From positions 124,001 through 188,000 of the forward strand of contig NC_012590.1 of NCBI RefSeq assembly GCF_000022905.1: a stretch of DNA of 64,000 nt. Direction: 5' to 3'. Shown here piece by piece: positions 1 to 64,000 of the stretch. Below the pieces are notes generated by a model. The model was not told where the DNA came from. It did no database searches and worked only from the letters and a program-made list of their open reading frames with translations. Each line of letters begins with the position of its first letter. The first letter of the stretch is position 1. The stretch is from Corynebacterium aurimucosum ATCC 700975. Lineage in GTDB: Bacteria; Actinomycetota; Actinomycetes; Mycobacteriales; Mycobacteriaceae. Both the position numbers and the translations under genes were made by a program.

Positions 1-789
1 GTGGCCGAACCAGCCGTCCTTTTCGAAGATTTGGCGGATGACCTCGAACTTTCCGTGGGAGATGCCGCCGGAGGTGACGATGACATCGGGGCGGTGGGTG
101 ATGACCGCTTCGGCGAGGTCCGCGCGCAGGGCAGAAGGATCGTCATTCGTGCGCACGAAGCCGGCCACGTCGATGCCATACTGCGCAGCCAAGGCCGCGA
201 GCATCGGTGCATTGGAATCGGGGATGGTGGCCTCGCCCGTGCCACCGATTTCCGCGCCGCCGGTGCAGATGAGGATGCGGGCGGGCGCGTATGTGAGGAC
301 CTCGGCCAGGCCCTGGGAGGCGAGGGTGGCGATGGAGGGGGCGTCGAGAAGCGCGTGCTCGTTGATGAGGGTCGTGCCGGCCTGGACATCGGAGCCGGCA
401 CGGCGGATGAACTGCTCGGGGGCTGCCGGCACGGTGACCGTGGCGCCCTCTTCCGGGAAGTGCGGGGGTTCGCAGTGTTCGACGGGGACGATGGTGGCAG
501 TGCCCTCGGGGATTTTCGCGCCGGTCATGATGGGGAGGGCGGTGCCGTGCTCGAGCGAGCCCGGAGGATCACCCGCCGCGATGGTGCGGCCGACGGTGAA
601 GGCGCCGCCGTCACATGTGGAAAGCGCATAGCCGTCCATCTGCGAATTATCGAAAGGTGGAAGGTTGTGTTCCGCGCGGTACGTGGCGGCGGAGCGGCGG
701 CCGAAGGCGCTGGTCAGGGGAGTGGAGACCACCCGGGGCTGCGGAAGGGCCGCGCGAACGGCGGCGAGGTGTTCCTCATAGGTGCGCAT
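1..789 (-). CDS. moeA: Molybdopterin molybdenumtransferase MoeA (3' end outside window)
   Basis: MoeA inserts molybdate into adenylylated molybdopterin in the last step of molybdenum cofactor synthesis, in the cytoplasm. The 263 visible codons begin MRTYEEHLAAVR and carry the family signature LPPFDNSQMDGYAL near residues 42-55, then the start of the MoCF-binding domain with VTSGGISHG near residue 245. The family is normally about 400 residues, so the C-terminal third lies beyond the window start. A purine-rich GGAAGG site sits just upstream of the ATG (complement of 787-789). The gene is divergent from a MoaD-like gene only about 30 bp away, so the two promoters must overlap or lie inside the genes. 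Identification is seen from motifs; role is family knowledge. Confidence 0.9.
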   Translation of the reverse strand, partial: MRTYEEHLAAVRAALPQPRVVSTPLTSAFGRRSAATYRAEHNLPPFDNSQMDGYALSTCDGGAFTVGRTIAAGDPPGSLEHGTALPIMTGAKIPEGTATIVPVEHCEPPHFPEEGATVTVPAAPEQFIRRAGSDVQAGTTLINEHALLDAPSIATLASQGLAEVLTYAPARILICTGGAEIGGTGEATIPDSNAPMLAALAAQYGIDVAGFVRTNDDPSALRADLAEAVITHRPDVIVTSGGISHGKFEVIRQIFEKDGWFGH

Positions 790-820
790 CGGGTTCCTTC
801 CTGTCACAGAGGCTGGCATA

Positions 821-1084
821 GTGGCAACCATGGTTGACATACACTACTTTGCCGCAGCCCGCGCTGCTGCGGGGCGCGCGCAAGACACGGCGCAGGCGGC
901 GACCTTGGGGGAGCTGTTGGACGTGTTGCGTGCTCGGCATACTGGCAGCACCGAGGCCGGCATGAGCTTTGCGGAGGTGCTGGAGCGCTGCACCTTCCTG
1001 GTGGATGGCGCGAGCGCTACCGAGGACGCCGTGCTTGCCGACGCCTCCCGAGTCGACGTTCTCCCGCCTTTTGCTGGGGGTTAG
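821..1084 (+). CDS. moaD: MoaD/ThiS-like small sulfur-carrier protein
   Basis: A small ubiquitin-fold protein (about 85 residues) ending in the Gly-Gly tail (PPFAGG) that is adenylated and thiocarboxylated in MoaD/ThiS carriers; MoaD donates sulfur to form molybdopterin. The segment starting VDIHYFAAARAAAG is typical MoaD. Adjacency to divergent moeA favours MoaD over ThiS. The start is uncertain: GTG at 821 has an AGAGG site about 8 bases upstream, whereas ATG at 830 is too far from it. The last bases overlap the stop of the convergent holin-like gene by 3 to 4 bp. Confidence 0.8.
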   Translation: MATMVDIHYFAAARAAAGRAQDTAQAATLGELLDVLRARHTGSTEAGMSFAEVLERCTFLVDGASATEDAVLADASRVDVLPPFAGG

Positions 1085-1452
1085 TTGCGGACCCGCAGCG
1101 GGCTGGTGAAGAAGTTCACCACGCTGGAAACAATGGCGAGGACAACCGCGCCGATGATGGCGGCACCCCAGCCGTCGATGACGAGTGAGTCCATCAGCGC
1201 GCTGACGAGGAGCAGGACCGCGCCGTTGATGACGAGCGCGAAGAGGCCCAGTGTTAGGCAGGTCAGCGGTGCGCCGAGGAAGCGGAGCACCGGGGTGACG
1301 ACCTCGTTGACGATGATGAAGACCGCCGCGATGAGCAGGAAATTCTGGGTGGTCGCAGGGACAATGTCGATTCCGGGGACAATCGCCACCACGGCCCAGA
1401 AGGCCACCGCGACGGCAATGACGTTGAGTGCAAAATTGATAAATGTCTTCAC
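1081..1452 (-). CDS. Phage holin-family (YvlD-like) membrane protein
   Basis: A 123-residue, very hydrophobic protein with four predicted membrane helices (about residues 4-26, 33-57, 62-85 and 90-115) and a conserved Pro/Gly pattern (VPGIDI, RFLGAPLTCLTLGLF) typical of the PF04020 family of bacterial membrane proteins. The family is called holin-like by similarity only; its role is not established. It converges on the MoaD-like gene and is followed in the same direction by nothing, being upstream-isolated from the aminotransferase gene by a short gap. Confidence 0.7.
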   Translation of the reverse strand: MKTFINFALNVIAVAVAFWAVVAIVPGIDIVPATTQNFLLIAAVFIIVNEVVTPVLRFLGAPLTCLTLGLFALVINGAVLLLVSALMDSLVIDGWGAAIIGAVVLAIVSSVVNFFTSPLRVRN

Positions 1453-1473
1453 AACTGCACTCTAACGCGGAAA

Positions 1474-2532
1474 CTAGCCCTCTGCACCGAAGGCCGCGTC
1501 CCAGGCCTTGAGCAGCGTCTCGGTCTCCTCCGCCGTAGTGACGGTGACGCGCACGCCCTCGGGGAAGGCGCGGACGAGGACGTCATTCTCCGCGAGCTGT
1601 GCGGCGACCTCCTGCGGGGAGCCCAGCTTCGCAATGCTGTCGGCGGCGAACCAGATGTGGTTGGCCTGGGACTCCGGAACGCCAAAGTCCGCGAAGTGCT
1701 CCACCAGGCGGTCGCGCTGCTTAACGGTCTCGTCGGTGCGCTCGCGCAACTCCTTCTGGGCGGCCAGCGAGGCCACAGCGCCAGCTTGTGCCACCGAGTT
1801 CACGGAGAAGGGGATGGATACCTTGCTTAAGGCCTCGATGATCTCGGCGTTGCCGAAGGCATAGCCCAAGCGGATGCCGGCCAGGCCATAGGCCTTGGAG
1901 AAGGTGCGCAGGCCAATGACATTGTCGTGGGTGTGGACATAGTCGGTGGCCAGCGGGACGGCGTCGTTGCGGTTGTACTCGATGTAGGCCTCATCGAGCG
2001 CCACGATGACGTCCTTCGGGACCTTGGCCAGGAAGGCGTCGAGCTCCTCCTTGGTGATGATGGAGCCCGTGGGGTTATTCGGGTTGCACACGAAGATCAG
2101 GCGGGTCTTATCCGTGATGGCAGCCGCCATGGCCTCCAAGTCGACGCGGTGATCCGCCGTGAGCGGGACTTTGACCGGGGTAGCACCCACGACCTGCGCG
2201 AAGATGGGATAAGCCTCGAAGGAGCGCCAGGGGAAGACAATCTCATCACCGGGCACCGAGGTGATCTGCACCAGCTGCTGGCATATCGCGGAGGAACCCG
2301 CGCCGCAGGTGACCTGCTCCGGGGTGACGCCAAGGTTTTCGGCGAGCGCCTTGCGGATTTCCACCGCGCCCATATCCGGGTAGCGGTTGACGTGTGCGGC
2401 TGCAGTTTCCATGGCCTTGAGCGCGCCGGGCAGCGGCTCCTGAGTTGCCTCATTGGAGGAGAGCTTCAAGGCGTGCTCGGCGTTCTTTCCGGGAACGTAG
2501 GCGGGCAGGGAGGAAAGGTCTGGTCGAATCAT
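1474..2532 (-). CDS. pat: Aromatic amino acid / histidinol-phosphate type aminotransferase
   Basis: A class I/II PLP aminotransferase of 352 residues beginning MIRPDLSSLPAYVPGK. The PLP lysine is K213 in TFSKAYGLAGIRLGY, with NPNNPTG at 150-156 and DEAYIEY at 180-186. It is closest in appearance to the corynebacterial Pat/HisC-like group that transaminates aromatic 2-oxo acids. The start was set at the ATG at 2530-2532, since the upstream codons overlap the decarboxylase gene and are not conserved in appearance. It is the third gene after a permease and a 2-oxoacid decarboxylase, so a catabolic role (amino acid to 2-oxo acid, then decarboxylation) is inferred. A HisC role is less likely because no his genes are nearby. 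Confidence 0.85.
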   Translation of the reverse strand: MIRPDLSSLPAYVPGKNAEHALKLSSNEATQEPLPGALKAMETAAAHVNRYPDMGAVEIRKALAENLGVTPEQVTCGAGSSAICQQLVQITSVPGDEIVFPWRSFEAYPIFAQVVGATPVKVPLTADHRVDLEAMAAAITDKTRLIFVCNPNNPTGSIITKEELDAFLAKVPKDVIVALDEAYIEYNRNDAVPLATDYVHTHDNVIGLRTFSKAYGLAGIRLGYAFGNAEIIEALSKVSIPFSVNSVAQAGAVASLAAQKELRERTDETVKQRDRLVEHFADFGVPESQANHIWFAADSIAKLGSPQEVAAQLAENDVLVRAFPEGVRVTVTTAEETETLLKAWDAAFGAEG

Positions 2533-2542
2533 GGTCTCCACC

Positions 2543-4216
2543 TTAGGCGTTGCGCGGGCCGCGGGGCCCGAAGTCGAAGTCAGCGGTTTGCGGGCCGAAG
2601 GCCTGAAGGCCCTTCGGCGCGTCGAAAGCATCAAGGCGCACCTCGAGGAAGGCGCCGCGCTCTGGGTGGGCAGCGATGTCGTCTAGGGCCTTGGCCAGCT
2701 CGCTTTCGGTTGAGGCCACGTAAGACTCCATCGTGGTGTCCTTCATGAAGGCCTTCGGCAGAGCCGTGTAATCCCACATCTGGATCTCGTTGTACTCGCG
2801 CTCCATGCCCAAGATGTAGCGCTCGATGGTGTAGCCATCGTTGTTCACCAACACAATGATGGGCTTGAGGTCCTGGCGCAGGATGGTGGAGAGCTCCTGG
2901 GCGGTGAGCTGGAAGGAGCCGTCACCAATGAAGAGGACATGGCGGCGCTTGGGGTTAGCCAGCTGCGAGCCGAGGACGCACGGCAGGGTAAAGCCGATGG
3001 AGCCCCAAATGGTGGAGTTGATGTACTGCACGCCTTCGGGCATGCGCTGCTGGCCCAGGCCGATATTGGAGGTGCCGGCCTCGGCGATGACCACGTCATC
3101 TTCCTGGATGAAGCCGAGCATCTGCGGCCAGATGCGCTCCTGGGTCAGCGGGGCATCCGGGTTCGGCTCGAAGGGCTCGGGCTCGAAAGCCGCGCTTGTT
3201 GATGCCCCAGCTTCCGGGATGCGGTCGAGGAGGACGTCGAGAAGCTCCAGCGTATTGATGCCCACGAAGTACTCGCCGTCAGCGTTGAGGTGCTGGTCGC
3301 CGAAGTTATAGACGCGGGCATCGGCCAGGTTGTGGGTGAAGGAGCCGGAGTTGACCTCGATGAAGCGCGGGTTTGTGGTGACCAGGAAGTCGGACTTTTC
3401 GATGCGCTCCTGCACGCCCGGTGCCGACGCCGCGCCGTTGTATGTGCCGATGAAGAGCGGGTGGCGCTCAGACAAGATGGCCTTGCCAGAAGAGAGCTGG
3501 GAGTAGGGCAGCTGGGCCTTGTCGATGATGGCGCGGAACTTCTCCGTGAAACCGTGGCGGTTGGTGTCCTGATCGATGAGGATGATCGGGTCCTTGGCCT
3601 TCGCGAGGTGCTCCAGCACGTAGTCCGCAGCGGCGTTCAGGCGCTCCGGATCGGAGGGCGCCAGCTCGGTGGAGAAAGGCTCGTCGGGGACCTCGATGCT
3701 CAGGTGCGTGATATCGGAAGGAATCTGGATGTGGACCGGGCGTTTCTCGCGCAGGCAGGTGTGCAGGGCGCGGTCGAATTCCTCGACCACGTTCATGGGG
3801 GACACACGCGTGGCCACCTCGGTGAAGGGTGCAAAGGAATCCAGCATGTTGGCAAAGTCGCCGTCGGCAAGCGAGTGGTGCAGGTTCCAGCGGAACTCCG
3901 TGGCGTACTGCGGCGGCGCGCCCGCCAGCGACACCAGCGGGACGTGTTCGGCACGTGCACCGGCGATGCCGTTGAGGGCGGAAAGCTCGCCCACGCCATA
4001 GGTGGTGAGCAGGCAGCCTACGCCGCGTTGGCGGGCGTAGCCATCGGCAGCATAGGCGGCGTTGAGCTCGTTGCAGGCGCCGACGAAGCGGATGCCCTCG
4101 GATGCCTCAATCTGCTCGAGGAAGCTCAGGTTGAAGTCACCGGGCACGCCGATGATTTCAGTAATGCCGATGGCCTTGAGGCGGTCCAGGATGAAATCAC
4201 CAATGGTGGTCTGCAT
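2543..4216 (-). CDS. ThDP-dependent 2-oxoacid (indolepyruvate/phenylpyruvate) decarboxylase
   Basis: A 557-residue protein of the pyruvate/indolepyruvate decarboxylase family. Visible landmarks are the catalytic Glu50 (ACNELNAAYAADGYAR), the double histidine at 113-114 (NLHHSLADGDF) found in PDC/IPDC/KdcA enzymes but not in acetolactate synthase, and the ThDP/Mg motif GDGSFQLTAQE followed by NNDGYTIE in the C-terminal domain (about 430-465). It would convert a 2-oxo acid to an aldehyde and CO2. Lying between an amino-acid permease and an aromatic aminotransferase, the likely substrates are phenylpyruvate, indolepyruvate or branched-chain oxo acids; the exact substrate cannot be read from sequence. 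Start ATG has AAAGGA just upstream. Confidence 0.88.
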   Translation of the reverse strand: MQTTIGDFILDRLKAIGITEIIGVPGDFNLSFLEQIEASEGIRFVGACNELNAAYAADGYARQRGVGCLLTTYGVGELSALNGIAGARAEHVPLVSLAGAPPQYATEFRWNLHHSLADGDFANMLDSFAPFTEVATRVSPMNVVEEFDRALHTCLREKRPVHIQIPSDITHLSIEVPDEPFSTELAPSDPERLNAAADYVLEHLAKAKDPIILIDQDTNRHGFTEKFRAIIDKAQLPYSQLSSGKAILSERHPLFIGTYNGAASAPGVQERIEKSDFLVTTNPRFIEVNSGSFTHNLADARVYNFGDQHLNADGEYFVGINTLELLDVLLDRIPEAGASTSAAFEPEPFEPNPDAPLTQERIWPQMLGFIQEDDVVIAEAGTSNIGLGQQRMPEGVQYINSTIWGSIGFTLPCVLGSQLANPKRRHVLFIGDGSFQLTAQELSTILRQDLKPIIVLVNNDGYTIERYILGMEREYNEIQMWDYTALPKAFMKDTTMESYVASTESELAKALDDIAAHPERGAFLEVRLDAFDAPKGLQAFGPQTADFDFGPRGPRNA

Positions 4217-4229
4217 GAGAGGGTCCTTT

Positions 4230-5627
4230 CTAGTTGTTTCGGGCGTCGTGGCGCTTCTTGCCCAGCCAGATGAGGGCCAAGGTCACAATCCAACAGGGTA
4301 GGACAATGGCGCCGGTGCGGTAGTCGGGCAGCGTAAACATTAAGGCGACTATGAGGGCGAAGAAGCCCAAGCACAAGTAGTTAGCGATGGGGTAGAGGGG
4401 TGCGCGGAAAGCAGCATCCGGGCAGCGCTTGCGGAAGTTCAGGTGTGCTATGGCAATGGCGGACCAGGAGATGAGCTCCGCGCCGACGATGATGGCGAGG
4501 AGAACAATCAGGATCTTGCCCTCGAAGAGGAAATTAAGCAGCACGGCAGAACCCATGAGCAGGGAGTTGAAGAGCAAGGCGCGAACCGGCACGCCCTTGG
4601 CGCTGACGGAGTTGAAGAAGGGCGGGGCTTGGCCGCCGCGGGAAAGATCCCGCAGCATGCGCGCGCCGGAGAAGGTCATGGTGTTGAACACGGAGACGGC
4701 GGCGACGAGCACGATGAGGTTGAGGCCCGTGGCGGCGGCCGTAATGCCTAGGGTGCTCAGCGCGCGTACGAAGGGGGAGGTAGAGGTATCGAGCTCATTC
4801 CACGGAGCGAGCAGCACGATGATGCTGATGCCGCCGACGTAGAAAATGAGGATGCGCCAGATGACGTTGTTGATGGCCTTGGGCAGGCTTTTAGCGGGAT
4901 CCTGCGCCTCGCCCGCGGCGGTACCAATGGAGATGATGCCGCCGAAGGAGAAAAACACCGCGACGAGGGAGAAGAGCATGCCGGTAGCGCCGTTAGGAAA
5001 GAAGCCGCCGTGCTCAGTGATGTTGCTTAAGCCCAGGGCGGGCTCCGGGGTGAGGCCGAAGACAATGGCCGCGCCGACGACGATCATGAGGATGAGCGCG
5101 GCAACCTTGATGAGGGAGAGCCAGAATTCCGCCTCGGCGAAGGCGCCGACGTGCACCAGGTTGATGGCGGTGACGATAACGAGCGCGACGAGAGCGGTCA
5201 GCCAGTGTGGGATTCCGGGGAACCAGAAGTCCATGATGGTTCCGGCAGCGGTGAGCTCCAGCATGCCGACGACGATGGTGGTAAACCACCAGTTCCAGCC
5301 GGTGACGAAGCCAGCGATGGGGCCGATGTACTCGCGGGCATACGCGCTAAAAGAACCGGCGACGGGGTGCTCCACGGCCATCTCACCAAGCATGCGCATG
5401 ATGAGGAAGATGATGAAGCCGCCGATGGCATAGGCGGCGATAACGCCGGGGCCGGCCTCCTGGATGGAGGCGCCTGAGCCTAAGAAGAGGCCCGTGCCGA
5501 TGCACGAGCCAAAAGCGATCATCTGCAGGTGGCGCGACTTCATGCCGCGCTGCAGGCCGTCGTCTGCACTCGTGTTGTCGCTGGCGACAACGTCCTGTGC
5601 TTTGACGGAATTATTGGTTGTGGTCAT
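4230..5627 (-). CDS. Amino acid permease (APC superfamily, AroP/PheP/GabP type)
   Basis: A 465-residue, 12-helix APC transporter with the N-terminal signature GLQRGMKSRHLQMIAFGSCIGTGLFLGSG (written here in part as RHLQMIAFGSCIGTGLF) and an internal GARMLRDLSRGGQAPPFF loop. These are typical of proton-coupled amino-acid permeases. The ATG at 5625-5627 was chosen because GAAGGG precedes it and the conserved part starts shortly after; an upstream in-frame start at 5711 would run through the regulatory region. It heads the permease-decarboxylase-aminotransferase operon (14-bp gap to the next gene), which suggests import of an aromatic or branched-chain amino acid for decarboxylative breakdown. 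Confidence 0.87.
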   Translation of the reverse strand: MTTTNNSVKAQDVVASDNTSADDGLQRGMKSRHLQMIAFGSCIGTGLFLGSGASIQEAGPGVIAAYAIGGFIIFLIMRMLGEMAVEHPVAGSFSAYAREYIGPIAGFVTGWNWWFTTIVVGMLELTAAGTIMDFWFPGIPHWLTALVALVIVTAINLVHVGAFAEAEFWLSLIKVAALILMIVVGAAIVFGLTPEPALGLSNITEHGGFFPNGATGMLFSLVAVFFSFGGIISIGTAAGEAQDPAKSLPKAINNVIWRILIFYVGGISIIVLLAPWNELDTSTSPFVRALSTLGITAAATGLNLIVLVAAVSVFNTMTFSGARMLRDLSRGGQAPPFFNSVSAKGVPVRALLFNSLLMGSAVLLNFLFEGKILIVLLAIIVGAELISWSAIAIAHLNFRKRCPDAAFRAPLYPIANYLCLGFFALIVALMFTLPDYRTGAIVLPCWIVTLALIWLGKKRHDARNN

Positions 5628-5654
5628 AAAGACGCCCTTCATGAACGTATATGT

Positions 5655-5748
5655 GTGACATGGGTCATTTAGCTGTAGGAGATTATTGCGCAGCACAGTT
5701 TTGTTTGTCACTAGACAATATTCTTAAGTATCTTTGACATATGTCAAA
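5655..5748. promoter_or_regulatory. Divergent control region with TGTC/GACA inverted repeats
   Basis: The 113-bp gap between the permease and the regulator holds three related dyads: TGACATGGGTCA near 5657, TTGTC-ACTA-GACAA at 5705-5718, and the perfect 16-bp palindrome TTTGACATATGTCAAA at 5733-5748. The last one contains the ATG (5741-5743) of the PucR-like gene. Similar half-sites (TGTC/GACA) suggest one DNA-binding protein, probably the adjacent regulator acting on both promoters. No good Shine-Dalgarno precedes the regulator ATG, so a leaderless transcript is possible. Confidence 0.5.
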
Positions 5749-6895
5749 AGTGCCGCCCCCGCAGCTGATGAACATTCAAGACATCGTCGACGATTGTGCC
5801 CAGATCCTGCAGCGTTCCGTTGAGGTGACTACCCCCGCCATCGCGGTGATCGCGGCCAGTGCTCAGATTGGTGCCATCGATAAGAACCGTGCGGCCTCTA
5901 TTCTTAATCGCACCCCGCCCCCGGAGCCGATTCCGTGGATGCTGAGTTTCGGTATTCAAGAGGCGGTTCTGCCGGTTCGCCTGCCCGCCAACCCGCGCTA
6001 TGACATGCTGCCTCGCGTGGTCATCCCCCTGCGTCATGAGGATCGGCTCGTGGGCTATCTGTGGATTATTGATGAGCCCGCGCTGGGTGATGCCCCCTTG
6101 GTCCGCCTCGGTTCTTTAACGGCTCCGCTAGCCAGGCTTATCGACGAACGCGATGCGCCCCTCGCCGCCCGCGCCCAACAGCTCGGCGAGCTGGCCCGCG
6201 AGGTGCTCACCGGTGATCCAGCCGCGCTGGCTGGGGCGCGTGAGCGCGATCTCTTGCCCTCCGATGGTGAGCTGACCGTGCATCGCGTGCTGGTGGAGGG
6301 CGATCAGCGCGCGGTGGCCGTGGAGCTTGCCCGCCCGCTGGTGCGCCGTCCTTTCCTGGTTGCGGATTCTCACGATTCCCTCGTGCTCATTGAGTGCCGT
6401 CGCGATGACAAGGACACCGAGGCTCTCATGGAGGAGCTACAGAGTGCCGCGCTCGTCGCCGGCGCCGAAGTGGTAGCCCGCGGCTCGGCGCCGACGGCCC
6501 CGCAGGCGCGACTCATGGCGGACGTGGCCAAGCTCTGCGGCCAGGATTTACTGCGCTGGGAGGAGGCTGGCGCGTGGCGGTTGCTGCGCGGATGGGAGCT
6601 GACCTCAGCAACGGTGGCGGAGATGAGCCCGGATGCCGCGGTGCTTCTCGACGACCTCCGCAACTCCTACTGGCACACCCTGCTGACCTATTTTGAGCAT
6701 TCCCGCAATGTCTCTGCGACCGCTAATGCACTCTATATTCACCGCGCTACTCTGCATTACCGCCTAGACCGCGTGCGTGAGATTCTCGGGCCCGGCGTGC
6801 TCGATGACGGCTGGCGCTGCGCGGCTCTCTACGTGGCCCTCAAGCTGCATGCGGCGCTTCAGGGAAAGAATAGGGAAGCCCCATTTTGTCCATAG
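5741..6895 (+). CDS. PucR-family transcriptional regulator
   Basis: A 384-residue protein whose C-terminal 60 residues carry the PucR-type HTH: SRNVSATANALYIHRATLHYRLDRVREILG. The N-terminal two thirds look like a GGDEF-related/ligand-sensing region of the CdaR/PucR kind, without recognisable catalytic residues. PucR-type proteins usually activate adjacent catabolic genes in response to a substrate. It is divergent from the permease-decarboxylase-aminotransferase operon, whose control region contains repeated palindromes, one spanning this gene's own ATG; autoregulation is inferred. No clear ribosome site is visible upstream of the ATG. Confidence 0.8.
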   Translation: MSKVPPPQLMNIQDIVDDCAQILQRSVEVTTPAIAVIAASAQIGAIDKNRAASILNRTPPPEPIPWMLSFGIQEAVLPVRLPANPRYDMLPRVVIPLRHEDRLVGYLWIIDEPALGDAPLVRLGSLTAPLARLIDERDAPLAARAQQLGELAREVLTGDPAALAGARERDLLPSDGELTVHRVLVEGDQRAVAVELARPLVRRPFLVADSHDSLVLIECRRDDKDTEALMEELQSAALVAGAEVVARGSAPTAPQARLMADVAKLCGQDLLRWEEAGAWRLLRGWELTSATVAEMSPDAAVLLDDLRNSYWHTLLTYFEHSRNVSATANALYIHRATLHYRLDRVREILGPGVLDDGWRCAALYVALKLHAALQGKNREAPFCP

Positions 6896-6940
6896 GGGAA
6901 GCACTCAGGTAGAGTGATGGACGATTCATTGCGAATCGCT

Positions 6941-7029
6941 GGAGACGTGCCAGAGCGGCCGAATGGGGCTCCCTGCTAAGGAGTTGACTTACTTGCGTAG
7001 GTCCGGAGGTTCAAATCCTCTCGTCTCCG
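6941..7029 (+). tRNA. tRNA-Ser (GCT)
   Basis: An 89-nt class II tRNA. The acceptor stem pairs GGAGACG (6941-6947) with CGTCTCC (7022-7028); discriminator G at 7029. The anticodon stem (6968-6972 with 6980-6984) encloses GCT at 6975-6977. A long variable arm and the T-loop GGTTCAAATC are present. CCA is not encoded. It decodes AGC/AGT and borders an AT-richer accessory segment. Confidence 0.96.
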
Positions 7030-7166
7030 CAAACTACAGAACCCGAGTCATCGTTTTACCGGTGGCTCGGGATTCTACGTTTTCAGTCGCTTCGTATGTC
7101 GGCAGCCTGTGAGCAGAGAACTTAGAATGAAGGCACTGAGCTTAATCTGTGCTGGCTGGGAGCGTC

Positions 7167-7514
7167 ATGGAGTTACCAAATGAGCCAATCTGGGATGTGG
7201 AAAGTAACGTGAACATCGATCCCGATGAGAGCTTTGTTCGAATTAGGCTGCATGAAGACAGCGTTGTAGCTGAATTTACTATTGCCGAGCTGTGTAGTTT
7301 CTTTGGAATTAACGGTTTCGACTGCCTGCAGCGACAATTCAAGGCTTGGTATGGCTTGGACGCTTTCGCGTGGGATTCAAAACTTAAAGTCCATTGTGAA
7401 CAAATCCCTTTCTCCAAATATTTTGTTCTTTCCAAAATCCATGAGTGCTATTCCCTGCAGCCACTTCCCGAAGCAACGAACGGCGTAGTGAGGTGGGGGA
7501 TGAAAAAGAAGTAA
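7167..7514 (+). CDS. Hypothetical protein
   Basis: A 115-residue acidic protein beginning MELPNEPIWDVESN, with no family I recognise, no signal peptide and no membrane helix. The ATG at 7167 follows GGGAG by five bases and is preferred to the GTG at 7149. Codon use is AT-richer than the flanking core genes (many TTT, AAA, ATT codons), consistent with acquisition next to the tRNA-Ser. It may be an orphan immunity or antitoxin-type protein, but nothing in the sequence proves this. Confidence 0.5.
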   Translation: MELPNEPIWDVESNVNIDPDESFVRIRLHEDSVVAEFTIAELCSFFGINGFDCLQRQFKAWYGLDAFAWDSKLKVHCEQIPFSKYFVLSKIHECYSLQPLPEATNGVVRWGMKKK

Positions 7515-7757
7515 TTATCGGGCGAATGTGCTTGATGGCGAAATGGGGGCAGGGTGGTTCCGAAGAATTATTGGTCACCTAGTTCAGCACTTGCGTCCTG
7601 TGGCTGCGAGGCACTCTAAAACCGGAAGGGCCGCTTTAGCGCAAGCTTCTTCTGCAGGATACCCATTCGTGCTTTCGGTAATATTGGTAACGGGAATTTG
7701 CTCAGCTACAGATTTTTTGTCCCCAAAAGCATTCAATAACGTGATCTAAGGAGAAAA
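7515..7757. other. Short gap without a convincing gene
   Basis: A 73-codon reading frame from GTG at 7528 to 7749 crosses this gap on the plus strand but lacks a ribosome site and a coherent composition. A good AAGGAG site (7747-7753 region) precedes the NUDIX gene. The stretch may be a decayed gene. Confidence 0.35.
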
Positions 7758-8195
7758 ATGATCGACTCTCAAACTGGATGGTTTTTTGTTCACGCTAGTG
7801 TGAAGGTTATTCCAGTCCTCGGCGGTAAGGTGCTATTGGGGCTTAATCCTAGGGGGGATTGGGAGCTACTCGGAGGCTGGCCGGACAGGGGAGACTTATC
7901 GCTTCGCGAGACAGCTCAGCGCGAGTTGAAAGAAGAGGCAAATTTAGAGACTCTCCCCGATACCCTAGTAGATGCGTTTCTTCTAAGAGATCCGAAAGTG
8001 GAAAATCCGGTTGCGATTATCGCATATGGGGTCACCGTGTCATTGAATGAAGGGATTGATATTAGTGAAAGCATCGAGCATGAAAAGCTAGGTTTATTTG
8101 GAAAGGATGAGATTTCGGGTTTGCAAAATCTCTTGCCGGAATATAAGACCGTGATTTTGAAATATCTGGAGATGGGTGGAAATAACAAAAGCTAG
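7758..8195 (+). CDS. NUDIX hydrolase
   Basis: A 145-residue protein with a NUDIX box at about residues 38-63: GGWPDRGDLSLRETAQ then RELKEEANLE. The metal-binding RExxEE core is intact, but the box has one extra residue between its glycine end and RE, and Asn replaces the usual Gly after EE, so it is a variant. NUDIX enzymes cleave nucleoside diphosphates linked to another group; the substrate is unknown. AAGGAG lies just before the ATG. The next ORF overlaps its last 20 bases, suggesting a two-gene unit. Composition is AT-rich relative to the core genome. Confidence 0.78.
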   Translation: MIDSQTGWFFVHASVKVIPVLGGKVLLGLNPRGDWELLGGWPDRGDLSLRETAQRELKEEANLETLPDTLVDAFLLRDPKVENPVAIIAYGVTVSLNEGIDISESIEHEKLGLFGKDEISGLQNLLPEYKTVILKYLEMGGNNKS

Positions 8196-8517
8196 TCAAT
8201 ATAAACAGAGGCTCGACAGAGATCCTTCCGAAGGTCTTAAGCGAAAGCTATCGGCTGATGAGGTGATGAAGTTGACGAACGAACTTGGAGACTGGCGTTC
8301 GTTTACTGCAGTCCCAGAGAAAATTAGAGAGTATTCTGAGGAACCAAGTTTTCGTGCTGCGTTGTCTGCCTTTTCAGATATGGATAGTGGAAATAAGCGT
8401 CAAACTTTACAGGGGATTTGCCAAGTTACCATTGAGCCTGATGGCAGAGTTTTAGGTGCCTGTTGCCACAACATCCAGGAGCTCAATTGTTTCATGCCGA
8501 TTCAGAGCACTACTTAG
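8176..8517 (+). pseudogene. Hypothetical protein, 3' end probably replaced
   Basis: Starting at GTG 8176, inside the end of the NUDIX gene, this frame reads a soluble hydrophilic protein of about 95 residues (KRKLSADEVMKLTNELGDW). The last ~20 codons run antisense through a vapC fragment (8455-8595), so the natural C-terminus appears to have been lost at a junction near 8450-8456. I do not recognise the family. The overlap with the NUDIX gene indicates translational coupling. Confidence 0.45.
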
Positions 8518-8595
8518 CCACTGTTGAGCGGGTTCATGTTGTGGTGCTGCGGAGTGGAAGGCATGAACGAGAATGTTGACATCAGGAATGATCAT
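8455..8595 (-). pseudogene. vapC: VapC PIN-domain toxin, N-terminal fragment
   Basis: Reading leftward from ATG (complement of 8593-8595), the first 47 codons encode MIIPDVNILVHAFHSAAP...HEPAQQWLSSAL...LLDVVATG, the typical start of a VapC ribonuclease with the first PIN acidic residue in PDVN. The frame then ends at once, near 8452, where normal VapC continues for about 90 residues with the remaining acidic residues. It therefore cannot be active. It overlaps the end of a VapB-like fragment in the usual ATGA-like arrangement. Confidence 0.7.
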
Positions 8596-8707
8596 CGAGC
8601 GCCGCCCACACGGCTTCCTTGTCGCTGAGATCAACTAGAGCTGGTCCGCCGCAATCGAAGGAGGGGAGGTCTATCCTGGTGCGCATACGTTTAGAGTAGA
8701 AAGCATC
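8582..8707 (-). pseudogene. vapB: VapB antitoxin, C-terminal fragment
   Basis: Upstream of the vapC fragment and overlapping its start, about 41 codons read DLPSFDCGGPALVDLSDKEA and end WAALDDHS. This matches the form of VapB C-termini (a glycine-rich stretch, then VDL, an acidic helix and a Leu-Asp-Asp end). The N-terminal DNA-binding part is missing: an in-frame TGA lies directly upstream, near 8708. A short ATG-started 34-residue peptide could still be made from 8686, but the gene looks truncated. Confidence 0.5.
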
Positions 8708-8774
8708 AAGTCATCAATCAAGGGGTGCAATGATGCATCTGCCTTCAGGAAGCCGTGAAAGGTTGACTGGTGTC

Positions 8775-9137
8775 TTAATTCAGTGCGAGCGTCAGGATCA
8801 GTACTCCGATGGAGAGTGCGAGCATGCCTAAGCAGTTGATCCAGAATGCGCTACCGAGGAAGTGGGCGCGGACATGGGCTGCTGCGGCTGCGCAGAAGTA
8901 TGCGATGACGCCAACCATGGTTGCAATTCCTACGCCGGGGAACCAGAGGCCGGCAATGAGTCCTGCGGCGGCGAGATACTTGATGACAATGAGCGCCCAC
9001 CACCAGTCCTTGGGGAGTTTGACGCCGCTGAGGCAGGCTTCGATAAAGGGGACTGGTTTGAGGGAGAGGGCGGCGTCGCCAAGCAGGATGGCAGCCAGTA
9101 GCAGGGAGGGCCAAGCGGGGGAGGATTCTAGGATCAT
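8775..9137 (-). CDS. DoxX-like membrane protein
   Basis: A 120-residue protein with four membrane helices, beginning MILESSPAWPSLLLAAILL. The pattern with KWWW-like DWWWALIVIKYLAAAGLIAGLW and the closing GMLALSIGVLILTLAL is typical of DoxX-like (PF13564) proteins, whose function is mostly unknown. Its ATG overlaps the stop of the upstream TetR gene (ATGA), so it is probably the target gene of that repressor. Confidence 0.72.
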   Translation of the reverse strand: MILESSPAWPSLLLAAILLGDAALSLKPVPFIEACLSGVKLPKDWWWALIVIKYLAAAGLIAGLWFPGVGIATMVGVIAYFCAAAAAHVRAHFLGSAFWINCLGMLALSIGVLILTLALN

Positions 9138-9709
9138 TGGGTTACTCCGAATGCGGTGTTGAGGCGTTCGATGGATGAGGCGGCTTGGGAGGTGAGTTGT
9201 TCGGTGTCGTAGAGGCCCGCGGCCCACCCGATGAGAAAGCCGAGGTAGACGTTGTATAGCAGGTTGGAGTACTCGGCTGCATCGTCACTGTTGAGTCTGG
9301 AGCCAAGGCGCAGGGTGATTTCATCGGTCAGGAGTGTTTTGAGCGCGGTGAGTGCTTCGCCTTGATTTCCTTGTTGGATGAGTGCCGCGCCGAACGCACG
9401 GGAGAGTTCTTCGTGGCCGGTGAACATCTGGAGGAATGGCTTGAGGACATCGAGGAGGCTATCGGATTGCCCCCGAATCTCGTCGTGGAGCTCTGAAATG
9501 TGTTGGCCAATGGTGCGGATGAGCAGCGTTTGTTTGTCGCCGACTCCCATGACGGTTCCCACGCTGACGCCAGCCTCGGATGCGATGGTCCGGATGCTGG
9601 TGGTGGCGTAGCCCTGGGTGAGGAAGAGATCGTAGGCGGTGGCCAGGACCTTGCTGTCGGTGCCAGCTTTGGCGGCCGAACGCGATGGGTGAACGTGTTC
9701 AGTGAACAT
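9134..9709 (-). CDS. TetR/AcrR-family transcriptional regulator
   Basis: A 191-residue regulator; the N-terminal HTH is clear (LATAYDLFLTQGYATTSIRTIASEAGVSVGTVMGV), with a variable helical ligand domain after it. The start was taken as ATG 9707-9709; a TTG at 9745 would extend it by 12 codons. The ATG lies inside a double palindrome (9690-9714), strongly suggesting autorepression. It is translationally coupled to the doxX-like gene, so repressor and membrane protein form one unit. The inducer is unknown. Confidence 0.82.
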   Translation of the reverse strand: MFTEHVHPSRSAAKAGTDSKVLATAYDLFLTQGYATTSIRTIASEAGVSVGTVMGVGDKQTLLIRTIGQHISELHDEIRGQSDSLLDVLKPFLQMFTGHEELSRAFGAALIQQGNQGEALTALKTLLTDEITLRLGSRLNSDDAAEYSNLLYNVYLGFLIGWAAGLYDTEQLTSQAASSIERLNTAFGVTQ

Positions 9710-9714
9710 GTTCA
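9690..9714. promoter_or_regulatory. Tandem TetR-type operator overlapping the regulator start
   Basis: Two 12-bp dyads lie one base apart: TGAACGTGTTCA (9690-9701, arms perfect, two-base centre) and TGAACATGTTCA (9703-9714, fully palindromic). Their 13-bp period and position over the start codon of the TetR gene are as expected for autorepression, although the sites would then also be translated. Confidence 0.55.
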
Positions 9715-9771
9715 AAAGGGTAGCTCTTGATGGCTTCGGGGTCAATGACGCCGAAGTGTTGACAGTTGGCG

Positions 9772-9932
9772 CTAGGCCAGCGCGGGGAAGACGCGGTCGC
9801 GCAACAGATGCGCAAGTTCGCGGTCGGGTGCAGCTGGGTTGACCCAGGCGGTGTCGCCGATTTCGGCGGCGGCGTGGGGCTCGTCGGTGGTGACGGTGCG
9901 TGTGCAGGTGAAGATGGTGCCGACAATGACAG
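9772..9932 (-). pseudogene. Duplicated C-terminal fragment of the NUDIX/MutT gene
   Basis: About 148 bp (9777-9924) match 10661-10808 without gaps and with few substitutions. Read on the minus strand it gives the last ~50 residues of the intact NUDIX protein (GTIFTCTRTVTT, AAAEIGDTAWVNP, RDRVFPALA) and a stop at 9772-9774, but no NUDIX box or start. The two copies flank a 736-bp segment as direct repeats, suggesting a duplication tied to the insertion of that segment. Confidence 0.8.
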
Positions 9933-10366
9933 AAGCAGCAGGTAGGCCGAAGCCTAAAGGAGGCTAAATGTCAGCAGGGCGAATTGCGGCAAGATACGCC
10001 CTCTTGCGGGCTCTCGCAAGGATTTTTGGGGAAGTGTATACGTTCGTCTACGGTTTCCATTTTTTGCTTCCAAATTTGTCTACCACATGTAACTCTAGGG
10101 GGTGTCCGAGTTCTCGGCCATCTTCTCGCGAAAGGGATAAGGGCATGTATTGCCCCAAGAAATGTGCGCCTCTGGTAGTGCTGATTGCGGCAGTATCAGT
10201 TCTCGCTCCAGTTAAAGCACTTCCTCAGCGGGTTGGTTTTTGAAAACTATCGTTGCACTAAATGGCGAAGGTTTTAGGGTAGCGTGCTTGGAATTTCGCC
10301 ATATGGACGTTGCTGAACTGTCTGGAGAGCAGTCAAAGAGAATCTACCGGTTAGGGAGAATAATTT
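9925..10366. other. Inserted segment without a convincing large gene
   Basis: This AT-richer stretch lies between the two copies of the mutT 3' end. A strong AAAGGAGG site at about 9956 precedes an ATG at 9968, opening a 91-codon frame (MSAGRIAARYALLRALARIF) with one hydrophobic segment near its end, but composition is irregular. A TTG-started frame from 10240 overlaps the small membrane ORF downstream. Either could be a remnant; none is firm. Confidence 0.4.
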
Positions 10367-10504
10367 ATGTGGAAAAAAATCTTGGCCACTATTGGCGTTA
10401 TTCTGATGACGCTTTCCGTTTATGTTCAATGGCCGTATGCTGTCACGATTGCTCTAGCAGTTTTGGTCATTGTCCTTGTGTTTCTTCCCAGCGGGAAGAA
10501 GTAA
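10367..10504 (+). CDS. 45-residue two-helix membrane peptide
   Basis: ATG at 10367 is preceded by AGGGAGA at a good distance. The peptide starts MWKKILATIGVILM, has two hydrophobic segments (about residues 5-20 and 24-41) separated by QWPY, and ends PSGKK, giving positive charges at both ends. It resembles small hydrophobic peptides such as type I toxins or membrane-stress microproteins. It lies in the segment bracketed by the duplicated mutT ends. Function unknown; no antisense partner was identified. Confidence 0.5.
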   Translation: MWKKILATIGVILMTLSVYVQWPYAVTIALAVLVIVLVFLPSGKK

Positions 10505-10652
10505 ATGCCTGAGTAGGGGTGGGTATTTCAGCGGACCTGCCTCTGTCTTATGTTGATGAGCCGAGAAAATGGGCGCGGAGGTGCGCTGCTACAGATGCGT
10601 AGAAACAGGCGATGCGGCCTGTGGCTTCGAGATGCAATTTACGAAAACGTAC

Positions 10653-11045
10653 CTACCCAGCCAGCGCGGGGAAGACGCGGTCACGCAACAGGTGCGCAAG
10701 CTCGCGGTCGGGTGCTGTTGGGTTGACCCAGGCGGTGTCCCCGATTTCGGCGGCGGCGTGGGGTTCGTCGGTGGTGACGGTGCGGGTGCAGGTGAAGATG
10801 GTGCCGACGACGGCCTCGCCCGGTTCGTTCGCGGCGGGGGCGTCGAAGGTGCCGAGTTCGTTGAGGCTCTCGGCGTCGAGAGTGAGGCCTACTTCTTCGG
10901 CGACTTCGCGCAGGGCGGCGTCGACAAGCGCTTCGCCCGCCTCAGGCTTGCCGCCGGGCAGCTGGTACTTGGTGGAGGACTTCTTGCGCACGGTAAGCAC
11001 GTGGCCTTGTGGGTTGCGGATGACGACGGCTGCTACTTCAATCAT
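10653..11045 (-). CDS. NUDIX hydrolase (MutT-like)
   Basis: A 130-residue enzyme with a perfect NUDIX box, GGKPEAGEALVDAAL then REVAEEVGL, at about residues 31-53. It begins MIEVAAVVIRNPQGHVLTVRK. NUDIX enzymes of this size usually clean oxidised or modified nucleoside triphosphates; the exact substrate is unknown. It follows mntH by 20 bp in the same direction, so the two may be co-transcribed. Its 3' part is duplicated at 9777-9924. Confidence 0.87.
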   Translation of the reverse strand: MIEVAAVVIRNPQGHVLTVRKKSSTKYQLPGGKPEAGEALVDAALREVAEEVGLTLDAESLNELGTFDAPAANEPGEAVVGTIFTCTRTVTTDEPHAAAEIGDTAWVNPTAPDRELAHLLRDRVFPALAG

Positions 11046-11065
11046 GGCTGCTGATTGTAGGCGGC

Positions 11066-12250
11066 CTAGAGCAGCGGCAGGAGCACGAGGGCGAGATTGA
11101 GTGCGATGACCAGCGCGGCAAGCGTCCAGCCCACGGCCATAGACCAGGGTTTCGCGGCGAACTCACCCATGACGTCCCGGGAGCCGGCATAGCGGAAAAG
11201 CGGGATGATGGCGAAGGGGATGCCCAGGGAAAGAAGTGCCTGGCTGACCACCAGTGCCATAGTGGGGTCGACCCCGCAGCCGATGATGACCAGCGCCGGG
11301 ATGAGCGTGACCAGGCGGCGGACTAGTAGGGGGACCTTGATGTGAAGCAGGCCGTCCATGATTTCGGAGCCGGCGTAGGCGCCCACTGACGTCGAGGCGA
11401 GGCCGCTGGCCAGCAGGCCGATGGCGAAGAGAACGCCGGCCAGCGGGCCGAGGTGGCTGGCAATCGCCGTGTGGGCCCCGGAGATGGTCTCTGTGCCGTC
11501 CACGCCGTAGAGGGCCGAGCCCGCCAGGACCAGCAGGCCCACGTTGACGAGCCCGGCGATGGACAGCGCCACGGCGATGTCCGCGCGGGTGCCGGCCAGC
11601 ACGTGGGGGATTTCCAGGTCGGGGTAGCGCTGCTTGGTCAGGGAGGAGTGTAGGTAAATGGCGTGCGGCATGACGGTGGCGCCCAACATGGAGGCGGCCA
11701 GCAGGATGCTGTCCTTGCCCTCTAGGCGGGGGATGAGGCCGCCGGCCACGTCGGCGGGGTCGGGCGGGGCGATGGCGAGGCCGGCAAGGAAGCCGATGCA
11801 GATGACCAGGAGCAGGCCGATGACAAGCCCCTCGAACCACTGGTTCTTCTTCTGGAAGATGAGGAGAATGATGGAGACCGCGCCGATGATGAGCGCGCCC
11901 GCGAACAGGGGGAGGTTGAAGAGGAGTTGCAGGGCAATGGCGCCGCCGATGACTTCGGCGAGGTCGGTGGCCGCGGCGATGAGCTCGGCCTGGGCCCACA
12001 TGCCTAGGCGCGCGCGGCGGGAGAGACGCTCGCCCATGATTTCCGGCAGGGAGCGGTGGGTGACTAGGCCCAGTTTGGCGGAGTGGTACTGGATGAACAT
12101 GGCCATGAGGTTGGCCACGACGAGTACCCACACCAGGAGGTAGCCGTAGTGGGAGCCGGCACTGATGTTGGCGGCTACGTTGCCGGGGTCGACGTAAGCC
12201 ACTGCAGCAACGAAGGCGGGGCCGGTGAGGCTGATTAAGGTCTTACGCAT
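11066..12250 (-). CDS. mntH: Nramp-type divalent metal transporter MntH
   Basis: A 394-residue, 11-helix proton-coupled Mn2+/Fe2+ importer. The metal-site motifs are present: DPGN in helix 1 (AAVAYVDPGNVAANI) and MPH in helix 6 (GATVMPHAIYLHSSL). The ATG at 12248-12250 is preferred since GGAG lies six bases upstream; an upstream ATG at 12262 would put the ribosome site inside the gene. An 18-bp imperfect dyad lies just upstream and may be a metal-regulator site. The partner gene downstream is the NUDIX hydrolase. Confidence 0.93.
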   Translation of the reverse strand: MRKTLISLTGPAFVAAVAYVDPGNVAANISAGSHYGYLLVWVLVVANLMAMFIQYHSAKLGLVTHRSLPEIMGERLSRRARLGMWAQAELIAAATDLAEVIGGAIALQLLFNLPLFAGALIIGAVSIILLIFQKKNQWFEGLVIGLLLVICIGFLAGLAIAPPDPADVAGGLIPRLEGKDSILLAASMLGATVMPHAIYLHSSLTKQRYPDLEIPHVLAGTRADIAVALSIAGLVNVGLLVLAGSALYGVDGTETISGAHTAIASHLGPLAGVLFAIGLLASGLASTSVGAYAGSEIMDGLLHIKVPLLVRRLVTLIPALVIIGCGVDPTMALVVSQALLSLGIPFAIIPLFRYAGSRDVMGEFAAKPWSMAVGWTLAALVIALNLALVLLPLL

Positions 12251-12268
12251 AGGCATCTCCATACCAAA

Positions 12269-12286
12269 AGTTCAACTACTTGAAGT
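12269..12286. promoter_or_regulatory. Inverted repeat upstream of mntH
   Basis: AGTTCAA-CTAC-TTGAAGT (12269-12286) is an imperfect dyad (six of seven arm positions pair) 19 bp upstream of the mntH start. MntH genes are commonly repressed by MntR/DtxR-type proteins, so a metal-responsive operator is possible. The site does not let me name the regulator. Confidence 0.35.
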
Positions 12287-12424
12287 CTAGTTTTCATCGC
12301 CATATGTTCAAGCCAGGGGTTTGATCCGGCAAACCATGTTAAAGTTTATTTGTTAATTATTTAAATTACTTTATGTATTTTGGCTGGTTAGAGACAGGGA
12401 GGTGCAACGGGTACACTGCCTTCA

Positions 12425-14965
12425 GTGCGCCAAAGTTGGAAGATTTTTATCAGAGATGTAGCCAGGCTTGGCCGCGTCCCCAGGGCGTGGATCATTCTCA
12501 TCGGGCTCGTCATCACCCCCGCGTTGTATTCATGGGTGAACATCGCGGCTTTTCGTGACCCTTATGGCCATACCAACAACATCAAGGTGGCCGTGGTCAA
12601 CGAGGATAAGGGTGCTAACAATGAGCTGACGGGGAAGATAGATGTCGGCAGCGAGGTCATTGAGAAACTCAAAAAGAATGACCAGATAGGCTGGCAATTC
12701 CTTGAGCGCGACGAAGCCGAGAAAGCCCTTTTAGAGGGAGACGTGTATGCCTCGGTGACGATTCCGGAGGACTTTAGCGAGAACCTCGTGAGCATGCTCG
12801 ACGGGAAGTTCACGCAGCCGCAGCTGGTTTACCGCGTCAACGAGAAGAACAACGCCATCGCCGTGAAGATCACGGATACCGGTGCCAAAGGTCTGGACAA
12901 GCAGATCACGGCGGCCTTCAAGGAGCAGGTGGCCACCGTCGCGGCGGAGAACGTCAAGGACACCGGTACTGACTTCGAGCGAAAAGTCACGCGCGCGATG
13001 AACAACACCAGCTCCGCGTTCGGGGAGACCGCGCAGGAGATCGACGGCAACCGCGAAAACCTCGCGCGCATCCAGGGAAAGCTTGACGCCGCTGCTGATT
13101 CCACGTTGGGTGCCAAGTCCACGGTGGCTGATGTGAGTGCCGCGCTCGGCGACGCACAAACAGCCCTCGCCGAGGTCTCTTCCTTGGTCGACCAGGCCCA
13201 AGGAGGCATAGGGGACTTCACCGACCAGACCACCGGCGCCTTTGTTAGCGGTGCAAGTGCGGTGGCGGACGGCACCGCCCAGGCGCAGGAATCTATCGCG
13301 GATGTCACCGCGGGCCTGAACCAGGCCGGTGACCGTTTCGATTACGCCACGCAGCGGGCCAACACCGCCATTGACGCGAGTGCGGAATCGATTGCACAGC
13401 TCAAGGCCCTGCGCGATTCCGCAACGCTTTCACCGCAGGTGGCCAAGGAAATCGATGACGCCATCCAGCGCCTCGATGAGGGCAATGAGTCCAACCGCCA
13501 ATTGGTGGGAAACCTGAATGCGCTGAGCAAGGATACCCAGGCCGCGGCGGACAACGTGCAGGCTAGCGCGGAGGCCATCAACCAGGCAGCGGCAGATACC
13601 AAGGCCACGTCGCAGACGCTGCGCGATACCGTGACCACCGCCGTGCCGGAAATCAACCGTGCCATGAGCAATCTGAGCTCCATGGCAAGTGCTTTGAGCT
13701 CCACCCTGGAAGCTCAGAAGGGCACCATGCAGGAGGCAGATGGTCTCCTGGATGGTGTTGCCCAGCAGCTGCGTGCCACGAAGGACACCTTGTCTGATTT
13801 CGATGCCAACCTCCTTGCCCTGCAGGACAGTCTGCGCGCTATGCAGGGCGATGTGGGCTCGCTGCGTGCCGCGATGAACTCCAAAGTCGTTCAAGATGTC
13901 ACCGGGCTGGATGCGGAAGAAATCGGTAAGTTCTTTGCCGAGCCCATCGAGCTGAAGACCGAAACTGTGTACCCGGTGGACAGCTACGGCTCCGCTATGG
14001 CGGCGCTGTTTACCAACCTCTCCTTGTGGATTGGTGCCTTCGTTCTCATGGTGATCTTCCGGGTTGAGGTGGATAAGGAAGGCTTCGACCGAGTCACGGT
14101 GGGCCAGGCTTATTTGGGCCGCTTCCTCCTCATGGCCTTGATGGTCATCGTCCAGGCCGTCACGGTGACCGTGGGTGATCTGCTCATCGGCGTGCAAACC
14201 GTGAACGCACCGGCCTTCATTCTGACGGGCGTGCTCGTGGGGCTGGCCTACCTGAGCATCATCTACGCCTTGTCCTCATCCCTGGGACACCTGGGACGTG
14301 GCGTCTGCGTGGTCTTTGTCATTATCCAGATTCCGGGTGCCTCGGGCCTGTACCCGATTGAGCTGCTGCCCAACTTCTTCCACACCATCTACCCATTGCT
14401 GCCCTTCACGTACGGCATCGACGCCATGCGTGAAACCATCGGTGGCTTCTACGGCAACCACTACTTCAAGAACATGGGCGTGCTCGCCTTCATGTTCATT
14501 CTGTTCTTTGTCTTCGGCCTGCTTCTGCGCAAGGCATTGGCGCACTTCAATGCCATTTTCAACCGCGAGCTGCGGGACACCGAGCTCTTCGACTATGAAA
14601 ACGTGCAGGTTGTCGGCTCGGGCTACCGCATCGCGGATGTCATCCAGGCGCTGGATAGCCGCAGTGGTCTGAAGAAGGATCTGGACCGCCGCGCACATGA
14701 CTGGGGCTACTGGCTCAAGCTGGTGGCCATCGCCGGCGTTATCGGCGTGGTGATCCTCATCGTCGTCTCCGGTCTCTTGCCCGACCAGAAGCCGCTGCTT
14801 CTAGCTATTTGGACGGCGTGGTGCTTCCTCATCATTATCGCCGCGGTCACCCTGGACTACCTACGCATCAGTCTGAAGCAGTCCGCAGAGCTGGTGACGT
14901 TGGATGAGGATGACATCAAACATCCGGCTCGCATCGGGGCCGACTCCACGGAGGGGGATAACTAA
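12425..14965 (+). CDS. YhgE/Pip-domain membrane protein (first of pair)
   Basis: An 846-residue protein. An N-terminal helix (about 20-40) is followed by the YhgE/Pip signature PALYSWVNIAAFRDPYG and NIKVAVVNEDKGA, then a long extracytoplasmic helical region (about 150-480, rich in Ala, Gln, Asp, Thr), and a C-terminal ABC-2-like block of membrane helices (about 520-810) with IPGASGLYPIELLPNFF. Related proteins include EsaA of type VII secretion and phage-receptor Pip; the corynebacterial role is unknown. Translation starts at GTG. The stop TAA overlaps the ATG of the second YhgE/Pip gene by one base (TAATG). Confidence 0.85.
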   Translation: MRQSWKIFIRDVARLGRVPRAWIILIGLVITPALYSWVNIAAFRDPYGHTNNIKVAVVNEDKGANNELTGKIDVGSEVIEKLKKNDQIGWQFLERDEAEKALLEGDVYASVTIPEDFSENLVSMLDGKFTQPQLVYRVNEKNNAIAVKITDTGAKGLDKQITAAFKEQVATVAAENVKDTGTDFERKVTRAMNNTSSAFGETAQEIDGNRENLARIQGKLDAAADSTLGAKSTVADVSAALGDAQTALAEVSSLVDQAQGGIGDFTDQTTGAFVSGASAVADGTAQAQESIADVTAGLNQAGDRFDYATQRANTAIDASAESIAQLKALRDSATLSPQVAKEIDDAIQRLDEGNESNRQLVGNLNALSKDTQAAADNVQASAEAINQAAADTKATSQTLRDTVTTAVPEINRAMSNLSSMASALSSTLEAQKGTMQEADGLLDGVAQQLRATKDTLSDFDANLLALQDSLRAMQGDVGSLRAAMNSKVVQDVTGLDAEEIGKFFAEPIELKTETVYPVDSYGSAMAALFTNLSLWIGAFVLMVIFRVEVDKEGFDRVTVGQAYLGRFLLMALMVIVQAVTVTVGDLLIGVQTVNAPAFILTGVLVGLAYLSIIYALSSSLGHLGRGVCVVFVIIQIPGASGLYPIELLPNFFHTIYPLLPFTYGIDAMRETIGGFYGNHYFKNMGVLAFMFILFFVFGLLLRKALAHFNAIFNRELRDTELFDYENVQVVGSGYRIADVIQALDSRSGLKKDLDRRAHDWGYWLKLVAIAGVIGVVILIVVSGLLPDQKPLLLAIWTAWCFLIIIAAVTLDYLRISLKQSAELVTLDEDDIKHPARIGADSTEGDN

Positions 14966-17013
14966 TGCGTGGAACACTCGATCTTTTCGTCAACGACATG
15001 CGCACCGCATGCCGCAACGTGATGAGCACGGTGATGCTCGTGGGCCTCGTCGTTATCCCGATGCTGTTCACCTGGTTTAACGTTCTGGCCAGCTGGGATC
15101 CCTTCGATAACACCAGCCAGCTCAAGGTGGCGGTGGCTAGCAAGGACACCGGCTATAAAAGCGATCTGTTGCCGGTGCCCATCAACGTCGGCGACCAGGT
15201 GCTCAATGAGCTACGTGCAAACGAGCAGCTGGATTGGGTTGTGACGACTTCCGATGAGGCGATTGAAGGTACCAAGTCCGGTGAGTATTACGCAGCCATC
15301 GTGCTGCCGGAAGATTTCAGTACCGACATGATGAACTTCTACACGGATGGATCCAAGCCCGCCGACTTGTCCTTCTATACGAATGAGAAGAAGAATGCGC
15401 TGGCGCCGAAGATCACTGGTCAGGGTGCAGAAGGCGTGTCGGCTCAGGTGGCCGAGGCCTTCACCACGACGGTCGGTGACGTCTCCTTCGATCTGGTCAC
15501 CTCACTCTCCGACTTCTTGAGCCAGGGCGATACCAAGGCTGTGTTGGACCGGATGCAGGCGCGCGCGGATGGTGTGCAGACCCAGCTGGACATGGCCGCG
15601 CGTACCGCGCGTTCCCTCGCGGGCCTGGTGGATACCGCGGTTCCGCTCATGGAAAGCGCCCAGCGCATTGCGGACTCGGCAGACCTGGAGCTGCCGGAGA
15701 TCCAGTCTTCCTCACTCAATGTTTCCACCGACGCCCTGCAGCAATCCCTCGATGCCACCAGCGCCAGTTATGACGTGGTACGCCAACGCATTGATGCGCT
15801 TTACGACGACGCCTCCGCCTCCCGCGCCGACCGTGTCGCCACGCTCAATACCTTAGCCGGCCAGGTAGAAGGCACGATTACCCAGTACCAGAACCTGCAC
15901 GGCCACATTGAGGCCCTGCCGCTTCCTGCTGGGGATAAGGAGAAGGCGCTCAGCCGTATCGAGGAGGCCATCGACGCGCAGCGCACTCTCCACGCGCGCC
16001 TCACGGCAGCCGCGAACGCTCCCGAACCCACGAAGCCGGATCTCTCCAGCCTCGATGATGCCAAGAAGGCAGTGGAGGGAATCTCCACCTCCGGTCTGCG
16101 TGAATCCTTGCGCGCGCTGCAGGATTCCCTGGGCCAGGTAAGCGCGGACCTGGATACCGCGAAGACTCCCGTCACCATTGATTCCTCTTCCTTGACGGAT
16201 GCTCGGGATGCGGTACAGAAGCTCGCCTCTGGCCTGCAAGACAAGGCCAACAAGTTTGGCGACCTGCGGAAGGATATTGACTCCGCTGCGGCGTCTGGTG
16301 ACTTGAAGAAGTTGGCGGACCTCATCGGTTCCGATCCAGACGCACTGGCACACGCGATTGCGGCGCCGGTGGACGTCGACAGGCAAGCGGTCTACCCGGT
16401 TAAGAGCTTCGGCGCCGGCATGACGCCGATGTACACGGCGCTGGCGCTGTGGGTCGGCGCGCTGCTGACTGCGGTGAGCGTGCGAACCGACGTGGTGGAC
16501 AAGGACAAGTACTCGCCGATGCAGCGCTTCTTCGGCCGCTTTGGAATGTTTGCCGCGGTTGGTCTCATGCAGTCGACGATGCTGATTCTGGGCCTTATCT
16601 TCTTCGTGGGGATCGAACCTGCCCACCCGATTCTCATGCTGTTGGCGGGCTGGGTTAGCTCGCTCATCTTTATGCTGATTTGCTATACCTTCGTGGTCTC
16701 CTTCGCCAACGCAGGCAAAGCGCTGGCGGTGCTGATGCTGGTGATTCAGGTGTCCTCGTCGGGCGGTGCTTACCCGCTGCAGGTGCTCCCAGATTGGTTC
16801 CAGAACATTAGCCCGTGGCTGCCGGCGACCTACACCATCCGTGCACTCCGCGCGGCCATCGCCGGAACCTATCACGGTGATTTCTGGCTCTCCCTGTTCG
16901 CCCTCTTGCTCTTTGCCGTGCCGATGCTCATTCTGGGTGTGGTCTTCCACAAGCCGCTGGAGAAGTTCACCAACGGTTGGGTGGAGACCTTGGACAAGAC
17001 CAAGCTGATGTAG
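14965..17013 (+). CDS. YhgE/Pip-domain membrane protein (second of pair)
   Basis: A 682-residue paralogue of the preceding protein with the same plan: N-terminal helix with PMLFTWFNVLASWDPFD and LKVAVASKDTG, a helical ectodomain (about 170-450), and C-terminal ABC-2-like helices with SSSGGAYPLQVLPDWFQ. Overlap of one base with the upstream gene shows co-translation, so the two probably form a hetero-oligomer. Closest known role is unclear; envelope export or antigen-type function is a family-level guess. Confidence 0.85.
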   Translation: MRGTLDLFVNDMRTACRNVMSTVMLVGLVVIPMLFTWFNVLASWDPFDNTSQLKVAVASKDTGYKSDLLPVPINVGDQVLNELRANEQLDWVVTTSDEAIEGTKSGEYYAAIVLPEDFSTDMMNFYTDGSKPADLSFYTNEKKNALAPKITGQGAEGVSAQVAEAFTTTVGDVSFDLVTSLSDFLSQGDTKAVLDRMQARADGVQTQLDMAARTARSLAGLVDTAVPLMESAQRIADSADLELPEIQSSSLNVSTDALQQSLDATSASYDVVRQRIDALYDDASASRADRVATLNTLAGQVEGTITQYQNLHGHIEALPLPAGDKEKALSRIEEAIDAQRTLHARLTAAANAPEPTKPDLSSLDDAKKAVEGISTSGLRESLRALQDSLGQVSADLDTAKTPVTIDSSSLTDARDAVQKLASGLQDKANKFGDLRKDIDSAAASGDLKKLADLIGSDPDALAHAIAAPVDVDRQAVYPVKSFGAGMTPMYTALALWVGALLTAVSVRTDVVDKDKYSPMQRFFGRFGMFAAVGLMQSTMLILGLIFFVGIEPAHPILMLLAGWVSSLIFMLICYTFVVSFANAGKALAVLMLVIQVSSSGGAYPLQVLPDWFQNISPWLPATYTIRALRAAIAGTYHGDFWLSLFALLLFAVPMLILGVVFHKPLEKFTNGWVETLDKTKLM

Positions 17014-17133
17014 CGCCTACTTTGTGACGCCACCGCCTGGGCTGCTGCTTGTGATGTTTCGCATTATGAAATCGCGATATTTATGACTGAGAGGACTGCC
17101 CATCGAAAGCAATTAGCAGTAAGCTGAACCGCT

Positions 17134-18498
17134 GTGAAACGCGGTCATTTCCTGGGCCCTGCTCGGCTCACCGCCGTGGGCTTCGTCCTGCTCATCCTCG
17201 TGGGAACGGTACTTCTTATGCTGCCGATTTCCGCCAACGTTCCGCAGTGGACTCCGTTCCTGCCAGCGCTGTTTACGGCTACCTCAGCGGTCTCTTTGAC
17301 GGGTCTCGTGGTAGAGGACACCGGTACCTATTGGACGCCCTTCGGCCAGGTGGTCATTATTACGCTCATCCAGCTGGGCGGCCTCGGCATCATGAGTTTG
17401 GCATCGCTGTCGGGCATGCTGTTGACCGGCCGCATCAGCTTCAAAGCCCGCCGAACCATCGCTGCGGAGGGCCGCGCCGTGGCCTTCGGCGGCATTCGCC
17501 GCGCACTCGTGCTCACCTTGGTCATGACCCTGATCTGCGAGGCCATCGTCGCTGTGTTCATCGGCGTGCGCCTAGCCACCGAGCACGGTGTAGCACCTGG
17601 GCGTGCAGCGTGGGAAGGAGCGTTCCACGCCATTTCGGCCTTCAATAACGCAGGGTTTAGTACCTATTCGGACAGCGTTATCTCCTTCGCGGCTGATGGC
17701 TGGATTCTTCTTCCCCTTGCCTTCGCCCTGATCATCGGTGGCTTGGGTTATCCCATGCTGGCGGAGTTCGTGCGACGGGCCCGCGCACGGCTAACGCGGT
17801 GGCGCGGCGGCACGCCGCGCATTCACCGTATGTCCATGACCGCCCGGATGACGTTGGGCGCCACCGCGTTCTTGTTGCTGGGTGGCACCGTGGTCTTCTT
17901 CCTCTCCGAGGGCTCCGGTGTGCTGCATGGGATGCCGTTGGGCCAGAAGCTGATCAACGCCTTCTTCATGAGCGCTTCGCCCCGAACGGCCGGTTTCAAT
18001 GCCATCGACTACGGGGAAGCGCACCCGTTGACGCTGATGGTGACGGACATCTTGATGTTCATCGGCGGCGGCTCCGCCGGTACGGCGGGTGGCATCAAGG
18101 TGACTACCGCATGCGTTCTGGGCGCGGCGATGATTTCTGAATTCTTGGGTCGGGAAGACACCTCCATCGGGCACCGTCGCCTGCCGCTGTCCACGTTTCG
18201 CCAGGCCCTCGCGCTGACGGCCGCCGGAATGATCGTCGTTGCCGTAGGCGTGGCGACGCTGCGCATCTGGGACCCCGAGTTCACCGCGGACCAGGTCACT
18301 TTCGAAGTCATGTCCGCCTTCGCCACCGTGGGTTTGTCCACGGGTATTACCGCAAGTTTGTCCGCACCATCGCAGCTCATGCTGTGTCTCATCATGTACG
18401 TTGGCCGCGTAGGACCCACCACCTTCGTGGCGGCACTGGCCGCCCGGACCGTCAGCCTGCGCTACCGCTACCCAGAAGAAAGGCCGTTCATTGGCTAA
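17134..18498 (+). CDS. Potassium uptake channel subunit (TrkH/KtrB family)
   Basis: A 454-residue membrane protein with four repeated pore-like units; the selectivity-filter regions include FTATSAVSLTGLVVEDTGTYW, FNNAGFSTYSDS, SPRTAGFNAIDYGE and FATVGLSTGITASL, each containing the expected Thr-x-Gly (or equivalent). These conduct K+ inward, gated by the cytosolic RCK partner encoded by the next, overlapping gene. GTG start; length fits KtrB/TrkH of actinobacteria. Confidence 0.92.
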   Translation: MKRGHFLGPARLTAVGFVLLILVGTVLLMLPISANVPQWTPFLPALFTATSAVSLTGLVVEDTGTYWTPFGQVVIITLIQLGGLGIMSLASLSGMLLTGRISFKARRTIAAEGRAVAFGGIRRALVLTLVMTLICEAIVAVFIGVRLATEHGVAPGRAAWEGAFHAISAFNNAGFSTYSDSVISFAADGWILLPLAFALIIGGLGYPMLAEFVRRARARLTRWRGGTPRIHRMSMTARMTLGATAFLLLGGTVVFFLSEGSGVLHGMPLGQKLINAFFMSASPRTAGFNAIDYGEAHPLTLMVTDILMFIGGGSAGTAGGIKVTTACVLGAAMISEFLGREDTSIGHRRLPLSTFRQALALTAAGMIVVAVGVATLRIWDPEFTADQVTFEVMSAFATVGLSTGITASLSAPSQLMLCLIMYVGRVGPTTFVAALAARTVSLRYRYPEERPFIG

Positions 18499-19183
18499 CA
18501 TGTTCAGCGCCCTGCGGCGCGAGAAGACGTCCATCAATATTCCGCCGGTCGTCGTCATTGGCATGGGCCGGTTCGGTTCTTCCCTGGCCCGAGAGCTGAT
18601 GGAACACGGCGTGGAGGTTCTTGGCATCGACGCCGAGGAGAAGCACGTGCGCGAACACGCCGCGTACCTCACCGAGGCGGTGACCGCGGATACCACCGAC
18701 GCCGAGGCCCTCCGCCAGCTGGGCGTTGATGAAGTAGAGCGCGTGGTGGTGGCCATCGGCTCCGATCTGGAGGATTCCATCCTTACGGCCTCCAACCTCG
18801 TGGAGCTGGGCGTGGGCGATATCTGGGCCAAGGCAGATTCGGATGCGCACGCCCGCATCCTGCGCCAACTGGGAGTGCACCACGTGATCCGCCCGGAGCG
18901 CGATACGGGTCGCCGCGTGGCGCACCTGTTGGGCGGGCGCTTCGAGGATTTTGCGGAAATCGCCACCGACTATGGCGTGACGGCGATGACCCCGCCGGCG
19001 TCGATAAGCAAGGGTCCTCTCAACCTTCACCAGGTGTGGGAGGAACACAACGTCCAGCTCATCTCCCGTTGCGAGGGGCCCGGCCAGTGGCACCCGCTTA
19101 TCGACGGCACCGAGCTCACCCACCGCGACCTCATCGTCGTCGCCGGCAGCCCTGCGGATCTGGAGGCCTTCTCGCAGTCCTAG
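18491..19183 (+). CDS. Potassium uptake regulatory subunit (TrkA/KtrA, RCK)
   Basis: A 230-residue cytoplasmic protein with an RCK-N Rossmann domain (VVVIGMGRFGSSLARELMEHGVEVLGID, the GxGxxG being GMGRFG) and a C-terminal RCK-C/TrkA-C half (about 145-225). It binds ATP/ADP or NAD(H) and gates the channel protein encoded upstream. The TTG at 18491 was chosen because AAAGG lies seven bases upstream, whereas ATG at 18500 is too far away. It overlaps the channel gene by 8 bp, showing co-expression. Confidence 0.9.
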   Translation: MANMFSALRREKTSINIPPVVVIGMGRFGSSLARELMEHGVEVLGIDAEEKHVREHAAYLTEAVTADTTDAEALRQLGVDEVERVVVAIGSDLEDSILTASNLVELGVGDIWAKADSDAHARILRQLGVHHVIRPERDTGRRVAHLLGGRFEDFAEIATDYGVTAMTPPASISKGPLNLHQVWEEHNVQLISRCEGPGQWHPLIDGTELTHRDLIVVAGSPADLEAFSQS

Positions 19184-19243
19184 TCGGCGTGCTCTGGGAG
19201 TCTCACACTGTGCAGTGAGGAGCGGGGCGCTACAGTGGCGCCT

Positions 19244-19606
19244 ATGACGAAGGCACGTTTCCCAGGCTCGGTGTATGGAACAGGGGAGGAACCCGACCCG
19301 CGCTTCAGCATGGCCAATGAGCGCACCTTTCTGGCGTGGATCCGCACGTCCTTGGCCTTTATCGCCGGTGGTGTGGCGCTGGAGACCTTCGAGCTGCCGC
19401 TGAACACCACGCTGACTCGCGTCGTCTCCGTCATCATGCTGATCGTGGCCATCGTCCTGCCGGCGGTGGCGTGGTTTCACTGGGGTGCCTCTGAGCGTGC
19501 GATGCGCCATGCGCGTCCGCTCCCGGCAAGCCCGGCGTTGGCGTTAATTGTTGGTGTGGTCATCATCATTGGCCTGATGATTCTGGTGGGCGAGCTGCTA
19601 GCGTGA
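19244..19606 (+). CDS. DUF202/YidH-family membrane protein
   Basis: A 120-residue protein starting MTKARFPGSVYGTGEEPDPR with three membrane helices after the DUF202 signature RFSMANERTFLAWIRTSLAFIAGG. Family function is unknown. A GTG at 19235 is an alternative start. Its TGA overlaps the GTG of the second DUF202 gene, so the two are translated together, a common arrangement for this family. Confidence 0.8.
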   Translation: MTKARFPGSVYGTGEEPDPRFSMANERTFLAWIRTSLAFIAGGVALETFELPLNTTLTRVVSVIMLIVAIVLPAVAWFHWGASERAMRHARPLPASPALALIVGVVIIIGLMILVGELLA

Positions 19607-19902
19607 GTGAACTTTTTGATCCCGGCCTCCAACCCGAGCGCACCCGCTTAGCCTGGCAGCGCACGGGGCTTGCGGGCCTCGTCGTAGGTTTGCTGGTCGT
19701 GCGTTCCGTTGCGCCATGGGCCGCCCTGATTGTCGGGGTAGTGGTGGCCGTTGTGTTGTGGTTGGCCACCGTTAAGCTCCGCCATGCTGACGAGATCCTC
19801 GCCCGGACTTCATCACCTATCCTGCCCGGGGCCCCAGCGCTGGTTGCCGTTACGCTGGGGACGATGCTTCTTGGCGCGGTGGCCTTCGCCGCTATCTGGT
19901 AG
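19603..19902 (+). CDS. DUF202-family membrane protein
   Basis: A 99-residue protein with the shorter DUF202 signature (GLQPERTRLAWQRTGLAGLVVG) and three membrane helices. It overlaps the upstream DUF202 gene by four bases (GTGA). The pair is probably a heteromeric membrane unit; no biochemical role is known for the family. Confidence 0.78.
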   Translation: MSELFDPGLQPERTRLAWQRTGLAGLVVGLLVVRSVAPWAALIVGVVVAVVLWLATVKLRHADEILARTSSPILPGAPALVAVTLGTMLLGAVAFAAIW

Positions 19903-20068
19903 CGGTGCTCAACGCGAATCTTAAAGGGGTTGCCCACACATTGGTGAGAATTCTTTGCAGCTAATCTGCAAAAAGTTTTGCAAACAGGGGTGAATTTGGT
20001 TCTTTAGTGGGGGTAATGAGACGAAAGTGTTTGTTGGTTGTCTGTGGTCTCGATAGCCTGAACGTGTA

Positions 20069-20111
20069 GGCCCATTCGGTGATCCCGATAACTCTCTCGG
20101 CTGAATGGGGG
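20069..20111 (+). promoter_or_regulatory. Structured leader upstream of the DASS transporter
   Basis: CCCATTC (20071-20077) pairs with GAATGGG (20103-20109), enclosing a smaller CCGA/TCGG hairpin. The structure ends about 30 bases before the transporter ATG and is followed by AAAAGGAGGGG. It lacks a terminal U-run, so it is more likely a 5'-UTR structure or operator than a terminator. The rest of the 19903-20139 gap is AT-rich with TTTGCAAA-like elements and presumably holds the promoter. Confidence 0.4.
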
Positions 20112-20139
20112 CTGGTTAACCAGGAAAAGGAGGGGGCAG

Positions 20140-21714
20140 ATGACTACCCCGCAAACTCACGTCTCAACCGCGCACACGGAGGGCGAGGACGATCGCGGTG
20201 TCGACCGCAAAGACTGGCGCCGCATGGCCATTGGCCTCATTGTCGGTCTCGCATTGGCCATTCTCGTGTGGTTCATCTTCCCCAGCAACGCTGTCGACAC
20301 GGTATTGGAATCCCCCGGCGCCAAGGATGACGCCGAATACACCCAGGGTGCATTGCGTGCTGTAGCCGCCGTGACCATTCTGATGGGCGTGTGGTGGATG
20401 ACGGAGGCCATTCCGTTGGCCGCTACGGCACTGTTGCCGTTGGTTATCTTCCCGCTAGCTGGTGTGGGTGCCATCAAGGAAGTCGGTGCACCGTATGCCT
20501 CCGCCACTATCTTCCTGTTCATGGGGGGCTTCCTTATTGCCCTTGCGCTTCAGCGCTGGAACCTTCACCGCCGCCTTGCACTTTACGTGGTGAAGCTGAT
20601 TGGTACCTCGCCCAAGCGTCTCATTTTGGGCTTTATGGTGGCTACTGGATTCTTGTCCATGTGGGTCTCTAACACTGCAACCGCCGTGGTTATGCTGCCG
20701 ATTGGTACGTCAGTCCTGGCGCTGACTGCGGAGACCGTTGGTGGTTGGGATAAGCAGAAGAAGTTCGCCACTGCTCTCATGCTTGGTATCGCGTACTCGG
20801 CGTCCATTGGCTCGCTGGGCACGCTCATCGGCACCCCGCCGAATGCCTTCCTCAATGCGTATATGGCGGATACCTGGGGTGTGACCCTGGGCTTTGGTCG
20901 CTGGATGGCTGTAGGTGTGCCGCTGGCCGCCATTTTCCTGCTCATCGCGTGGTTCCTGCTCATCACCATCTTTCAGCCGGAGATGAAGGAGATTCCGGGT
21001 GGGCGCGAGCTTATTGATGAGGAAATTGAGGCCCTCGGCCCGTGGACCCGCCCCCAAATCATGACGGGTATTATCTTCCTGCTCGCCGCCGCTTCCTGGG
21101 TGACCCTGCCGCTCGTGCTTAAGGAATTCGACAACTACGATGACGCCATAGTAGGTATTGCAGCCGGTATTCTGCTTTTCATCTTGCCGGCGGACAACGA
21201 GCGCCGTATCCGCCTCCTGGACTGGGAGACGGCGAACGAGATGCCGTGGGACGTGCTCCTCTTGTTTGGTGGTGGCCTATCGCTTTCGGCAATGTTCAAT
21301 CAGTCTGGCCTGTCCCTATGGATTGGTGAGATGGCTAAGGGGCTTAGCGTTCTGCCGGTCGTGCTCATCGTGGCTGCCGTGGCTGCGCTGGTGCTCTTCC
21401 TTACGGAAATCACTTCTAACACCGCAACTGCCGCGACCTTCATTCCGATCATGGGCGGTGTCGCGGTGGGCGTTGGTCTGACCGCTGACGGTGACGTCAA
21501 CGTCCTCCTCCTTACCATCCCGGTGGCGCTCGCGGCAACGTGTGCATTCATGTTGCCGGTGGCTACCCCGCCGAACGCCATTGCGTACGGCTCTGGCTAC
21601 GTCAAGATTGGTGAAATGATTAAGGGCGGTCTGGGTCTCAATATCATCGGCATCTTCCTCATTACCCTGACCGTTTACCTGCTGGCGGTGCCTATTTTCG
21701 GCCTCGCGGTCTAG
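20140..21714 (+). CDS. DASS-family (SLC13) dicarboxylate symporter
   Basis: A 524-residue, about 12-helix sodium-coupled transporter. The two DASS SNT motifs are present: WVSNTATAVVMLPIG and EITSNTATAATFIPIMG, each forming part of the sodium and substrate site, along with the conserved ATPPNAIAYGSGYV near the C-terminus. Corynebacterial relatives (DccT/DcsT) import succinate, fumarate and malate, so C4-dicarboxylates are the likely substrates. Strong AGGAGG ribosome site; preceded by a structured leader. Confidence 0.9.
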   Translation: MTTPQTHVSTAHTEGEDDRGVDRKDWRRMAIGLIVGLALAILVWFIFPSNAVDTVLESPGAKDDAEYTQGALRAVAAVTILMGVWWMTEAIPLAATALLPLVIFPLAGVGAIKEVGAPYASATIFLFMGGFLIALALQRWNLHRRLALYVVKLIGTSPKRLILGFMVATGFLSMWVSNTATAVVMLPIGTSVLALTAETVGGWDKQKKFATALMLGIAYSASIGSLGTLIGTPPNAFLNAYMADTWGVTLGFGRWMAVGVPLAAIFLLIAWFLLITIFQPEMKEIPGGRELIDEEIEALGPWTRPQIMTGIIFLLAAASWVTLPLVLKEFDNYDDAIVGIAAGILLFILPADNERRIRLLDWETANEMPWDVLLLFGGGLSLSAMFNQSGLSLWIGEMAKGLSVLPVVLIVAAVAALVLFLTEITSNTATAATFIPIMGGVAVGVGLTADGDVNVLLLTIPVALAATCAFMLPVATPPNAIAYGSGYVKIGEMIKGGLGLNIIGIFLITLTVYLLAVPIFGLAV

Positions 21715-21734
21715 CTGACGTAGCCGTCCCTTGA

Positions 21735-21749
21735 TGAAAACCGTTATCA
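21735..21749. promoter_or_regulatory. Putative Zur box
   Basis: TGAAAAC-C-GTTATCA is a 15-bp dyad with six of seven arm positions matching, eight bases upstream of the CobW-family ATG. Its form (TGAAAA...TTATCA) is like actinobacterial Zur sites. CobW-family zinc chaperones are classic Zur targets. Confidence 0.55.
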
Positions 21750-21756
21750 TTACGGG

Positions 21757-22824
21757 ATGGCTACACCCGTTACCGTGCTGTCCGGATTTTTAGGCAGCGG
21801 AAAGACCACCCTTCTCAACCACCTGTTGGCCAACCGCGAGGGGCGCAAGCTGGCGGTCATCGTTAATGACTTTTCCGAGGTCAATATCGATGCCGCCCTC
21901 GTCGCTGGCGCGGGCCATCTTGAACGCGGCGAAGACCGCTTCGTTGAGCTCTCCAACGGCTGCATTTGCTGTACCTTGCGCGAGGACCTCATCGAGTCCG
22001 TCGGCAAGCTGGCCCGTTCCGGCCGTTTCGATCAGATCGTCATCGAATCCACCGGTATTTCCGAGCCCATGCCCGTCGCCGCCACCTTTGAGTGGAAGTT
22101 TGAAGACGGCGCCACGCTTGCCGACGTTGCCCCCATCGACACCATGGTCTCCCTCGTGGATGCCTCCACGTTCCTTTCTCAATTACGCCGTGGCCGCAGC
22201 TTGGTCTCTGAGAATATCGAGGCCACGCCTGATGACGACCGCACCATCGCCGACCTGCTTGTGGACCAGGTCGAATTCGCCGATCTCATTCTCGTGACGA
22301 AGACCGACCTGGTGGAGGCCGCCGAAACCGAACGCGTCATCGCCACCGTGCGCGCCATGAACCCCCGCGCTCGCGTCGTGCCCGTAACCAACGGGGTTAT
22401 CGACCCTGCGCTGGTCCTTGACGCCCATCTTTATGACACCGTAGCCGCCGCGGCCTACCACGGCTACGCCGAGGAACTGGCCAACCCGCACACCCCCGAA
22501 ACCGAGGAATATGGCATCTCTTCGGTGGTCTTCCGCGCTGACCGTCCTTTCAACCGCGAGCGTCTGCTCAAGGCCTTGCGTGCCAGCACCGGCCTGGTGC
22601 GCTCGAAAGGTTATTGCTGGATTGATACTGATCTGCGCGTGGCCCACGCCTGGCAGCAGGCCGGACCTAACTTGCAGATCATGCCGGCCTCCTTGTGGGC
22701 GGCCAATGGGGTTACTCCCGGCACCGAGCTCGTGCTCATCGGCATTGACTTCGACCACGAGGCCACGCTTCAGTCCTTCCGTGACGCCGTGCTTTCCGAC
22801 GCCGAAGTGGCCGCCCTCGTCTAG
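21757..22824 (+). CDS. CobW/ZigA-family GTP-binding metallochaperone
   Basis: A 355-residue G3E GTPase. The P-loop is GFLGSGKT (10-17), the metal-binding CICC at 69-72 ([13 protein letters not shown]), the Walker B/ESTGISEP segment near 93-100, and TKTD near 183 is the base-specificity motif. The C-terminal half is the CobW_C domain. Such proteins deliver or buffer Zn2+ under zinc limitation. The short leader contains a Zur-like box, supporting a zinc role rather than cobalamin. Alternatives (CobW proper, nitrile hydratase activator) are not supported by neighbours. Confidence 0.87.
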
Positions 22825-22990
22825 CCCCTCCTTAAGGTGAACACGGGGTGAATTGCTATGCCCATTTCTTGGGTTGAAAACATGCATTGACATTGGGATT
22901 TGTTAGTTCTCTGGAGTGTGGGTATAGTTATTCCTCGTTGCACAGCAGAGCACAAACGCTCCGGCGTTAAGCACTGCGAACCAACAGACT

Positions 22991-23066
22991 GCGCCCGTAG
23001 CTCAACGGATAGAGCATCTGACTACGGATCAGAAGGTTGGGGGTTCGAATCCCTCCGGGCGCACCA
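22991..23066 (+). tRNA. tRNA-Arg (ACG)
   Basis: Acceptor GCGCCCG (22991-22997) pairs with CGGGCGC (23056-23062), discriminator A at 23063, and CCA is encoded (23064-23066). The anticodon stem TCTGA/TCAGA encloses ACG at 23024-23026. D-loop and T-loop (GGGTTCGAATCC) are canonical. The A34 is the substrate of the TadA encoded at 28075. Confidence 0.97.
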
Positions 23067-23069
23067 CCT

Positions 23070-23117
23070 AAACCCCCAGGTTAAACGGTATAAACACCGG
23101 ATAGCCTGGGGGTTTCT
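23070..23117 (+). terminator. Terminator after tRNA-Arg
   Basis: AAACCCCCAGG (23070-23080) pairs with CCTGGGGGTTT (23105-23115), followed by TCTT. The long loop contains a smaller CGG/CCG pairing. Position directly after the tRNA fits an intrinsic terminator. Confidence 0.75.
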
Positions 23118-23173
23118 TCGCGTTTTAGTCGCCTAAAAGTAGCCCCGAGTAATCCCGGGTAAACCGAAGTGAG

Positions 23174-23202
23174 TGCAAACGCGGTGCAAACAGAATGCAA
23201 AC
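23174..23202. repeat. Three TGCAAAC repeats with 11-bp period
   Basis: TGCAAAC occurs at 23174-23180, 23185-23191 and 23196-23202, exactly 11 bp apart, about one helical turn. They lie 34 bp upstream of the secreted-protein ATG at 23236, over its likely promoter, so they may be a cooperative operator. Confidence 0.45.
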
Positions 23203-23235
23203 ACCGATCCTTCACCTGGGGCTATACTTTGGCCC

Positions 23236-23715
23236 ATGATTCAAGCGATTCTCTCCGCTATCCTGCTGTTCATTTCCTCCCTCTTCTCGGGTGCAGGCTC
23301 CTCGGAGTTGCCGGGGAGCTCGGGCATAGCGGAAGCTGGATCCTCACAGCGCAACATTATTACTAGCACGCCTGCAGGCCTGGTTACCGCCAATGCGCAG
23401 CAGCTGGAGTTTGTGGTGAATTCCGAGTGGAAGTCCGCACAGCAGCCGGATTCCTTTCAAGTGAACTTTAGGGAGCAGTACTTGGATTTCTCCTGCGATA
23501 ACGCCGGTTTCCACTTTGAGAGCAACGAGGCTAGTGAGATTGATATCACGTGGGATTTGATGTCGGACAACATCTGCTTTGGCCCGCAATCGGACGGGGC
23601 CCTCATAGACTTTCTTCAAAGACCAGTAACGGTGAAGGTGGACCCCGATGCCTCCGCAACCCCTGAGCGCATTTACCTCGTGCAAGATGAGAAAGCCATC
23701 GCTCTTAGCCGCTGA
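23236..23715 (+). CDS. Secreted protein of unknown function
   Basis: A 159-residue protein with a signal peptide (MIQAILSAILLFISSLFSGAGS). The mature part reads as a small beta-rich domain with two cysteines (DFSCDNAGF and DNICFG) that could form a disulphide, and ends TPERIYLVQDEKAIALSR. The overall plan resembles META/HslJ-like secreted proteins, but the match is weak. The ATG at 23236 was preferred to an in-frame upstream start at 23173, since only the former begins directly at the signal peptide. A stem-loop terminator follows. Confidence 0.65.
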   Translation: MIQAILSAILLFISSLFSGAGSSELPGSSGIAEAGSSQRNIITSTPAGLVTANAQQLEFVVNSEWKSAQQPDSFQVNFREQYLDFSCDNAGFHFESNEASEIDITWDLMSDNICFGPQSDGALIDFLQRPVTVKVDPDASATPERIYLVQDEKAIALSR

Positions 23716-23771
23716 GACGCATATCACGCAGCGCTGAGTGAAATGCAGAGCTGAAAACACACACAAATAAG

Positions 23772-23803
23772 AAGACCGGCCAGAGCCACTGGTCGGTCTT
23801 TAA
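23772..23803 (+). terminator. Terminator
   Basis: AAGACCGGCCAG (23772-23783) pairs with CTGGTCGGTCTT (23789-23800), one G-T pair, loop of five, then TTT. It ends the secreted-protein transcript before the acyltransferase-like gene. Confidence 0.8.
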
Positions 23804-23831
23804 ACGTTTTCAACTGCAAGGAGATGAATAG

Positions 23832-24737
23832 GTGTCAGCGCGTGCCCGAATAGTGGGCCTCGATATTGCTCGTTCCTTGGCCATCATCGGGATGATTATT
23901 CTGCACATGGCCAACTTGGTGTGGAGCGCCAAAGTGGTGCTCTCTGGGCTGCCGGCGGCGGGCTTTGCCATCATTGCAGGTACCACGATGATGATTCTTG
24001 CCCGCGACTACTCGCTGCGGGTCTTCCTCAAGCTGGTCGCCCGCGGCCTGATAGTCATGCTCATCGGCGTGGCCTTGCTTCCCGTGGGCGGTGAGATTCA
24101 GGTGGTGCTCGTCGTGATGGGCGCGGCCATGGCTCTCACCGCGTGGGTGCCGCCGCTCGCCACTGGCTGGAAGGTCCTGCTCTTCGCGCTGGCCACCGCG
24201 GGCGCCACGGTGCTATACGCGCCCTACACCCTCCCGCAGGTTTACCCCCTCGTGGCATTCCTGGCGTACATGGTGGCAGGCATGCTGCTTTACGACGTCT
24301 ACCTCACCCGCCCCACCCGCACCCAGATCGTCACGAGCGCGGTGGCCGTCGTCGTTACCGGCATCGGCCTGTGGCAGCGCTTTAACCCTGACATCGCCGG
24401 CTGGCTGCGCTTTACGGGCCACACGGGTGTGCTCGGTGAAATCCTTCTCTCCGTGGCGGTCACTGCGGTGGTGCTGCATCTGTGCCTGATCATCGGCCGC
24501 CAGCTGCCGCGCTTGACCTTCCCCTTCGCGGCATTGGGCTCGATGTCGTTGACCATCTATATCCTGCACATTCTCACCGCACGCTACTGGCAAGCACACG
24601 TCTCGCTGCACAACACCATGGCGGCACTGGGCTTTGTGCTCGCGTTCCTGCTGCTGAGCGCGCTGTGGAAGAAGTTCTGTGGAAAGGGCCCGGCCGAGAG
24701 GGTCGTGGCTTGGGCAATCAAGGAGGTGGCCGCGTAA
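23832..24737 (+). CDS. DUF418/heparan-acetyltransferase-like membrane protein
   Basis: A 301-residue, about ten-helix membrane protein. The N-terminus (RIVGLDIARSLAIIGMIILHMANLVW) has the acyltransferase-like R..GLD..R..A..GM...H pattern shared by DUF418, DUF1624 and OpgC/YeiB-type proteins, and the C-terminus ends with GSMSLTIYILHI. Such proteins are thought to move acyl groups across the membrane onto envelope glycans. GTG start with AAGGAG upstream. Its stop overlaps the protease gene (TAATG), so the two form one unit. Confidence 0.7.
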   Translation: MSARARIVGLDIARSLAIIGMIILHMANLVWSAKVVLSGLPAAGFAIIAGTTMMILARDYSLRVFLKLVARGLIVMLIGVALLPVGGEIQVVLVVMGAAMALTAWVPPLATGWKVLLFALATAGATVLYAPYTLPQVYPLVAFLAYMVAGMLLYDVYLTRPTRTQIVTSAVAVVVTGIGLWQRFNPDIAGWLRFTGHTGVLGEILLSVAVTAVVLHLCLIIGRQLPRLTFPFAALGSMSLTIYILHILTARYWQAHVSLHNTMAALGFVLAFLLLSALWKKFCGKGPAERVVAWAIKEVAA

Positions 24738-25876
24738 TGGTGGCACGAAAGATAACTGCTGTTGTGGCCAGCTCTCTGGTCGTGGGGCTAGGCGCTGCGC
24801 CGGCCATGGCCTTGGAATTCGCCCAGCCCGCACCTCACTCGGAGGAAAGCGTCGCCGTGGCTGCGCTGCGTATGGGCAAGATCGGAAACTTCGGCGATTG
24901 CACCGGCACGCTGGTGGCTGAGCAGTGGGTGCTGACCGCCCGCCACTGCTTGGAGTCCGTCAACAACGAGGGCTCGCAGGCCCGCTTTGGCCAGGGCAAG
25001 GAAACCCGTGTGTATGACGTGGACTCCTGGGCTGTTTCGCCGACTATCGACGCCGGCCTCATGCACCTGACCGAGCCCGTTAAGGGCATTAAGCCAGCTA
25101 AGCTCGCGGATGCGGTCCCCACCGCCGGCGAGAAGGGGCACTTCTACGGCTGGAGTAGTAGCTCCCGCATGGCCCGTAAAGGCCAGCTGCCGATGGCGGA
25201 GATGGAAGTAGGCGAATTGCTCTCCGGTGGAACCCCACCGGCCAGCCCAGACGAATCCGGCCAGAAGATGACGCCGGTGGCTCCGGGCGAAATGGCGACT
25301 GCTCCGGGTGATTCCGGGGCCATGGCTCCTGGTGACATGGCAGTGCCTGCTCCCGGTGGAATGGTCGCTCCCGCCCCTGGTTCGTCCGACGCGCCCCAGG
25401 TAATGAAGGGCGGCGACATGCCAGAGATCGCCGTTGGACCCGACGGCGCGGAAAGCATTCCGGCCGGTGAACTCGGGGGAGTGGGCCCGATGATTGCGGC
25501 TGCCATCATGGACGTGAAGTCCCTCAATGGCGAAGGCATGCAGGGCGGCGACTCGGGCGGGCCGTTCTTCGTCAACGGCCGCCTCGTGGGCGTAGCTACG
25601 GCCGGAACGTCTAATGCGGATCCGGATCTGCCTTCCCCAACCGCGGCGATTACATCCGTGGTTGAGGTCCGCGACTGGATCGAGGACGTCACCAGCGGCC
25701 GCGATACCGACGGCGTCCTCAACGTCGAGAACTCCCCGGCGCCGCCGGCAACGATGCAGGTCAGCGCGCCCGTAGCACTGACCGCCGGCGTGACTGGGGT
25801 GGTGGGCCTGATCGTGCTAGCCATTGCTTCGCGATTGATTAGTCGCAAGTCTGGTGCTGGGAGGCGGACCAACTAG
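24737..25876 (+). CDS. Membrane-anchored trypsin-like serine protease with Met/Pro/Gly insert
   Basis: A 379-residue S1-type protease. A signal peptide (cleaved near APAMA, residue 25) leads to a catalytic domain with H70 in LTARHC, D105 in TIDAGLMHL and S273 in GGDSGGPFF. Between the Asp and Ser parts, about residues 165-255 form an unusual low-complexity insert built of PGDMA, PGEMA and PAPGGM-type units. A C-terminal helix (about 343-365) followed by basic residues anchors it in the membrane, so the protease faces outside. It overlaps the acyltransferase-like gene by one base and is followed by a small membrane-protein gene. Confidence 0.85.
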   Translation: MVARKITAVVASSLVVGLGAAPAMALEFAQPAPHSEESVAVAALRMGKIGNFGDCTGTLVAEQWVLTARHCLESVNNEGSQARFGQGKETRVYDVDSWAVSPTIDAGLMHLTEPVKGIKPAKLADAVPTAGEKGHFYGWSSSSRMARKGQLPMAEMEVGELLSGGTPPASPDESGQKMTPVAPGEMATAPGDSGAMAPGDMAVPAPGGMVAPAPGSSDAPQVMKGGDMPEIAVGPDGAESIPAGELGGVGPMIAAAIMDVKSLNGEGMQGGDSGGPFFVNGRLVGVATAGTSNADPDLPSPTAAITSVVEVRDWIEDVTSGRDTDGVLNVENSPAPPATMQVSAPVALTAGVTGVVGLIVLAIASRLISRKSGAGRRTN

Positions 25877-25887
25877 GCTGTTTCTCC

Positions 25888-26076
25888 ATGAAGGAGAAAC
25901 TCGTTCCGTGTCTGATTGCCGGTGCCATCCTTGGTGTGGTGCTGTGGCTGGCCTCCGGCATGCTGTGGTTGTTGCCGGTGGGCCTAGTGGCGGGCCTCGC
26001 GGGCTACCCGCTGCTTGGCATCACGCGCGATGAGTCCCAAGCCCGCAAGCGCCGCGACGACACCTTCCGCGACTAA
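25888..26076 (+). CDS. Small membrane protein
   Basis: A 62-residue protein starting MKEKLVPCLIAGAILG, with two hydrophobic helices (about 6-22 and 25-43) and a charged tail RKRRDDTFRD. AAGGAG directly overlaps the start region. It follows the protease gene by 12 bp and is probably co-transcribed. No recognised family. Confidence 0.6.
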   Translation: MKEKLVPCLIAGAILGVVLWLASGMLWLLPVGLVAGLAGYPLLGITRDESQARKRRDDTFRD

Positions 26077-26149
26077 GCGTCCACGCCGCCCCATGCCACC
26101 GCACTACGCCGCCCGCCCGCCACCACGCACGCTCCTCCACGGTCGGTCG

Positions 26150-26445
26150 CTAGATGGCACCCCACAAACCGTCGCCAAATGGCACCCCAGAAAAGGCATC
26201 CGCTAGAAGGCATCTTTGGGGCTGAAAACGCCATCTGCACGCCCCAAAAGGCGTTTTCAGACAAGAAAACGCCTTCTGACAGATGCCATCTGCAAGATGC
26301 CTTTTGAAAACTGCCCCATGGCCGGCACCACACAAAAGGCTTCACTCAGAAGTCTCCAGTCAAAAGGTTCCCTTGGGGGCAAGTAAACCATCTTTAACCA
26401 GGTAGAAGGTTCGTTTGGGGGCAAACAAACCTTTTGACTGGAACC
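26150..26445. repeat. Gene-free block of nested inverted and direct repeats
   Basis: This part of the 437-bp gap 26077-26513 contains: direct repeats ATGGCACCCCA at 26154 and 26179; AAAAGGCATC (26191-26200) facing GATGCCTTTT (26296-26305); TTTGGGGC (26215-26222) facing GCCCCAAA (26241-26248); CTGAAAACGCC (26222-26232) facing GGCGTTTTCAG (26250-26260), which overlaps and competes with the previous pair; and a 14-bp perfect pair CCAGTCAAAAGGTT (26356-26369) / AACCTTTTGACTGG (26428-26441) whose loop holds two TTGGGGGCAA copies (26373, 26415). No coding region is convincing. A structured RNA or a non-autonomous mobile-element remnant is possible. Confidence 0.6.
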
Positions 26446-26513
26446 AGGTGAGGGGAACCCGTTGAGAACGGCCTGCTAGGGCAGAAGGTCAGGCCTAGAA
26501 GCTCGCCAACGGG

Positions 26514-27542
26514 CTAGAAGATCTCGATGCGCCCGCCCAAAGACTCGGTCTGGCGCAGCTGCGCCACCCAGTTCGGCGCACCCGGGTGCAAACGCAGAAC
26601 CGGGCGGGAAGAAATCTTGACCGGAGAAACGGATTCCTTACGAGCACCGGATCGGGCTTCGATGCGGGTACGGGCGCGGAAGCCAGCGTCGGCAAGCGCG
26701 GCGATGGAAGGCTGCTCCGAGGCCAGCGAGTCGCGCGCATCCTGCAGCAACTCGAGGGCCTCGTCGAGGGCCTGGACCAGCGCCGTCGAGTTGGTCTCGC
26801 ACATCTGGCGCACCAGGTCCGGGCGAGTGCCCGCCACGCGGGTTCCGTCCTTGAAGGAGCCAGCCGCGAGGGACTGCGCCAGGATGCCGCCATTATCGCC
26901 AACCACCGCGAGGGTCTCCGCCAGCACGTGCGGCAAGTGCGAAATACGGGCGACCGCGGCATCGTGGTTAGCCACACGCACCGGAACCGCCTCCGCGTGA
27001 ACCATCTGGGTCATGCGGACAACGTCGGCAAAAATGTTCTCCCACTCGGCGGGGATGCGCTCGCCGCGTGCGTCGCACTCGGCGGCGTAGTCATAGGTGA
27101 TAACCCAGGCAGCGCGGTTGAATAGCCCGGTGTGGGAGTTCTCCCAACCGGATTTGGAGGTGCCGGCCATGGGGTGGCCGCCCACGTAGCGTGACTCCAT
27201 GTTGCGCTCCACGATGAGCTGGCGAACCTCGGCCTTGACCGAGACGACATCCGTCAGCCCGCAGCTCGGGGCGTGTTCCTGAATGACGTCGAGGACCGAG
27301 GCAACCGCATCCATGGGCACCGCGATGACGATGAGCGCATTGTCCTCCTCGGCGCGGCGCAGGATAGCCGGCAGATCATCGGTGACGTCATAGCCCTGCT
27401 TAATGGCCGTTCGCGCACCAGAAGTCGAGTGGTTATAGCCGTACACGGAATGGCGTGCAGCAGCTAGGTCTCGCAGGAGGGAACCTCCAATGAGACCGAG
27501 GCCGATAATGCAGACAGGGCGTTGAACATCTTGAGAACTCAC
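26514..27542 (-). CDS. tyrA: Prephenate dehydrogenase
   Basis: A 342-residue NAD(P)-dependent enzyme of tyrosine synthesis (prephenate, or arogenate, to the 4-hydroxyphenyl product). The Rossmann motif is IGLGLIGGSLLRDL (13-26); GGHPMAGTSKSGW is the family substrate-binding motif near 120, and RISHLPHVLAETL follows in the helical dimer domain. Length fits actinobacterial TyrA plus a C-terminal extension. It is divergent from the tadA-partner gene by only 39 bp. Confidence 0.92.
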   Translation of the reverse strand: MSSQDVQRPVCIIGLGLIGGSLLRDLAAARHSVYGYNHSTSGARTAIKQGYDVTDDLPAILRRAEEDNALIVIAVPMDAVASVLDVIQEHAPSCGLTDVVSVKAEVRQLIVERNMESRYVGGHPMAGTSKSGWENSHTGLFNRAAWVITYDYAAECDARGERIPAEWENIFADVVRMTQMVHAEAVPVRVANHDAAVARISHLPHVLAETLAVVGDNGGILAQSLAAGSFKDGTRVAGTRPDLVRQMCETNSTALVQALDEALELLQDARDSLASEQPSIAALADAGFRARTRIEARSGARKESVSPVKISSRPVLRLHPGAPNWVAQLRQTESLGGRIEIF

Positions 27543-27581
27543 GGTGACAATTGTCGCACAATCCGACTAATCTGACGAGGT

Positions 27582-28085
27582 ATGAGCCACGACGATCTGT
27601 CCTTTGCTATCACCGTCACCAGCGCCGAAGGCGCGTGGGTGATTCGCCCCTTCAAGGATGACTTTACCGACGTCAATACTTCCATCAAGGCGGTGCGCAA
27701 CCTGCGTTCGGAGGGAGCGGCATTTGCGCTGTTGTGCGTGGAGGATGACTATTTCGTCGTCGTGCGCCCAGTGCCGGGGGATGTGCGCATGCTGCTTTCC
27801 GACGCCACCTATGCCTCCGAAGACGATTTCGCCGCGGATTTCCTGGACCTGCGCGATATCGATATCCCGGATTTGGACGAGGACGAGTGGGAGGACGCCG
27901 ACCCGTATGGCGACGGCGATTTCGACATCTTCGCTGACCTCGGCCTCGATGAGAACCAGGTGGGCTACATCATCGACAACGATGAGGACTGGCCTTCCGA
28001 TATGCTCCTGCGCATTGCCGGCGAGCTGGGTTTTGGCGATGAGCTGGAGGATTTCATCGACGGCCTCGACTCGGATGACTCTTAA
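27582..28085 (+). CDS. tRNA adenosine deaminase-associated protein
   Basis: A 167-residue, very acidic protein (DIDIPDLDEDEWEDADPYGD) of the actinobacterial family that almost always precedes tadA. No catalytic motif is visible; it may assist TadA folding or substrate binding, which is inferred from conserved linkage only. It overlaps the tadA start by 11 bp in another frame. Confidence 0.82.
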   Translation: MSHDDLSFAITVTSAEGAWVIRPFKDDFTDVNTSIKAVRNLRSEGAAFALLCVEDDYFVVVRPVPGDVRMLLSDATYASEDDFAADFLDLRDIDIPDLDEDEWEDADPYGDGDFDIFADLGLDENQVGYIIDNDEDWPSDMLLRIAGELGFGDELEDFIDGLDSDDS

Positions 28086-28563
28086 ACCAGCGGCGGGGCT
28101 GGTCCGCGCGGAGTCTCGCATGCGTCGCGCCCTGGAGGTCGCACGCACCACGCCGGTGGGGGATATCCCGGTAGGAGCCGTGCTGTACGACGCCTCCGGT
28201 AACGAACTCGCCACCGGCGTTAACCGCCGCGAGCAGCTGAATGACCCCACCGCGCACGCAGAGGTGGAAGCCATCCGTCAGGCGGTGCGCGTGCATGGCG
28301 ATGGCTGGCGTCTGGAAGGCTGCGAGCTGGTCGTCACCCTGGAACCCTGCGCGATGTGCGCTGGTGCGATTCAGGCTTCCCGGGTGTCCTCGGTGGTCTT
28401 TGGTGCCTTTGAGCCGAAGACGGGGGCGTGTGGTTCGCTGGTGGAGGTATTGCGCGCCCCTGGCGCCCTGCACGTACCGGAGGTACGCAGCGGTGTGCTG
28501 GAGGAAGAGTGCGCGGAGCTGCTCACAGGCTTCTTCGGGGGTCTGCGCGGAAGCAGCGAGTAG
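28075..28563 (+). CDS. tadA: tRNA(Arg)-specific adenosine deaminase TadA
   Basis: A 162-residue zinc deaminase converting A34 to inosine in tRNA-Arg(ACG). The zinc/catalytic motifs are PTAHAEVEAIRQA (HAE) and PCAMCAGAI (PCxxC). It begins MTLKPAAGLVRAESRM; the ATG at 28075 overlaps the end of the associated-protein gene, so translation is coupled. The in-frame region upstream of 28075 overlaps that gene and was excluded. The substrate tRNA-Arg(ACG) is encoded at 22991. Confidence 0.93.
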   Translation: MTLKPAAGLVRAESRMRRALEVARTTPVGDIPVGAVLYDASGNELATGVNRREQLNDPTAHAEVEAIRQAVRVHGDGWRLEGCELVVTLEPCAMCAGAIQASRVSSVVFGAFEPKTGACGSLVEVLRAPGALHVPEVRSGVLEEECAELLTGFFGGLRGSSE

Positions 28564-28655
28564 CCCTGAGTTGGGACGTGGTCTCGGATCCACCTTCCGA
28601 TTCGCGTGTAGGCTGGGTGTCCCACGTGAGAGACGTAGAGAGTAAGGAGAAAACC

Positions 28656-28853
28656 ATGGGTGATTTCGAGAACAAGAAGGACGAGTTTGTTGGCAAGGCT
28701 AAGGAAGCCGCTGGCAACGTAAGCGACAACGAGAAGCTGGAGAACGAGGGCAAGGCCGACCAGGTCACCTCCGAGGCCAAGCAGAAGGCTTCCGACGCCG
28801 TTGAGGGCGTCAAGGACAAGGCCAACGAGGTCATCGGAAACCTCAAGGACTAA
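28656..28853 (+). CDS. CsbD-family stress protein
   Basis: A 65-residue hydrophilic protein with the CsbD pattern: KKDEFVGKAKEAAGNVSDNE, then EGKADQVTSEAKQKASDAVE. The family is induced by general stress and is probably intrinsically disordered; its molecular role is unknown. Strong AAGGAG upstream of the ATG; a terminator follows. Confidence 0.85.
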   Translation: MGDFENKKDEFVGKAKEAAGNVSDNEKLENEGKADQVTSEAKQKASDAVEGVKDKANEVIGNLKD

Positions 28854-28873
28854 TTCCTAGCCTTAAGTAGCTG

Positions 28874-28913
28874 AATCGCTGTCCCCGCCGCCTGGCGTGG
28901 GCAGCGATTTTGT
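28874..28913 (+). terminator. Terminator after csbD
   Basis: AATCGCTG (28874-28881) pairs with CAGCGATT (28902-28909), followed by TTGT. The loop is GC-rich and may add a short inner stem. Confidence 0.65.
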
Positions 28914-28945
28914 CGCTCGGGGTTACTCGACGTAATCTGGAACGC

Positions 28946-29036
28946 GGTGGCGTGTCCGAGCGGCCGAAGGTGATCGCCTCGAAAGCGATTGTTGGGTAAC
29001 CCCCAACCGCGGGTTCAAATCCCGCCGCCACCGCCA
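28946..29036 (+). tRNA. tRNA-Ser (CGA)
   Basis: Acceptor GGTGGCG (28946-28952) pairs with CGCCACC (29026-29032), discriminator G, CCA encoded at 29034-29036. The anticodon CGA is at 28980-28982 in the loop of an ATCGC/GCGAT stem. A long variable arm and the T-loop GGTTCAAATC mark a class II tRNA. Confidence 0.96.
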
Positions 29037-29038
29037 CA

Positions 29039-29076
29039 TCCGGCACCCCAGTTCTTAGCTCTGGGGTGCCGGTCTT
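29039..29076. terminator. Bidirectional terminator
   Basis: CCGGCACCCCAG pairs with CTGGGGTGCCGG, then TCTTTTGTGTTTT. It ends the tRNA-Ser(CGA) transcript and, read in the other direction, lies just after the small membrane-protein gene at 29084. Confidence 0.82.
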
Positions 29077-29083
29077 TTGTGTT

Positions 29084-29251
29084 TTAAAAGCCAGCCCGCC
29101 CTCTATCAACATCTCTTTGGAAATCCAGCGCGGCTTGGCGTGCCTCGGGGTCGTGGTCTTCAGTGCGCTTGTGAATCCGCCGGCTCATCATGCCTGCTGG
29201 GATGGCAATGAGGAGGATGGCCGCGACGGCGACAATGACGAAAGTAGACAT
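29084..29251 (-). CDS. 55-residue membrane protein
   Basis: Read leftward from ATG (complement of 29249-29251), preceded by AGGAG seven bases upstream: MSTFVIVAVAAILLIAIPAG, one membrane helix, then a basic and acidic tail (SRRIHKRTEDHDPEARQ) ending GRAGF. The stop TAA is at 29084-29086, directly before a shared terminator. The excellent ribosome site, helix and terminator support a real small gene, probably a corynebacterial conserved membrane protein of unknown function. Confidence 0.65.
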   Translation of the reverse strand: MSTFVIVAVAAILLIAIPAGMMSRRIHKRTEDHDPEARQAALDFQRDVDRGRAGF

Positions 29252-29432
29252 GGTGGTGCTCCTAGAGTATTTCAGTAATTCCGCATTGTAGCGCTGGCCA
29301 CGCTCTGGAGGGGTCGTTGAACTCTTACGAGACCGTTAGGGCTTCACAGCCCAACTGGTTAAACTGGTGCACATTCGTGTCCACCACCAAAGCTTCCGCG
29401 AGCAATAATCGCGCATGTGAAGGGGAATTTCC

Positions 29433-31865
29433 GTGGCAAAGCTGCTCTACCACCTAGGCCGCTGGTCTTACATCAATCGATGGAAGGTCATCATCGCCTG
29501 GATCTTCATCGTAGCGGCCGCGGGCGGAGCGACCTTGAGCTTGATGAAGCCGATGACCACGGAGTACTCCATCAGCGGCACGCCCGCTATTGATGCCACC
29601 CGCCGCGCGGTGGAGCTCTTCCCGGAGAACGGTAACCCGGCCAATGCGCCGTCGGTCAACCTCGTCTTCAAGGCCCCGGAAGGGCAGAAGCTCAGTGACC
29701 CGCAGAATAAGGAAGCGGTCGAGGACGTGGTGCACCACATCGCAGAGGGCCTAGACATACCGGAGGGTAGCCAACAGCGTTGGGGCAATCCGCTTGAGGT
29801 ATCGCCAGCACTGCAGCAGCAGGTCATCGAGCAGTTCACCTCCATGGGCTTGCCGGAGGAGACCGCACGGGCGGATGCCGACAACCTGGCCATGGTCAAT
29901 GCCGATGAGACCATTGCTTATACCACCTTCGATTTTGACGCGGAGAGCCCCTATTCGGTGGACCCCGCGGATAAAGACGTGGTCCATGAGGCCATGGATA
30001 TCGGCCGTGCGGCGGGCTTGGAGGTAGAGGCCGGCGGCGCAGGCTTCGGTGATGAAATCCAGGTCAACTCGATTTCTGAGGTCATCGGCCTGGCCGTGGC
30101 ATTTATCGTCCTCATTATTACCTTCGGCTCTTTGGCCTCCGCGGGTATGCCGCTTATCTCCGCGGTTGTGGGGGTGGGGCTCGGTGCGATGGGCGTCATG
30201 ATCGCGACCCACTGGATGGAGCTCAACAACCTCACCCCGGTGCTGGCCGTCATGATTGGCCTGGCCGTGGGCATCGATTATGCGCTGTTCATCATGTCGC
30301 GTTACCGGCAGGAGCGCTCCCGCATGGACGGGCCGGATGCCGCCGGCATGGCCGTTGGTACGGCGGGTTCCTCGGTGGTCTTTGCCGGTGCGACGGTCTT
30401 CATCGCGCTCTTCGCCCTACTGGTGGCACGCATTAGTTTCTTGACGGCGATGGGCCTGGCGGCTGCGGGCACGGTCTTCATGGCCGTGCTTGTGGCGCTG
30501 ACTTTGGTGCCCGCGATGCTGGGGCTGCTCGGTGATAAAGCCTTCGCTGGGCGCATCCCCGGCGTGGCCGGAAATCCGACGAAGCGCCGACCGCGCCGCA
30601 CGAAGCCAACGATGGGTAACCGTTGGGTGCGCACGGTGCAGCGTGTCCCCGGTGTCGTCATGGCCTTGGTGGTGCTCGGCCTCGGTGCTTTGACCGCTCC
30701 GGTTCTGCACATGGAGCTGGCGCTTCCGGCGGATACCACGTCTAATCCGGATACCACCCAGCGCAAGGCGGCGGACCTGCTGTCCGAGGGCTTTGGCCCC
30801 GGCATTAACGGCCCCTTCCTGGTGATCGTGGATGGCGCTAACGCCAACCCGGATTCCGCGGCGCTGCAGCCCTATATCCAGGGCCAGGAGGGCGAAGAGG
30901 ACGAGCAGAAGAAGGCCGCGCTGTCCTCCTTTATGTATTCCGTGCAGCGCCTGAACCAGGTCGGCGGGGTCAAGCACGCCCAGCTGGTGGGTGTGAGCCA
31001 GGATATGAAGGCAGCACAGATCATGGTCAGCCCCACCACAGCGCCGACGGATGAGGCCACGGTTGGCACCGCCTCCGCCTTGCGCACCGCTAGTGCGGAG
31101 CTGGAGGATGCCACCGGTGCCGAGATCGGAATGACTGGTCTGACCGCGGTGCAGCTCGATATCACCGAGCGCCTTGAGGGTGCCATGGGGCCATACCTTG
31201 CCATCGTGGTAGGCCTGGCCATCTTCCTGCTGTTGGCGGTGTTCCGTTCCATCTTGGTCCCATTGGTGGCGGGCTTAGGCTTCCTGCTTTCCGTCGGCGG
31301 TGCCTTCGGCCTGACCGTGCTGGTGTGGCAGGACGGTCTCACCGGCCTGGTGCCCGCGCCGGGCCCGCTGATTTCCTTCATGCCCATCTTCCTCATCGGC
31401 GTGACCTTCGGCCTAGCCATGGACTATCAGGTCTTCCTGGTCACCCGCATGCGTGAGCACTTCTCCCGCTACCCGCAGGGCAGCGGTGGCAAGTACAGCA
31501 AGTACAACGCCAATGATGAGGCCACCATCGCCGGCTTTACCGCCGGTGCCCGCGTGGTCACCGCCGCGGCCATCATCATGATTTCCGTCTTCGTGGCCTT
31601 TATCAGCCAGCCGCTGCCCTTCATCCAGATCTTCGGCTTCGCGCTGGCGGCGGGCGTGCTTTTCGACGCCTTCCTAGTCCGCATGTCGCTTGTCCCCGCC
31701 ACCATGTTCCTCATGGGGCACACCACCTGGTGGATGCCGAAGTGGCTGGACAAGCTGATCCCACAGCTCGACATCGAGGGCACGGCGTTGGAAGAAGAAT
31801 GGGAGCGCAAACACGCGGCAGCATCCCGTGAAGCAGAGGATAAGGCAGCGCAGCCCGTAGAATAG
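29433..31865 (+). CDS. MMPL-family (RND) transporter
   Basis: An 810-residue protein with the two-repeat MMPL plan: helix 1 (about 18-38), an extracytoplasmic domain (40-210), five helices (about 210-370) including the proton-relay segment GLAVGIDYALFIMSRYRQE, a second domain (about 425-580), and five more helices with the matching GLAMDYQVFLVTRMREHF. Corynebacterial MMPL proteins include exporters of trehalose monomycolate, but this one resembles the shorter YdfJ-like drug/lipid-efflux type, and no mycolate genes are near. GTG start with AAGGGG upstream. Confidence 0.85.
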   Translation: MAKLLYHLGRWSYINRWKVIIAWIFIVAAAGGATLSLMKPMTTEYSISGTPAIDATRRAVELFPENGNPANAPSVNLVFKAPEGQKLSDPQNKEAVEDVVHHIAEGLDIPEGSQQRWGNPLEVSPALQQQVIEQFTSMGLPEETARADADNLAMVNADETIAYTTFDFDAESPYSVDPADKDVVHEAMDIGRAAGLEVEAGGAGFGDEIQVNSISEVIGLAVAFIVLIITFGSLASAGMPLISAVVGVGLGAMGVMIATHWMELNNLTPVLAVMIGLAVGIDYALFIMSRYRQERSRMDGPDAAGMAVGTAGSSVVFAGATVFIALFALLVARISFLTAMGLAAAGTVFMAVLVALTLVPAMLGLLGDKAFAGRIPGVAGNPTKRRPRRTKPTMGNRWVRTVQRVPGVVMALVVLGLGALTAPVLHMELALPADTTSNPDTTQRKAADLLSEGFGPGINGPFLVIVDGANANPDSAALQPYIQGQEGEEDEQKKAALSSFMYSVQRLNQVGGVKHAQLVGVSQDMKAAQIMVSPTTAPTDEATVGTASALRTASAELEDATGAEIGMTGLTAVQLDITERLEGAMGPYLAIVVGLAIFLLLAVFRSILVPLVAGLGFLLSVGGAFGLTVLVWQDGLTGLVPAPGPLISFMPIFLIGVTFGLAMDYQVFLVTRMREHFSRYPQGSGGKYSKYNANDEATIAGFTAGARVVTAAAIIMISVFVAFISQPLPFIQIFGFALAAGVLFDAFLVRMSLVPATMFLMGHTTWWMPKWLDKLIPQLDIEGTALEEEWERKHAAASREAEDKAAQPVE

Positions 31866-31871
31866 TTCCCT

Positions 31872-33155
31872 ATGACTCACCCTAAGCCGCAGCTTGAGAC
31901 CGACCTTTCCTTCGACGTGAAGAAGGAGCTAGATTTAAGCGGTCCAGCACAACCGGGAAAGCACGGCCGCACCGGTGTTATCCATACCCCGCACGGTGAT
32001 ATCCAGACCCCGGCCTTCATCCCGGTGGCCACCAAGGCCACGGTGAAGACGCTGACCCCGGAGCAGATTCGCCTCACCGGAGCCCAGGCTATCTTGTCCA
32101 ATGCCTATCACCTCTACCTGCAGCCGGGCCACGACATCGTGGACGAGGCCGGTGGCGTGGCTGCCTTCGAGAACTGGCATGGGCCGACGTATACCGACTC
32201 AGGCGGATTCCAGGTCATGTCCCTCGGCGTGGGTTTCAAAAAGGTCCTCGCCATGGACGTGGCGGACCTAACGGACTCCGATATCCGTGCGGCCAAGAAG
32301 GAGCGTATGGCGCAGGTCGATGAGGATGGCGTGGATTTTAAATCCATCATCGACGGCTCCACACACCGCTTCACCCCAGAGGTCTCCATGCAGATCCAGC
32401 ATGGTCTGGGCGCGGACATCATGTTCGCCTTCGACGAGCTCACCACGCTCGTTGATACCCGCACTTACCAGGAGGAATCTGTCGAGCGCACGCGCCGCTG
32501 GGCGCAGCGCTGCCTGGATGAGCACGACCGGTTGACGCTCGCCCGCGGCCCGCAGAAGCCGCGCCAATCCCTGTGGGGCGTGGTGCAGGGCGCGCAGTAC
32601 GAGGACCTGCGCCGACAGGCCGCGCGCGGGCTGGTGGAGCTCTCCGATCGCGCTGAAGCGAATGGCCGGCGCGGCTTCGGAGGCTTCGGCATCGGTGGCG
32701 CTTTAGAGAAGGAGAACCTGGGCACGATTGTGGGCTGGGTGTGCGATGAGTTGCCCGTCGATAAGCCCCGGCACCTGCTGGGTATCTCTGAACCGGATGA
32801 CATCTTTACCGCCGTTGAGGCTGGTGCCGATACTTTCGACTGCGTGGCGCCGACCCGCCTGGCGCGCCGCGGTGGCGTCTACACCCTTGATGGCCGCATG
32901 AACCTCACCAATGCACGCTTCAAGCGTGACTTTGCTGGTGTGGATGAGGAATTTGGCGGCTACGTCTCGGAGAATTACTCCCGCGCCTACCTCCACCACC
33001 TGCTCAAAGCCAAGGAATTCTTGGCTGGCACGCTGTGCACTATCCACAACCTGGAGTTCATGATTCGCCTGGTGGATAACATCCGGGAGTCCATCGATGG
33101 CGGCTATTACGAGGCTTATCGCGATGAATTCCTGGGGCGCTATTACGCCAAGTGA
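31872..33155 (+). CDS. tgt: tRNA-guanine transglycosylase, divergent
   Basis: A 427-residue enzyme of the queuine/archaeosine transglycosylase family, exchanging G34 of GUN-anticodon tRNAs for a 7-deazaguanine. D109 (YTDSGGFQVMSL) and D323 (FDCVAPTRLARRG) correspond to the catalytic aspartates, and WGVVQG is conserved. Two features are odd: the substrate-loop motif usually GGLAVGE reads GGFGIGG (270-276), losing the Glu, and the usual Cys-x-Cys-x2-Cys zinc site is replaced by FGGYVSE (361-367) before NYSRAYLHH, with only the His (392) kept. Identification by family is firm; base specificity is open. It ends in a 13-bp overlap with the convergent lipoprotein gene. Confidence 0.88.
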   Translation: MTHPKPQLETDLSFDVKKELDLSGPAQPGKHGRTGVIHTPHGDIQTPAFIPVATKATVKTLTPEQIRLTGAQAILSNAYHLYLQPGHDIVDEAGGVAAFENWHGPTYTDSGGFQVMSLGVGFKKVLAMDVADLTDSDIRAAKKERMAQVDEDGVDFKSIIDGSTHRFTPEVSMQIQHGLGADIMFAFDELTTLVDTRTYQEESVERTRRWAQRCLDEHDRLTLARGPQKPRQSLWGVVQGAQYEDLRRQAARGLVELSDRAEANGRRGFGGFGIGGALEKENLGTIVGWVCDELPVDKPRHLLGISEPDDIFTAVEAGADTFDCVAPTRLARRGGVYTLDGRMNLTNARFKRDFAGVDEEFGGYVSENYSRAYLHHLLKAKEFLAGTLCTIHNLEFMIRLVDNIRESIDGGYYEAYRDEFLGRYYAK

Positions 33156-33868
33156 CCGGTGACGATGACGTTGTACTCCAAGTCTGATGTGCCGTCCACC
33201 GCACACGCAATGAGCACGATACGCCCGGGGACCTCGGTATTCATGAGGTCGGCGTCGCTGCCCAGCTGCTCCTTATCAACCAGGAAGGCGTTATCCACGA
33301 TCCACTCGCGCCCGGCACCGCCCTCGGAGGTCATGCGGATGTGGGAGCCGTTGAGGGTGGGCGTCGTAAAGCGCTGCACCTGCGCCCCGTCGAGGCCCTC
33401 CACGGCGGTGGGGTTGCTCAGATCAACGTTGGCGGTGACCACCTCGGAGAAGGGGTTAAATACCAGTTTTTGCTGGCCCCACGCATGGCCCAACACGTAG
33501 GTGGTACCCTGCTCCGCTGTGGCGGGGGACTCGCCCCAGTCTTGTACCCATCGCACCATGGTCTCTTGCGGCCCTGCGGGGTTGAGGGGCACGACGAAGG
33601 GCATTGAGTCATAGGTCGCGCCCGTGATGGTGGCTGGGCCGTCCATCTCAAACGTGCCGGTCAGTGCGGGTGCCGGGCCCTCATTAAGTGGGGGCGGGGT
33701 GGGTGCTGCGCTTGGCGACGCCTCACTGCTCACCGCCGTCGTTTCCGGTGCCGCGTGGTTCGTCGTTTCAGGCGACGGGTCTTCTTCCGTCCCCGAGCAC
33801 GCCACAAGACTTAAGGCTGTGGCTAGGCCAAGGATAGGGAGGAAGGAAGCTCGAAGATGCTTATGCAT
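33143..33868 (-). CDS. Lipoprotein with class E/F sortase-like domain
   Basis: A 241-residue protein. A lipoprotein signal with lipobox LVAC (Cys24) is followed by a Pro/Thr/Glu linker (25-68) and a sortase-like barrel: YVLGHAWG (H128) and VLIACAVDG (C222), ending EYNVIVTGHLA. In class E/F sortases an Arg normally lies just before the final NVIV strand; here it is Glu-Tyr, so it may be a non-canonical or inactive transpeptidase, or a lipid-anchored binding protein. AAAGGA precedes the ATG. The start overlaps the end of a 22-codon ORF, showing translational coupling. Confidence 0.7.
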   Translation of the reverse strand: MHKHLRASFLPILGLATALSLVACSGTEEDPSPETTNHAAPETTAVSSEASPSAAPTPPPLNEGPAPALTGTFEMDGPATITGATYDSMPFVVPLNPAGPQETMVRWVQDWGESPATAEQGTTYVLGHAWGQQKLVFNPFSEVVTANVDLSNPTAVEGLDGAQVQRFTTPTLNGSHIRMTSEGGAGREWIVDNAFLVDKEQLGSDADLMNTEVPGRIVLIACAVDGTSDLEYNVIVTGHLA

Positions 33869-33929
33869 CGTAGATGTCCTTTAAGACCTCATCGAGGTTA
33901 AAGCGCTCGCCGGAATCCTCTGCAGCCAT
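33861..33929 (-). CDS. 22-residue leader ORF upstream of the sortase-like lipoprotein
   Basis: ATG (complement of 33927-33929) follows the excellent site AAAGGAG at seven bases. The peptide starts MAAEDSGERFNLDEVLKD and ends with YDA; its TAA is at 33861-33863, so its last codons overlap the lipoprotein ATG (33866-33868). It has no Cys, Ser-rich or Trp-rich core, so a RiPP precursor is not obvious; a coupling or partner peptide is more likely. Confidence 0.55.
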   Translation of the reverse strand: MAAEDSGERFNLDEVLKDIYDA

Positions 33930-33995
33930 TTATTCTCCTTTGTCACTGTGAATGCATCGTATTACGCATGATGGGTGAAAGGAAGAGAGAAATAG

Positions 33996-34028
33996 ACCCC
34001 CTCAGCACAGTGCGTGCTAAGGGGGTGA
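33996..34028 (-). terminator. Terminator of the queuosine-precursor transporter gene
   Basis: CCCCCT-CAGCAC pairs with GTGCT-AAGGGGG across a short loop (33997-34025). On the minus strand it follows the yhhQ stop at 34049 and is followed by a T-rich run. Confidence 0.75.
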
Positions 34029-34048
34029 AAGATCGGGACGGGTCGCTG

Positions 34049-34783
34049 CTACTTAGACGGCGCTGCTGTAGGGGCGTCGGCCTCGTCGATTGGCACGTAG
34101 TCCTCGCGGCGCTTGACCCAGGAGATAACCAGGGTGGTCAGTGGAAGCATGATCACCTCGCAGGCGGTCTTCCACAGGAATCCCACGATGACGTAGTTCA
34201 GGAAGCCGCTGAAGGAATCGATACCGATGACGGGTGCGGCGATGGCGCAGAACAGCAGGGTATCGCCGAATTCGCCGACGACGGTGGAAGCGACAAGGCG
34301 GGCGATGAGACCCTTCTCGCCTGAGCGGGCCTTCATCTTGACCAAGGTGAAGGAGTTGAGCAGCTGGCCCACGACGTAGCCCACGAGGGAAGCCAGCAGG
34401 ATTTGCGGGACGAGGCCCAGCGTGGCGGCGAAGGCTTCCTGACCTTCGTAGAAATCAGCCGCGGGCAGCCAAATTGCAATATAAAAGGAAACTGCGGCCA
34501 GAAGCGCCATGGCGAAACCGATATAAACGGCGCGGCGGGTGGACTTGAAGCCATAGCACTCAGAGAGAACATCGCCCACGATGTAGGCGATGGGGAAGAG
34601 GAAGAAGGCGCCATCGGTGATGAGCGGGCCGAGCTGGACACCCTTCGTGGCGTTGATGTTCGAAATGAGGAAGGTAACGACGAACACCGCGACCAGCCAC
34701 GGGTACAAAGTGGAATGTACCGGGATGAATCGGATGCTCTCGCCACCGTTTGTGGTGGTTGCGGTTGCCGATTGAGTTGTCAT
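34049..34783 (-). CDS. yhhQ: Queuosine precursor transporter (YhhQ/QueT-like, VUT family)
   Basis: A 244-residue membrane protein with six helices and the PF02592 signatures TFLISNINATKGV, FPIAYIVGDVLSECYGF and GEFGDTLLFCAIA. The family imports 7-deazaguanine precursors (preQ0, preQ1 or queuine) for tRNA modification. The start ATG (34781-34783) is placed where the soluble Thr-rich leader begins; the frame upstream to 35008 is unlike a protein. With tgt nearby it points to queuosine-precursor salvage. Confidence 0.88.
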   Translation of the reverse strand: MTTQSATATTTNGGESIRFIPVHSTLYPWLVAVFVVTFLISNINATKGVQLGPLITDGAFFLFPIAYIVGDVLSECYGFKSTRRAVYIGFAMALLAAVSFYIAIWLPAADFYEGQEAFAATLGLVPQILLASLVGYVVGQLLNSFTLVKMKARSGEKGLIARLVASTVVGEFGDTLLFCAIAAPVIGIDSFSGFLNYVIVGFLWKTACEVIMLPLTTLVISWVKRREDYVPIDEADAPTAAPSK

Positions 34784-35201
34784 GGAACAGCATTTTTCCA
34801 CGAAACTGGGGGAAGCAGAAATGGGGAGTGCTCCCTCACCCGGCTGTTTCCTGAGAACCTGCAGCGGAACTGGCTGTTTCGGGGGTGCGCTCTCGGTGCT
34901 GTGCCCATAAAGATCTATGAACTGGGCAGAAATAATGCACGCAGTATGGCATTCTTTTGCTTGCAACGTTTTCGTATTCCCTGAACGTTTCCTGTCTATT
35001 GTGTGCATGGCGCGCGCTCGAAGAGATTCGGGCGCGTTCGAATTTCGAGGCCAGAGAAAGACACGTCATGTCAGGGGGTGCGGCTACCTTGGTTTCTGGT
35101 CCTTAGAGCTTTCTGGCGGATCTTCTACCTTCTGCGTCGCTAGATGGGGAAGGTACCAGGTTCGCCGGTGGCCCAACTTCGTTTAAGGGAAGGTCATCGA
35201 T
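34784..35201. other. Intergenic control region between yhhQ and the tubulin-like operon
   Basis: A 418-bp gap with no convincing gene. It must hold the promoter of yhhQ (leftward) and of the long operon (rightward). Visible elements are a GGGAG-CA-CTCCC hairpin near 34828-34842 in the yhhQ leader, and a direct repeat of AACGTTT around 34964-34990. The leader is long enough for a riboswitch, but I could not recognise a preQ1 type. The operon's first gene is preceded by TTAAGGGAAGG. Confidence 0.4.
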
Positions 35202-35885
35202 ATGACGTTTGGTTCCCCAGGCTCGTCGCCACAGTTTGGCGGGCGCCCGCCGCAAGGGGCTGATCAGCCAGGTGCAGGTTCCGGGTTCGGCGCGCCCGGT
35301 GGGGCTGGGGGTCCCGGTGGTTTTGGTGCCCCGAATCCAGCACAGAATCCTGCCCAGACCCCAGCGCAGAAGCCTTCCTCCGGTACTGATTTTGGTCGGG
35401 GCTCCGGTTTCGGCTCTGCCCCGGGAAGCCCTGCGGGGGCTAACCCTAGTTCAGGGGCAGGTGGCTCTTTTGGTGCGCCGGGCTCGTCTGATGGTTTTGG
35501 TGAGTCCTCGCCTGCACCGGATTATCGCCGTCAGGTGGCAGCACCGACGAGTCCGACGAAGGGGCCGTGGCCGCTGCTCATTGCTGCTGGCGTTTCCGCA
35601 GTTATCGCACTGATCCTCTTGGTCATTGCGCCGCTTATTGCTTCGCCGACGCAGACTCTGTTCTTTGTCCTGGCTATCGGTGGATGGCTGCTGGCCGGAA
35701 TCGTGTCCTTTATCCTCTTGGGCCTGTACACGCTGAAGAACACGCAGCGCCAAGCCGAGACGTTTTATGTTGAGGACACCACGCAAACTTTGCTTTACCG
35801 CATCATCATGGGCGGAAGTTTTGTCCTTGTCATTGTCGCTGCGGTGGAAATCGCCTTCTACGTAGGAAAGGCGGTTGGCGCCTAA
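35202..35885 (+). CDS. Gly/Pro/Phe-rich membrane protein, operon gene 1
   Basis: A 227-residue protein. Residues 1-105 are low complexity, made of GFGAP, SPG and PAQ units, beginning MTFGSPGSSPQFGG and ending SSPAPDYRRQ. Residues 120-225 hold three or four helices (PWPLLIAAGVSAVIALILL and following), so it is an N-terminal cytoplasmic brush on a membrane anchor. Its start MTFGSP, the motif PAPDYR and the entry PWPL are shared with the last gene of the operon (51418), indicating paralogy. Stop overlaps the ATG of gene 2 by one base (TAATG). Function unknown. Confidence 0.75.
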   Translation: MTFGSPGSSPQFGGRPPQGADQPGAGSGFGAPGGAGGPGGFGAPNPAQNPAQTPAQKPSSGTDFGRGSGFGSAPGSPAGANPSSGAGGSFGAPGSSDGFGESSPAPDYRRQVAAPTSPTKGPWPLLIAAGVSAVIALILLVIAPLIASPTQTLFFVLAIGGWLLAGIVSFILLGLYTLKNTQRQAETFYVEDTTQTLLYRIIMGGSFVLVIVAAVEIAFYVGKAVGA

Positions 35886-38740
35886 TGAAGAAGTTCACAC
35901 GAGTACTTGCTTTATCCGCTGCGATGGCCATCACTGGGTTCGGTGGCAGCCTGGGAGCGGTGGCGCAGGATGCTCCGCCGCCTCCGGAAGAGCGCCCTGA
36001 GGGAATCGGCTCCGAATCTGCGCTCTCAGAAGTCTCACAAAAGAACCTCTCCGATTTTGGCTCCTGTATTGCCAGCGAGAAGTCTGCGGACCTGCTCTTT
36101 GTTCTTGACCAATCAGCGTCCTTGGTGGGCTATGAGGGCTCGCAGCCGACGGATGCCGATGCCTTCCGCGTTGATGCCACGGCGGACATCGTGAAGCAGT
36201 TGGCCCACCTCGGGGAAGACAACGGCGCAGACATTAACGTGAAACTCGCTGGCTTCGGATCCGACTATTACAGCGATCCTGCCGAGTATGGCGGGTGGAC
36301 CAATGTCTCCGGTAACGCTGATGCCCTGCAGGGCGAACTGGATAAGTTCCGCAAGGAGGATCGCGTTGCGGATCTAGAGACCAACTATGGCGCGGCCTAC
36401 AAAGGCGCGTTGAAGGAACTCGCTTCTCATCAAGGTAGTAGCTGCCGCGGCATCGTGTTCTTTACCGATGGTAAGTACTACACCGACGCCGAGGCCAACG
36501 ATCTTCAGGGCGCGCAGGACAAGCTGTGTGAGGTCAATTCCTCTGTCACCGCGTTCCGTAACTCCAATATCCGCCTCTTTAACGTGGGCCTCGTGCCAGC
36601 TGCGGAAGCCCAGGATCAAGTCCGCCAGCTCACCCGCATGGCGGAGGGTGAAGACTGTGGCCAGGGTGCCCCGAACGGTGCATTCTTTGACGCGGGTGAG
36701 GACCCAGCAGCGCTGTTCGCGGCCTTCCGTAACCTCATCCCTACCTCGGGTGGCGTAACCAAGGAAGGTAACTTCAAGGACCAGTTTGATTTCGTCCTTG
36801 ATAACTCCGTGTCCCCTGTGCGTTTGTCCGCGGTGCCGAAGAATTCGGTGGGTGAAGGCGACCTCATACCGACCCTGACTGGTCCCGATGGCGAAACGGT
36901 GGAGCTCACACCCGATACCACGAGCGTCGCCGGCGCGAAGGTCTCCGTGACGGAGAACAACAAGCTGCCGGGCATGGTTGATATCGCTATGGAAAAGGAT
37001 GGCGATTCCTGGGCCGGAGCATGGACCTTTGGTTACAAGGCGGCTGAGGGTACGGACGGCGAATACCTTGCTTCCGTCGTTATGGTGCCGGGCCTTAACC
37101 TGGACCTCAAGACCGAAGACGGGGCCAAGGTAGAAGGCGGCATTAACTCGGACCAGATCCTGAAGGGACAGTTGGTCGATGGCAAGGGCGAGCCACGTGC
37201 GCTGGAGGGTGAGGGAACCCTCTACGCGGAGTTCGTACCAGAGGACGGCACCCCGGTCACCCTTGTAGAGAATGCGCCGATCACCGATGGACAGCAGGTA
37301 GATATTCCGCTGGACAAGGTGGAAAACGCGGCATCCGGTCAGTTGCGAACCCGCGTGGAGATCACTACCAAAGAAACGGGTGAGCGCCCGGGCTCGAAGC
37401 TGGATCCCATCAACGCGGAAACGCCGCTGACGGTTACCCCGGTCAATATGCCGACGGTGGGCTCGGCACAGACAATTACCATGACGGAGAAAGAGATTAC
37501 CGTCGACGTTCCCGTGACCGGCCCCGGCAAGGTGTGGGTGGTAGACCAGACCATGGATTCTGATGGCGGAATGCTTCCCGCGGGAGTTCCTTCCGTTGCA
37601 GTGAGTTCTCAGCACAACTCGGAAGATTCCGCACTCGAGCTCTCCAAGGATGAGAAGGCAACCATCCCGGTGACTCTCAGCGTGGAAGAGATGGCGGATG
37701 GACCACTGCGCGTGGAGCCGGTCATTAACCTGCAGTCTGCTGAGGATAACCAGCAGATGGAGCTGCCGCTGACGCTGCAGGGCTCCATGACCGCACCACT
37801 GAGCAAGTCTGCTTTCGGCCTCTCCTTTGTCTTGGCGGTACTGCTGGCACTGCTGATTCCGCTGGCCATTCTGTACTTCATGAAGTGGTTTAGCGGCCGC
37901 ATTCCGGAAAAGCCCCGCATGTTTACGAAGACCATCCCGGTACGCCGAGAGGGTGCGAACCTCGTGCGTACCGACACCGGCCGCCCGTTTGCGGTGTCCA
38001 AGGATGAGTTTCAGGGTGCCGTTCCGGTGGAAGCCTCTGCACGTTCTGCCCGCTTGGGCAGCAATGATGCCAAGGTAAAGATGGGACTGAGCCCCTTCAC
38101 TGCCGCCCACGTGGAGGTCCAGCGCGATGGCACTATCTCCGGCAAGGGCAAGAAGTCCGGTTACCGGGCAGTGTTGCCGCTTGCGGTGCAGAACACGTGG
38201 TTCTTCATCGGTAACAAGAAGGACCGCGATTCTGGCGAGATTGTCATGACCATCGATACGTTGGCACAGGCCAGCGCATACGACGAGATGTCGAAGGAGA
38301 TCAGCCGCCAGGCCCTGCAACTCTTTGACCAAGTCGAATTCCCAGCCGAAAAGGCTGAGAAGGCACAGACGCCGCCGCAGGCAGGCCAACCGGGGCAGCC
38401 GGTCCAGCAGAACCAGCCCGGCTCCCAGCCGCCGAGCGGTCCGCCGCCGCAACGTGGACCGCAGCAGGGCGCTCCCCACCCGGGTGGGCGCCAGCAGGCG
38501 CCGCAACCTGGCGGTTTCGGCCAGTCCCAGCCTTCCGGACCGTCACCTCAGAACCAGCCAGGTCACGCTGAAGAGCCGGGACGCCCCGGCTTCGGCGGAG
38601 CACCACACTTTGGTGGTGGATCTGGTTTCGGCGGCGGCCCGAGCTTTGGCCAACCGGGCCAGCAGCGCCCAGACAATCCTGGTAACCCTGGTAATAACGG
38701 CGGCTGGCCCCCAGCCCCGGGATTTGGCTCCCAGGGTTAA
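35885..38740 (+). CDS. vWA-domain membrane protein with external MIDAS, operon gene 2
   Basis: A 951-residue protein: signal peptide (cut near AVAQD, residue 28), an external von Willebrand A domain (about 66-290) with a MIDAS D75QSAS and FFTDGKY, beta-rich repeats (about 300-630) like immunoglobulin folds, one helix (about 640-665, SFVLAVLLALLIPLAILYF), then a cytoplasmic part with a small beta domain and a long PQG/GFG-rich tail (about 820-951). The tail repeats GSGFGGGPSFGQPG-like units similar to gene 1. It would sense or bind outside and pass a signal in to cytoplasmic partners; that is inferred. Confidence 0.85.
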   Translation: MKKFTRVLALSAAMAITGFGGSLGAVAQDAPPPPEERPEGIGSESALSEVSQKNLSDFGSCIASEKSADLLFVLDQSASLVGYEGSQPTDADAFRVDATADIVKQLAHLGEDNGADINVKLAGFGSDYYSDPAEYGGWTNVSGNADALQGELDKFRKEDRVADLETNYGAAYKGALKELASHQGSSCRGIVFFTDGKYYTDAEANDLQGAQDKLCEVNSSVTAFRNSNIRLFNVGLVPAAEAQDQVRQLTRMAEGEDCGQGAPNGAFFDAGEDPAALFAAFRNLIPTSGGVTKEGNFKDQFDFVLDNSVSPVRLSAVPKNSVGEGDLIPTLTGPDGETVELTPDTTSVAGAKVSVTENNKLPGMVDIAMEKDGDSWAGAWTFGYKAAEGTDGEYLASVVMVPGLNLDLKTEDGAKVEGGINSDQILKGQLVDGKGEPRALEGEGTLYAEFVPEDGTPVTLVENAPITDGQQVDIPLDKVENAASGQLRTRVEITTKETGERPGSKLDPINAETPLTVTPVNMPTVGSAQTITMTEKEITVDVPVTGPGKVWVVDQTMDSDGGMLPAGVPSVAVSSQHNSEDSALELSKDEKATIPVTLSVEEMADGPLRVEPVINLQSAEDNQQMELPLTLQGSMTAPLSKSAFGLSFVLAVLLALLIPLAILYFMKWFSGRIPEKPRMFTKTIPVRREGANLVRTDTGRPFAVSKDEFQGAVPVEASARSARLGSNDAKVKMGLSPFTAAHVEVQRDGTISGKGKKSGYRAVLPLAVQNTWFFIGNKKDRDSGEIVMTIDTLAQASAYDEMSKEISRQALQLFDQVEFPAEKAEKAQTPPQAGQPGQPVQQNQPGSQPPSGPPPQRGPQQGAPHPGGRQQAPQPGGFGQSQPSGPSPQNQPGHAEEPGRPGFGGAPHFGGGSGFGGGPSFGQPGQQRPDNPGNPGNNGGWPPAPGFGSQG

Positions 38741-38810
38741 GCCGGCAGAGCAGCACACAACAGACATAAACAGCACAGAAGTGAACCTCCCCTTCGAAAG
38801 GTAGTTAAAG

Positions 38811-41800
38811 ATGAAGAAGTTCCTCGTCGTCGGTTGCGGTGGCTCCGGCGCCAAGACGCTGGCGTTCATGATGGACCAGCTCAAGGCCGAGCTGCGAAGC
38901 ATCGACCCGGACATGACCGAGTTGCCCAAGGCCTGGCAGTTCGTCAACATCGATGTGCCGCTCGAGGAGGAGGCAGGCCCGCAGAAGCTGCCGAATGTTA
39001 CCCAGAATGGCGGCCACTACGTGGGCATTGGTGCTCGCCAGAACTACAACACCTTCGATGAGGGCGTGTCCAGCATCCTGGGCCGTGCCGGCAAACTCGG
39101 TGAGATCGCAACGTGGGCCACCCGCAACCCCTCTACCAATGACGTGAAGCTGGCTGATGGCGCCGGCCAGTACCGCGCGATCGGCCGCATGCTGACCCTG
39201 CCGAATCTCAAGAAGATCCGCCAGTCGCTCAAGGAAGCGGTGGATGAGATGTTCACGCAGGAGGCAATCCAGGAGCTCAACCGCCTCAACTACAAGCAGA
39301 CCAAGCTGGACACCGATACCGGTGATTCCCAGCCGGTTGTCCTCGTTGTCTCTTCCATGGCAGGTGGCGCGGGCGCCTCGATGTTCCTCGATGTGTGCCG
39401 TGTACTCACCACTATTCCAAACGTGAACCCGCAGGGCACCCTCATCTTCATGTACACCCCGGAGATCTTCGCCGATAACAAGGCGGATGACATGGCCGGT
39501 GCGTGGCCGAACTCGCTGGCTATGTTCGGTGAGGTTGTCGCCGCACAGATGGGTAATGCGTATGATCACGACCGCGCTATCTTTGAGGCCTTCGACATGG
39601 GAACCCCGCCGGAAGGGCAGACCTTCGGCCGTATTTTCCCCATTGGTTCCAAGATGGGCACCACCAGCGCTCGCTTCGGCGATGGTTCCGCCATGTCCAT
39701 CTACCGCGGCTTGGGCCGCGCGTTGGCGGGGCTGATGGCTTCCACCAAGGCCAGCGATAACCTCGTGTCCTACGCGCTGACTAACACCCCGGCCGGTGAT
39801 GGCGGCCGCCGTTTCTTCGGTTGGGATCGCCCGGACGGCACGCCGTGGGGGCGCCTGCCCTGGGGTTCGCTGGGCTATGCCCAGGTTTCGATGGGCCGTG
39901 ACCGCTTTGCCGAATACTCTTCCCAGCGCCTTGCCCGCAGCGCCTTCGAGCGCCTCTTCAACGGGCACCTCGATCCGCAGAACCCCGAGGCCGGCGAGAT
40001 GCAGATTGCGAAGAAGTTGGAGGAGCGCCTGCCTAGCGCCTTTAGCTCTATGACGCTTGATCCTTCCTGGGCACAGGGCGGACAGATCGATAGCGGTAGC
40101 GTCTGGAACTGGCTCAACAGTGTGTTCGGTGGCCAAGCCCAGCAAGCCGCGGACAGCGCCGCGAAGCACCTGCAGAACTTCATTCCGGTGGGCCAGGGCC
40201 GCAACGTCAACGAATGGCGCGAAGAGTTTGAGGGCAACATGGCCGATCCCCGCAATGAGCAGGCCATCGCATCGGTTCTGAACAATGCTGCGTATGACAT
40301 TGTTTACCGCTACGCCAACTTCTTCAGCGATGGTGTCCTCGCCACCGTGGAGTCGGAGCTGGCTGCGGTGGGCGTGCCCTATGTGCGCGAGATGCTCTCC
40401 AAGATCACGGATGTGCTCACCAACTCTGACCTTCTCCTGCCGTGCCTGTTTGAGTACTCTGGCTACTACCAGAACACCCGCGTGTTGGCGAAGCCGGAAG
40501 GCGCGGATCCAATCCTCAGCCCGCTGACTGGCAAGGGCCAGATGACGGACCCGACTCCTACGGTTAATGCTCTGATGGGTCTGTACTTCAACCAGTTCTA
40601 CAGCTACGCCCTTATGGCCATTGCGCACCTGCTCAAGGATGTCCTGCAGGACTATGCCGATGAGAACCTCTTCCACCTTAAGCGCGAGCTGGGGGATGCC
40701 CACGCGGTGTTGGAGAAGGCCGTGTCAAAGCGCCCGGAGACCAACAAGTTGGCCGACGTCCGCACAGACGAGGTCAACTCGTGGCCAACAGAGCTCGATG
40801 AGGTCGTGGAAACCCGCTTCAAGGGTGCCGAGAACGAGATCATGCTGACTGACGTCAACACCTTCATTTCGGACTACCGGGACCAGATGTTGCGTACCAT
40901 CCAGGGCCAGCAGTCCACCTCGGATGTCACCAACTACGAGCAGGCTTATCCCTTTGCGGTGCGTGCGGTCATCCGCGGTGAATGGGAGTCGCTCGATGCG
41001 GCCCAGGCGCCGAATGACACCCTGGCCCCGCAGAAGCGTACCAACGATGCCTACTCCAACCGTGCTGGTTGGGTGTCCAAGTACCTCTCGCGCCATCCGC
41101 AAAGTGGTGAGTCCCGCGAATCGCAGCGCGCGCACTACCACGCCAAGATCCGCCCGACTGATCTGCTGGAGCGCTCGCGCCAGTGGATTAACCGCCGTGA
41201 TTATGAGTTCCAGAAGTTCAACTCGGTGGATCTGCGCCGCTACCTCACTCTTACCCCGGACATCAACGAGGTCGAGCACGCTGAGCGCCAGCGCCGCTTC
41301 ATCGAGGCTTTCCAGCTGGCCCTGAGCTATGCCCGCCCGTTGGCTGCTGTTAACGACGACATGGTTCAGCGCATCCACGGCAAGTCCGTGCAGTACACCT
41401 ACTCCTTCTCCGATATCCCATTTGCGGAGCTTGGCTCCGCAGAAACTGGCATTGCCTCCCAGCTGGAGTCGGTGCTCAGCCGCCCGGAGATTGACGGGCC
41501 TTCCACGGTGGCTCTGCGCAACTCGCTAAACATGTCGGATCACGTTCAGCACATCGAGATCTTCGGTTCCTACCCCAACTACTCGCCGATCGTCTTCTCT
41601 TCGATGTTCAACTACATCGCCAAGGACATCGAGAAGCAGGACAATTTCGATGGTTCCTGGTGGTCGGAGCGCCGCACCCGTCCGCTGCCGGCAGCCCTGC
41701 CGCTGACGAAGACGGAGCGTCAGGCCATGGTGGCGGGCTGGATCATCGGACGCATTACCGGCCGCGTCTACATTTCCAACGCCGATGCAGCCAATGCGGC

Positions 41801-42476
41801 AGCCCACATCTTCGATGACACGGATGGTGGCGTGAATGGCTGGGTTGATTTCCCGGATCCGCTGCTTATCTCGCCGCGCCGCATGATCAAGAAATCCGAC
41901 TGGATGTCTTCGGTTCTGGAGTCCATCTTCATCGCCTACGCGAAGGTGCAGGAAACCGGGCGCTACGGATTCGCTTCCTCGCTCTACCCATACCAGCTGT
42001 TGCGCGGGCTTTTCGACGACGGCCTGGACTTCGCCCATTCCGGTGCATCCACGCACCCGGTGGTTCACCGCCTCGCGCAGTTCTTGGCATCCGGTGAAGC
42101 TCCGAACCGCGGAGTCATGGGTACCTCCATCCAGGACCGCTACGAATCCTTCGTGGAGGAGCTGGATAAGTTCACCCGCGGCGCAGATCACTTTGTGCCG
42201 GGCCACACCAATTCCTTGCCGGGACAGGGACGGAAGGAAAAGCCCTTTGCGGAGGTACGCTCCCGCGAGGTCGCATCGCATACGCCGTACTACCGTGACT
42301 TGGCGCTGGACGTCATCGAGGTAGTTCCGGTTATCCGCAATTACCTGAACCAGGCCAAGACTGTGGCGGAGAATCCCGTCGCCCAGCCTGCCCCGCAGGT
42401 GCGTAGCTCCGATTCCGGCTTTGGCCAGGACGTCGCACCGGAATTCAACCTCAACGACCTGGATGACACCTTCTAA
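38811..42476 (+). CDS. Tubulin/FtsZ-like GTPase protein, operon gene 3
   Basis: A 1221-residue protein. Residues 1-16 (MKKFLVVGCGGSGAKT) and the glycine loop SSMAGGAGAS (181-190) match the tubulin/FtsZ nucleotide-binding pattern in its Tubulin_2 (PF13809) form, where the loop is GGAGAS instead of GGGTGTG. The remaining ~900 residues are unique helical sequence. The C-terminus ends EFNLNDLDDTF, which closely matches the end of the next protein. Long size and the divergent loop argue for a filament- or scaffold-forming protein rather than cytokinetic FtsZ. Strong AAAGG site. No membrane helix. Confidence 0.82.
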   Translation: MKKFLVVGCGGSGAKTLAFMMDQLKAELRSIDPDMTELPKAWQFVNIDVPLEEEAGPQKLPNVTQNGGHYVGIGARQNYNTFDEGVSSILGRAGKLGEIATWATRNPSTNDVKLADGAGQYRAIGRMLTLPNLKKIRQSLKEAVDEMFTQEAIQELNRLNYKQTKLDTDTGDSQPVVLVVSSMAGGAGASMFLDVCRVLTTIPNVNPQGTLIFMYTPEIFADNKADDMAGAWPNSLAMFGEVVAAQMGNAYDHDRAIFEAFDMGTPPEGQTFGRIFPIGSKMGTTSARFGDGSAMSIYRGLGRALAGLMASTKASDNLVSYALTNTPAGDGGRRFFGWDRPDGTPWGRLPWGSLGYAQVSMGRDRFAEYSSQRLARSAFERLFNGHLDPQNPEAGEMQIAKKLEERLPSAFSSMTLDPSWAQGGQIDSGSVWNWLNSVFGGQAQQAADSAAKHLQNFIPVGQGRNVNEWREEFEGNMADPRNEQAIASVLNNAAYDIVYRYANFFSDGVLATVESELAAVGVPYVREMLSKITDVLTNSDLLLPCLFEYSGYYQNTRVLAKPEGADPILSPLTGKGQMTDPTPTVNALMGLYFNQFYSYALMAIAHLLKDVLQDYADENLFHLKRELGDAHAVLEKAVSKRPETNKLADVRTDEVNSWPTELDEVVETRFKGAENEIMLTDVNTFISDYRDQMLRTIQGQQSTSDVTNYEQAYPFAVRAVIRGEWESLDAAQAPNDTLAPQKRTNDAYSNRAGWVSKYLSRHPQSGESRESQRAHYHAKIRPTDLLERSRQWINRRDYEFQKFNSVDLRRYLTLTPDINEVEHAERQRRFIEAFQLALSYARPLAAVNDDMVQRIHGKSVQYTYSFSDIPFAELGSAETGIASQLESVLSRPEIDGPSTVALRNSLNMSDHVQHIEIFGSYPNYSPIVFSSMFNYIAKDIEKQDNFDGSWWSERRTRPLPAALPLTKTERQAMVAGWIIGRITGRVYISNADAANAAAHIFDDTDGGVNGWVDFPDPLLISPRRMIKKSDWMSSVLESIFIAYAKVQETGRYGFASSLYPYQLLRGLFDDGLDFAHSGASTHPVVHRLAQFLASGEAPNRGVMGTSIQDRYESFVEELDKFTRGADHFVPGHTNSLPGQGRKEKPFAEVRSREVASHTPYYRDLALDVIEVVPVIRNYLNQAKTVAENPVAQPAPQVRSSDSGFGQDVAPEFNLNDLDDTF

Positions 42477-45313
42477 TGACGAACGTAATCTTTTTCGGAC
42501 ACGGCGCCACGGCGGATGATATCCGTTCGCGTCTTAGTGATTTGCGTGCGGTTGGCCTTCTGCAGGACTTCCTTTGGATTGACTATGCCCACCCCATCAA
42601 CGGGGCCGTTGTGCGCTCCTTTACGGAGGAGGGCACGGCGCGCTTGTCGACGCTCGACGATGCCCTCCGCAGCTTCAGCGGGGACGTCCTCCTCGCCACC
42701 ATTGACCCGATGGATGCGGCACAGCCGCAGGACGTCGCCAAGCTCACGGAGTGGGTCGGGGCCGTCGATCAGCGCCTGATTCAAGCCTCCAACCTGCGCG
42801 TGCGTTTGCTGCTCTCCGCCCTGCCGCGTGAGAGCGTGGACATCGCTCCGCTGCAGGGCTGGAGTAACCTCGTGCTCTCCCCAGAGGAGGGTGGAACCCC
42901 GGCCTCCTCGCGTATTCGCCCCATCAAGCGCACTGCCAACGGTTTCGAGCTTGCACAGTTTGCAGCCCCAGCCGTAGCCAGCATCTTCGGTTTGTGGCGC
43001 GGCATGCCCGAGCCGGCAGTGCTGGACCCGGATACGCATCGCGTCATCGAGACCGGTGACCGGCAGCGCTTCCGTTTGGTGCGTGCCTTCCACCGCACCA
43101 TCGATGCCGGTGATATTGAGGACAAGGTCAGGAAGGCCGTCTTCGATCCCGGCCAGCGCCTACCGCAGCCGCAGGTCAATAACATTTCTCGCGCCGTGCA
43201 CTACGCCAATCCGGAGCAGCTGACGGATCAGTGCGCCCAGATGTTCATCAACCAGGAGATTTCCCCGTTGGTGAGCGCTCCGACCGCTTATGAGGAGCTG
43301 CAGTCCCACAAAGTCAGCGGCTGGGCGGCGTTGAAGGATAACCTGCGTTTGTACTGGTCCACCGTGGTGGGCAAGCCGCAGGATTGGGTCGAGGGCCAGC
43401 GCGGTGCAATGAACAAGAACGCGGCTACCTTCCTGCAGAAGATGCTCTACGGTGCGGACTCCAGCGTGGAGGTCGTCTTGGCCGGGCACTCCGGTAAGGG
43501 CAGCGGTGCGACGAGCGTCGACGAGCTGCGCCAAGCCAGTGAGCACACCATGCGAGTTGCCCGCGAGCAGCAGTTCTCCTTGGGCCAGGAGCCGCAACTC
43601 TCGCGCACGTGGGAGGCCTATCACGATTATGCGCTGGGCCTTGTCGACGGATCCTGGCGCGACAGCATCGACACCAAGGGGCTGCGCAATAACCAGGGCA
43701 ACATGTACATCGTGCAATACGGTGGCCAGTCCGTGCAGGATGTCAGCGCTTCTTTCGAGGGCTTCCATCCGCTCATGACCAGCACTCTGGGCTATACGCA
43801 CGAGTCCCAAGCAACCGTCGCGCCTTTCGATCCGGTGGGTGCCGAGCGCTTCGCCGCCGATATTGAGTACACCAGCCAGCAGACCCGCAATGAAGCTGTC
43901 AGCCGCAAGAAGCACGAGTTTGCTTCGTGGCGAGCAAAGAACAGCACCACCTTCGCGTGGAAGGTGGGCCAGGGCCTGTGGGAGAAGCTGGGGCACGCCC
44001 AGCAGAAGTACCGCGACGCACACGCCAAGGCACGTGAACTGCAAGAGTTGGCCAACAGCTTCCAAGCGCGTGACTTCAACGCGGAGAACAAAGCGCTGAC
44101 CCGAAAGCTGCGCACGATGTGGATTGTGTTCTTCGTAGTGCTTGCTCTGATGACCTACATGGTGGCCGGCCGCTACAACCCGGACTTGCCGTTGGGTGAG
44201 TACCTGCAGTGGTTCGACTGGCCGTGGTACGTCGTGGGCATCATCCTGGCTGTTCTTCTTTTCCTTGTGTGTTCTTGGGCGGTCTTTACCAAGGCTCAGC
44301 GTGAGATCTTTGACTACGTGCAGCGCCGCAAGCTGTTGAACCGCAACCAAGAGATCGCCGCGCAGAATCTGGCGACGGCCTCGGCCGAGATCTCGCGTAT
44401 CTCTAATGCCTATAACCAGTTCCTGAGCTGGTCGGCATTGCTGGGCCGCGCTATCTACGCGCCCTTTGGGCGCAAGGAGACGTCGAGCGATCACCTGCGG
44501 ACGCCGCAGTCGGGCCTTCCGGAGAACGCTCGCATTGCTCAGGCCGTGCTCAACCGCGATGATGCCGTGCGCATGACGGATGAAATCCGCTCCCACATTT
44601 TCCAGACGGAGTGGGCACACCGCTCGCTCAAGTCCCTCCTCGATGACATGAATGACACCTTTGAGCGCAACCGCACTGGCCACTCGGCCGTGGCGCTCAA
44701 TGAGATGTGGGGCATGGCTGGCCTCGGCTCCAGCACTGCGTTAGATAACCTATCGCGCAGCCTTGACCACCCTTATATGCAGGACCGCGACCTCAAGCAA
44801 CAGGAATGGCAGAAGGTCATTACGGATCCACGCATGGCCCGCAGCTTGCAGCAATACCTCAGTCGCGTGACCTTCCGCGAGGAAGGCGGCAGCCGCGTTC
44901 AGAGCACCGCCGAGTTCCTCGACGGCATGAACCAGGAAAAGGGTGCTCTTCAGGCCTTTAGCCCCAATGCGCTGACCAATGCGGGCGGCGCTGAAGGATA
45001 TACCGAAATCGACGGCTCGCGCACCCGCATCGTGGAGGTGGACAGCCAGACCGCACTGACCAGTCAGCTCTCACGTTCTGTGACCGTGGTGCAGTACGGA
45101 AGGATCACTGATTTCAAGTACCTGATCCCGGATGCGGCGTCTGGTGCTCCGTCCTTTAAGGATTCCTCGGACTTCTCCTTGGATGATCTGGATGACATGG
45201 ACCACATGGGCTTCAAGTCGCCGGGGCAGAGCAATAGCGAAAGCCCGACTGCGCAGCCGCCGTTTGGCCGGCCGGAAGCGCTGGACCTCTCAGACCTCGA
45301 CGAAACTTTCTGA
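42476..45313 (+). CDS. Two-helix membrane protein with tubulin-operon C-tail, operon gene 4
   Basis: A 945-residue protein with a Rossmann-like start (MTNVIFFGHGATADDI), a central pair of helices (about 548-568 and 585-606: MWIVFFVVLALMTYMVAG and YVVGIILAVLLFLV), coiled-coil-like helices before and after, and a long C-terminal region. It ends ALDLSDLDETF, echoing gene 3; an inner FSLDDLDDMDHM repeats the motif. Both termini are probably cytoplasmic. It overlaps gene 3 by one base, so the two are made in step. A membrane adaptor for the tubulin-like protein is the simplest inference; no family is recognised. Confidence 0.72.
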   Translation: MTNVIFFGHGATADDIRSRLSDLRAVGLLQDFLWIDYAHPINGAVVRSFTEEGTARLSTLDDALRSFSGDVLLATIDPMDAAQPQDVAKLTEWVGAVDQRLIQASNLRVRLLLSALPRESVDIAPLQGWSNLVLSPEEGGTPASSRIRPIKRTANGFELAQFAAPAVASIFGLWRGMPEPAVLDPDTHRVIETGDRQRFRLVRAFHRTIDAGDIEDKVRKAVFDPGQRLPQPQVNNISRAVHYANPEQLTDQCAQMFINQEISPLVSAPTAYEELQSHKVSGWAALKDNLRLYWSTVVGKPQDWVEGQRGAMNKNAATFLQKMLYGADSSVEVVLAGHSGKGSGATSVDELRQASEHTMRVAREQQFSLGQEPQLSRTWEAYHDYALGLVDGSWRDSIDTKGLRNNQGNMYIVQYGGQSVQDVSASFEGFHPLMTSTLGYTHESQATVAPFDPVGAERFAADIEYTSQQTRNEAVSRKKHEFASWRAKNSTTFAWKVGQGLWEKLGHAQQKYRDAHAKARELQELANSFQARDFNAENKALTRKLRTMWIVFFVVLALMTYMVAGRYNPDLPLGEYLQWFDWPWYVVGIILAVLLFLVCSWAVFTKAQREIFDYVQRRKLLNRNQEIAAQNLATASAEISRISNAYNQFLSWSALLGRAIYAPFGRKETSSDHLRTPQSGLPENARIAQAVLNRDDAVRMTDEIRSHIFQTEWAHRSLKSLLDDMNDTFERNRTGHSAVALNEMWGMAGLGSSTALDNLSRSLDHPYMQDRDLKQQEWQKVITDPRMARSLQQYLSRVTFREEGGSRVQSTAEFLDGMNQEKGALQAFSPNALTNAGGAEGYTEIDGSRTRIVEVDSQTALTSQLSRSVTVVQYGRITDFKYLIPDAASGAPSFKDSSDFSLDDLDDMDHMGFKSPGQSNSESPTAQPPFGRPEALDLSDLDETF

Positions 45314-45336
45314 CGAGACCTTCTTAAGGAACGTTG

Positions 45337-47757
45337 ATGACACACAATCAGAAACCTTCGATTGCGGATGTGCCGCTGAGTGAGCTTAAGTCCCTGCACC
45401 AGCTCAAGCGCGTAAACGCCGATGATGTGCGTGCAGCTGTATCAGCGCCGTTTAGGCAGTTCGCCGAGCAGATTGCCGCCGCGTATAACGGCGAAGCGGT
45501 CGAGCACCCGGAGCTGAGCGCGCAGGCGCGCAATGCTGCGGTGGACCAGGAACGTGCTGCGCAGGAGCGCGCGGCACAAGAGAGGGCAGCGCAAGAACGT
45601 GCCGTGCAAGAACGCGCGGCACAGGAGCGCGCAGAACGCGAGCGCGCCGCACAGGCTGAAGCGCAGGCCCGCCAACGCGAGCAAGCACAGCGTGCCGCTG
45701 CAGCCGCCGGTGTAGCGCAGACAGGTTCCGCGGCTCAACCCCAACCGGCGCAAGCAGCGGCACAGCCGCACGATTTCTTCGCCGAGTGGGAGGCACTGCA
45801 GGCAGAGGAAGAGCAAAAGACTCAGGTTAACGAAGAGGACTACATCACCATCCCTGGTTTCGGGATTAAGGCGGAGTACCAGTTTCGCCAGGACCCGAAC
45901 TGGGAAGCCCCCGGCATCGAGTTTGAAGTCGAGGTGCCGCAAGAGGCGGCGCTGGAGCAGGAATCTCAAGAAGAGCCTGGCTACGGCATAGAGCCAGAAC
46001 CGGAGCCGGAGGATTCCGATCAGCGCCATCCGGTGCGCCTGTGGTGGCCGGAGCTCGAGCACGCGCCGGATGAGGTGGTGTTCTACCGAGTCGTCGCCGA
46101 TGACGCAGAGATGGTGGCGTCCCCGGATGCCGGTGACACCCTCGTCTACACGAAGGGAACCGCCTACCGTGAACACGAGCCGGGCGAGACAGGCTTGCGC
46201 CACTACGCGGTATGGGCTTATAAGGGCCGCGACCTTCGTGAGCTTGTCAACAGCCAGCCGGTATTCATGGGAGACACGGGCGTGGTCTTCCCGCCGGTGA
46301 ACGTTCAGGTGTCCACCATCAAGGGCGCCATTCAGGTGTCTTGGGACCTGCTGCCGGGGCACTCGAGCGCCATGGTTTATGCCTGCCGCGATAGCGAGAA
46401 GGAAAAGCTGTCCCCGCGCTTCGAACAAGACGTGGACAGCAGCGGGCGCAAGGCGACTATTCCGGTGCAAGAGACCGGACAGACCGTCGTCATCTCCTTG
46501 CTGGGCCAGGCGGAGTTCCACGGCGCTACTGAGCAAAGCCAAGACGAAGTCGCAGTCCAGCGCTCCGTGAAGCTCGCCAGCGAGCTGGAGAAGCTGGAGC
46601 TCTCCCGTTGCGAGCGCCGCAGCGAATACGGACAGGACACCATCGAGGTGGATTGGTACTCGCCCAAGACCGGCGAGGTAAAGATTTATCTCACGCCCAC
46701 CGCCCCGCAGGCGGACCTGCGCACGTCCGCAGTGCCGAAGACCTACGTCGAAAGCGCACTGTCGAGTGCTATCAGTGAGACCCGCGGTGTGTCCGAACCG
46801 GGCTCCTTCCAAACCACCACGGTGCCGTGGCCGCCAGATTGGTACGAGGTTTACATCACCCCAGTGAACTTCAACGATGCTGATGCCTGGGTAGGTGAAT
46901 CCAAGGTGCTGCAGCGCGTGCAGTCCATTGAGGATGACCAGTTCCGGCTCATTGAGCGCGTGGACAGCCAGCTCATTACCTTCGATTGGCCGAAGGGTGC
47001 AACGGCGGTGGAGTACTCCACCAACCGCGAGCACGATCAGATCCGCGAAGAGGACTACGACCTCCAGGGAGGCATCCGCCTGCACCTCGATCAGCACGGT
47101 GATACCGTGCGGCTGAAGCCTTATGCGGTCTTCGCAGGCAAGCGCACCGAGGGCAATGAGCGCGTGATCCAGTACGAAGGTCTGCGCCCAGTGACCTATG
47201 ACTTTGAGGTCGATTCCTCCCAAGGCCAAGCCAGGGTGTTCCTCTGGAGCTTGGGCAACGGCGATAAGCGCCAGTTCTCCTGCCAGGTGGTCTACCGAGC
47301 TGACCGCCTGCCGCTTTTCCCCGAAGACGGCGAGGCGCTCGGCATTGTGGAGACCAATCTGCAGAGCACCACGCACGTGGCTCATGGCTTGGGCCCGATG
47401 CGCGGGCAGCACCCAGATTTCACGGTGGCATTAGGCGAGCGCATTCAGCGCGGCGGCTTCATCCGCCTGTTCGCCGTCGAGGGCTTTGATAGCCAGGTTG
47501 ATACCTCGTTCGACAGCTTCGGTGGTGATGATGCCTTCAGTGGTTTCTCGGAAAGCTACAGCGATGCTTCCTCGACGCTGAGCGCATCAGATAAAGCTGT
47601 GGTGGTAGAAGGCGATGTGTCCTACCGACTGGGGCTGTACCCACCCGTGCAGAATCAGGCTCCGAACTATGAGGCGCAGTATGAGCAGCAGAACTACGAC
47701 CAGCAGAACTACGGGCAGGATTATTCGCAGGATCAGTACTTTCAAGGAGGCCAGTAG
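45337..47757 (+). CDS. Coiled-coil and beta-repeat protein, operon gene 5
   Basis: An 806-residue cytosolic protein beginning MTHNQKPSIADVPLSELKSL. Residues about 68-115 are an AAQER repeat that would form a long charged helix; residues 120-145 are Ala/Gln/Pro-rich. From about 225 to 740 it has several fibronectin-III-like beta units (WWPELEHAPDEVVFYRVV, VQVSWDLLPGHSSAMVYACR, VDWYSPKTGEVKIYL and others, each with the strand-W-strand spacing of FN3 folds). The C-terminus is Asn/Tyr/Gln-rich (YDQQNYGQDYSQDQ). The ATG at 45337 follows AAGGA; a TTG at 45334 is adjacent. Function unknown. Confidence 0.7.
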   Translation: MTHNQKPSIADVPLSELKSLHQLKRVNADDVRAAVSAPFRQFAEQIAAAYNGEAVEHPELSAQARNAAVDQERAAQERAAQERAAQERAVQERAAQERAERERAAQAEAQARQREQAQRAAAAAGVAQTGSAAQPQPAQAAAQPHDFFAEWEALQAEEEQKTQVNEEDYITIPGFGIKAEYQFRQDPNWEAPGIEFEVEVPQEAALEQESQEEPGYGIEPEPEPEDSDQRHPVRLWWPELEHAPDEVVFYRVVADDAEMVASPDAGDTLVYTKGTAYREHEPGETGLRHYAVWAYKGRDLRELVNSQPVFMGDTGVVFPPVNVQVSTIKGAIQVSWDLLPGHSSAMVYACRDSEKEKLSPRFEQDVDSSGRKATIPVQETGQTVVISLLGQAEFHGATEQSQDEVAVQRSVKLASELEKLELSRCERRSEYGQDTIEVDWYSPKTGEVKIYLTPTAPQADLRTSAVPKTYVESALSSAISETRGVSEPGSFQTTTVPWPPDWYEVYITPVNFNDADAWVGESKVLQRVQSIEDDQFRLIERVDSQLITFDWPKGATAVEYSTNREHDQIREEDYDLQGGIRLHLDQHGDTVRLKPYAVFAGKRTEGNERVIQYEGLRPVTYDFEVDSSQGQARVFLWSLGNGDKRQFSCQVVYRADRLPLFPEDGEALGIVETNLQSTTHVAHGLGPMRGQHPDFTVALGERIQRGGFIRLFAVEGFDSQVDTSFDSFGGDDAFSGFSESYSDASSTLSASDKAVVVEGDVSYRLGLYPPVQNQAPNYEAQYEQQNYDQQNYGQDYSQDQYFQGGQ

Positions 47758-47759
47758 TT

Positions 47760-49433
47760 ATGGGCGGCGCCTTTAGCTATGCATCATTTTCCCGTGCCAA
47801 TGGCCGCGCCGGTGGCTGGGGTGTAGGCCAGAAGGCCGGTGATATCACCCAAGAAGAGTTGGCTGAGCTCGTGTCCTTCGTGCCGACCTCTCTCAACAAC
47901 GGCACGACGATCCCGGATTTCCCCTCTGCCCAGCAGCGCGCGGAACTGGTTCGCCGTACTGCGGTCTTTGCGCTCACCCCTGAGGCGGAAAAGTGGGTCA
48001 CCATGGTATCCGTCCCCGCGGGCCTGGATGCGACCGGCCGCGGCGGCAACGTCTTTACCTACACCTCGATTTCGCGCACGGGAACCCCGCCGGCACCGGC
48101 GACGGTCCTGTTTTCTCCTGACATCCCAGCACCTTTTTCCATCTACGAGGTGGATAAGGTGCAGATTCCGGAAAAGATCTCAGCGCGCGGACCGTTGCAC
48201 TCGGACGTGTTGTTGGAAGAGTTTTTGGATGGCGAATTCCGCTACCCAGAGAAGCTTCCCGCACCGTTCAAGGCGGTAGCCCCGAACCCGAATCCGAGCT
48301 TCAACCGTGCGCTGGTTTCTGCCATGGCCACAGTGTTGAATTCCCGCAACGGCCTGGTCATCCTCGTGGCCCCTGATAACCAGGCAGCGCTGTGGATTGC
48401 TGCCACCGCCCGCGAGGTGGGGGAGGATGGTTTCGGCTTCTCCACTTTTGAAAAAGCCGCCGCCATCAATGAGTTCCCGCTGAGCACTTCCACCATGCTC
48501 GTGGTGCCGCCGAGCGAGAAGCAGCGTCTCGCGGAGACGGCGATCCCCGGCAATCCGGTCGTGTTCGCCCTCGATGAGGCCCTGCCAGACGTCAGCTCCT
48601 ATGCAGAAAATGCCGCGGAAGAAGCTGAGTCTGCGGCTCCGGAGCCACAGCAAGAGCAGGCCGAGCAGCGCACTGTTACGACACCCATAGCAGAGGAGAA
48701 CGCTGCAACGGGTAGCGAACCTGCACAGCGAGACGCGCAGAGCTTTGACGATTCTTGGGGTCAGGACTCAGCTGATTTCGGAGCACCTATCGCAGATTCC
48801 TCACCTTTTGCGCTCCCGGGTCATGGACCCGCGGGTACTCCGCCAAATCCCCTCGATGCGCCTGAGCCGAACACGGCGCAGGAGAACCCTTTTGCCACGA
48901 AGGCGGAGGCCGCGCCGGCAACGGCGTCGGGCGGCAACGCCAACGTTCCTGGACTCAGCGCCGAGGAGTGGCATAGGCTCAAGGAATTCGATCCGCGCTG
49001 GTGGATCGAGCACCTTGATACCCACCGTGGTCGCTCCATCCAGCTGGCCTACCTCGATAAAAACTCGTTGGGTGAGGGGTTGGACAAGCTGTTGATGTCC
49101 GCGATTGTTGCCTCCTGGGTTTTCTACTTCCCGCGGGATTTCAACCTCCTAGCAGAGGATGCCCTGCAGCCCTGGGAGGACCGCGAGCTCGAGCACATCG
49201 GATACCTCACCGCTACGCACTTCGCCGGAATCATCGCACTGGATCATTGCGAGCGCTATGCCACGGGGCGCGTCGCCATGTTGCTAGATGGCACGACACA
49301 GTTGCTGGCGGAGCGCTCAGCTCCCATGCAGCAACGACCGGGCCCATCGTATTTTGAACCGAACACAGCATGGCAACACCGGGGAGCAGCTCTCGGTGAG
49401 CACGGTCGAAACATGGGATTCCACGGAAGGTAA
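47760..49433 (+). CDS. GAP1-like GTPase-associated protein, operon gene 6
   Basis: A 557-residue protein. The start FSYASFSRANGRAGGWGVGQKAG and the following AELVSFVPTSLNN look like the N-terminal domain of GAP1 (GTPase-associated protein 1, GAP1-N2 type), known from comparative genomics to be linked with DO-GTPases. A middle domain (about 150-280) and a Pro/Ala/Glu-rich linker (about 285-395) follow, then a C-terminal helical part (LSAEEWHRLKEFDPRWWIEHLD). AGGAGG overlaps the upstream stop. No enzyme motif. With a GTPase two genes downstream, a GTPase-regulating role is plausible but inferred. Confidence 0.65.
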   Translation: MGGAFSYASFSRANGRAGGWGVGQKAGDITQEELAELVSFVPTSLNNGTTIPDFPSAQQRAELVRRTAVFALTPEAEKWVTMVSVPAGLDATGRGGNVFTYTSISRTGTPPAPATVLFSPDIPAPFSIYEVDKVQIPEKISARGPLHSDVLLEEFLDGEFRYPEKLPAPFKAVAPNPNPSFNRALVSAMATVLNSRNGLVILVAPDNQAALWIAATAREVGEDGFGFSTFEKAAAINEFPLSTSTMLVVPPSEKQRLAETAIPGNPVVFALDEALPDVSSYAENAAEEAESAAPEPQQEQAEQRTVTTPIAEENAATGSEPAQRDAQSFDDSWGQDSADFGAPIADSSPFALPGHGPAGTPPNPLDAPEPNTAQENPFATKAEAAPATASGGNANVPGLSAEEWHRLKEFDPRWWIEHLDTHRGRSIQLAYLDKNSLGEGLDKLLMSAIVASWVFYFPRDFNLLAEDALQPWEDRELEHIGYLTATHFAGIIALDHCERYATGRVAMLLDGTTQLLAERSAPMQQRPGPSYFEPNTAWQHRGAALGEHGRNMGFHGR

Positions 49434-49451
49434 GAGAAGGAAATAAGCGTC

Positions 49452-50411
49452 ATGGCTAAATACACACTGCGGGACGGAGAGTCCCGCCGCATCGGCTCAG
49501 ACGGCATCCTGCGCGTCGAAGCCTTCGAGATGGGAACCGGCGGCGCCTCCATGGAGCTGGCGATTTTGGGAGAAGGTGTTGATGCCGTGCGCGTCCACGA
49601 CCTCTCCATCATGGTGCACTCCCTGCCCGAGCGCGCCACCATCGTCGTGCGCCCGAAGCGGAATGGGACCTTCGGCCTGCGCAGCGAGGTCCGCCTGACG
49701 GTGAGCAACTCGAGTGATTCGGTGACGTTCCCGCGCGTGCTTATCGACGCCGCCGAGGACTCCGCCGAACGCCTCGCCGAGGTCACCCCGGAATCCGGCA
49801 GCTACCACTTAGAAGCATTCGGCACGACCGAAGGCGCCGGAATCACCGATTCCGCCCGCGAGGTGCGCTCCAAGATGCGTCGCGCGGAGCTGGATGTCGC
49901 AGGCCTTGATAATGTCACCGTGGTCGTCGATGGTTCCGCCTCCATGCAGATCAATGTCACACCGAAGATCGTCGAGGCGACCGCCAAATATATCGATGCG
50001 CTCTCGGATGCCTTCCGGCACTTCCGCGCCACTGATGGGCAGGACAGCATCGAGACCCATAAGGTGGATGAGCTGACCCGTTTCATCGCGGACGTCATTG
50101 ATAGTGGAGCGGAGCGTGTAGGTCAGCGGCCGTGGCGCTTGCCGACTCTCACCTCCACGTCCTCGCTGGTCATCTACGTCACCGATTCTCCCGTGACTTC
50201 CATGCTGGAAACCCAGGTGCCCACCGTGGTGCTCATCACGAGCGCTATCGGACGCCAGGAGCTGGAGCTCGCGCGAATCAACGGAACCCCGGCTCATGTG
50301 GCGTACGCGGTGATCGACGGGGACGTCGTCAAGCAGCTCGAATCCGGCGCGAACACGGAGCTTTCGGAATTGACTGACCGCGTCACTGCCATGCTGAAAG
50401 AGAGGAACTAA
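49452..50411 (+). CDS. Cytosolic vWA-domain protein, operon gene 7
   Basis: A 319-residue protein without signal peptide or helices. Residues 1-125 are a beta-rich N-terminal domain (MAKYTLRDGESRRIGSDG, with a TerD-like look), and residues 150-310 a von Willebrand A domain with MIDAS D160GSAS and a VIYVTDSP loop. It resembles the cytosolic vWA component (TerY-like) of NTP-dependent conflict systems. The stop TAA overlaps the ATG of the GTPase gene, so the two are co-translated and probably bind each other. Confidence 0.78.
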   Translation: MAKYTLRDGESRRIGSDGILRVEAFEMGTGGASMELAILGEGVDAVRVHDLSIMVHSLPERATIVVRPKRNGTFGLRSEVRLTVSNSSDSVTFPRVLIDAAEDSAERLAEVTPESGSYHLEAFGTTEGAGITDSAREVRSKMRRAELDVAGLDNVTVVVDGSASMQINVTPKIVEATAKYIDALSDAFRHFRATDGQDSIETHKVDELTRFIADVIDSGAERVGQRPWRLPTLTSTSSLVIYVTDSPVTSMLETQVPTVVLITSAIGRQELELARINGTPAHVAYAVIDGDVVKQLESGANTELSELTDRVTAMLKERN

Positions 50412-51421
50412 TGAGCCAGGCACGTTGCCCGTGGACCTTTAAACCGCTCGAGGATGGTGTGACGGTAAGCCCATACACCAACCGGGAGCTGCCGCAGGGA
50501 TGGACCGACGCCGTGACACATTGCGTGGCCATGGCCGGCGCGCGTAACTCCGGTAAGTCGCTCTACACCGCGGTGATGATCAAGCAGCTCAAGCAGCTGG
50601 CGCACAAGCACAACCGCTCCGTCCAAGCGGCGGATGAATCCACGCGCGAGCGCTACGCCGAGGTTTATGAGAAGCCGCTCTTTGAGGAGATGCGTGCCAT
50701 GGACCCCACGCCAAGTGCGGTGGCTACCGACGCCTACCAGCGCGACCCACTGATTTTTGAGCTCGGTAAGTGGCCTGATGAACAGGGACACGAGCGCATG
50801 AATTACTTGGTCTTCCGCGACGTGGCGGGCGAAGACTTGGAGAACCCGCCAGAGAACGAAGCCGACCGCGAGAACCTCGCTTTCTTCTCCCACGCGGATT
50901 TGGTGATTTTCCTCTTTGACCCGCTGCGTGTGCAGCAAATTCAGGACTTTATCCACGGTCTGATTCCCAATATTGGTGAGCTCGGTGCGGATTCCCTGCG
51001 GGTTCTGGACAACCTGCTGGCGCTGCTCGATACGGATACCCCGCCGCCACTGGCCGTGACCATCTCGAAGTTCGACACGGTGCAGAAACTTGAGCAGGTG
51101 GATGACGTGCGTTGGAAGAAACTCATGGCCAACCGCGGCTCCGCTTTCCGCCGGGATACCGGGTGGAACTTCCGCGATTCGGACCGCTGGATGGTCCACC
51201 TTGAAGCCGAATCGCTGTTGCGCTTCTTGGGTGCTAATGACCTTATCAACAAGATCTATTCGGCAGCTCCGCGCGGCGGTAGCTTCTTCGTGGTCTCCGC
51301 GTTGGGTGAGGCCCCGACGGGCCGCCAGCTAGCCCGCAGCGGCATTGCGCCCTACCGCGTTCTGGATCCCATTCGTTGGTTGCTGAGCCAACGCGGCGTC
51401 TTTGCGCAGGATGTGTCATGA
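50411..51421 (+). CDS. P-loop GTPase resembling DO-GTPase2, operon gene 8
   Basis: A 336-residue protein. The P-loop is GARNSGKS (43-50), the Walker B/G3-like element is FRDVAGED (135-142), and TISKFD (217-222) sits where the G4 NKxD/TKxD motif is expected. A helical insert (about 60-115) lies between G1 and G3. The arrangement with a vWA and a GAP1-like protein recalls DO-GTPase systems described by comparative genomics. It would act as a nucleotide switch controlling the operon's machine; that is inferred. It overlaps gene 7 by one base and gene 9 by four (ATGA). Confidence 0.8.
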   Translation: MSQARCPWTFKPLEDGVTVSPYTNRELPQGWTDAVTHCVAMAGARNSGKSLYTAVMIKQLKQLAHKHNRSVQAADESTRERYAEVYEKPLFEEMRAMDPTPSAVATDAYQRDPLIFELGKWPDEQGHERMNYLVFRDVAGEDLENPPENEADRENLAFFSHADLVIFLFDPLRVQQIQDFIHGLIPNIGELGADSLRVLDNLLALLDTDTPPPLAVTISKFDTVQKLEQVDDVRWKKLMANRGSAFRRDTGWNFRDSDRWMVHLEAESLLRFLGANDLINKIYSAAPRGGSFFVVSALGEAPTGRQLARSGIAPYRVLDPIRWLLSQRGVFAQDVS

Positions 51422-51912
51422 CTTTCGGTAGCCCACAACCCCCAGGAACCCCGCCGACAGGCTCGCCTGCCGCGCCCGCACCGGACTATCGCTACGGTGC
51501 AGTCACCGATTCTGTCCGTCAGACCCGCCGTGCCGCCGATATGAAGGCGCAATGGGCACCGTGGCCGTTGAAGATTGCAGCGGTACTGGAGGTCTTCATC
51601 ACGAGCTACGCGGTATACAACATCTGCCGGCTCATCGCCTTTGAAAACAGCCCGGCGGCGGTAAGCCGCACGGACCAGCTCTCCACTGAGCTCGGCGTGT
51701 TACTTGCCGTACTGGTTCTCTTGGTGTGTGCCCTCACCACCTATGTGCTGCACGCGCAGCAGTCCGCGCGGATTGCGCTGACCGTTATCAGCGCCATCGT
51801 GGTGCTGCTCATTCCGGCGAGTTCGGTCATGCCCGCGTCCATCGCATCGGCGGTGGTCATTGTGCTGCTGTGGCTGCCTGCGAACCGGCAGTGGTTCGGC
51901 GGCCAAGCGTGA
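51418..51912 (+). CDS. Small membrane protein paralogous to gene 1, operon gene 9
   Basis: A 164-residue protein starting MTFGSPQPPGTPPTGSP, with APDYRYGAV and WAPWPLKIAA before three or four helices (about 50-70, 90-110, 115-135, 138-157). The opening MTFGSP, the PAPDYR core and the PWPL helix entry match gene 1 (35202), so the operon starts and ends with related anchors. The ATG at 51418 overlaps the GTPase stop. Function unknown; a membrane docking site for the cytosolic parts is a plausible inference. Confidence 0.72.
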   Translation: MTFGSPQPPGTPPTGSPAAPAPDYRYGAVTDSVRQTRRAADMKAQWAPWPLKIAAVLEVFITSYAVYNICRLIAFENSPAAVSRTDQLSTELGVLLAVLVLLVCALTTYVLHAQQSARIALTVISAIVVLLIPASSVMPASIASAVVIVLLWLPANRQWFGGQA

Positions 51913-51913
51913 C

Positions 51914-51949
51914 AAGCCTAGGCCCCGTGCACCGCGGGGCTTAGGCCTT
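51914..51949. terminator. Bidirectional terminator at the operon end
   Basis: AAGCCTA-GG-CCCCG pairs with CGGGGC-TTAGGCCTT around a short loop. It ends the nine-gene operon and overlaps the stop region of the convergent helical-repeat gene. Confidence 0.78.
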
Positions 51950-53281
51950 CTTGCGCAGCTCCTCGAGAGCGCGCACATTATTGGCCTTGGCAAAGAGGTT
52001 GAACGCAAGGTGGTACATCTTGCGCGCGCGGTCTGTTGCGTCGGCGGAAGAGTAGCGATCACCTAAAAGTTCGGCGACCTCCGCCATGGCGTTTTGCTCC
52101 GACGGTGTCGTGGCTTCGGCGACAGAGTGCCGGTCCAAGAAATCGAGCAAAACCTGGGTGGATTTAAACATGTCCTGCGCCTGCAAGCGGAGGCTTTCGG
52201 AATACAGGACGGTCCACTTGGCGGATACGGGAAGGCTCTGGAGCTTGAGCGAATCCACGTAGCGCGAGGCCAAGATGTCATAGGCCTCCTCTGGATCGCT
52301 GTGGCGAACATCGAGGGCCACGGTCTTGAGCAAAGCATGGAGCTCGCCATCGAGGTCTCCGCAGCGTTGGAACTCGCGGGCAGCAGCGGCAAAGCAGGCC
52401 ACGCGCTGCTCTAAGTCTGAAGAAGAGTGCTGTGCAGCATCGCTATAGAAGCGGGCTAGCATCACTGCGGGGAGCTGCTGGTACTCCTCGTCCGTCCGTG
52501 CGTTGGAGAGGATGGTGAAAGATTGCGTAGCCACGCGCTCGCAGTCGGCGGCAGAATTAGATGCCCACAGCGCGCCCACGGCGGACTCGAGGATGGTGCG
52601 GAGGATGTCACCCATCGTGGCCCCTGCGCCGTCGAAATCTCCTCCAGTGACGGCGTCGTTGATAGCCACGAATTCAGCAGCGTGTCCTTTCACTGCACTC
52701 GCTTCACCGCTCTTGGCAGATTCTAGGCGCTCTTGGAGCACGGCCAGTGATACATTGCTGTCGGTGCTTGAGGTGTTGCTGGCGGAGCCGGAGGACACCT
52801 CCGCGCTGGTGGGGGCGGATTCAGAGAAGTCTTTTTGGCTGGCCGCGGTGCGCGCTGCGGCAATTTCATTCAACGCCGTGTCGTCGCCAGCTGCAGCGGC
52901 CTTGGCTGCGAATTTCTCTGCCGCTTCAGTGTTGTTGTTATCCAGCCATGCGCGGGCCACGCGGGTATAGCCGGTAGCCACGAGCGCAGGCTGTCCGGTC
53001 AGCGCGCCCAGTGAGGCAATGGTGAGAGAATCGTCGATGTTCTCGATGGTGCCGGCAGCCACGCGAAGGGTTTCGCGGGCTTCTAGGTACTGGGCGGCGG
53101 GGACGGCGTCCTCCACGCTGCCCAAGAACCTGTCATCTGCGAGTACTCGGTTGATCTGCTCATCAATGTGGGCGGATTCATCGGTGGGGAGAGAAACCCC
53201 CGGCGCCTGGGCCCGCGCGAAGGCGAGCATCTTCTCGGCGTCGGCAGAATCAAGCAGGGGATACGTCGCATCAGAAGCCAT
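51941..53281 (-). CDS. Helical-repeat (TPR-like) protein convergent with the tubulin operon
   Basis: A 446-residue, acidic, Ala/Ser-rich protein of paired helices. Two TPR-like blocks (about 40-145: [24 protein letters not shown]; and 225-440: [24 protein letters not shown] at the end) flank a Ser/Thr-rich linker (about 155-185). No catalytic or membrane motif. The ATG at 53279-53281 was chosen; an upstream start would run into gluQ. It shares a terminator with the tubulin operon and is its nearest neighbour, so it may be a partner, but its divergence from gluQ could also be chance. Confidence 0.6.
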
Positions 53282-53339
53282 GGGGGAGATTCTAGTAGAG
53301 GACCCCGACGCGCGCGGGACTCCTCGTAGACTGGTTGCC

Positions 53340-54281
53340 ATGGATTTTCTCAGCCCCGCTGGGCGCTATGCCCCGAGCCCGTCCGGAGATCTGCATCTGG
53401 GTAACCTGCGCACGGCGTTGCTGGCTTGGCTCTACGCCCGAAGCAGTGGGCGCCGCTTCCTTGTTCGCGTGGAAGACATTGACACGCAGCGCTCCTCCCG
53501 GGAGTCGGCACAACGCCAGTTGGAGGACCTTGCCGCGCTCGGCCTGGACTGGGACGGGGAAGTCATCTACCAGCAGGATCGCTATGCGGCTTATGAGGCG
53601 GCGCTGGCGCAGCTTCCTACCTTTGAGTGTTACTGCTCGCGCAAAGATATCCAGGAAGCTTCCCGTGCGCCGCATGCTATTCCTGGGCAGTATCCGGGAA
53701 CGTGCCGCGATCTCAGTGACGCCGAGCGCAAGGCCAAACGCGCCGAGCTCGCCGCCCAGAACCGCGTGCCCGCCATACGCTTGCGTGCTGACGTCTCCTC
53801 CTTCACCATCCATGACGCCTTCGCCGGCGAGTACACCGGGGAGGTGGATGACTTCATCTTGCGCCGTGGCGGCCAGCCCCCGGCGGATCCGAGCCAGGGT
53901 ATGGACTGGGCCTATAACTTGGCGGTCGTCGTTGACGATGCCTTCCAAGGTGTCGATCAGATCGTGCGCGGCGATGACTTGCTGTCTTCCGCCCCGCGTC
54001 AGGCCTACCTGGCGCACAAGCTGGGCTATCCGGAGCCGGAGTTCGTTCATGTCCCGCTCGTGCTGAATTCGAACAACGTCCGCCTGTCCAAGCGCGATGG
54101 GGCAGTAACTCTCCGCCAGTTACTCGCGGATCCGGGGCGAGAACTAAGCGATGTGATCCGCCTGCTCTCCCGCTCGCTGGGCTATGACGCCGAAGGGATT
54201 AATACCGCCGCGGACCTCCTCGAACGCTTTATCCCCGATAAGCTTTCACGGGAGCCCTTTGTCTGGGATGGAACGGTGTAG
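53340..54281 (+). CDS. gluQ: Glutamyl-queuosine tRNA(Asp) synthetase
   Basis: A 313-residue paralogue of glutamyl-tRNA synthetase lacking the anticodon-binding domain. The HIGH-like motif is GDLHLGNL (16-23), the second motif is [12 protein letters not shown], and the zinc ligands CYC and YPGTC (with [10 protein letters not shown]) are present. Such enzymes attach glutamate to the cyclopentene-diol of queuosine in tRNA-Asp. Presence here suggests that tRNA-Asp carries Q34, in line with tgt and yhhQ in the same window. ATG at 53340 is where the conserved start ([13 protein letters not shown]) begins. Confidence 0.9.
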
Positions 54282-54292
54282 AACGGAGCAGC

Positions 54293-54628
54293 ATGGAAGC
54301 CTTTGAGTACGCCCATCTGGAAGACGGTCTAGACTACCTCTATGACTTCTTTGAAGAGGACTTGGAGGAGCGCGTGCGCGCCGGGCGCGAGCTGCTACCG
54401 GCGGGCATGGAAGACATCCTGGGGGATAGCACACTGGATGACTACGTGTGGCTGTGGATCAAAGAACCGGGGCCCAACGGTTTCCGCCAGTACCTGCGCG
54501 ATGGCGGCTATGGCGAGGCCGAGGTGAAAGAGGCCCTCCTGCTTGCCCGCACCGAGTGGGGCATGAACACCCCGCCACACGTGGAGTGGCTCAAGGAAGA
54601 CGGCTACGAGGCTCCCGAGTTCGATTAA
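54293..54628 (+). CDS. Hypothetical acidic protein
   Basis: A 111-residue acidic protein (MEAFEYAHLEDGLDYLYDFF) with conserved Trp/Asp-rich patches (DDYVWLWIKEPGPNGFRQYL; ARTEWGMNTPPHVEWLKEDG). No known domain was recognised and no membrane segment is present. It follows gluQ by 11 bp in the same direction and could be co-transcribed. Downstream is the IS insertion. Confidence 0.65.
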   Translation: MEAFEYAHLEDGLDYLYDFFEEDLEERVRAGRELLPAGMEDILGDSTLDDYVWLWIKEPGPNGFRQYLRDGGYGEAEVKEALLLARTEWGMNTPPHVEWLKEDGYEAPEFD

Positions 54629-54666
54629 CAGCGTTTGGGTTGGATTGCACGGCTGGCAGACGGGCT

Positions 54667-54683
54667 GCAAAGAAACCAAAGTA
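54667..54683. repeat. Left arm of an inverted repeat split by the IS insertion
   Basis: GCAAAGAAACCAAAGTA (54667-54683) faces TACTTTGGTTCCTTTGC (56239-56255) with one mismatch. Without the IS the arms would be about 80 bp apart, so they are the ends of a former imperfect hairpin. The IS landed at the inner edge of the right arm, and one TACTTTGG target copy forms part of that arm. Confidence 0.5.
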
Positions 54684-54936
54684 CTGAAACCTTATGCGAA
54701 GTGTTGCATGTAACCACCTGGGGTTTTCCGTTTGGAGTTCCGCAAATGGTTCCCCTACTTTGGGGCTTAAGGGACATTTCGTGTGGATAAACCGATACGG
54801 ATTCCTGGGGCAGCCTGGGATAATACGGTGATCTTGATTTTGAATCGGTTCCAACGGCCCGATCTGTGAAATCAACACCGGATAGTCCTAGGTCTGTGAT
54901 AAGGGGACTGCTGCTGGTGCGGTAAGGCCAATTCCT

Positions 54937-56148
54937 ATGGCTAATAGGAATCGGCCGTCGTGTGACATGTGCGGCCACGGATTGGTTAAGAACGGCAAAA
55001 CCGCGGCAGGAACCCAACGCTGGTTGTGTCCTCAGTGCAACGTTTCATCGATTAATACCCGCGCACACACCAGCGATATTCGGCACTTCAAAATCTTTAT
55101 CGACTGGATTCTTTCCGGCGAATCCGCAGACCATTTAGCCAAACGCCTTGGGGTAACAAGGCGGACTTTAACCCGGTGGTTCAAGCTGCTGTGGTTTATC
55201 ACCGTGCCCACGACTACTGACCCCTATCGGGTTTATGACCAGGTCTTTATCGACGGCACCTACTTCCACAAAAAATGCCTGCTGGTAGCCTGCACCGAAA
55301 CACACGTCATCGCCTGGCACTGGTGCCTGCGTGAAAGCTCCTACGAGTACCTGAAACTGCTCGACAAAATCGCGCAACCACTCATCGTCACCACCGACGG
55401 GGCAGGCGGAGCACTCAAGGCACTGCGCATTAAATGGCCCGACGTTGCCATCCAGCGTTGCTTAGTCCACGTCCAGCGCAACACTTTTGCTGATATCAGC
55501 CGCAACCCGATTCACCCAGCGCATAAAGCAATCCGGAAACTGGGCTACATGCTCGTCCAGGTACACAACCGTGAAGATGCTGCGCGGTTTACTGCTGCAG
55601 TCCACCACACCCGCATTACCTTTGCTGATTGGCTTAAAGAGCGAACCTACCGCAGTGCTATACCAGCAGGCCAAGTACCGAAATGGGTCAGCCCCAACCA
55701 GAAATGGTGGTACACCCACCGCAACGCCCGCAGGGCTCTAAAACGGCTAGAAAAGCTTATTCACGCTGGACAATTATTTACTTTCCTTGACCCGCCTGAA
55801 GGTGTCACACAGGACTTAAAAGCCACCACAAACCTGCTGGAAGGCGGCATCAACAAACAACTCAAAGACTTAGCAGGAAACCATCGGGGCATGTTCGATG
55901 AGCATCAGCGCATCACCATGGACTGGTGGCTCTACACCCACACCGAAGACCCGGTAGCGCCACTGGAGTTAACCAAGCAACAAGACTTCGGACGCCAAGG
56001 AGAAAAAGCAGCACGCGCAGCCTGGGCAAAAGAAGAACTCACACGACGTGGCCACCCAGACGGACGACCAGCCACATACGACACCCACATCGACAACGAA
56101 TGGAACCCCAGCTTAGGCATAAGAAAAGGCTGGGCCGGACGCTCCTAA
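54937..56148 (+). CDS. IS1249-family transposase
   Basis: A 403-residue transposase with an N-terminal zinc ribbon (CDMCGHGL and RWLCPQCN), a HTH-like segment (LAKRLGVTRRTLTRWFKLLW) and a DDE core: Asp in YDQVFIDGTYF, Asp in LIVTTDGAGG, and Glu in LLEGGINKQLKDLAG. This matches the IS1249 group, first described in Corynebacterium and belonging to the IS256 superfamily. The frame is intact, so the element may be active. Confidence 0.92.
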   Translation: MANRNRPSCDMCGHGLVKNGKTAAGTQRWLCPQCNVSSINTRAHTSDIRHFKIFIDWILSGESADHLAKRLGVTRRTLTRWFKLLWFITVPTTTDPYRVYDQVFIDGTYFHKKCLLVACTETHVIAWHWCLRESSYEYLKLLDKIAQPLIVTTDGAGGALKALRIKWPDVAIQRCLVHVQRNTFADISRNPIHPAHKAIRKLGYMLVQVHNREDAARFTAAVHHTRITFADWLKERTYRSAIPAGQVPKWVSPNQKWWYTHRNARRALKRLEKLIHAGQLFTFLDPPEGVTQDLKATTNLLEGGINKQLKDLAGNHRGMFDEHQRITMDWWLYTHTEDPVAPLELTKQQDFGRQGEKAARAAWAKEELTRRGHPDGRPATYDTHIDNEWNPSLGIRKGWAGRS

Positions 56149-56238
56149 ATCCACACGAAATGTCCCTTAGCGCGACACGCCGCAAATCCACACGAAATGT
56201 CCCTTAAGCCCAAATCCACACGAAATGTCCCTTAAGCC
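56149..56238. repeat. Triplicated right inverted repeat of the IS
   Basis: ATCCACACGAAATGTCCCTT occurs at 56149, 56186 and 56214. Copies 2 and 3 are 28-bp tandem units; copy 1 differs after CCCTTA (GCGCG instead of AGCC). The outermost copy borders the target duplication, so it is the functional end. Confidence 0.9.
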
Positions 56239-56297
56239 TACTTTGGTTCCTTTGCCCGGTCGGCTTAAGGCTTAAGGGTCTACAGTGCTAAATGCGA

Positions 56298-56342
56298 GAA
56301 ATCCCGGACCTCTTAGCGTGATGCTGTGAAGCCCGGGATTTC
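56298..56342. terminator. Stem-loop downstream of tRNA-Ser(GGA)
   Basis: GAAATCCCGG (56298-56307) pairs perfectly with CCGGGATTTC (56333-56342). For the minus-strand tRNA it lies just downstream (five bases), with an AT-rich end, so it is probably the terminator. Confidence 0.65.
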
Positions 56343-56346
56343 CCAG

Positions 56347-56435
56347 TGGCGGAGGATAGGGGATTTGAACCCCTGAGGGATGTGACTCCCGCACGCGTTC
56401 CAGGCGTGTGACATAGGCCGCTAGTCGAATCCTCC
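56347..56435 (-). tRNA. tRNA-Ser (GGA)
   Basis: On the minus strand, acceptor GGAGGAT (complement of 56429-56435) pairs with ATCCTCC (complement of 56351-56357); discriminator G and encoded CCA (complement of 56347-56349). The loop CTGGAAC in a CACGC/GCGTG stem gives anticodon GGA (complement of 56399-56401). Long variable arm and T-loop GGTTCAAATC confirm serine class. Confidence 0.96.
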
Positions 56436-56605
56436 GCTGAGAAACATTACATGAGCCCCCTAATGAAGCAAAATCGCCAGGTCAGCGCGAAGAACTTGAG
56501 GGTTTAGGGGCGCGAGGTAAGAAGTGCGCTTGGAAGCGGAGCGGGAGCCGGGCGGTGGGGGAGCGGTTTGGCGTCGACAAGCAAGGCACGCTAGGCTAGA
56601 CTGCA

Positions 56606-56695
56606 GGATTCCGCGTGGCGTCCATCCTCTGAACTCCCCCAGGGCAGGAATGCAGCAAGGGTCAGGAGGCTCTGGCGGGTGCGCGGGGTCCCCTT
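56606..56695 (+). ncRNA. ffs: Small (4.5S-type) signal recognition particle RNA
   Basis: GGATTCCGCG (56606-56615) pairs with CGCGGGGTCC (56682-56691), closing a long stem. The apical part has the SRP domain IV look: CTCCCCCAGGGCAGGAATGC then AGCAAGGGTCAGG, matching the GGAA/AGCA-type loop bound by Ffh. A CCCCTTTT tail follows as terminator. It lies before aspT and near dnaX, a common actinobacterial location. Exact ends are approximate. Confidence 0.85.
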
Positions 56696-56781
56696 TTATT
56701 TTGTGTGCTTTAACACGGGGGATGTAACGGGGCGTTAGTATGGTTGCCATATGTCCGCACTACGTCCCGGAAGGAAGACGG

Positions 56782-58053
56782 ATGTCTCTTCTTAATCTTG
56801 AAAAGTCCGAGCTTACTGAGCTTGCCGCGCAGGTACGCAAGGACTACGAGGCCCTCAAGGCTGAGGGTTTGGAACTTGACTTGACCCGAGGAAAGCCGTC
56901 TAAGGCTCAGCTTGATCTGTCCAATGATCTGCTCGTCCTGCCGGGCCGCGGCCACTACACCGATGCCGCAGGCAATGACCTGCGCAACTACGGTAACCAG
57001 AAGGGCATCAAGGAGCTGCGTGAACTGTGGGGCAAGCTCACCAACATGGATCCGGAGCTCCTCATCGCGGCGGATTCTTCCTCCCTGAACATCATGTATG
57101 ACCTCATCCTGTGGGCCTACACCTTCGGCACCAACAGCTCTGAGAAGCCGTGGTCCAAGGAAGAGACCATCAAGTGGATCTGCCCCACCCCGGGATATGA
57201 CCGCCACTTCGCCATCACGGAATCCTTCGGCTTCGAGCTGATTTCGGTACCGATGGAAGAAGACGGCCCGGACATCGAGGCGGTAGAGGAGCTGGCCAAG
57301 GACCCGCAGGTCAAGGGCATGTGGGTAGTGCCGATGTTCTCCAACCCTTCGGGCGCTGTCATCTCTGAAGAGAAGACTCGCCGCCTTGCAGCGATGGAGA
57401 CCGGTGCACCGGACTTCCGCATCGTGTGGGATAACGCTTATGCCGTGCACACGCTGACCGAGGACTTCCCGGAGGTTCTGCCGATTCTGGAGATTGCAGA
57501 GCAGGAAGGTAACCCGGACCGCTTCTGGGCTATGTCCTCGTCGTCGAAGATCACCTTCGCTGGCTCCGGCGTGAGCTTCTTCGGATCCTCCGCGGACAAC
57601 CTGAAGTGGTACCTGGAACATGCCGGAATCCGCGGCATTGGCCCGAACAAGATTAACCAGCTGGCACACTACGAGTTCTTTGGTTCCGCCGAGGGCGTGC
57701 GTGCGGTTATGCGCCGCCACGCTGCGCTGCTGGCGCCGAAGTTCGAAGCGGTTCTGCGCATCCTGGATAAGAACCTCACCCATCACGAAATCGCTGATTG
57801 GACCCACCCGGAGGGTGGCTACTTCATCTCCCTGAACGTGCTGGAGGGCACCGCGACCCGCGTGTGGGAGCTGGCCCGCGATGCCGGCATTCTCCTGACC
57901 AAGGCTGGCTCGGCCTTCCCCTACGGCAAGGACGAGAAGGACCACAACATTCGCTTGGCCCCGTCCCTGCCGCCGCAGGAAGAAGTTGAGGCAGCAATGG
58001 ATGGCGTGGCCACCTGTGTGTTGCTCGCCGCACTGGAGAAGCTGGGGGCATAA
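56782..58053 (+). CDS. aspT: Aspartate aminotransferase (subgroup Ic)
   Basis: A 423-residue PLP enzyme of the AspT type first known from Corynebacterium, transferring the amino group between aspartate and 2-oxoglutarate. LDLTRGKPSKAQLDLS near residues 34-49, PMFSNPSGAV near 188 and the PLP lysine K256 in SSSSKITFAGSG are visible. The ATG at 56782 follows AGGAAG; the upstream ATG at 56740 has no ribosome site. The position next to dnaX is conserved in Corynebacterium in my recollection. Confidence 0.9.
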   Translation: MSLLNLEKSELTELAAQVRKDYEALKAEGLELDLTRGKPSKAQLDLSNDLLVLPGRGHYTDAAGNDLRNYGNQKGIKELRELWGKLTNMDPELLIAADSSSLNIMYDLILWAYTFGTNSSEKPWSKEETIKWICPTPGYDRHFAITESFGFELISVPMEEDGPDIEAVEELAKDPQVKGMWVVPMFSNPSGAVISEEKTRRLAAMETGAPDFRIVWDNAYAVHTLTEDFPEVLPILEIAEQEGNPDRFWAMSSSSKITFAGSGVSFFGSSADNLKWYLEHAGIRGIGPNKINQLAHYEFFGSAEGVRAVMRRHAALLAPKFEAVLRILDKNLTHHEIADWTHPEGGYFISLNVLEGTATRVWELARDAGILLTKAGSAFPYGKDEKDHNIRLAPSLPPQEEVEAAMDGVATCVLLAALEKLGA

Positions 58054-58615
58054 GGCAATCAACTCTGACGAGACGGCCTACTGGCTCGACCAGATTATTC
58101 CCGCTGAACTGGCGTTTAAGAATGTCGAGGGGCAGCGCTTGGGCTTAGCTTCGCTGGAGGGTGAACAGTCCCTTGCGGTCACTTGTGGATTCGCCGACGT
58201 CGATACCGGCTTGGCGCACGCCGAGCAGGGGATCGATGTGCGCTGCGAGCTCCTCACCGTCGCCCGCACCAACCAGGCTGAAGCGGCTGCTGCAGTGAGT
58301 GCGGCAGCGGCATTGCTCACAGAGTCCGCAGGCTTGCTGCCCGCGCAGCCGGGTTTGCTCCTGCCCAAACTTTTTGCTGAAGGGGACGAGCGCTTCGCCC
58401 ACGTGAGCGTGCGTCATGGCATGCTCATCGCCCCGTACCTGTGGGGTGGACAGACCCCGCAGGTGGCGGAGGAGGGCCGCCTGACACTGGTCTGCCAACT
58501 GCTGATGCTGAGCGACGCCGAGTACGCCTACGCCGTCGAGGAAGGCGTGCCGGCGCTGCAGCAGGCGGTGGCGGAGCAAGGCATCGATCTACTGGATTGG
58601 CAGCGCTCGGAGTGA
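58001..58615 (+). CDS. Suppressor-of-fused-like domain protein
   Basis: A soluble protein of about 185-205 residues. From INSDETAYWLDQII onward it has a SUFU-like pattern: VRCELLTVARTN, a LPAQPGLLLPKLF loop, and the closing LLMLSDAEYAYAVEEGVPALQQAV. The start is unclear: the first ~20 codons after ATG 58001 lie inside aspT and look non-conserved, while no ATG follows within the intergenic part; GTG 58016 is an alternative. SUFU domains occur in immunity and unknown bacterial proteins; role here unknown. It lies between aspT and dnaX. Confidence 0.55.
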   Translation: MAWPPVCCSPHWRSWGHKAINSDETAYWLDQIIPAELAFKNVEGQRLGLASLEGEQSLAVTCGFADVDTGLAHAEQGIDVRCELLTVARTNQAEAAAAVSAAAALLTESAGLLPAQPGLLLPKLFAEGDERFAHVSVRHGMLIAPYLWGGQTPQVAEEGRLTLVCQLLMLSDAEYAYAVEEGVPALQQAVAEQGIDLLDWQRSE

Positions 58616-58647
58616 CGTGTCGGGGCGAGACGCTAGACTGACTAACC

Positions 58648-61254
58648 GTGGCTCTTTACCGGAAATATCGTCCAGCAACGTTCGCGGAAGTGGTAGGCCA
58701 AGAGCAGGTCACCACGCCGTTGTCCGCCGCCCTTGATGCGGGGCGCATTAACCATGCCTACCTCTTTTCCGGCCCGCGTGGCTGCGGAAAGACGTCGTCT
58801 GCGCGCATCATGGCCCGCTCGCTGAACTGCGAACAGGGCCCCACCTCCACGCCGTGCGGGGTGTGCGATTCCTGCGTCTCGCTGGCCCCTGGCGGGCCGG
58901 GCAACTTGGATGTCACGGAGCTCGATGCCGCTTCCCACAATGGTGTCGAGGACATGCGTGAGCTGCGTGACCGCGCCTACTACGCGCCGGCGGAGTCGCG
59001 CTACCGCATCTTCATCATCGATGAGGCCCACATGATTTCCGCCTCCGGTGCCAATGCTTTGCTCAAGGTGGTAGAGGAGCCACCGGAGCACGTGATCTTT
59101 ATCTTTGCCACGACGGAGCCGGAAAAGATCATCGGCACCATCCGCTCGCGTACCCACCACTACCCCTTCCGCCTGCTAACCCCGCCGGCGATGAAGGGGC
59201 TGTTGGAGCGCACCGTGGCCTCGGAGAACGTCCACGTGGATGACACCGTGTACCCCATGGTCATCCAGGCCGGCGGCGGGTCACCGCGTGACACGTTATC
59301 CATCCTGGACCAGCTGTTGGCGGGCGCGGGGCCCGATGGCTTGACCTACGATGTGGCCCGTCCGCTTCTGGGTGTCACGGACGAGGGCTTGCTGGATAAC
59401 ACGATTGAGGCTCTGGCTAGCCAGGATAAAGCGGGGCTTTTCCGGCTTGTCGACGATGTCATTGAAGCCGGCCACGATCCCCGTCGTTTTGCTATTGACC
59501 TCTTGGATCGTTTGCGGGATTTGATGATCTTGCAGGCCGTGCCATCCGCGTTGGAGGAAGGTTTGGTCTCGGCTCCGACTGACCGCGGGGAAGTACTGAC
59601 TGCCCAGGCGCAGCGTTTCTCCGGCCCGCAGCTGGCCTACCTGGCGGAAACCGTCAACGAGCGCGTGTCCTCCCTGCGGGGAGCGACGTCCCCACGGCTA
59701 CTTCTAGAAATTTTGTGTGCGCACCTCATCGTTGGTGCCGCCCCCGCAGCGGCAGCGGCCGGTCAGCTACCCACCGCTGCCCCGCAAGGTGCGGGAGCGC
59801 AGCCTTCGGCACCCGCAGGGCAGCCCACCGCGCCTGCTCAGCGCCAGCAATCTGCGGTCGCCAGCGCCCAGGATCCCGCGGCCGCCGCTGCGGCTATCAT
59901 CGCGCAGCGCCGCAGCCGTCAAGCAGCAAAGCAAGAGGCCCAGCAACAGCAACCACTGCAGCAACCGCAGCAGGCCGAAAAGGCTCAGGAAGCAGTCCAG
60001 CAGGCGCAGCAGACCCCAGCCCCCGAGGACTCGCAGCCCCAAGTGCCAGAGCGTTCTGCACAGCCGGAGGCGCAGCCTGAGCCGCAGCCAGAGCAGCCTA
60101 AACAGCGCCAAGAGCAGCCGGAGCGCCAGCAACAGGAACAGCACGAACAGCAGCAACAGGAGCAGACGGAACAACAAGAACAGGCTCGAGAACAGCATCC
60201 TGAGGCTGAGCAGCCTCAGGACCCAGCCGCGGAGATTCGCGGGCGTTGGTCGGACCTGCGCGCCACCATTGGCCGTCGCAACAAGGTCGCTGAAATCATG
60301 CTCGCCGAAGCCCGTGTCCTTGGCGTGCGTGATGACACCTTGGTTCTTGGGCACACCACCGGTGCGCTGGCGGAACGCATCAATTCTCCAGGCACCAACG
60401 AGGTCATCGTGACCGTCCTTCAGGAGGAGCTCAACCGCACCCTGAAGGTCACGTGTGTCATCGGCACCGACCCGAAGGCCCACGGGTTCACGGTGACTGA
60501 GCCAGTTCAACGTACCCAGTGGAACCCCAACCAACCGCCACGTGAGCCCGCTGAGCCCGACGAGGAGGCAGAGAGTCCGGAGACTCCGGACGACGCTACT
60601 GATTCGCACTCTTCCGAAACTGCGCCAGCTTCCACAGCAGAAACAGAATCTGAAGAGGTCGGCAAGACCAGCGAACCCGAGGTGAAGGAACGCGGCGACG
60701 CTAGCGATGACCCGTGGGGCGCGCCGCGTCGGATCGGGCAGCAGGGGCCGTCGTCTGAAATGACGGCGGATCAGCCCCAGTCTCAGCACGGTGCGCGCGA
60801 GGATGCAGGCACGCGACCGGAGACTGCCCCGCGCGGGGCAGCAGTGCCCCCAAAGAGGGAGGCCCGTGGCAGCCAATGGCGATCACGCATCGCGCAAGCG
60901 AGCCAAGTAGCGGCCCAGCGGGATGAAGAGTTTTCCAAGGTTCCCAAGTTTGGCAACGGCGTTCCGCTGCCGCCGGAGCCGGGCCCGGACGAGGGTGAGT
61001 TCGAAGCACCACCGGAGGACTACGGTCCGCCGGCAGGGATGGGTGGGGCGCCGGAAAGCGCAGGCCAAGCGCCTGCCGCGCCACAACAGCCTGCGCCTCA
61101 ACAAGCTCCCGCCCCGCAGCCAGAATACACCCGCGCGGATGAGGAACGCGAGATGATGGAGGCCGCGCAGAACGCCGGCGAGATGGACCACCGCAATGCC
61201 ACGGAAGTCGCGATGGAGCTCCTCGCACAGGAGTTGGGAGCGCGGCGGCTCTAG
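58648..61254 (+). CDS. dnaX: DNA polymerase III subunits gamma/tau
   Basis: An 868-residue clamp-loader ATPase. The AAA+ core (1-~365) has Walker A GPRGCGKT (42-49), a Cys4 zinc module (NCEQGPTSTPCGVCDSC), Walker B FIIDEAHM, and a sensor ATTEPEKI. Residues ~370-530 form a very Gln/Glu/Pro/Ala-rich linker (runs such as QEQHEQQQQEQTEQQEQ), followed by a small domain (IRGRWSDLRATIGRRNKVAE) and another acidic linker. GTG start, no strong upstream gene overlap. The long C-terminus is typical of actinobacterial tau; no programmed frameshift site was seen. Confidence 0.95.
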   Translation: MALYRKYRPATFAEVVGQEQVTTPLSAALDAGRINHAYLFSGPRGCGKTSSARIMARSLNCEQGPTSTPCGVCDSCVSLAPGGPGNLDVTELDAASHNGVEDMRELRDRAYYAPAESRYRIFIIDEAHMISASGANALLKVVEEPPEHVIFIFATTEPEKIIGTIRSRTHHYPFRLLTPPAMKGLLERTVASENVHVDDTVYPMVIQAGGGSPRDTLSILDQLLAGAGPDGLTYDVARPLLGVTDEGLLDNTIEALASQDKAGLFRLVDDVIEAGHDPRRFAIDLLDRLRDLMILQAVPSALEEGLVSAPTDRGEVLTAQAQRFSGPQLAYLAETVNERVSSLRGATSPRLLLEILCAHLIVGAAPAAAAAGQLPTAAPQGAGAQPSAPAGQPTAPAQRQQSAVASAQDPAAAAAAIIAQRRSRQAAKQEAQQQQPLQQPQQAEKAQEAVQQAQQTPAPEDSQPQVPERSAQPEAQPEPQPEQPKQRQEQPERQQQEQHEQQQQEQTEQQEQAREQHPEAEQPQDPAAEIRGRWSDLRATIGRRNKVAEIMLAEARVLGVRDDTLVLGHTTGALAERINSPGTNEVIVTVLQEELNRTLKVTCVIGTDPKAHGFTVTEPVQRTQWNPNQPPREPAEPDEEAESPETPDDATDSHSSETAPASTAETESEEVGKTSEPEVKERGDASDDPWGAPRRIGQQGPSSEMTADQPQSQHGAREDAGTRPETAPRGAAVPPKREARGSQWRSRIAQASQVAAQRDEEFSKVPKFGNGVPLPPEPGPDEGEFEAPPEDYGPPAGMGGAPESAGQAPAAPQQPAPQQAPAPQPEYTRADEEREMMEAAQNAGEMDHRNATEVAMELLAQELGARRL

Positions 61255-61311
61255 CGTGGCATCTGTACACTTGGCCCGTAGTGAAAATAACCGTGTGAAA
61301 GGATTTTTAGC

Positions 61312-61692
61312 ATGACTGAGAACGACCCGATGCAGCAGGCAAATGACATGAACGAGATCCTGGCGCAGGCCGCCCGTGTCCAGGCTGAGCTGGAGAAGGC
61401 TCAGAAGGAAATCCTGGCCGCCACCGTTGAGGGTAGCGCTGGCAATGGCCTAGTGAAGGTCACCATGACCGGCGGCGCTGAGCTGCAGAGCGTGTCCATT
61501 GATAAGTCCGTCGTCGACCCGGAGGATATCGATACCCTTCAGGACCTCATCGTTGGCGCCTTCAAGGAGGCTCACGCTGCTGCTGGCCGCCTGGCCCAGG
61601 AGAAGATTGGCCCGCTGTCCCAGGGCATGGGGCAGTCCCAGCAGAACTACGATGGTCCGTCCATCCAGGATGTCTTCGGCGGTAACCAGTAA
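61312..61692 (+). CDS. YbaB/EbfC-family nucleoid-associated protein
   Basis: A 126-residue DNA-binding protein with the YbaB pattern: NEILAQAARVQAELEKAQKEI, GNGLVKVTMTGGAELQSVSID, and VVDPEDIDTLQDLIVGAFKEAH. It binds DNA as a dimer and usually lies between dnaX and recR, as here. The C-terminus (QGMGQSQQNYDGPSIQDVFGG) is longer than in E. coli. AAAGGAT upstream of the ATG. Confidence 0.92.
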   Translation: MTENDPMQQANDMNEILAQAARVQAELEKAQKEILAATVEGSAGNGLVKVTMTGGAELQSVSIDKSVVDPEDIDTLQDLIVGAFKEAHAAAGRLAQEKIGPLSQGMGQSQQNYDGPSIQDVFGGNQ

Positions 61693-61708
61693 GCCGCGCG
61701 TTAGACTT

Positions 61709-61756
61709 AAAGGCCGTTGTTGCCCTCTTGCGGAGGGCGGCGCGGCCTTTTGTTGT
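61709..61756 (+). terminator. Terminator or attenuator between ybaB and recR
   Basis: AAAGGCCG (61709-61716) pairs with CGGCCTTT (61743-61750), with an inner GCCCTCTTGCGGAGGGC hairpin and TTTT following. It would limit read-through from ybaB into recR. Confidence 0.7.
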
Positions 61757-61805
61757 GTCTCCAGCCGCTAGGGCTTAGGGGATTGTTGAGTGAGGGGAGC
61801 ATTGC

Positions 61806-62462
61806 GTGTTTGAAGGACCTCTGCAGGATCTCATCGATGAGTTCTCGCGCCTGCCGGGTATTGGCCCGAAGTCAGCGCAACGCATCGCCTTCCACGTACT
61901 GCATCAAGACCCAGAGGAGATTGACCGCCTCCAGAAGGCGCTGGGGGCAGTGCGTGATGGGGTGACCTTCTGCCGCATCTGCTGCAATATTTCCCGCGAG
62001 GAAGTCTGCCGCATTTGCATCAATTCGCAGCGCGATGCTTCCACCATCTGCGTGGTGGAAGAGCCCAAGGACATTCAGGTTATCGAGCGCACCGGCGAAT
62101 ATGACGGCCGCTATCACGTGCTCGGCGGCGCACTCGATCCGTTGGCGAACGTGGGCCCGAAGGATCTCAACATCTCGCAACTACTGCAGCGCCTCGGCGG
62201 CGTGCTACCGGACCGAGAGCTGGCGGACTCCACCCCGGAGGAGCCGCTTTACGACGACTCCCCGGACATCACCGAGGTCATCCTCGCCACCGATCCCAAC
62301 ACCGAGGGCGAGGCCACCGCAGCTTATCTTGTGCGTCTGCTACGAGACTTCCCGGGACTGAAAATCACGCGCCTAGCTTCCGGCATGCCGCTGGGCGGCG
62401 ACCTTGAGTTCGTCGATGAGCTGACGCTTTCGCGTGCGTTGAGCGGCCGCCTAACGGTTTAA
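61806..62462 (+). CDS. recR: Recombination protein RecR
   Basis: A 218-residue protein of the RecFOR gap-repair pathway. The helix-hairpin-helix ([19 protein letters not shown], 14-32), the Cys4 zinc finger ([16 protein letters not shown], 56-71), the Toprim domain ([20 protein letters not shown] and [13 protein letters not shown]) and the C-terminal end are all intact. GTG start at 61806. It ends the conserved dnaX-ybaB-recR block, after which accessory sequence begins. Confidence 0.95.
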
Positions 62463-62491
62463 ACCGGCGCTTCAGAAAATAGAGAATTAAC

Positions 62492-62809
62492 CGTTGAACT
62501 TTTTCGCCAGAGCTTCCATATCGGTAGGACTCATGGGGATTTCGGGTTTGGAAAACAACTGCGGTAGCTGCCAAGATGATTCGCATAAACGTCCCGACCT
62601 GTTCCTGCGGCACGAATCTTGCTGTGGGGACTACTCGCATGGGCTAGTCGGTTTCCGAAATACTTGATTGCCCAGTCGAAATCCTTGAAATCTGGGTCAT
62701 ATTTGTAGGCTGAAATCCTTCCAAGTAGGGCAAAGATCCAATCTGCGCACTGAACTGTTTGGTAAAGATGGCTTTCTACTTCGAGCCGACCCGTACGGTT
62801 ACTTCGCAT
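62492..62809 (-). pseudogene. DUF3800-family protein, truncated and frameshifted
   Basis: Read leftward from about 62809, one frame gives LYQTVQCADWIFALLGRISA, then DPDFKDFDWAIKYFGNRLAH and SSPHSKIR, which is the C-terminal part of DUF3800 proteins (QxADW motif). Near 62580 the likely continuation moves to another frame (PQLFSKPEIP, then SPTDMEALAKKFNG and a stop at 62492). The N-terminal two thirds of the family are absent. It is thus a remnant, probably from a mobile region after recR. Confidence 0.6.
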
Positions 62810-62907
62810 CCCTGTCAGCTAATGAACAACGCGCAATCATTGCTGCAGTTGAACGTGCCAGGGTCACTGACATCAATCCTCAGGTAGCGCCTTTTGCGAC
62901 CGCCCAG

Positions 62908-63318
62908 TTGGACCCCTACCGGATATATATCCAGGGCCTTGAAATGCTGTCCTGCATCGCGCTGGTCGATGTAGTATCATGCGGCATCGCCAATCAGGCA
63001 GCCACAACCGCGAGTATGGAAGCGCAGAACCGGTTTCCTGGCGCCACATCACTCCACAATGGAAAGGGCGATGTTTTTCGGCACTGCTCGTGGAATGCCC
63101 TGATGACGATGAGAATCGGTGCAGATGCAGCTGAACGCATTGCTACTAACCACGAAACTGTCGCTCAGGGGCCAGCGGATGAGACCAGCATGGACCTGTA
63201 TAACAATGCCCAAGGTCGATTTCTTGGATTTGCTTTCGCAAGTAGTGGCGACGAAGCTTCTGCTCTGAACCAGTGCGCCCTCTGGGCTAGCATTGGACTG
63301 CTATCTCCACTTTCCTAG
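62908..63318 (+). CDS. DUF6973-like protein, 5' end uncertain
   Basis: The frame is open from about 62690 to the stop at 63318, but no good ATG/GTG start with a ribosome site is visible; TTG 62908 is the first in-frame candidate. The C-terminal half (LHNGKGDVFRHCSWNALMTM, ADAAERIATNHE, SMDLYNNAQGRFLGFAF) has the pattern of the DUF6973 family (a conserved His/Asn arrangement), often found on toxin-like or secreted proteins. The 5' end may have been lost when the adjacent DUF3800 remnant formed. Confidence 0.5.
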   Translation: MDPYRIYIQGLEMLSCIALVDVVSCGIANQAATTASMEAQNRFPGATSLHNGKGDVFRHCSWNALMTMRIGADAAERIATNHETVAQGPADETSMDLYNNAQGRFLGFAFASSGDEASALNQCALWASIGLLSPLS

Positions 63319-63345
63319 GATAGGCACGAGAAGGGGTTTATGTTA

Positions 63346-63804
63346 ATGAGACGCATGATGGCGCGGATAGGGTTCACTAGTATTGTCTCCCTATTACTCT
63401 CCTCTTGTAGTTTTGATGACCCATTGGCTTCTCATCTCGCGTCCCTAGGACGATCGGGACATGCAATGCCCGTTACTGAGTCCATCACACTGGAGGAACT
63501 CTACGGACCAGAGTGGACTGAGTTTTCGCTCGTGTGCCCATACACTCCGTATCAAACAGTCAAAGAAACACTTATGGCTGATGATCCCCCTGTTCCAGAA
63601 CACGGCTTCTCCGATCACGAAAACTTCCTCTTTCTTAGAGGAAAGGGCGACAGCGAACAATGGGTGAGGTTCTCTCGACAGGCTCTCGATCTGTGTTCTC
63701 CATCAAGTCCGTCTTCTTTAATCATGGAGTCAACGACAGTTGCTCTCACTTTTTCTCTGGATAATCCGGGTAGTGCTTGGATTCTAACCGACTTGAACAA
63801 GTAG
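63346..63804 (+). CDS. Putative lipoprotein
   Basis: A 152-residue protein beginning MRRMMARIGFTSIVSLLLSSCSF, a lipoprotein signal with lipobox LSSC. The mature part is hydrophilic, with two further cysteines (SLVCPYTPYQ and LDLCSPSSP) that could pair. The ATG at 63346 is nine bases from AAGGGG; an ATG at 63340 is too close. It lies 27 bp after the DUF6973-like gene, as expected of a secreted immunity partner, but no evidence of toxicity is seen. AT-rich codon use. Confidence 0.6.
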   Translation: MRRMMARIGFTSIVSLLLSSCSFDDPLASHLASLGRSGHAMPVTESITLEELYGPEWTEFSLVCPYTPYQTVKETLMADDPPVPEHGFSDHENFLFLRGKGDSEQWVRFSRQALDLCSPSSPSSLIMESTTVALTFSLDNPGSAWILTDLNK

Positions 63805-64000
63805 TCATATGGGCTCGCTGCTCCTGGGCAGTATCGGGAACACTCAGATTGGGGTCAGCGTGCACGCCCAGGCGATCATCGTCGCGGCCTTGAACGAGCA
63901 GTAGGATCGTCTTGATGGTGGCCAGCAACGGAGCATCGTGAACGCTCTGGACGCGTCTACCGCTGCGACTGAAGAGGCCGAAAAGTGGGCGAGGGATCGC
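63805..64000. other. Window end, no firm gene
   Basis: This last stretch is GC-rich again. Short frames on both strands exist (plus strand reads VSVHAQAIIVAALNEQ then a stop and a hydrophilic helix ending KWARDR), suggesting a broken gene or one that continues past the window. I see no support for a specific family. Confidence 0.3.

Follow-up and report, generated by a model that had tools for sequence, protein, structure and literature searches.

A nine-gene cassette with a tubulin-family protein

The window analysed here is a 64,000-nucleotide stretch of Corynebacterium aurimucosum ATCC 700975 (NC_012590.1, positions 124,001 to 188,000); coordinates below are counted within it. An earlier note on this DNA had proposed nine co-directional genes at 35202..51912, and an ORF check found all nine on the + strand with the same coordinates. 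The features are:

35202..35885, + strand: gene 1, small membrane protein with an FG-rich N-tail of ~124 aa and three transmembrane (TM) helices predicted from hydropathy
35885..38740, + strand: gene 2, signal-like N-terminus, vWA domain (residues 69-257), one TM segment (648-666), cytosolic domain and FG-rich C-tail
38811..42476, + strand: gene 3, PF13809 tubulin with helical insert, second tubulin domain and disordered tail
39357..39380, + strand: gene 3 glycine-rich GTP loop MAGGAGAS (all 7 loop positions filled in 35/35 sequences)
42450..42476, + strand: gene 3 C-terminal peptide and stop, ending DLDDTF
42476..45313, + strand: gene 4, modelled tubulin-like fold without a GTP loop, with a coiled-coil/TM hairpin insert; probable membrane-anchored pseudo-tubulin
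44114..44287, + strand: two TM helices of gene 4 (residues 547-604) predicted from hydropathy
45287..45313, + strand: gene 4 C-terminal peptide and stop, ending DLDETF
45334..47757, + strand: gene 5, beta-rich, probably FNIII repeats; TTG start, with an ATG at 45337
47760..49433, + strand: gene 6, GAP1 (GAP1-N2, GAP1-M) by Pfam
49452..50411, + strand: gene 7, soluble, with a vWA-like MIDAS, DGSAS (residues 160-164)
50411..51421, + strand: gene 8, DO-GTPase2 by Pfam, Walker A GARNSGKS
51418..51912, + strand: gene 9, small membrane protein (hydropathy) whose N-tail starts MTFGSP, like gene 1
51941..53341, - strand: gene d1, helical-looking and clade-specific, its insertion going together with that of the cassette

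Genes 1 to 9 encode 227, 951, 1221, 945, 807, 557, 319, 336 and 178 aa. For gene 9, ATG 51418, which overlaps the end of gene 8 as ATGA, is a likelier start than TTG 51376. With this start, the successive gaps are -1, 70, -1, 20, 2, 18, -1 and -4 bp, such that four of the eight junctions overlap, not the five claimed originally; the remaining gaps reach up to 70 bp, as the note had said. Genes 7 and 8, described there as fused in translation, overlap by 1 bp, and hence the junction indicates coupling rather than fusion. Promoter and terminator patterns of the cassette were at chance level.

Four of the proteins scored above Pfam cut-offs. Gene 2 matches VWA, gene 3 matches Tubulin_2 (PF13809, E 2.9e-45), gene 6 is a GAP1 protein with an N2-type N-domain (PF20013, E 2.4e-17; PF20014, E 4.3e-6), and gene 8 matches DO-GTPase2 (PF19993, E 8.9e-8). 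The families named in the earlier note (VWA, Tubulin_2, GAP1-N2 and DO-GTPase2), including the Tubulin_2-like nature of gene 3 and the GTPase nature of gene 8, were thus correct. Walker A and D.AGE are both present in 87/87 gene 8 sequences. The MIDAS of gene 2 (D.[ST].S) is found in 114 of 115 sequences, with one gap. Genes 5 and 7 gave no Pfam match up to E 0.5, and a solved-structure profile search with either returned no convincing relative. The best PDB matches of gene 5, bearing on the FNIII-repeat proteins (one of them with HRDC) of the tubulin theme discussed below, are titin and IGF1R, both weak (E 0.22-0.46). Gene 7 appears to be a vWA protein, an assignment that rests on the DGSAS motif with its invariant D160 (39 sequences); the MIDAS is retained in 88/113.

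Aromatic motifs that are specific to the lineage recur in the disordered tails of three membrane proteins, those of genes 1, 2 and 9; this signal fades at n=6 (p 0.10). Paralogy of genes 1 and 9 scored a probability of 15.6%, and we do not claim it.

Distribution and linkage

The note had predicted a conserved gene order combined with patchy spread, and this is what we observed. Among 201 Corynebacterium genomes, 64 carry the cassette, and linkage of its genes is seen in other genomes too. None of the outcomes that the note had named as refuting its reading (no tubulin fold in gene 3 with no GTPase in gene 8, or unlinked genes) was observed. The order of the matched genes never differs in sets of 40, 20 and 80 loci; since no examined locus shows another order, the grouping of the nine genes is not due to chance. 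Gene 1 is present in 40/40 Corynebacterium loci. Across the phylum, at least 7 of 346 genomes matched, three of them strongly (including the C. aurimucosum genome itself); this count is a lower bound because two candidates were scored per genome. Two plasmid-borne matches were recorded, both from Rhodococcus.

Gene 3 is a tubulin and gene 4 is probably a pseudo-tubulin

Structure prediction for a gene 3 ortholog showed both domains of a complete tubulin fold, together with a helical insert, and the glycine-rich GTP loop lies within SSMAGGAGAS (residues 181-190). The protein thus combines a tubulin fold, a GTP loop and a helical region. Despite its certain identity as a tubulin, gene 3 reached only E 1.8e-3 in Foldseek, owing to the insert, and a solved-structure profile search gave no convincing relative.

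Gene 4 is annotated as 'hypothetical protein'. Sequence homology between genes 3 and 4 was considered and rejected, as profile-profile comparison gave 0.3% for the whole proteins and nothing for pieces. A protein search with gene 4 scored 8000 candidates and returned 19 matches; none of these has Pfam domains, and the five that were named are all 'hypothetical'. When 44 gene 4 proteins were scanned against Pfam (E up to 1), no tubulin appeared among the 25 families listed of 63, which are mostly single-member or membrane families. A viral fold library gave no match at E 0.001, and a solved-structure profile search found no convincing relative. None of the 44 proteins fills all seven positions of the GTP loop, the best filling five. 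The gene 4 model, however, has a pLDDT of 80.6, with its alpha/beta parts mostly above 80, and all 50 of the VIA entries listed for it are tubulin or microtubule structures, with alignments spanning both tubulin domains. In Foldseek, the best E value was 0.093, with tubulins and pore-forming toxins intermixed. These data provide moderate structural support for gene 4 as, probably, a membrane-anchored pseudo-tubulin.

Genes 3 and 4 carry matching C-terminal peptides

The end peptides of genes 3 and 4, a feature that the earlier note did not mention any more than the modelled gene 4 fold, match and covary across Corynebacterium. Of the 36 possible gene pairs, only 3-4 shows a strong tail signal, which holds among 14 lineages below 50% identity and 6 below 40%. 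Shuffled tails reached the observed score in 0 of 500 trials. Outside Corynebacterium, the two ends are alike without covariation (19 representatives, p 0.51). At three loci (L032, L033 and L059), no matching end is present on gene 4; of three distant loci, L172 and L174 have matching ends as judged by eye only, and L173 has no gene 4 match. The tails are short and unstructured, the last residue being F, I, L or V in many cases, and in the gene 3 model the tail is disordered and undocked. No paper on covarying tubulin tails turned up in a literature search. In a column search for a tail reader, gene 5 holds 15 of the top 50 columns (~6 expected); with correlations of at most 0.33 and no calibration, this serves as a lead only.

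Could these observations be explained otherwise? Gene 4 might be a non-tubulin alpha/beta membrane scaffold whose likeness to gene 3 is limited to the tail. Profile, Pfam and significant Foldseek support are indeed all absent, but the model quality and the two-domain VIA alignments argue against this idea, and gene 3 shows how poorly a certain tubulin with an insert can score in Foldseek; we regard a scaffold of this kind as rather doubtful. The tail match itself could have come about without selection, through gene conversion at the DNA level, composition or shared ancestry, and one genome (G149) in fact has an identical 21 bp at the ends of genes 3 and 4. This origin seems very improbable, however: while 159 of 314 matched tail codons are identical, the other 155 carry synonymous changes, and the shuffling result, the persistence of the signal among diverged lineages and its restriction to one gene pair all weigh against it. 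Also unlikely is a reading in which a host factor recognises the two peptides as a common signal for proteolysis or localisation, instead of their serving a docking site of the machine's own. Short, unstructured ends with the final residues noted above would suit such a signal, but in the genomes tested we found no convincing case of another gene bearing the peptide, and the ends appear to vary between species faster than expected for a housekeeping reader.

Relation to known systems

The nine genes are a conserved cassette of a known kind, that of the FtsZl1/vWA/GTPase operons and of the actinobacterial tubulin theme of the GAP1-N2/DO-GTPase systems. The earlier note held that this exact combination looked undescribed; however, such systems are described by Makarova and Koonin 2010 (PMC2875224) and Kaur et al. 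2020 (PMC7159879). As in the former's operons, a PF13809 tubulin lies beside genes for vWA proteins, a diverged GTPase and membrane proteins; C. glutamicum is named there, a reviewer pointing to its vWA protein cgR_2627, with a signal peptide; this laboratory species has a Tubulin_2 gene. In the available text, the authors could not identify T6-H7 or a known C-terminal domain in FtsZl1, whereas in our model of a gene 3 ortholog both tubulin domains are present, on either side of the insert. The model also bears on published doubt over filament formation by FtsZl1 proteins.

Actinobacterial GAP1-N2 systems, as Kaur et al. 2020 describe them, comprise one tubulin together with two FNIII proteins, of which one is membrane-bound and carries vWA. 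The cassette likewise has a DO-GTPase, a GAP1-N2 protein, one recognised tubulin with a helical region, a membrane-bound vWA protein (gene 2) and, probably, a second non-enzymatic repeat protein. Those systems display a single tubulin gene; in the cassette, the gene 4 model adds a second tubulin-like fold, and the tails match. Two tubulin-like proteins per system occur in the Firmicute GAP1-N2 systems of the same paper; in our case, the GTP loop is missing from one of the two, which is probably anchored in the membrane. The tubulin fold is shared with phage PhiKZ TubZ and Bacillus TubZ (PMC3678025), whose C-terminal tail serves to bind the neighbouring subunit or to recruit a cofactor, whereas a second membrane protein with the same tail is not described in the text available. 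No MoxR-type AAA+ family appeared in Pfam scans of the nine genes, leaving the locus without that partner of a MoxR-vWA ternary system. Relative to what is accessible of PMC2875224 and PMC7159879, the additions are the gene 3 fold, the modelled gene 4 fold, the covariation of the 3/4 tails and the aromatic tails of genes 1, 2 and 9. No experimental study of these systems, predicted since 2010 and 2020, was found among the literature matches listed.

A proposed membrane-tethered tubulin machine

The cassette most likely encodes a tubulin polymer that is tethered to the membrane, takes part in envelope sensing and is controlled by a GTPase/GAP1/vWA switch. The vWA domain of gene 2 would sense something outside the cell, and the cytosolic tail of gene 2 may cluster with those of membrane proteins 1 and 9, whose aromatic motifs match it by lineage. 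Inside, gene 3, the putative GTP-binding tubulin, would assemble beside gene 4, which could act as anchor or template. Genes 3 and 4 carry the same C-terminal peptide, and we therefore propose that they use one docking site; by analogy with phage PhiKZ TubZ, this could lie on the neighbouring tubulin subunit, or else on an adaptor. Family knowledge (Kaur et al. 2020) suggests that gene 8, gene 6 and gene 7 would form the switch. Candidate outputs are a remodelled membrane or, upon infection, inhibition of the cell. The mechanism as a whole is held tentatively, at slightly less than an even chance. We are evenly divided on a more general proposal for actinobacterial FtsZl1/GAP1-N2 operons: that they encode two unlike tubulins, one soluble and GTP-binding, the other a membrane-anchored pseudo-tubulin; that in Corynebacterium the two share a C-terminal 'password' peptide, specific to the species and directed at one docking site; and that a second, aromatic-tail code joins the three membrane proteins.

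A biological-conflict role, proposed for the family by Kaur et al. 2020, concerns purpose and is compatible with most of this mechanism. In an anti-phage or cell-suicide system, the vWA and FNIII proteins would sense invasion, GTPase/GAP1 would fire, and tubulin assembly would be the effector. Membership of the GAP1-N2/DO-GTPase family, the patchy presence in Corynebacterium and the position of the cassette, as a block between genes that adjoin in 14 cassette-less genomes, are all consistent with this purpose. On the other hand, PADLOC models searched against genes 1-9 and d1 gave no convincing match (best E 0.027), none of the nine genes has a recognised nuclease, protease or other toxic domain, loci keep one fixed gene set with no swapping of effectors, and an extracellular vWA domain fits envelope sensing. 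We consider a conflict role plausible, yet clearly short of an even chance.

On the more general proposal above, the membrane anchor or nucleator of the filament would itself be a tubulin. A hidden second tubulin fold would provide a concrete protein pair for reconstitution, and the matching end peptides offer an 8-residue handle, making tethering of tubulin to membrane directly testable. Gene d1 may form a tenth part of the cassette: it is found in 15 of the 201 genomes, and its 13 strong matches are all in cassette carriers.

Content and domains of the cassette

Nine genes, read as ORFs in the window, make up the cassette and overlap by 1-4 bp at 4 of its 8 gene junctions. Another gene, d1, lies beside gene 9.

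35202-51912, + strand, nine ORFs, genes 1-9
51941-53341, - strand, d1, convergent with gene 9; 465 aa, helical-looking, without a Pfam family

Pfam families passing the cut-off were found in gene 2 (VWA), gene 3 (Tubulin_2; one match in the whole genome), gene 6 (GAP1-N2/GAP1-M) and gene 8 (DO-GTPase2). The Pfam scan returned no family passing the cut-off for genes 1, 4, 5, 7 and 9, and scans with NCBIfam and PADLOC gave no match at the curated or convincing level, respectively. Hydropathy predicts three TM helices in each of genes 1 and 9 and two in gene 4; gene 2 has a single predicted helix, behind its vWA domain. One segment flagged in gene 3 falls within its tubulin domain and is interpreted as buried. 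The folds assigned to these proteins are modelled.

Walker A and D.AGE are kept in all 87 gene 8 proteins, and [TSN][KR].D in 82 of them. The MIDAS of gene 2 is intact in 114 of 115 proteins (the remaining one has a gap), and that of gene 7 in 88 of 113, with 25 not intact. Some Corynebacterium (loci L089, L092 and L097) have a degenerate MIDAS in cytosolic vWA gene 7 and retain that of gene 2.

Conservation and gene order

Homologs of gene 3 occur in 64 of 201 Corynebacterium genomes, with a single match per genome. The order test covered 40 of these 64 loci (the stretches at L029 and L060 are short), and order and strand of the matched genes were identical in all 40. After profile rounds, genes 1-5 were found in all 40 loci, and the others in 39 (gene 6), 38 (genes 7 and 8) and 13 (gene 9). 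In a family-level sample of 251 genomes, gene 8 as query matched 31, spanning 9 of 31 genera; none of the 20 matches examined showed a different gene order, with L066 matched by genes 5, 6 and 8 only and L067 by genes 5 and 8 only. Nor did the order of matched genes differ in the best 80 of 138 named loci, several truncated at contig ends, among them loci from Mycobacterium, Rhodococcus, Gordonia, Williamsia, Nocardia, Arthrobacter, Propionibacteriaceae and Brevibacterium. The locus sets overlap, many of the best 80 coming from the same genomes as others; this redundancy was removed in the tail tests by identity cut-offs.

Insertion site and d1

Any of eight genes flanking the cassette in the window was shared (E 1e-8) by 11 of 140 loci; the stretches compared extend only a few kb past the cassette. 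One flanking gene is tRNA-synthetase-like (Pfam tRNA-synt_1c), and its neighbourhood was compared at 30 loci. In 22 of these (L184-L205), neither a cassette gene nor d1 adjoins it, and in 15 of the 22 its neighbour is Vut1. Fourteen of these 15 genomes lack the cassette; the other, G025, has it elsewhere. In the window, Vut1 and the tRNA-synthetase-like gene flank the nine genes plus d1. The insertion site (31872-35008 and 53019-54281) looks like part of a queuosine-related cluster. Its genes are tgt-like (recognised from sequence), Vut_1 and Glu/Gln-tRNA-synthetase-like (both from Pfam). The synthetase-like gene is annotated from 53019; with this start its N-terminus runs into d1 and is probably too long.

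Matches to d1 were found in 15 of 201 Corynebacterium genomes: 13 strong, all in cassette carriers, and 2 weak, both in genomes without the cassette. With its strong matches confined to cassette carriers of one clade, d1 is a possible tenth component.

Matching C-terminal ends of genes 3 and 4

Within each genome, genes 3 and 4 end alike: DLDDTF/DLDETF in the window, PGEDLF/PGEDLF in L041, PGLD/PGLD in L053. We scored the last 8 residues of own-genome pairs against pairings across genomes. For 14 representatives below 50% gene 3 identity, own pairs scored 9.2 versus -3.6 for other genomes (P = 2e-4), and the match held at cut-offs of 70% (n = 54, P = 2e-4) and 40% (n = 6, P = 0.002). Among 36 C-terminus pairs, 3-4 reached the lowest value that 2000 shuffles allow (P = 0.0005), and the next best gave 0.033 and 0.044; pairs involving gene 9 comprised just 4 representatives. 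Covariation was significant in Corynebacterium by itself (35 representatives, P = 2e-4) and was not detected in 19 representatives from outside the genus (P = 0.51), where the ends are still alike (1.37 versus -6.35 for shuffled tails, reached by 0/500 shuffles). Matching ends are absent in L032, L033 and L059. In L032, L033, L098 and L099, gene 4 ends directly behind its folded part, tail-less, and the gene 3 tail is present.

Codons of matched tail residues were identical in 159 cases and synonymous in 155. In G149 (C1:2731691, 2734444) the final 21 bases of both genes are the same; other genomes have synonymous differences. The pattern D-[FILMV]-D-[DE]-T-F-stop occurs at just two places in the window's own genome, the gene 3 and gene 4 termini. 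P-G-x-G-[DE]-F-stop was found in 6 of 8 genomes, at both cassette ends in each, with three extra matches (a 14-codon frame, a 207-codon putative frame and one ending in TGG, not a stop). The two genomes lacking it are G036, which is cassette-less, and G162, whose cassette has a different tail.

Aromatic tails and a possible mechanism

Aromatic tripeptides are common, by lineage, to the gene 1 N-tail and the gene 2 C-tail, with P = 2e-4 at n = 54, 0.0018 at n = 14 and 0.10 at n = 6. The gene 9 N-tail, compared in 14 of these 54, shares them (P = 8e-4 versus gene 1, 2e-4 versus gene 2). Two of nine comparison pairs (n = 52-54) fell below 0.05: gene 1 tail/gene 6 middle (0.007) and gene 3/gene 4 tails (0.049). 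Tripeptides alone were used because plain composition was significant in many pairs.

The gene set, its linkage and the matching tails are direct observations. In a mechanism built on them, gene 2 would sense the outside of the cell, the tails may drive clustering, gene 3 would polymerise on anchored gene 4, and genes 6-8 could exert control, with defence or remodelling as candidate purposes. Makarova and Koonin (PMC2875224) described FtsZl1 in the company of genes for vWA proteins and GTPases, and proposed membrane remodelling. Among the literature matches listed, none was an experimental study of these families, C. glutamicum locus tags or pseudo-tubulins.

The C-termini of gene 5, the beta-rich protein, are basic-aromatic (GFFRRR, LFRRK etc.) in L031, L034, L035 and L050-L054, possibly a membrane-binding end. 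At L174 (5398-8290), from a distant phylum member, the tubulin-adjoining gene ends LFGGG/SLFS and its divergent neighbour starts MSLFGG; two genes here carry a sticker of one kind.
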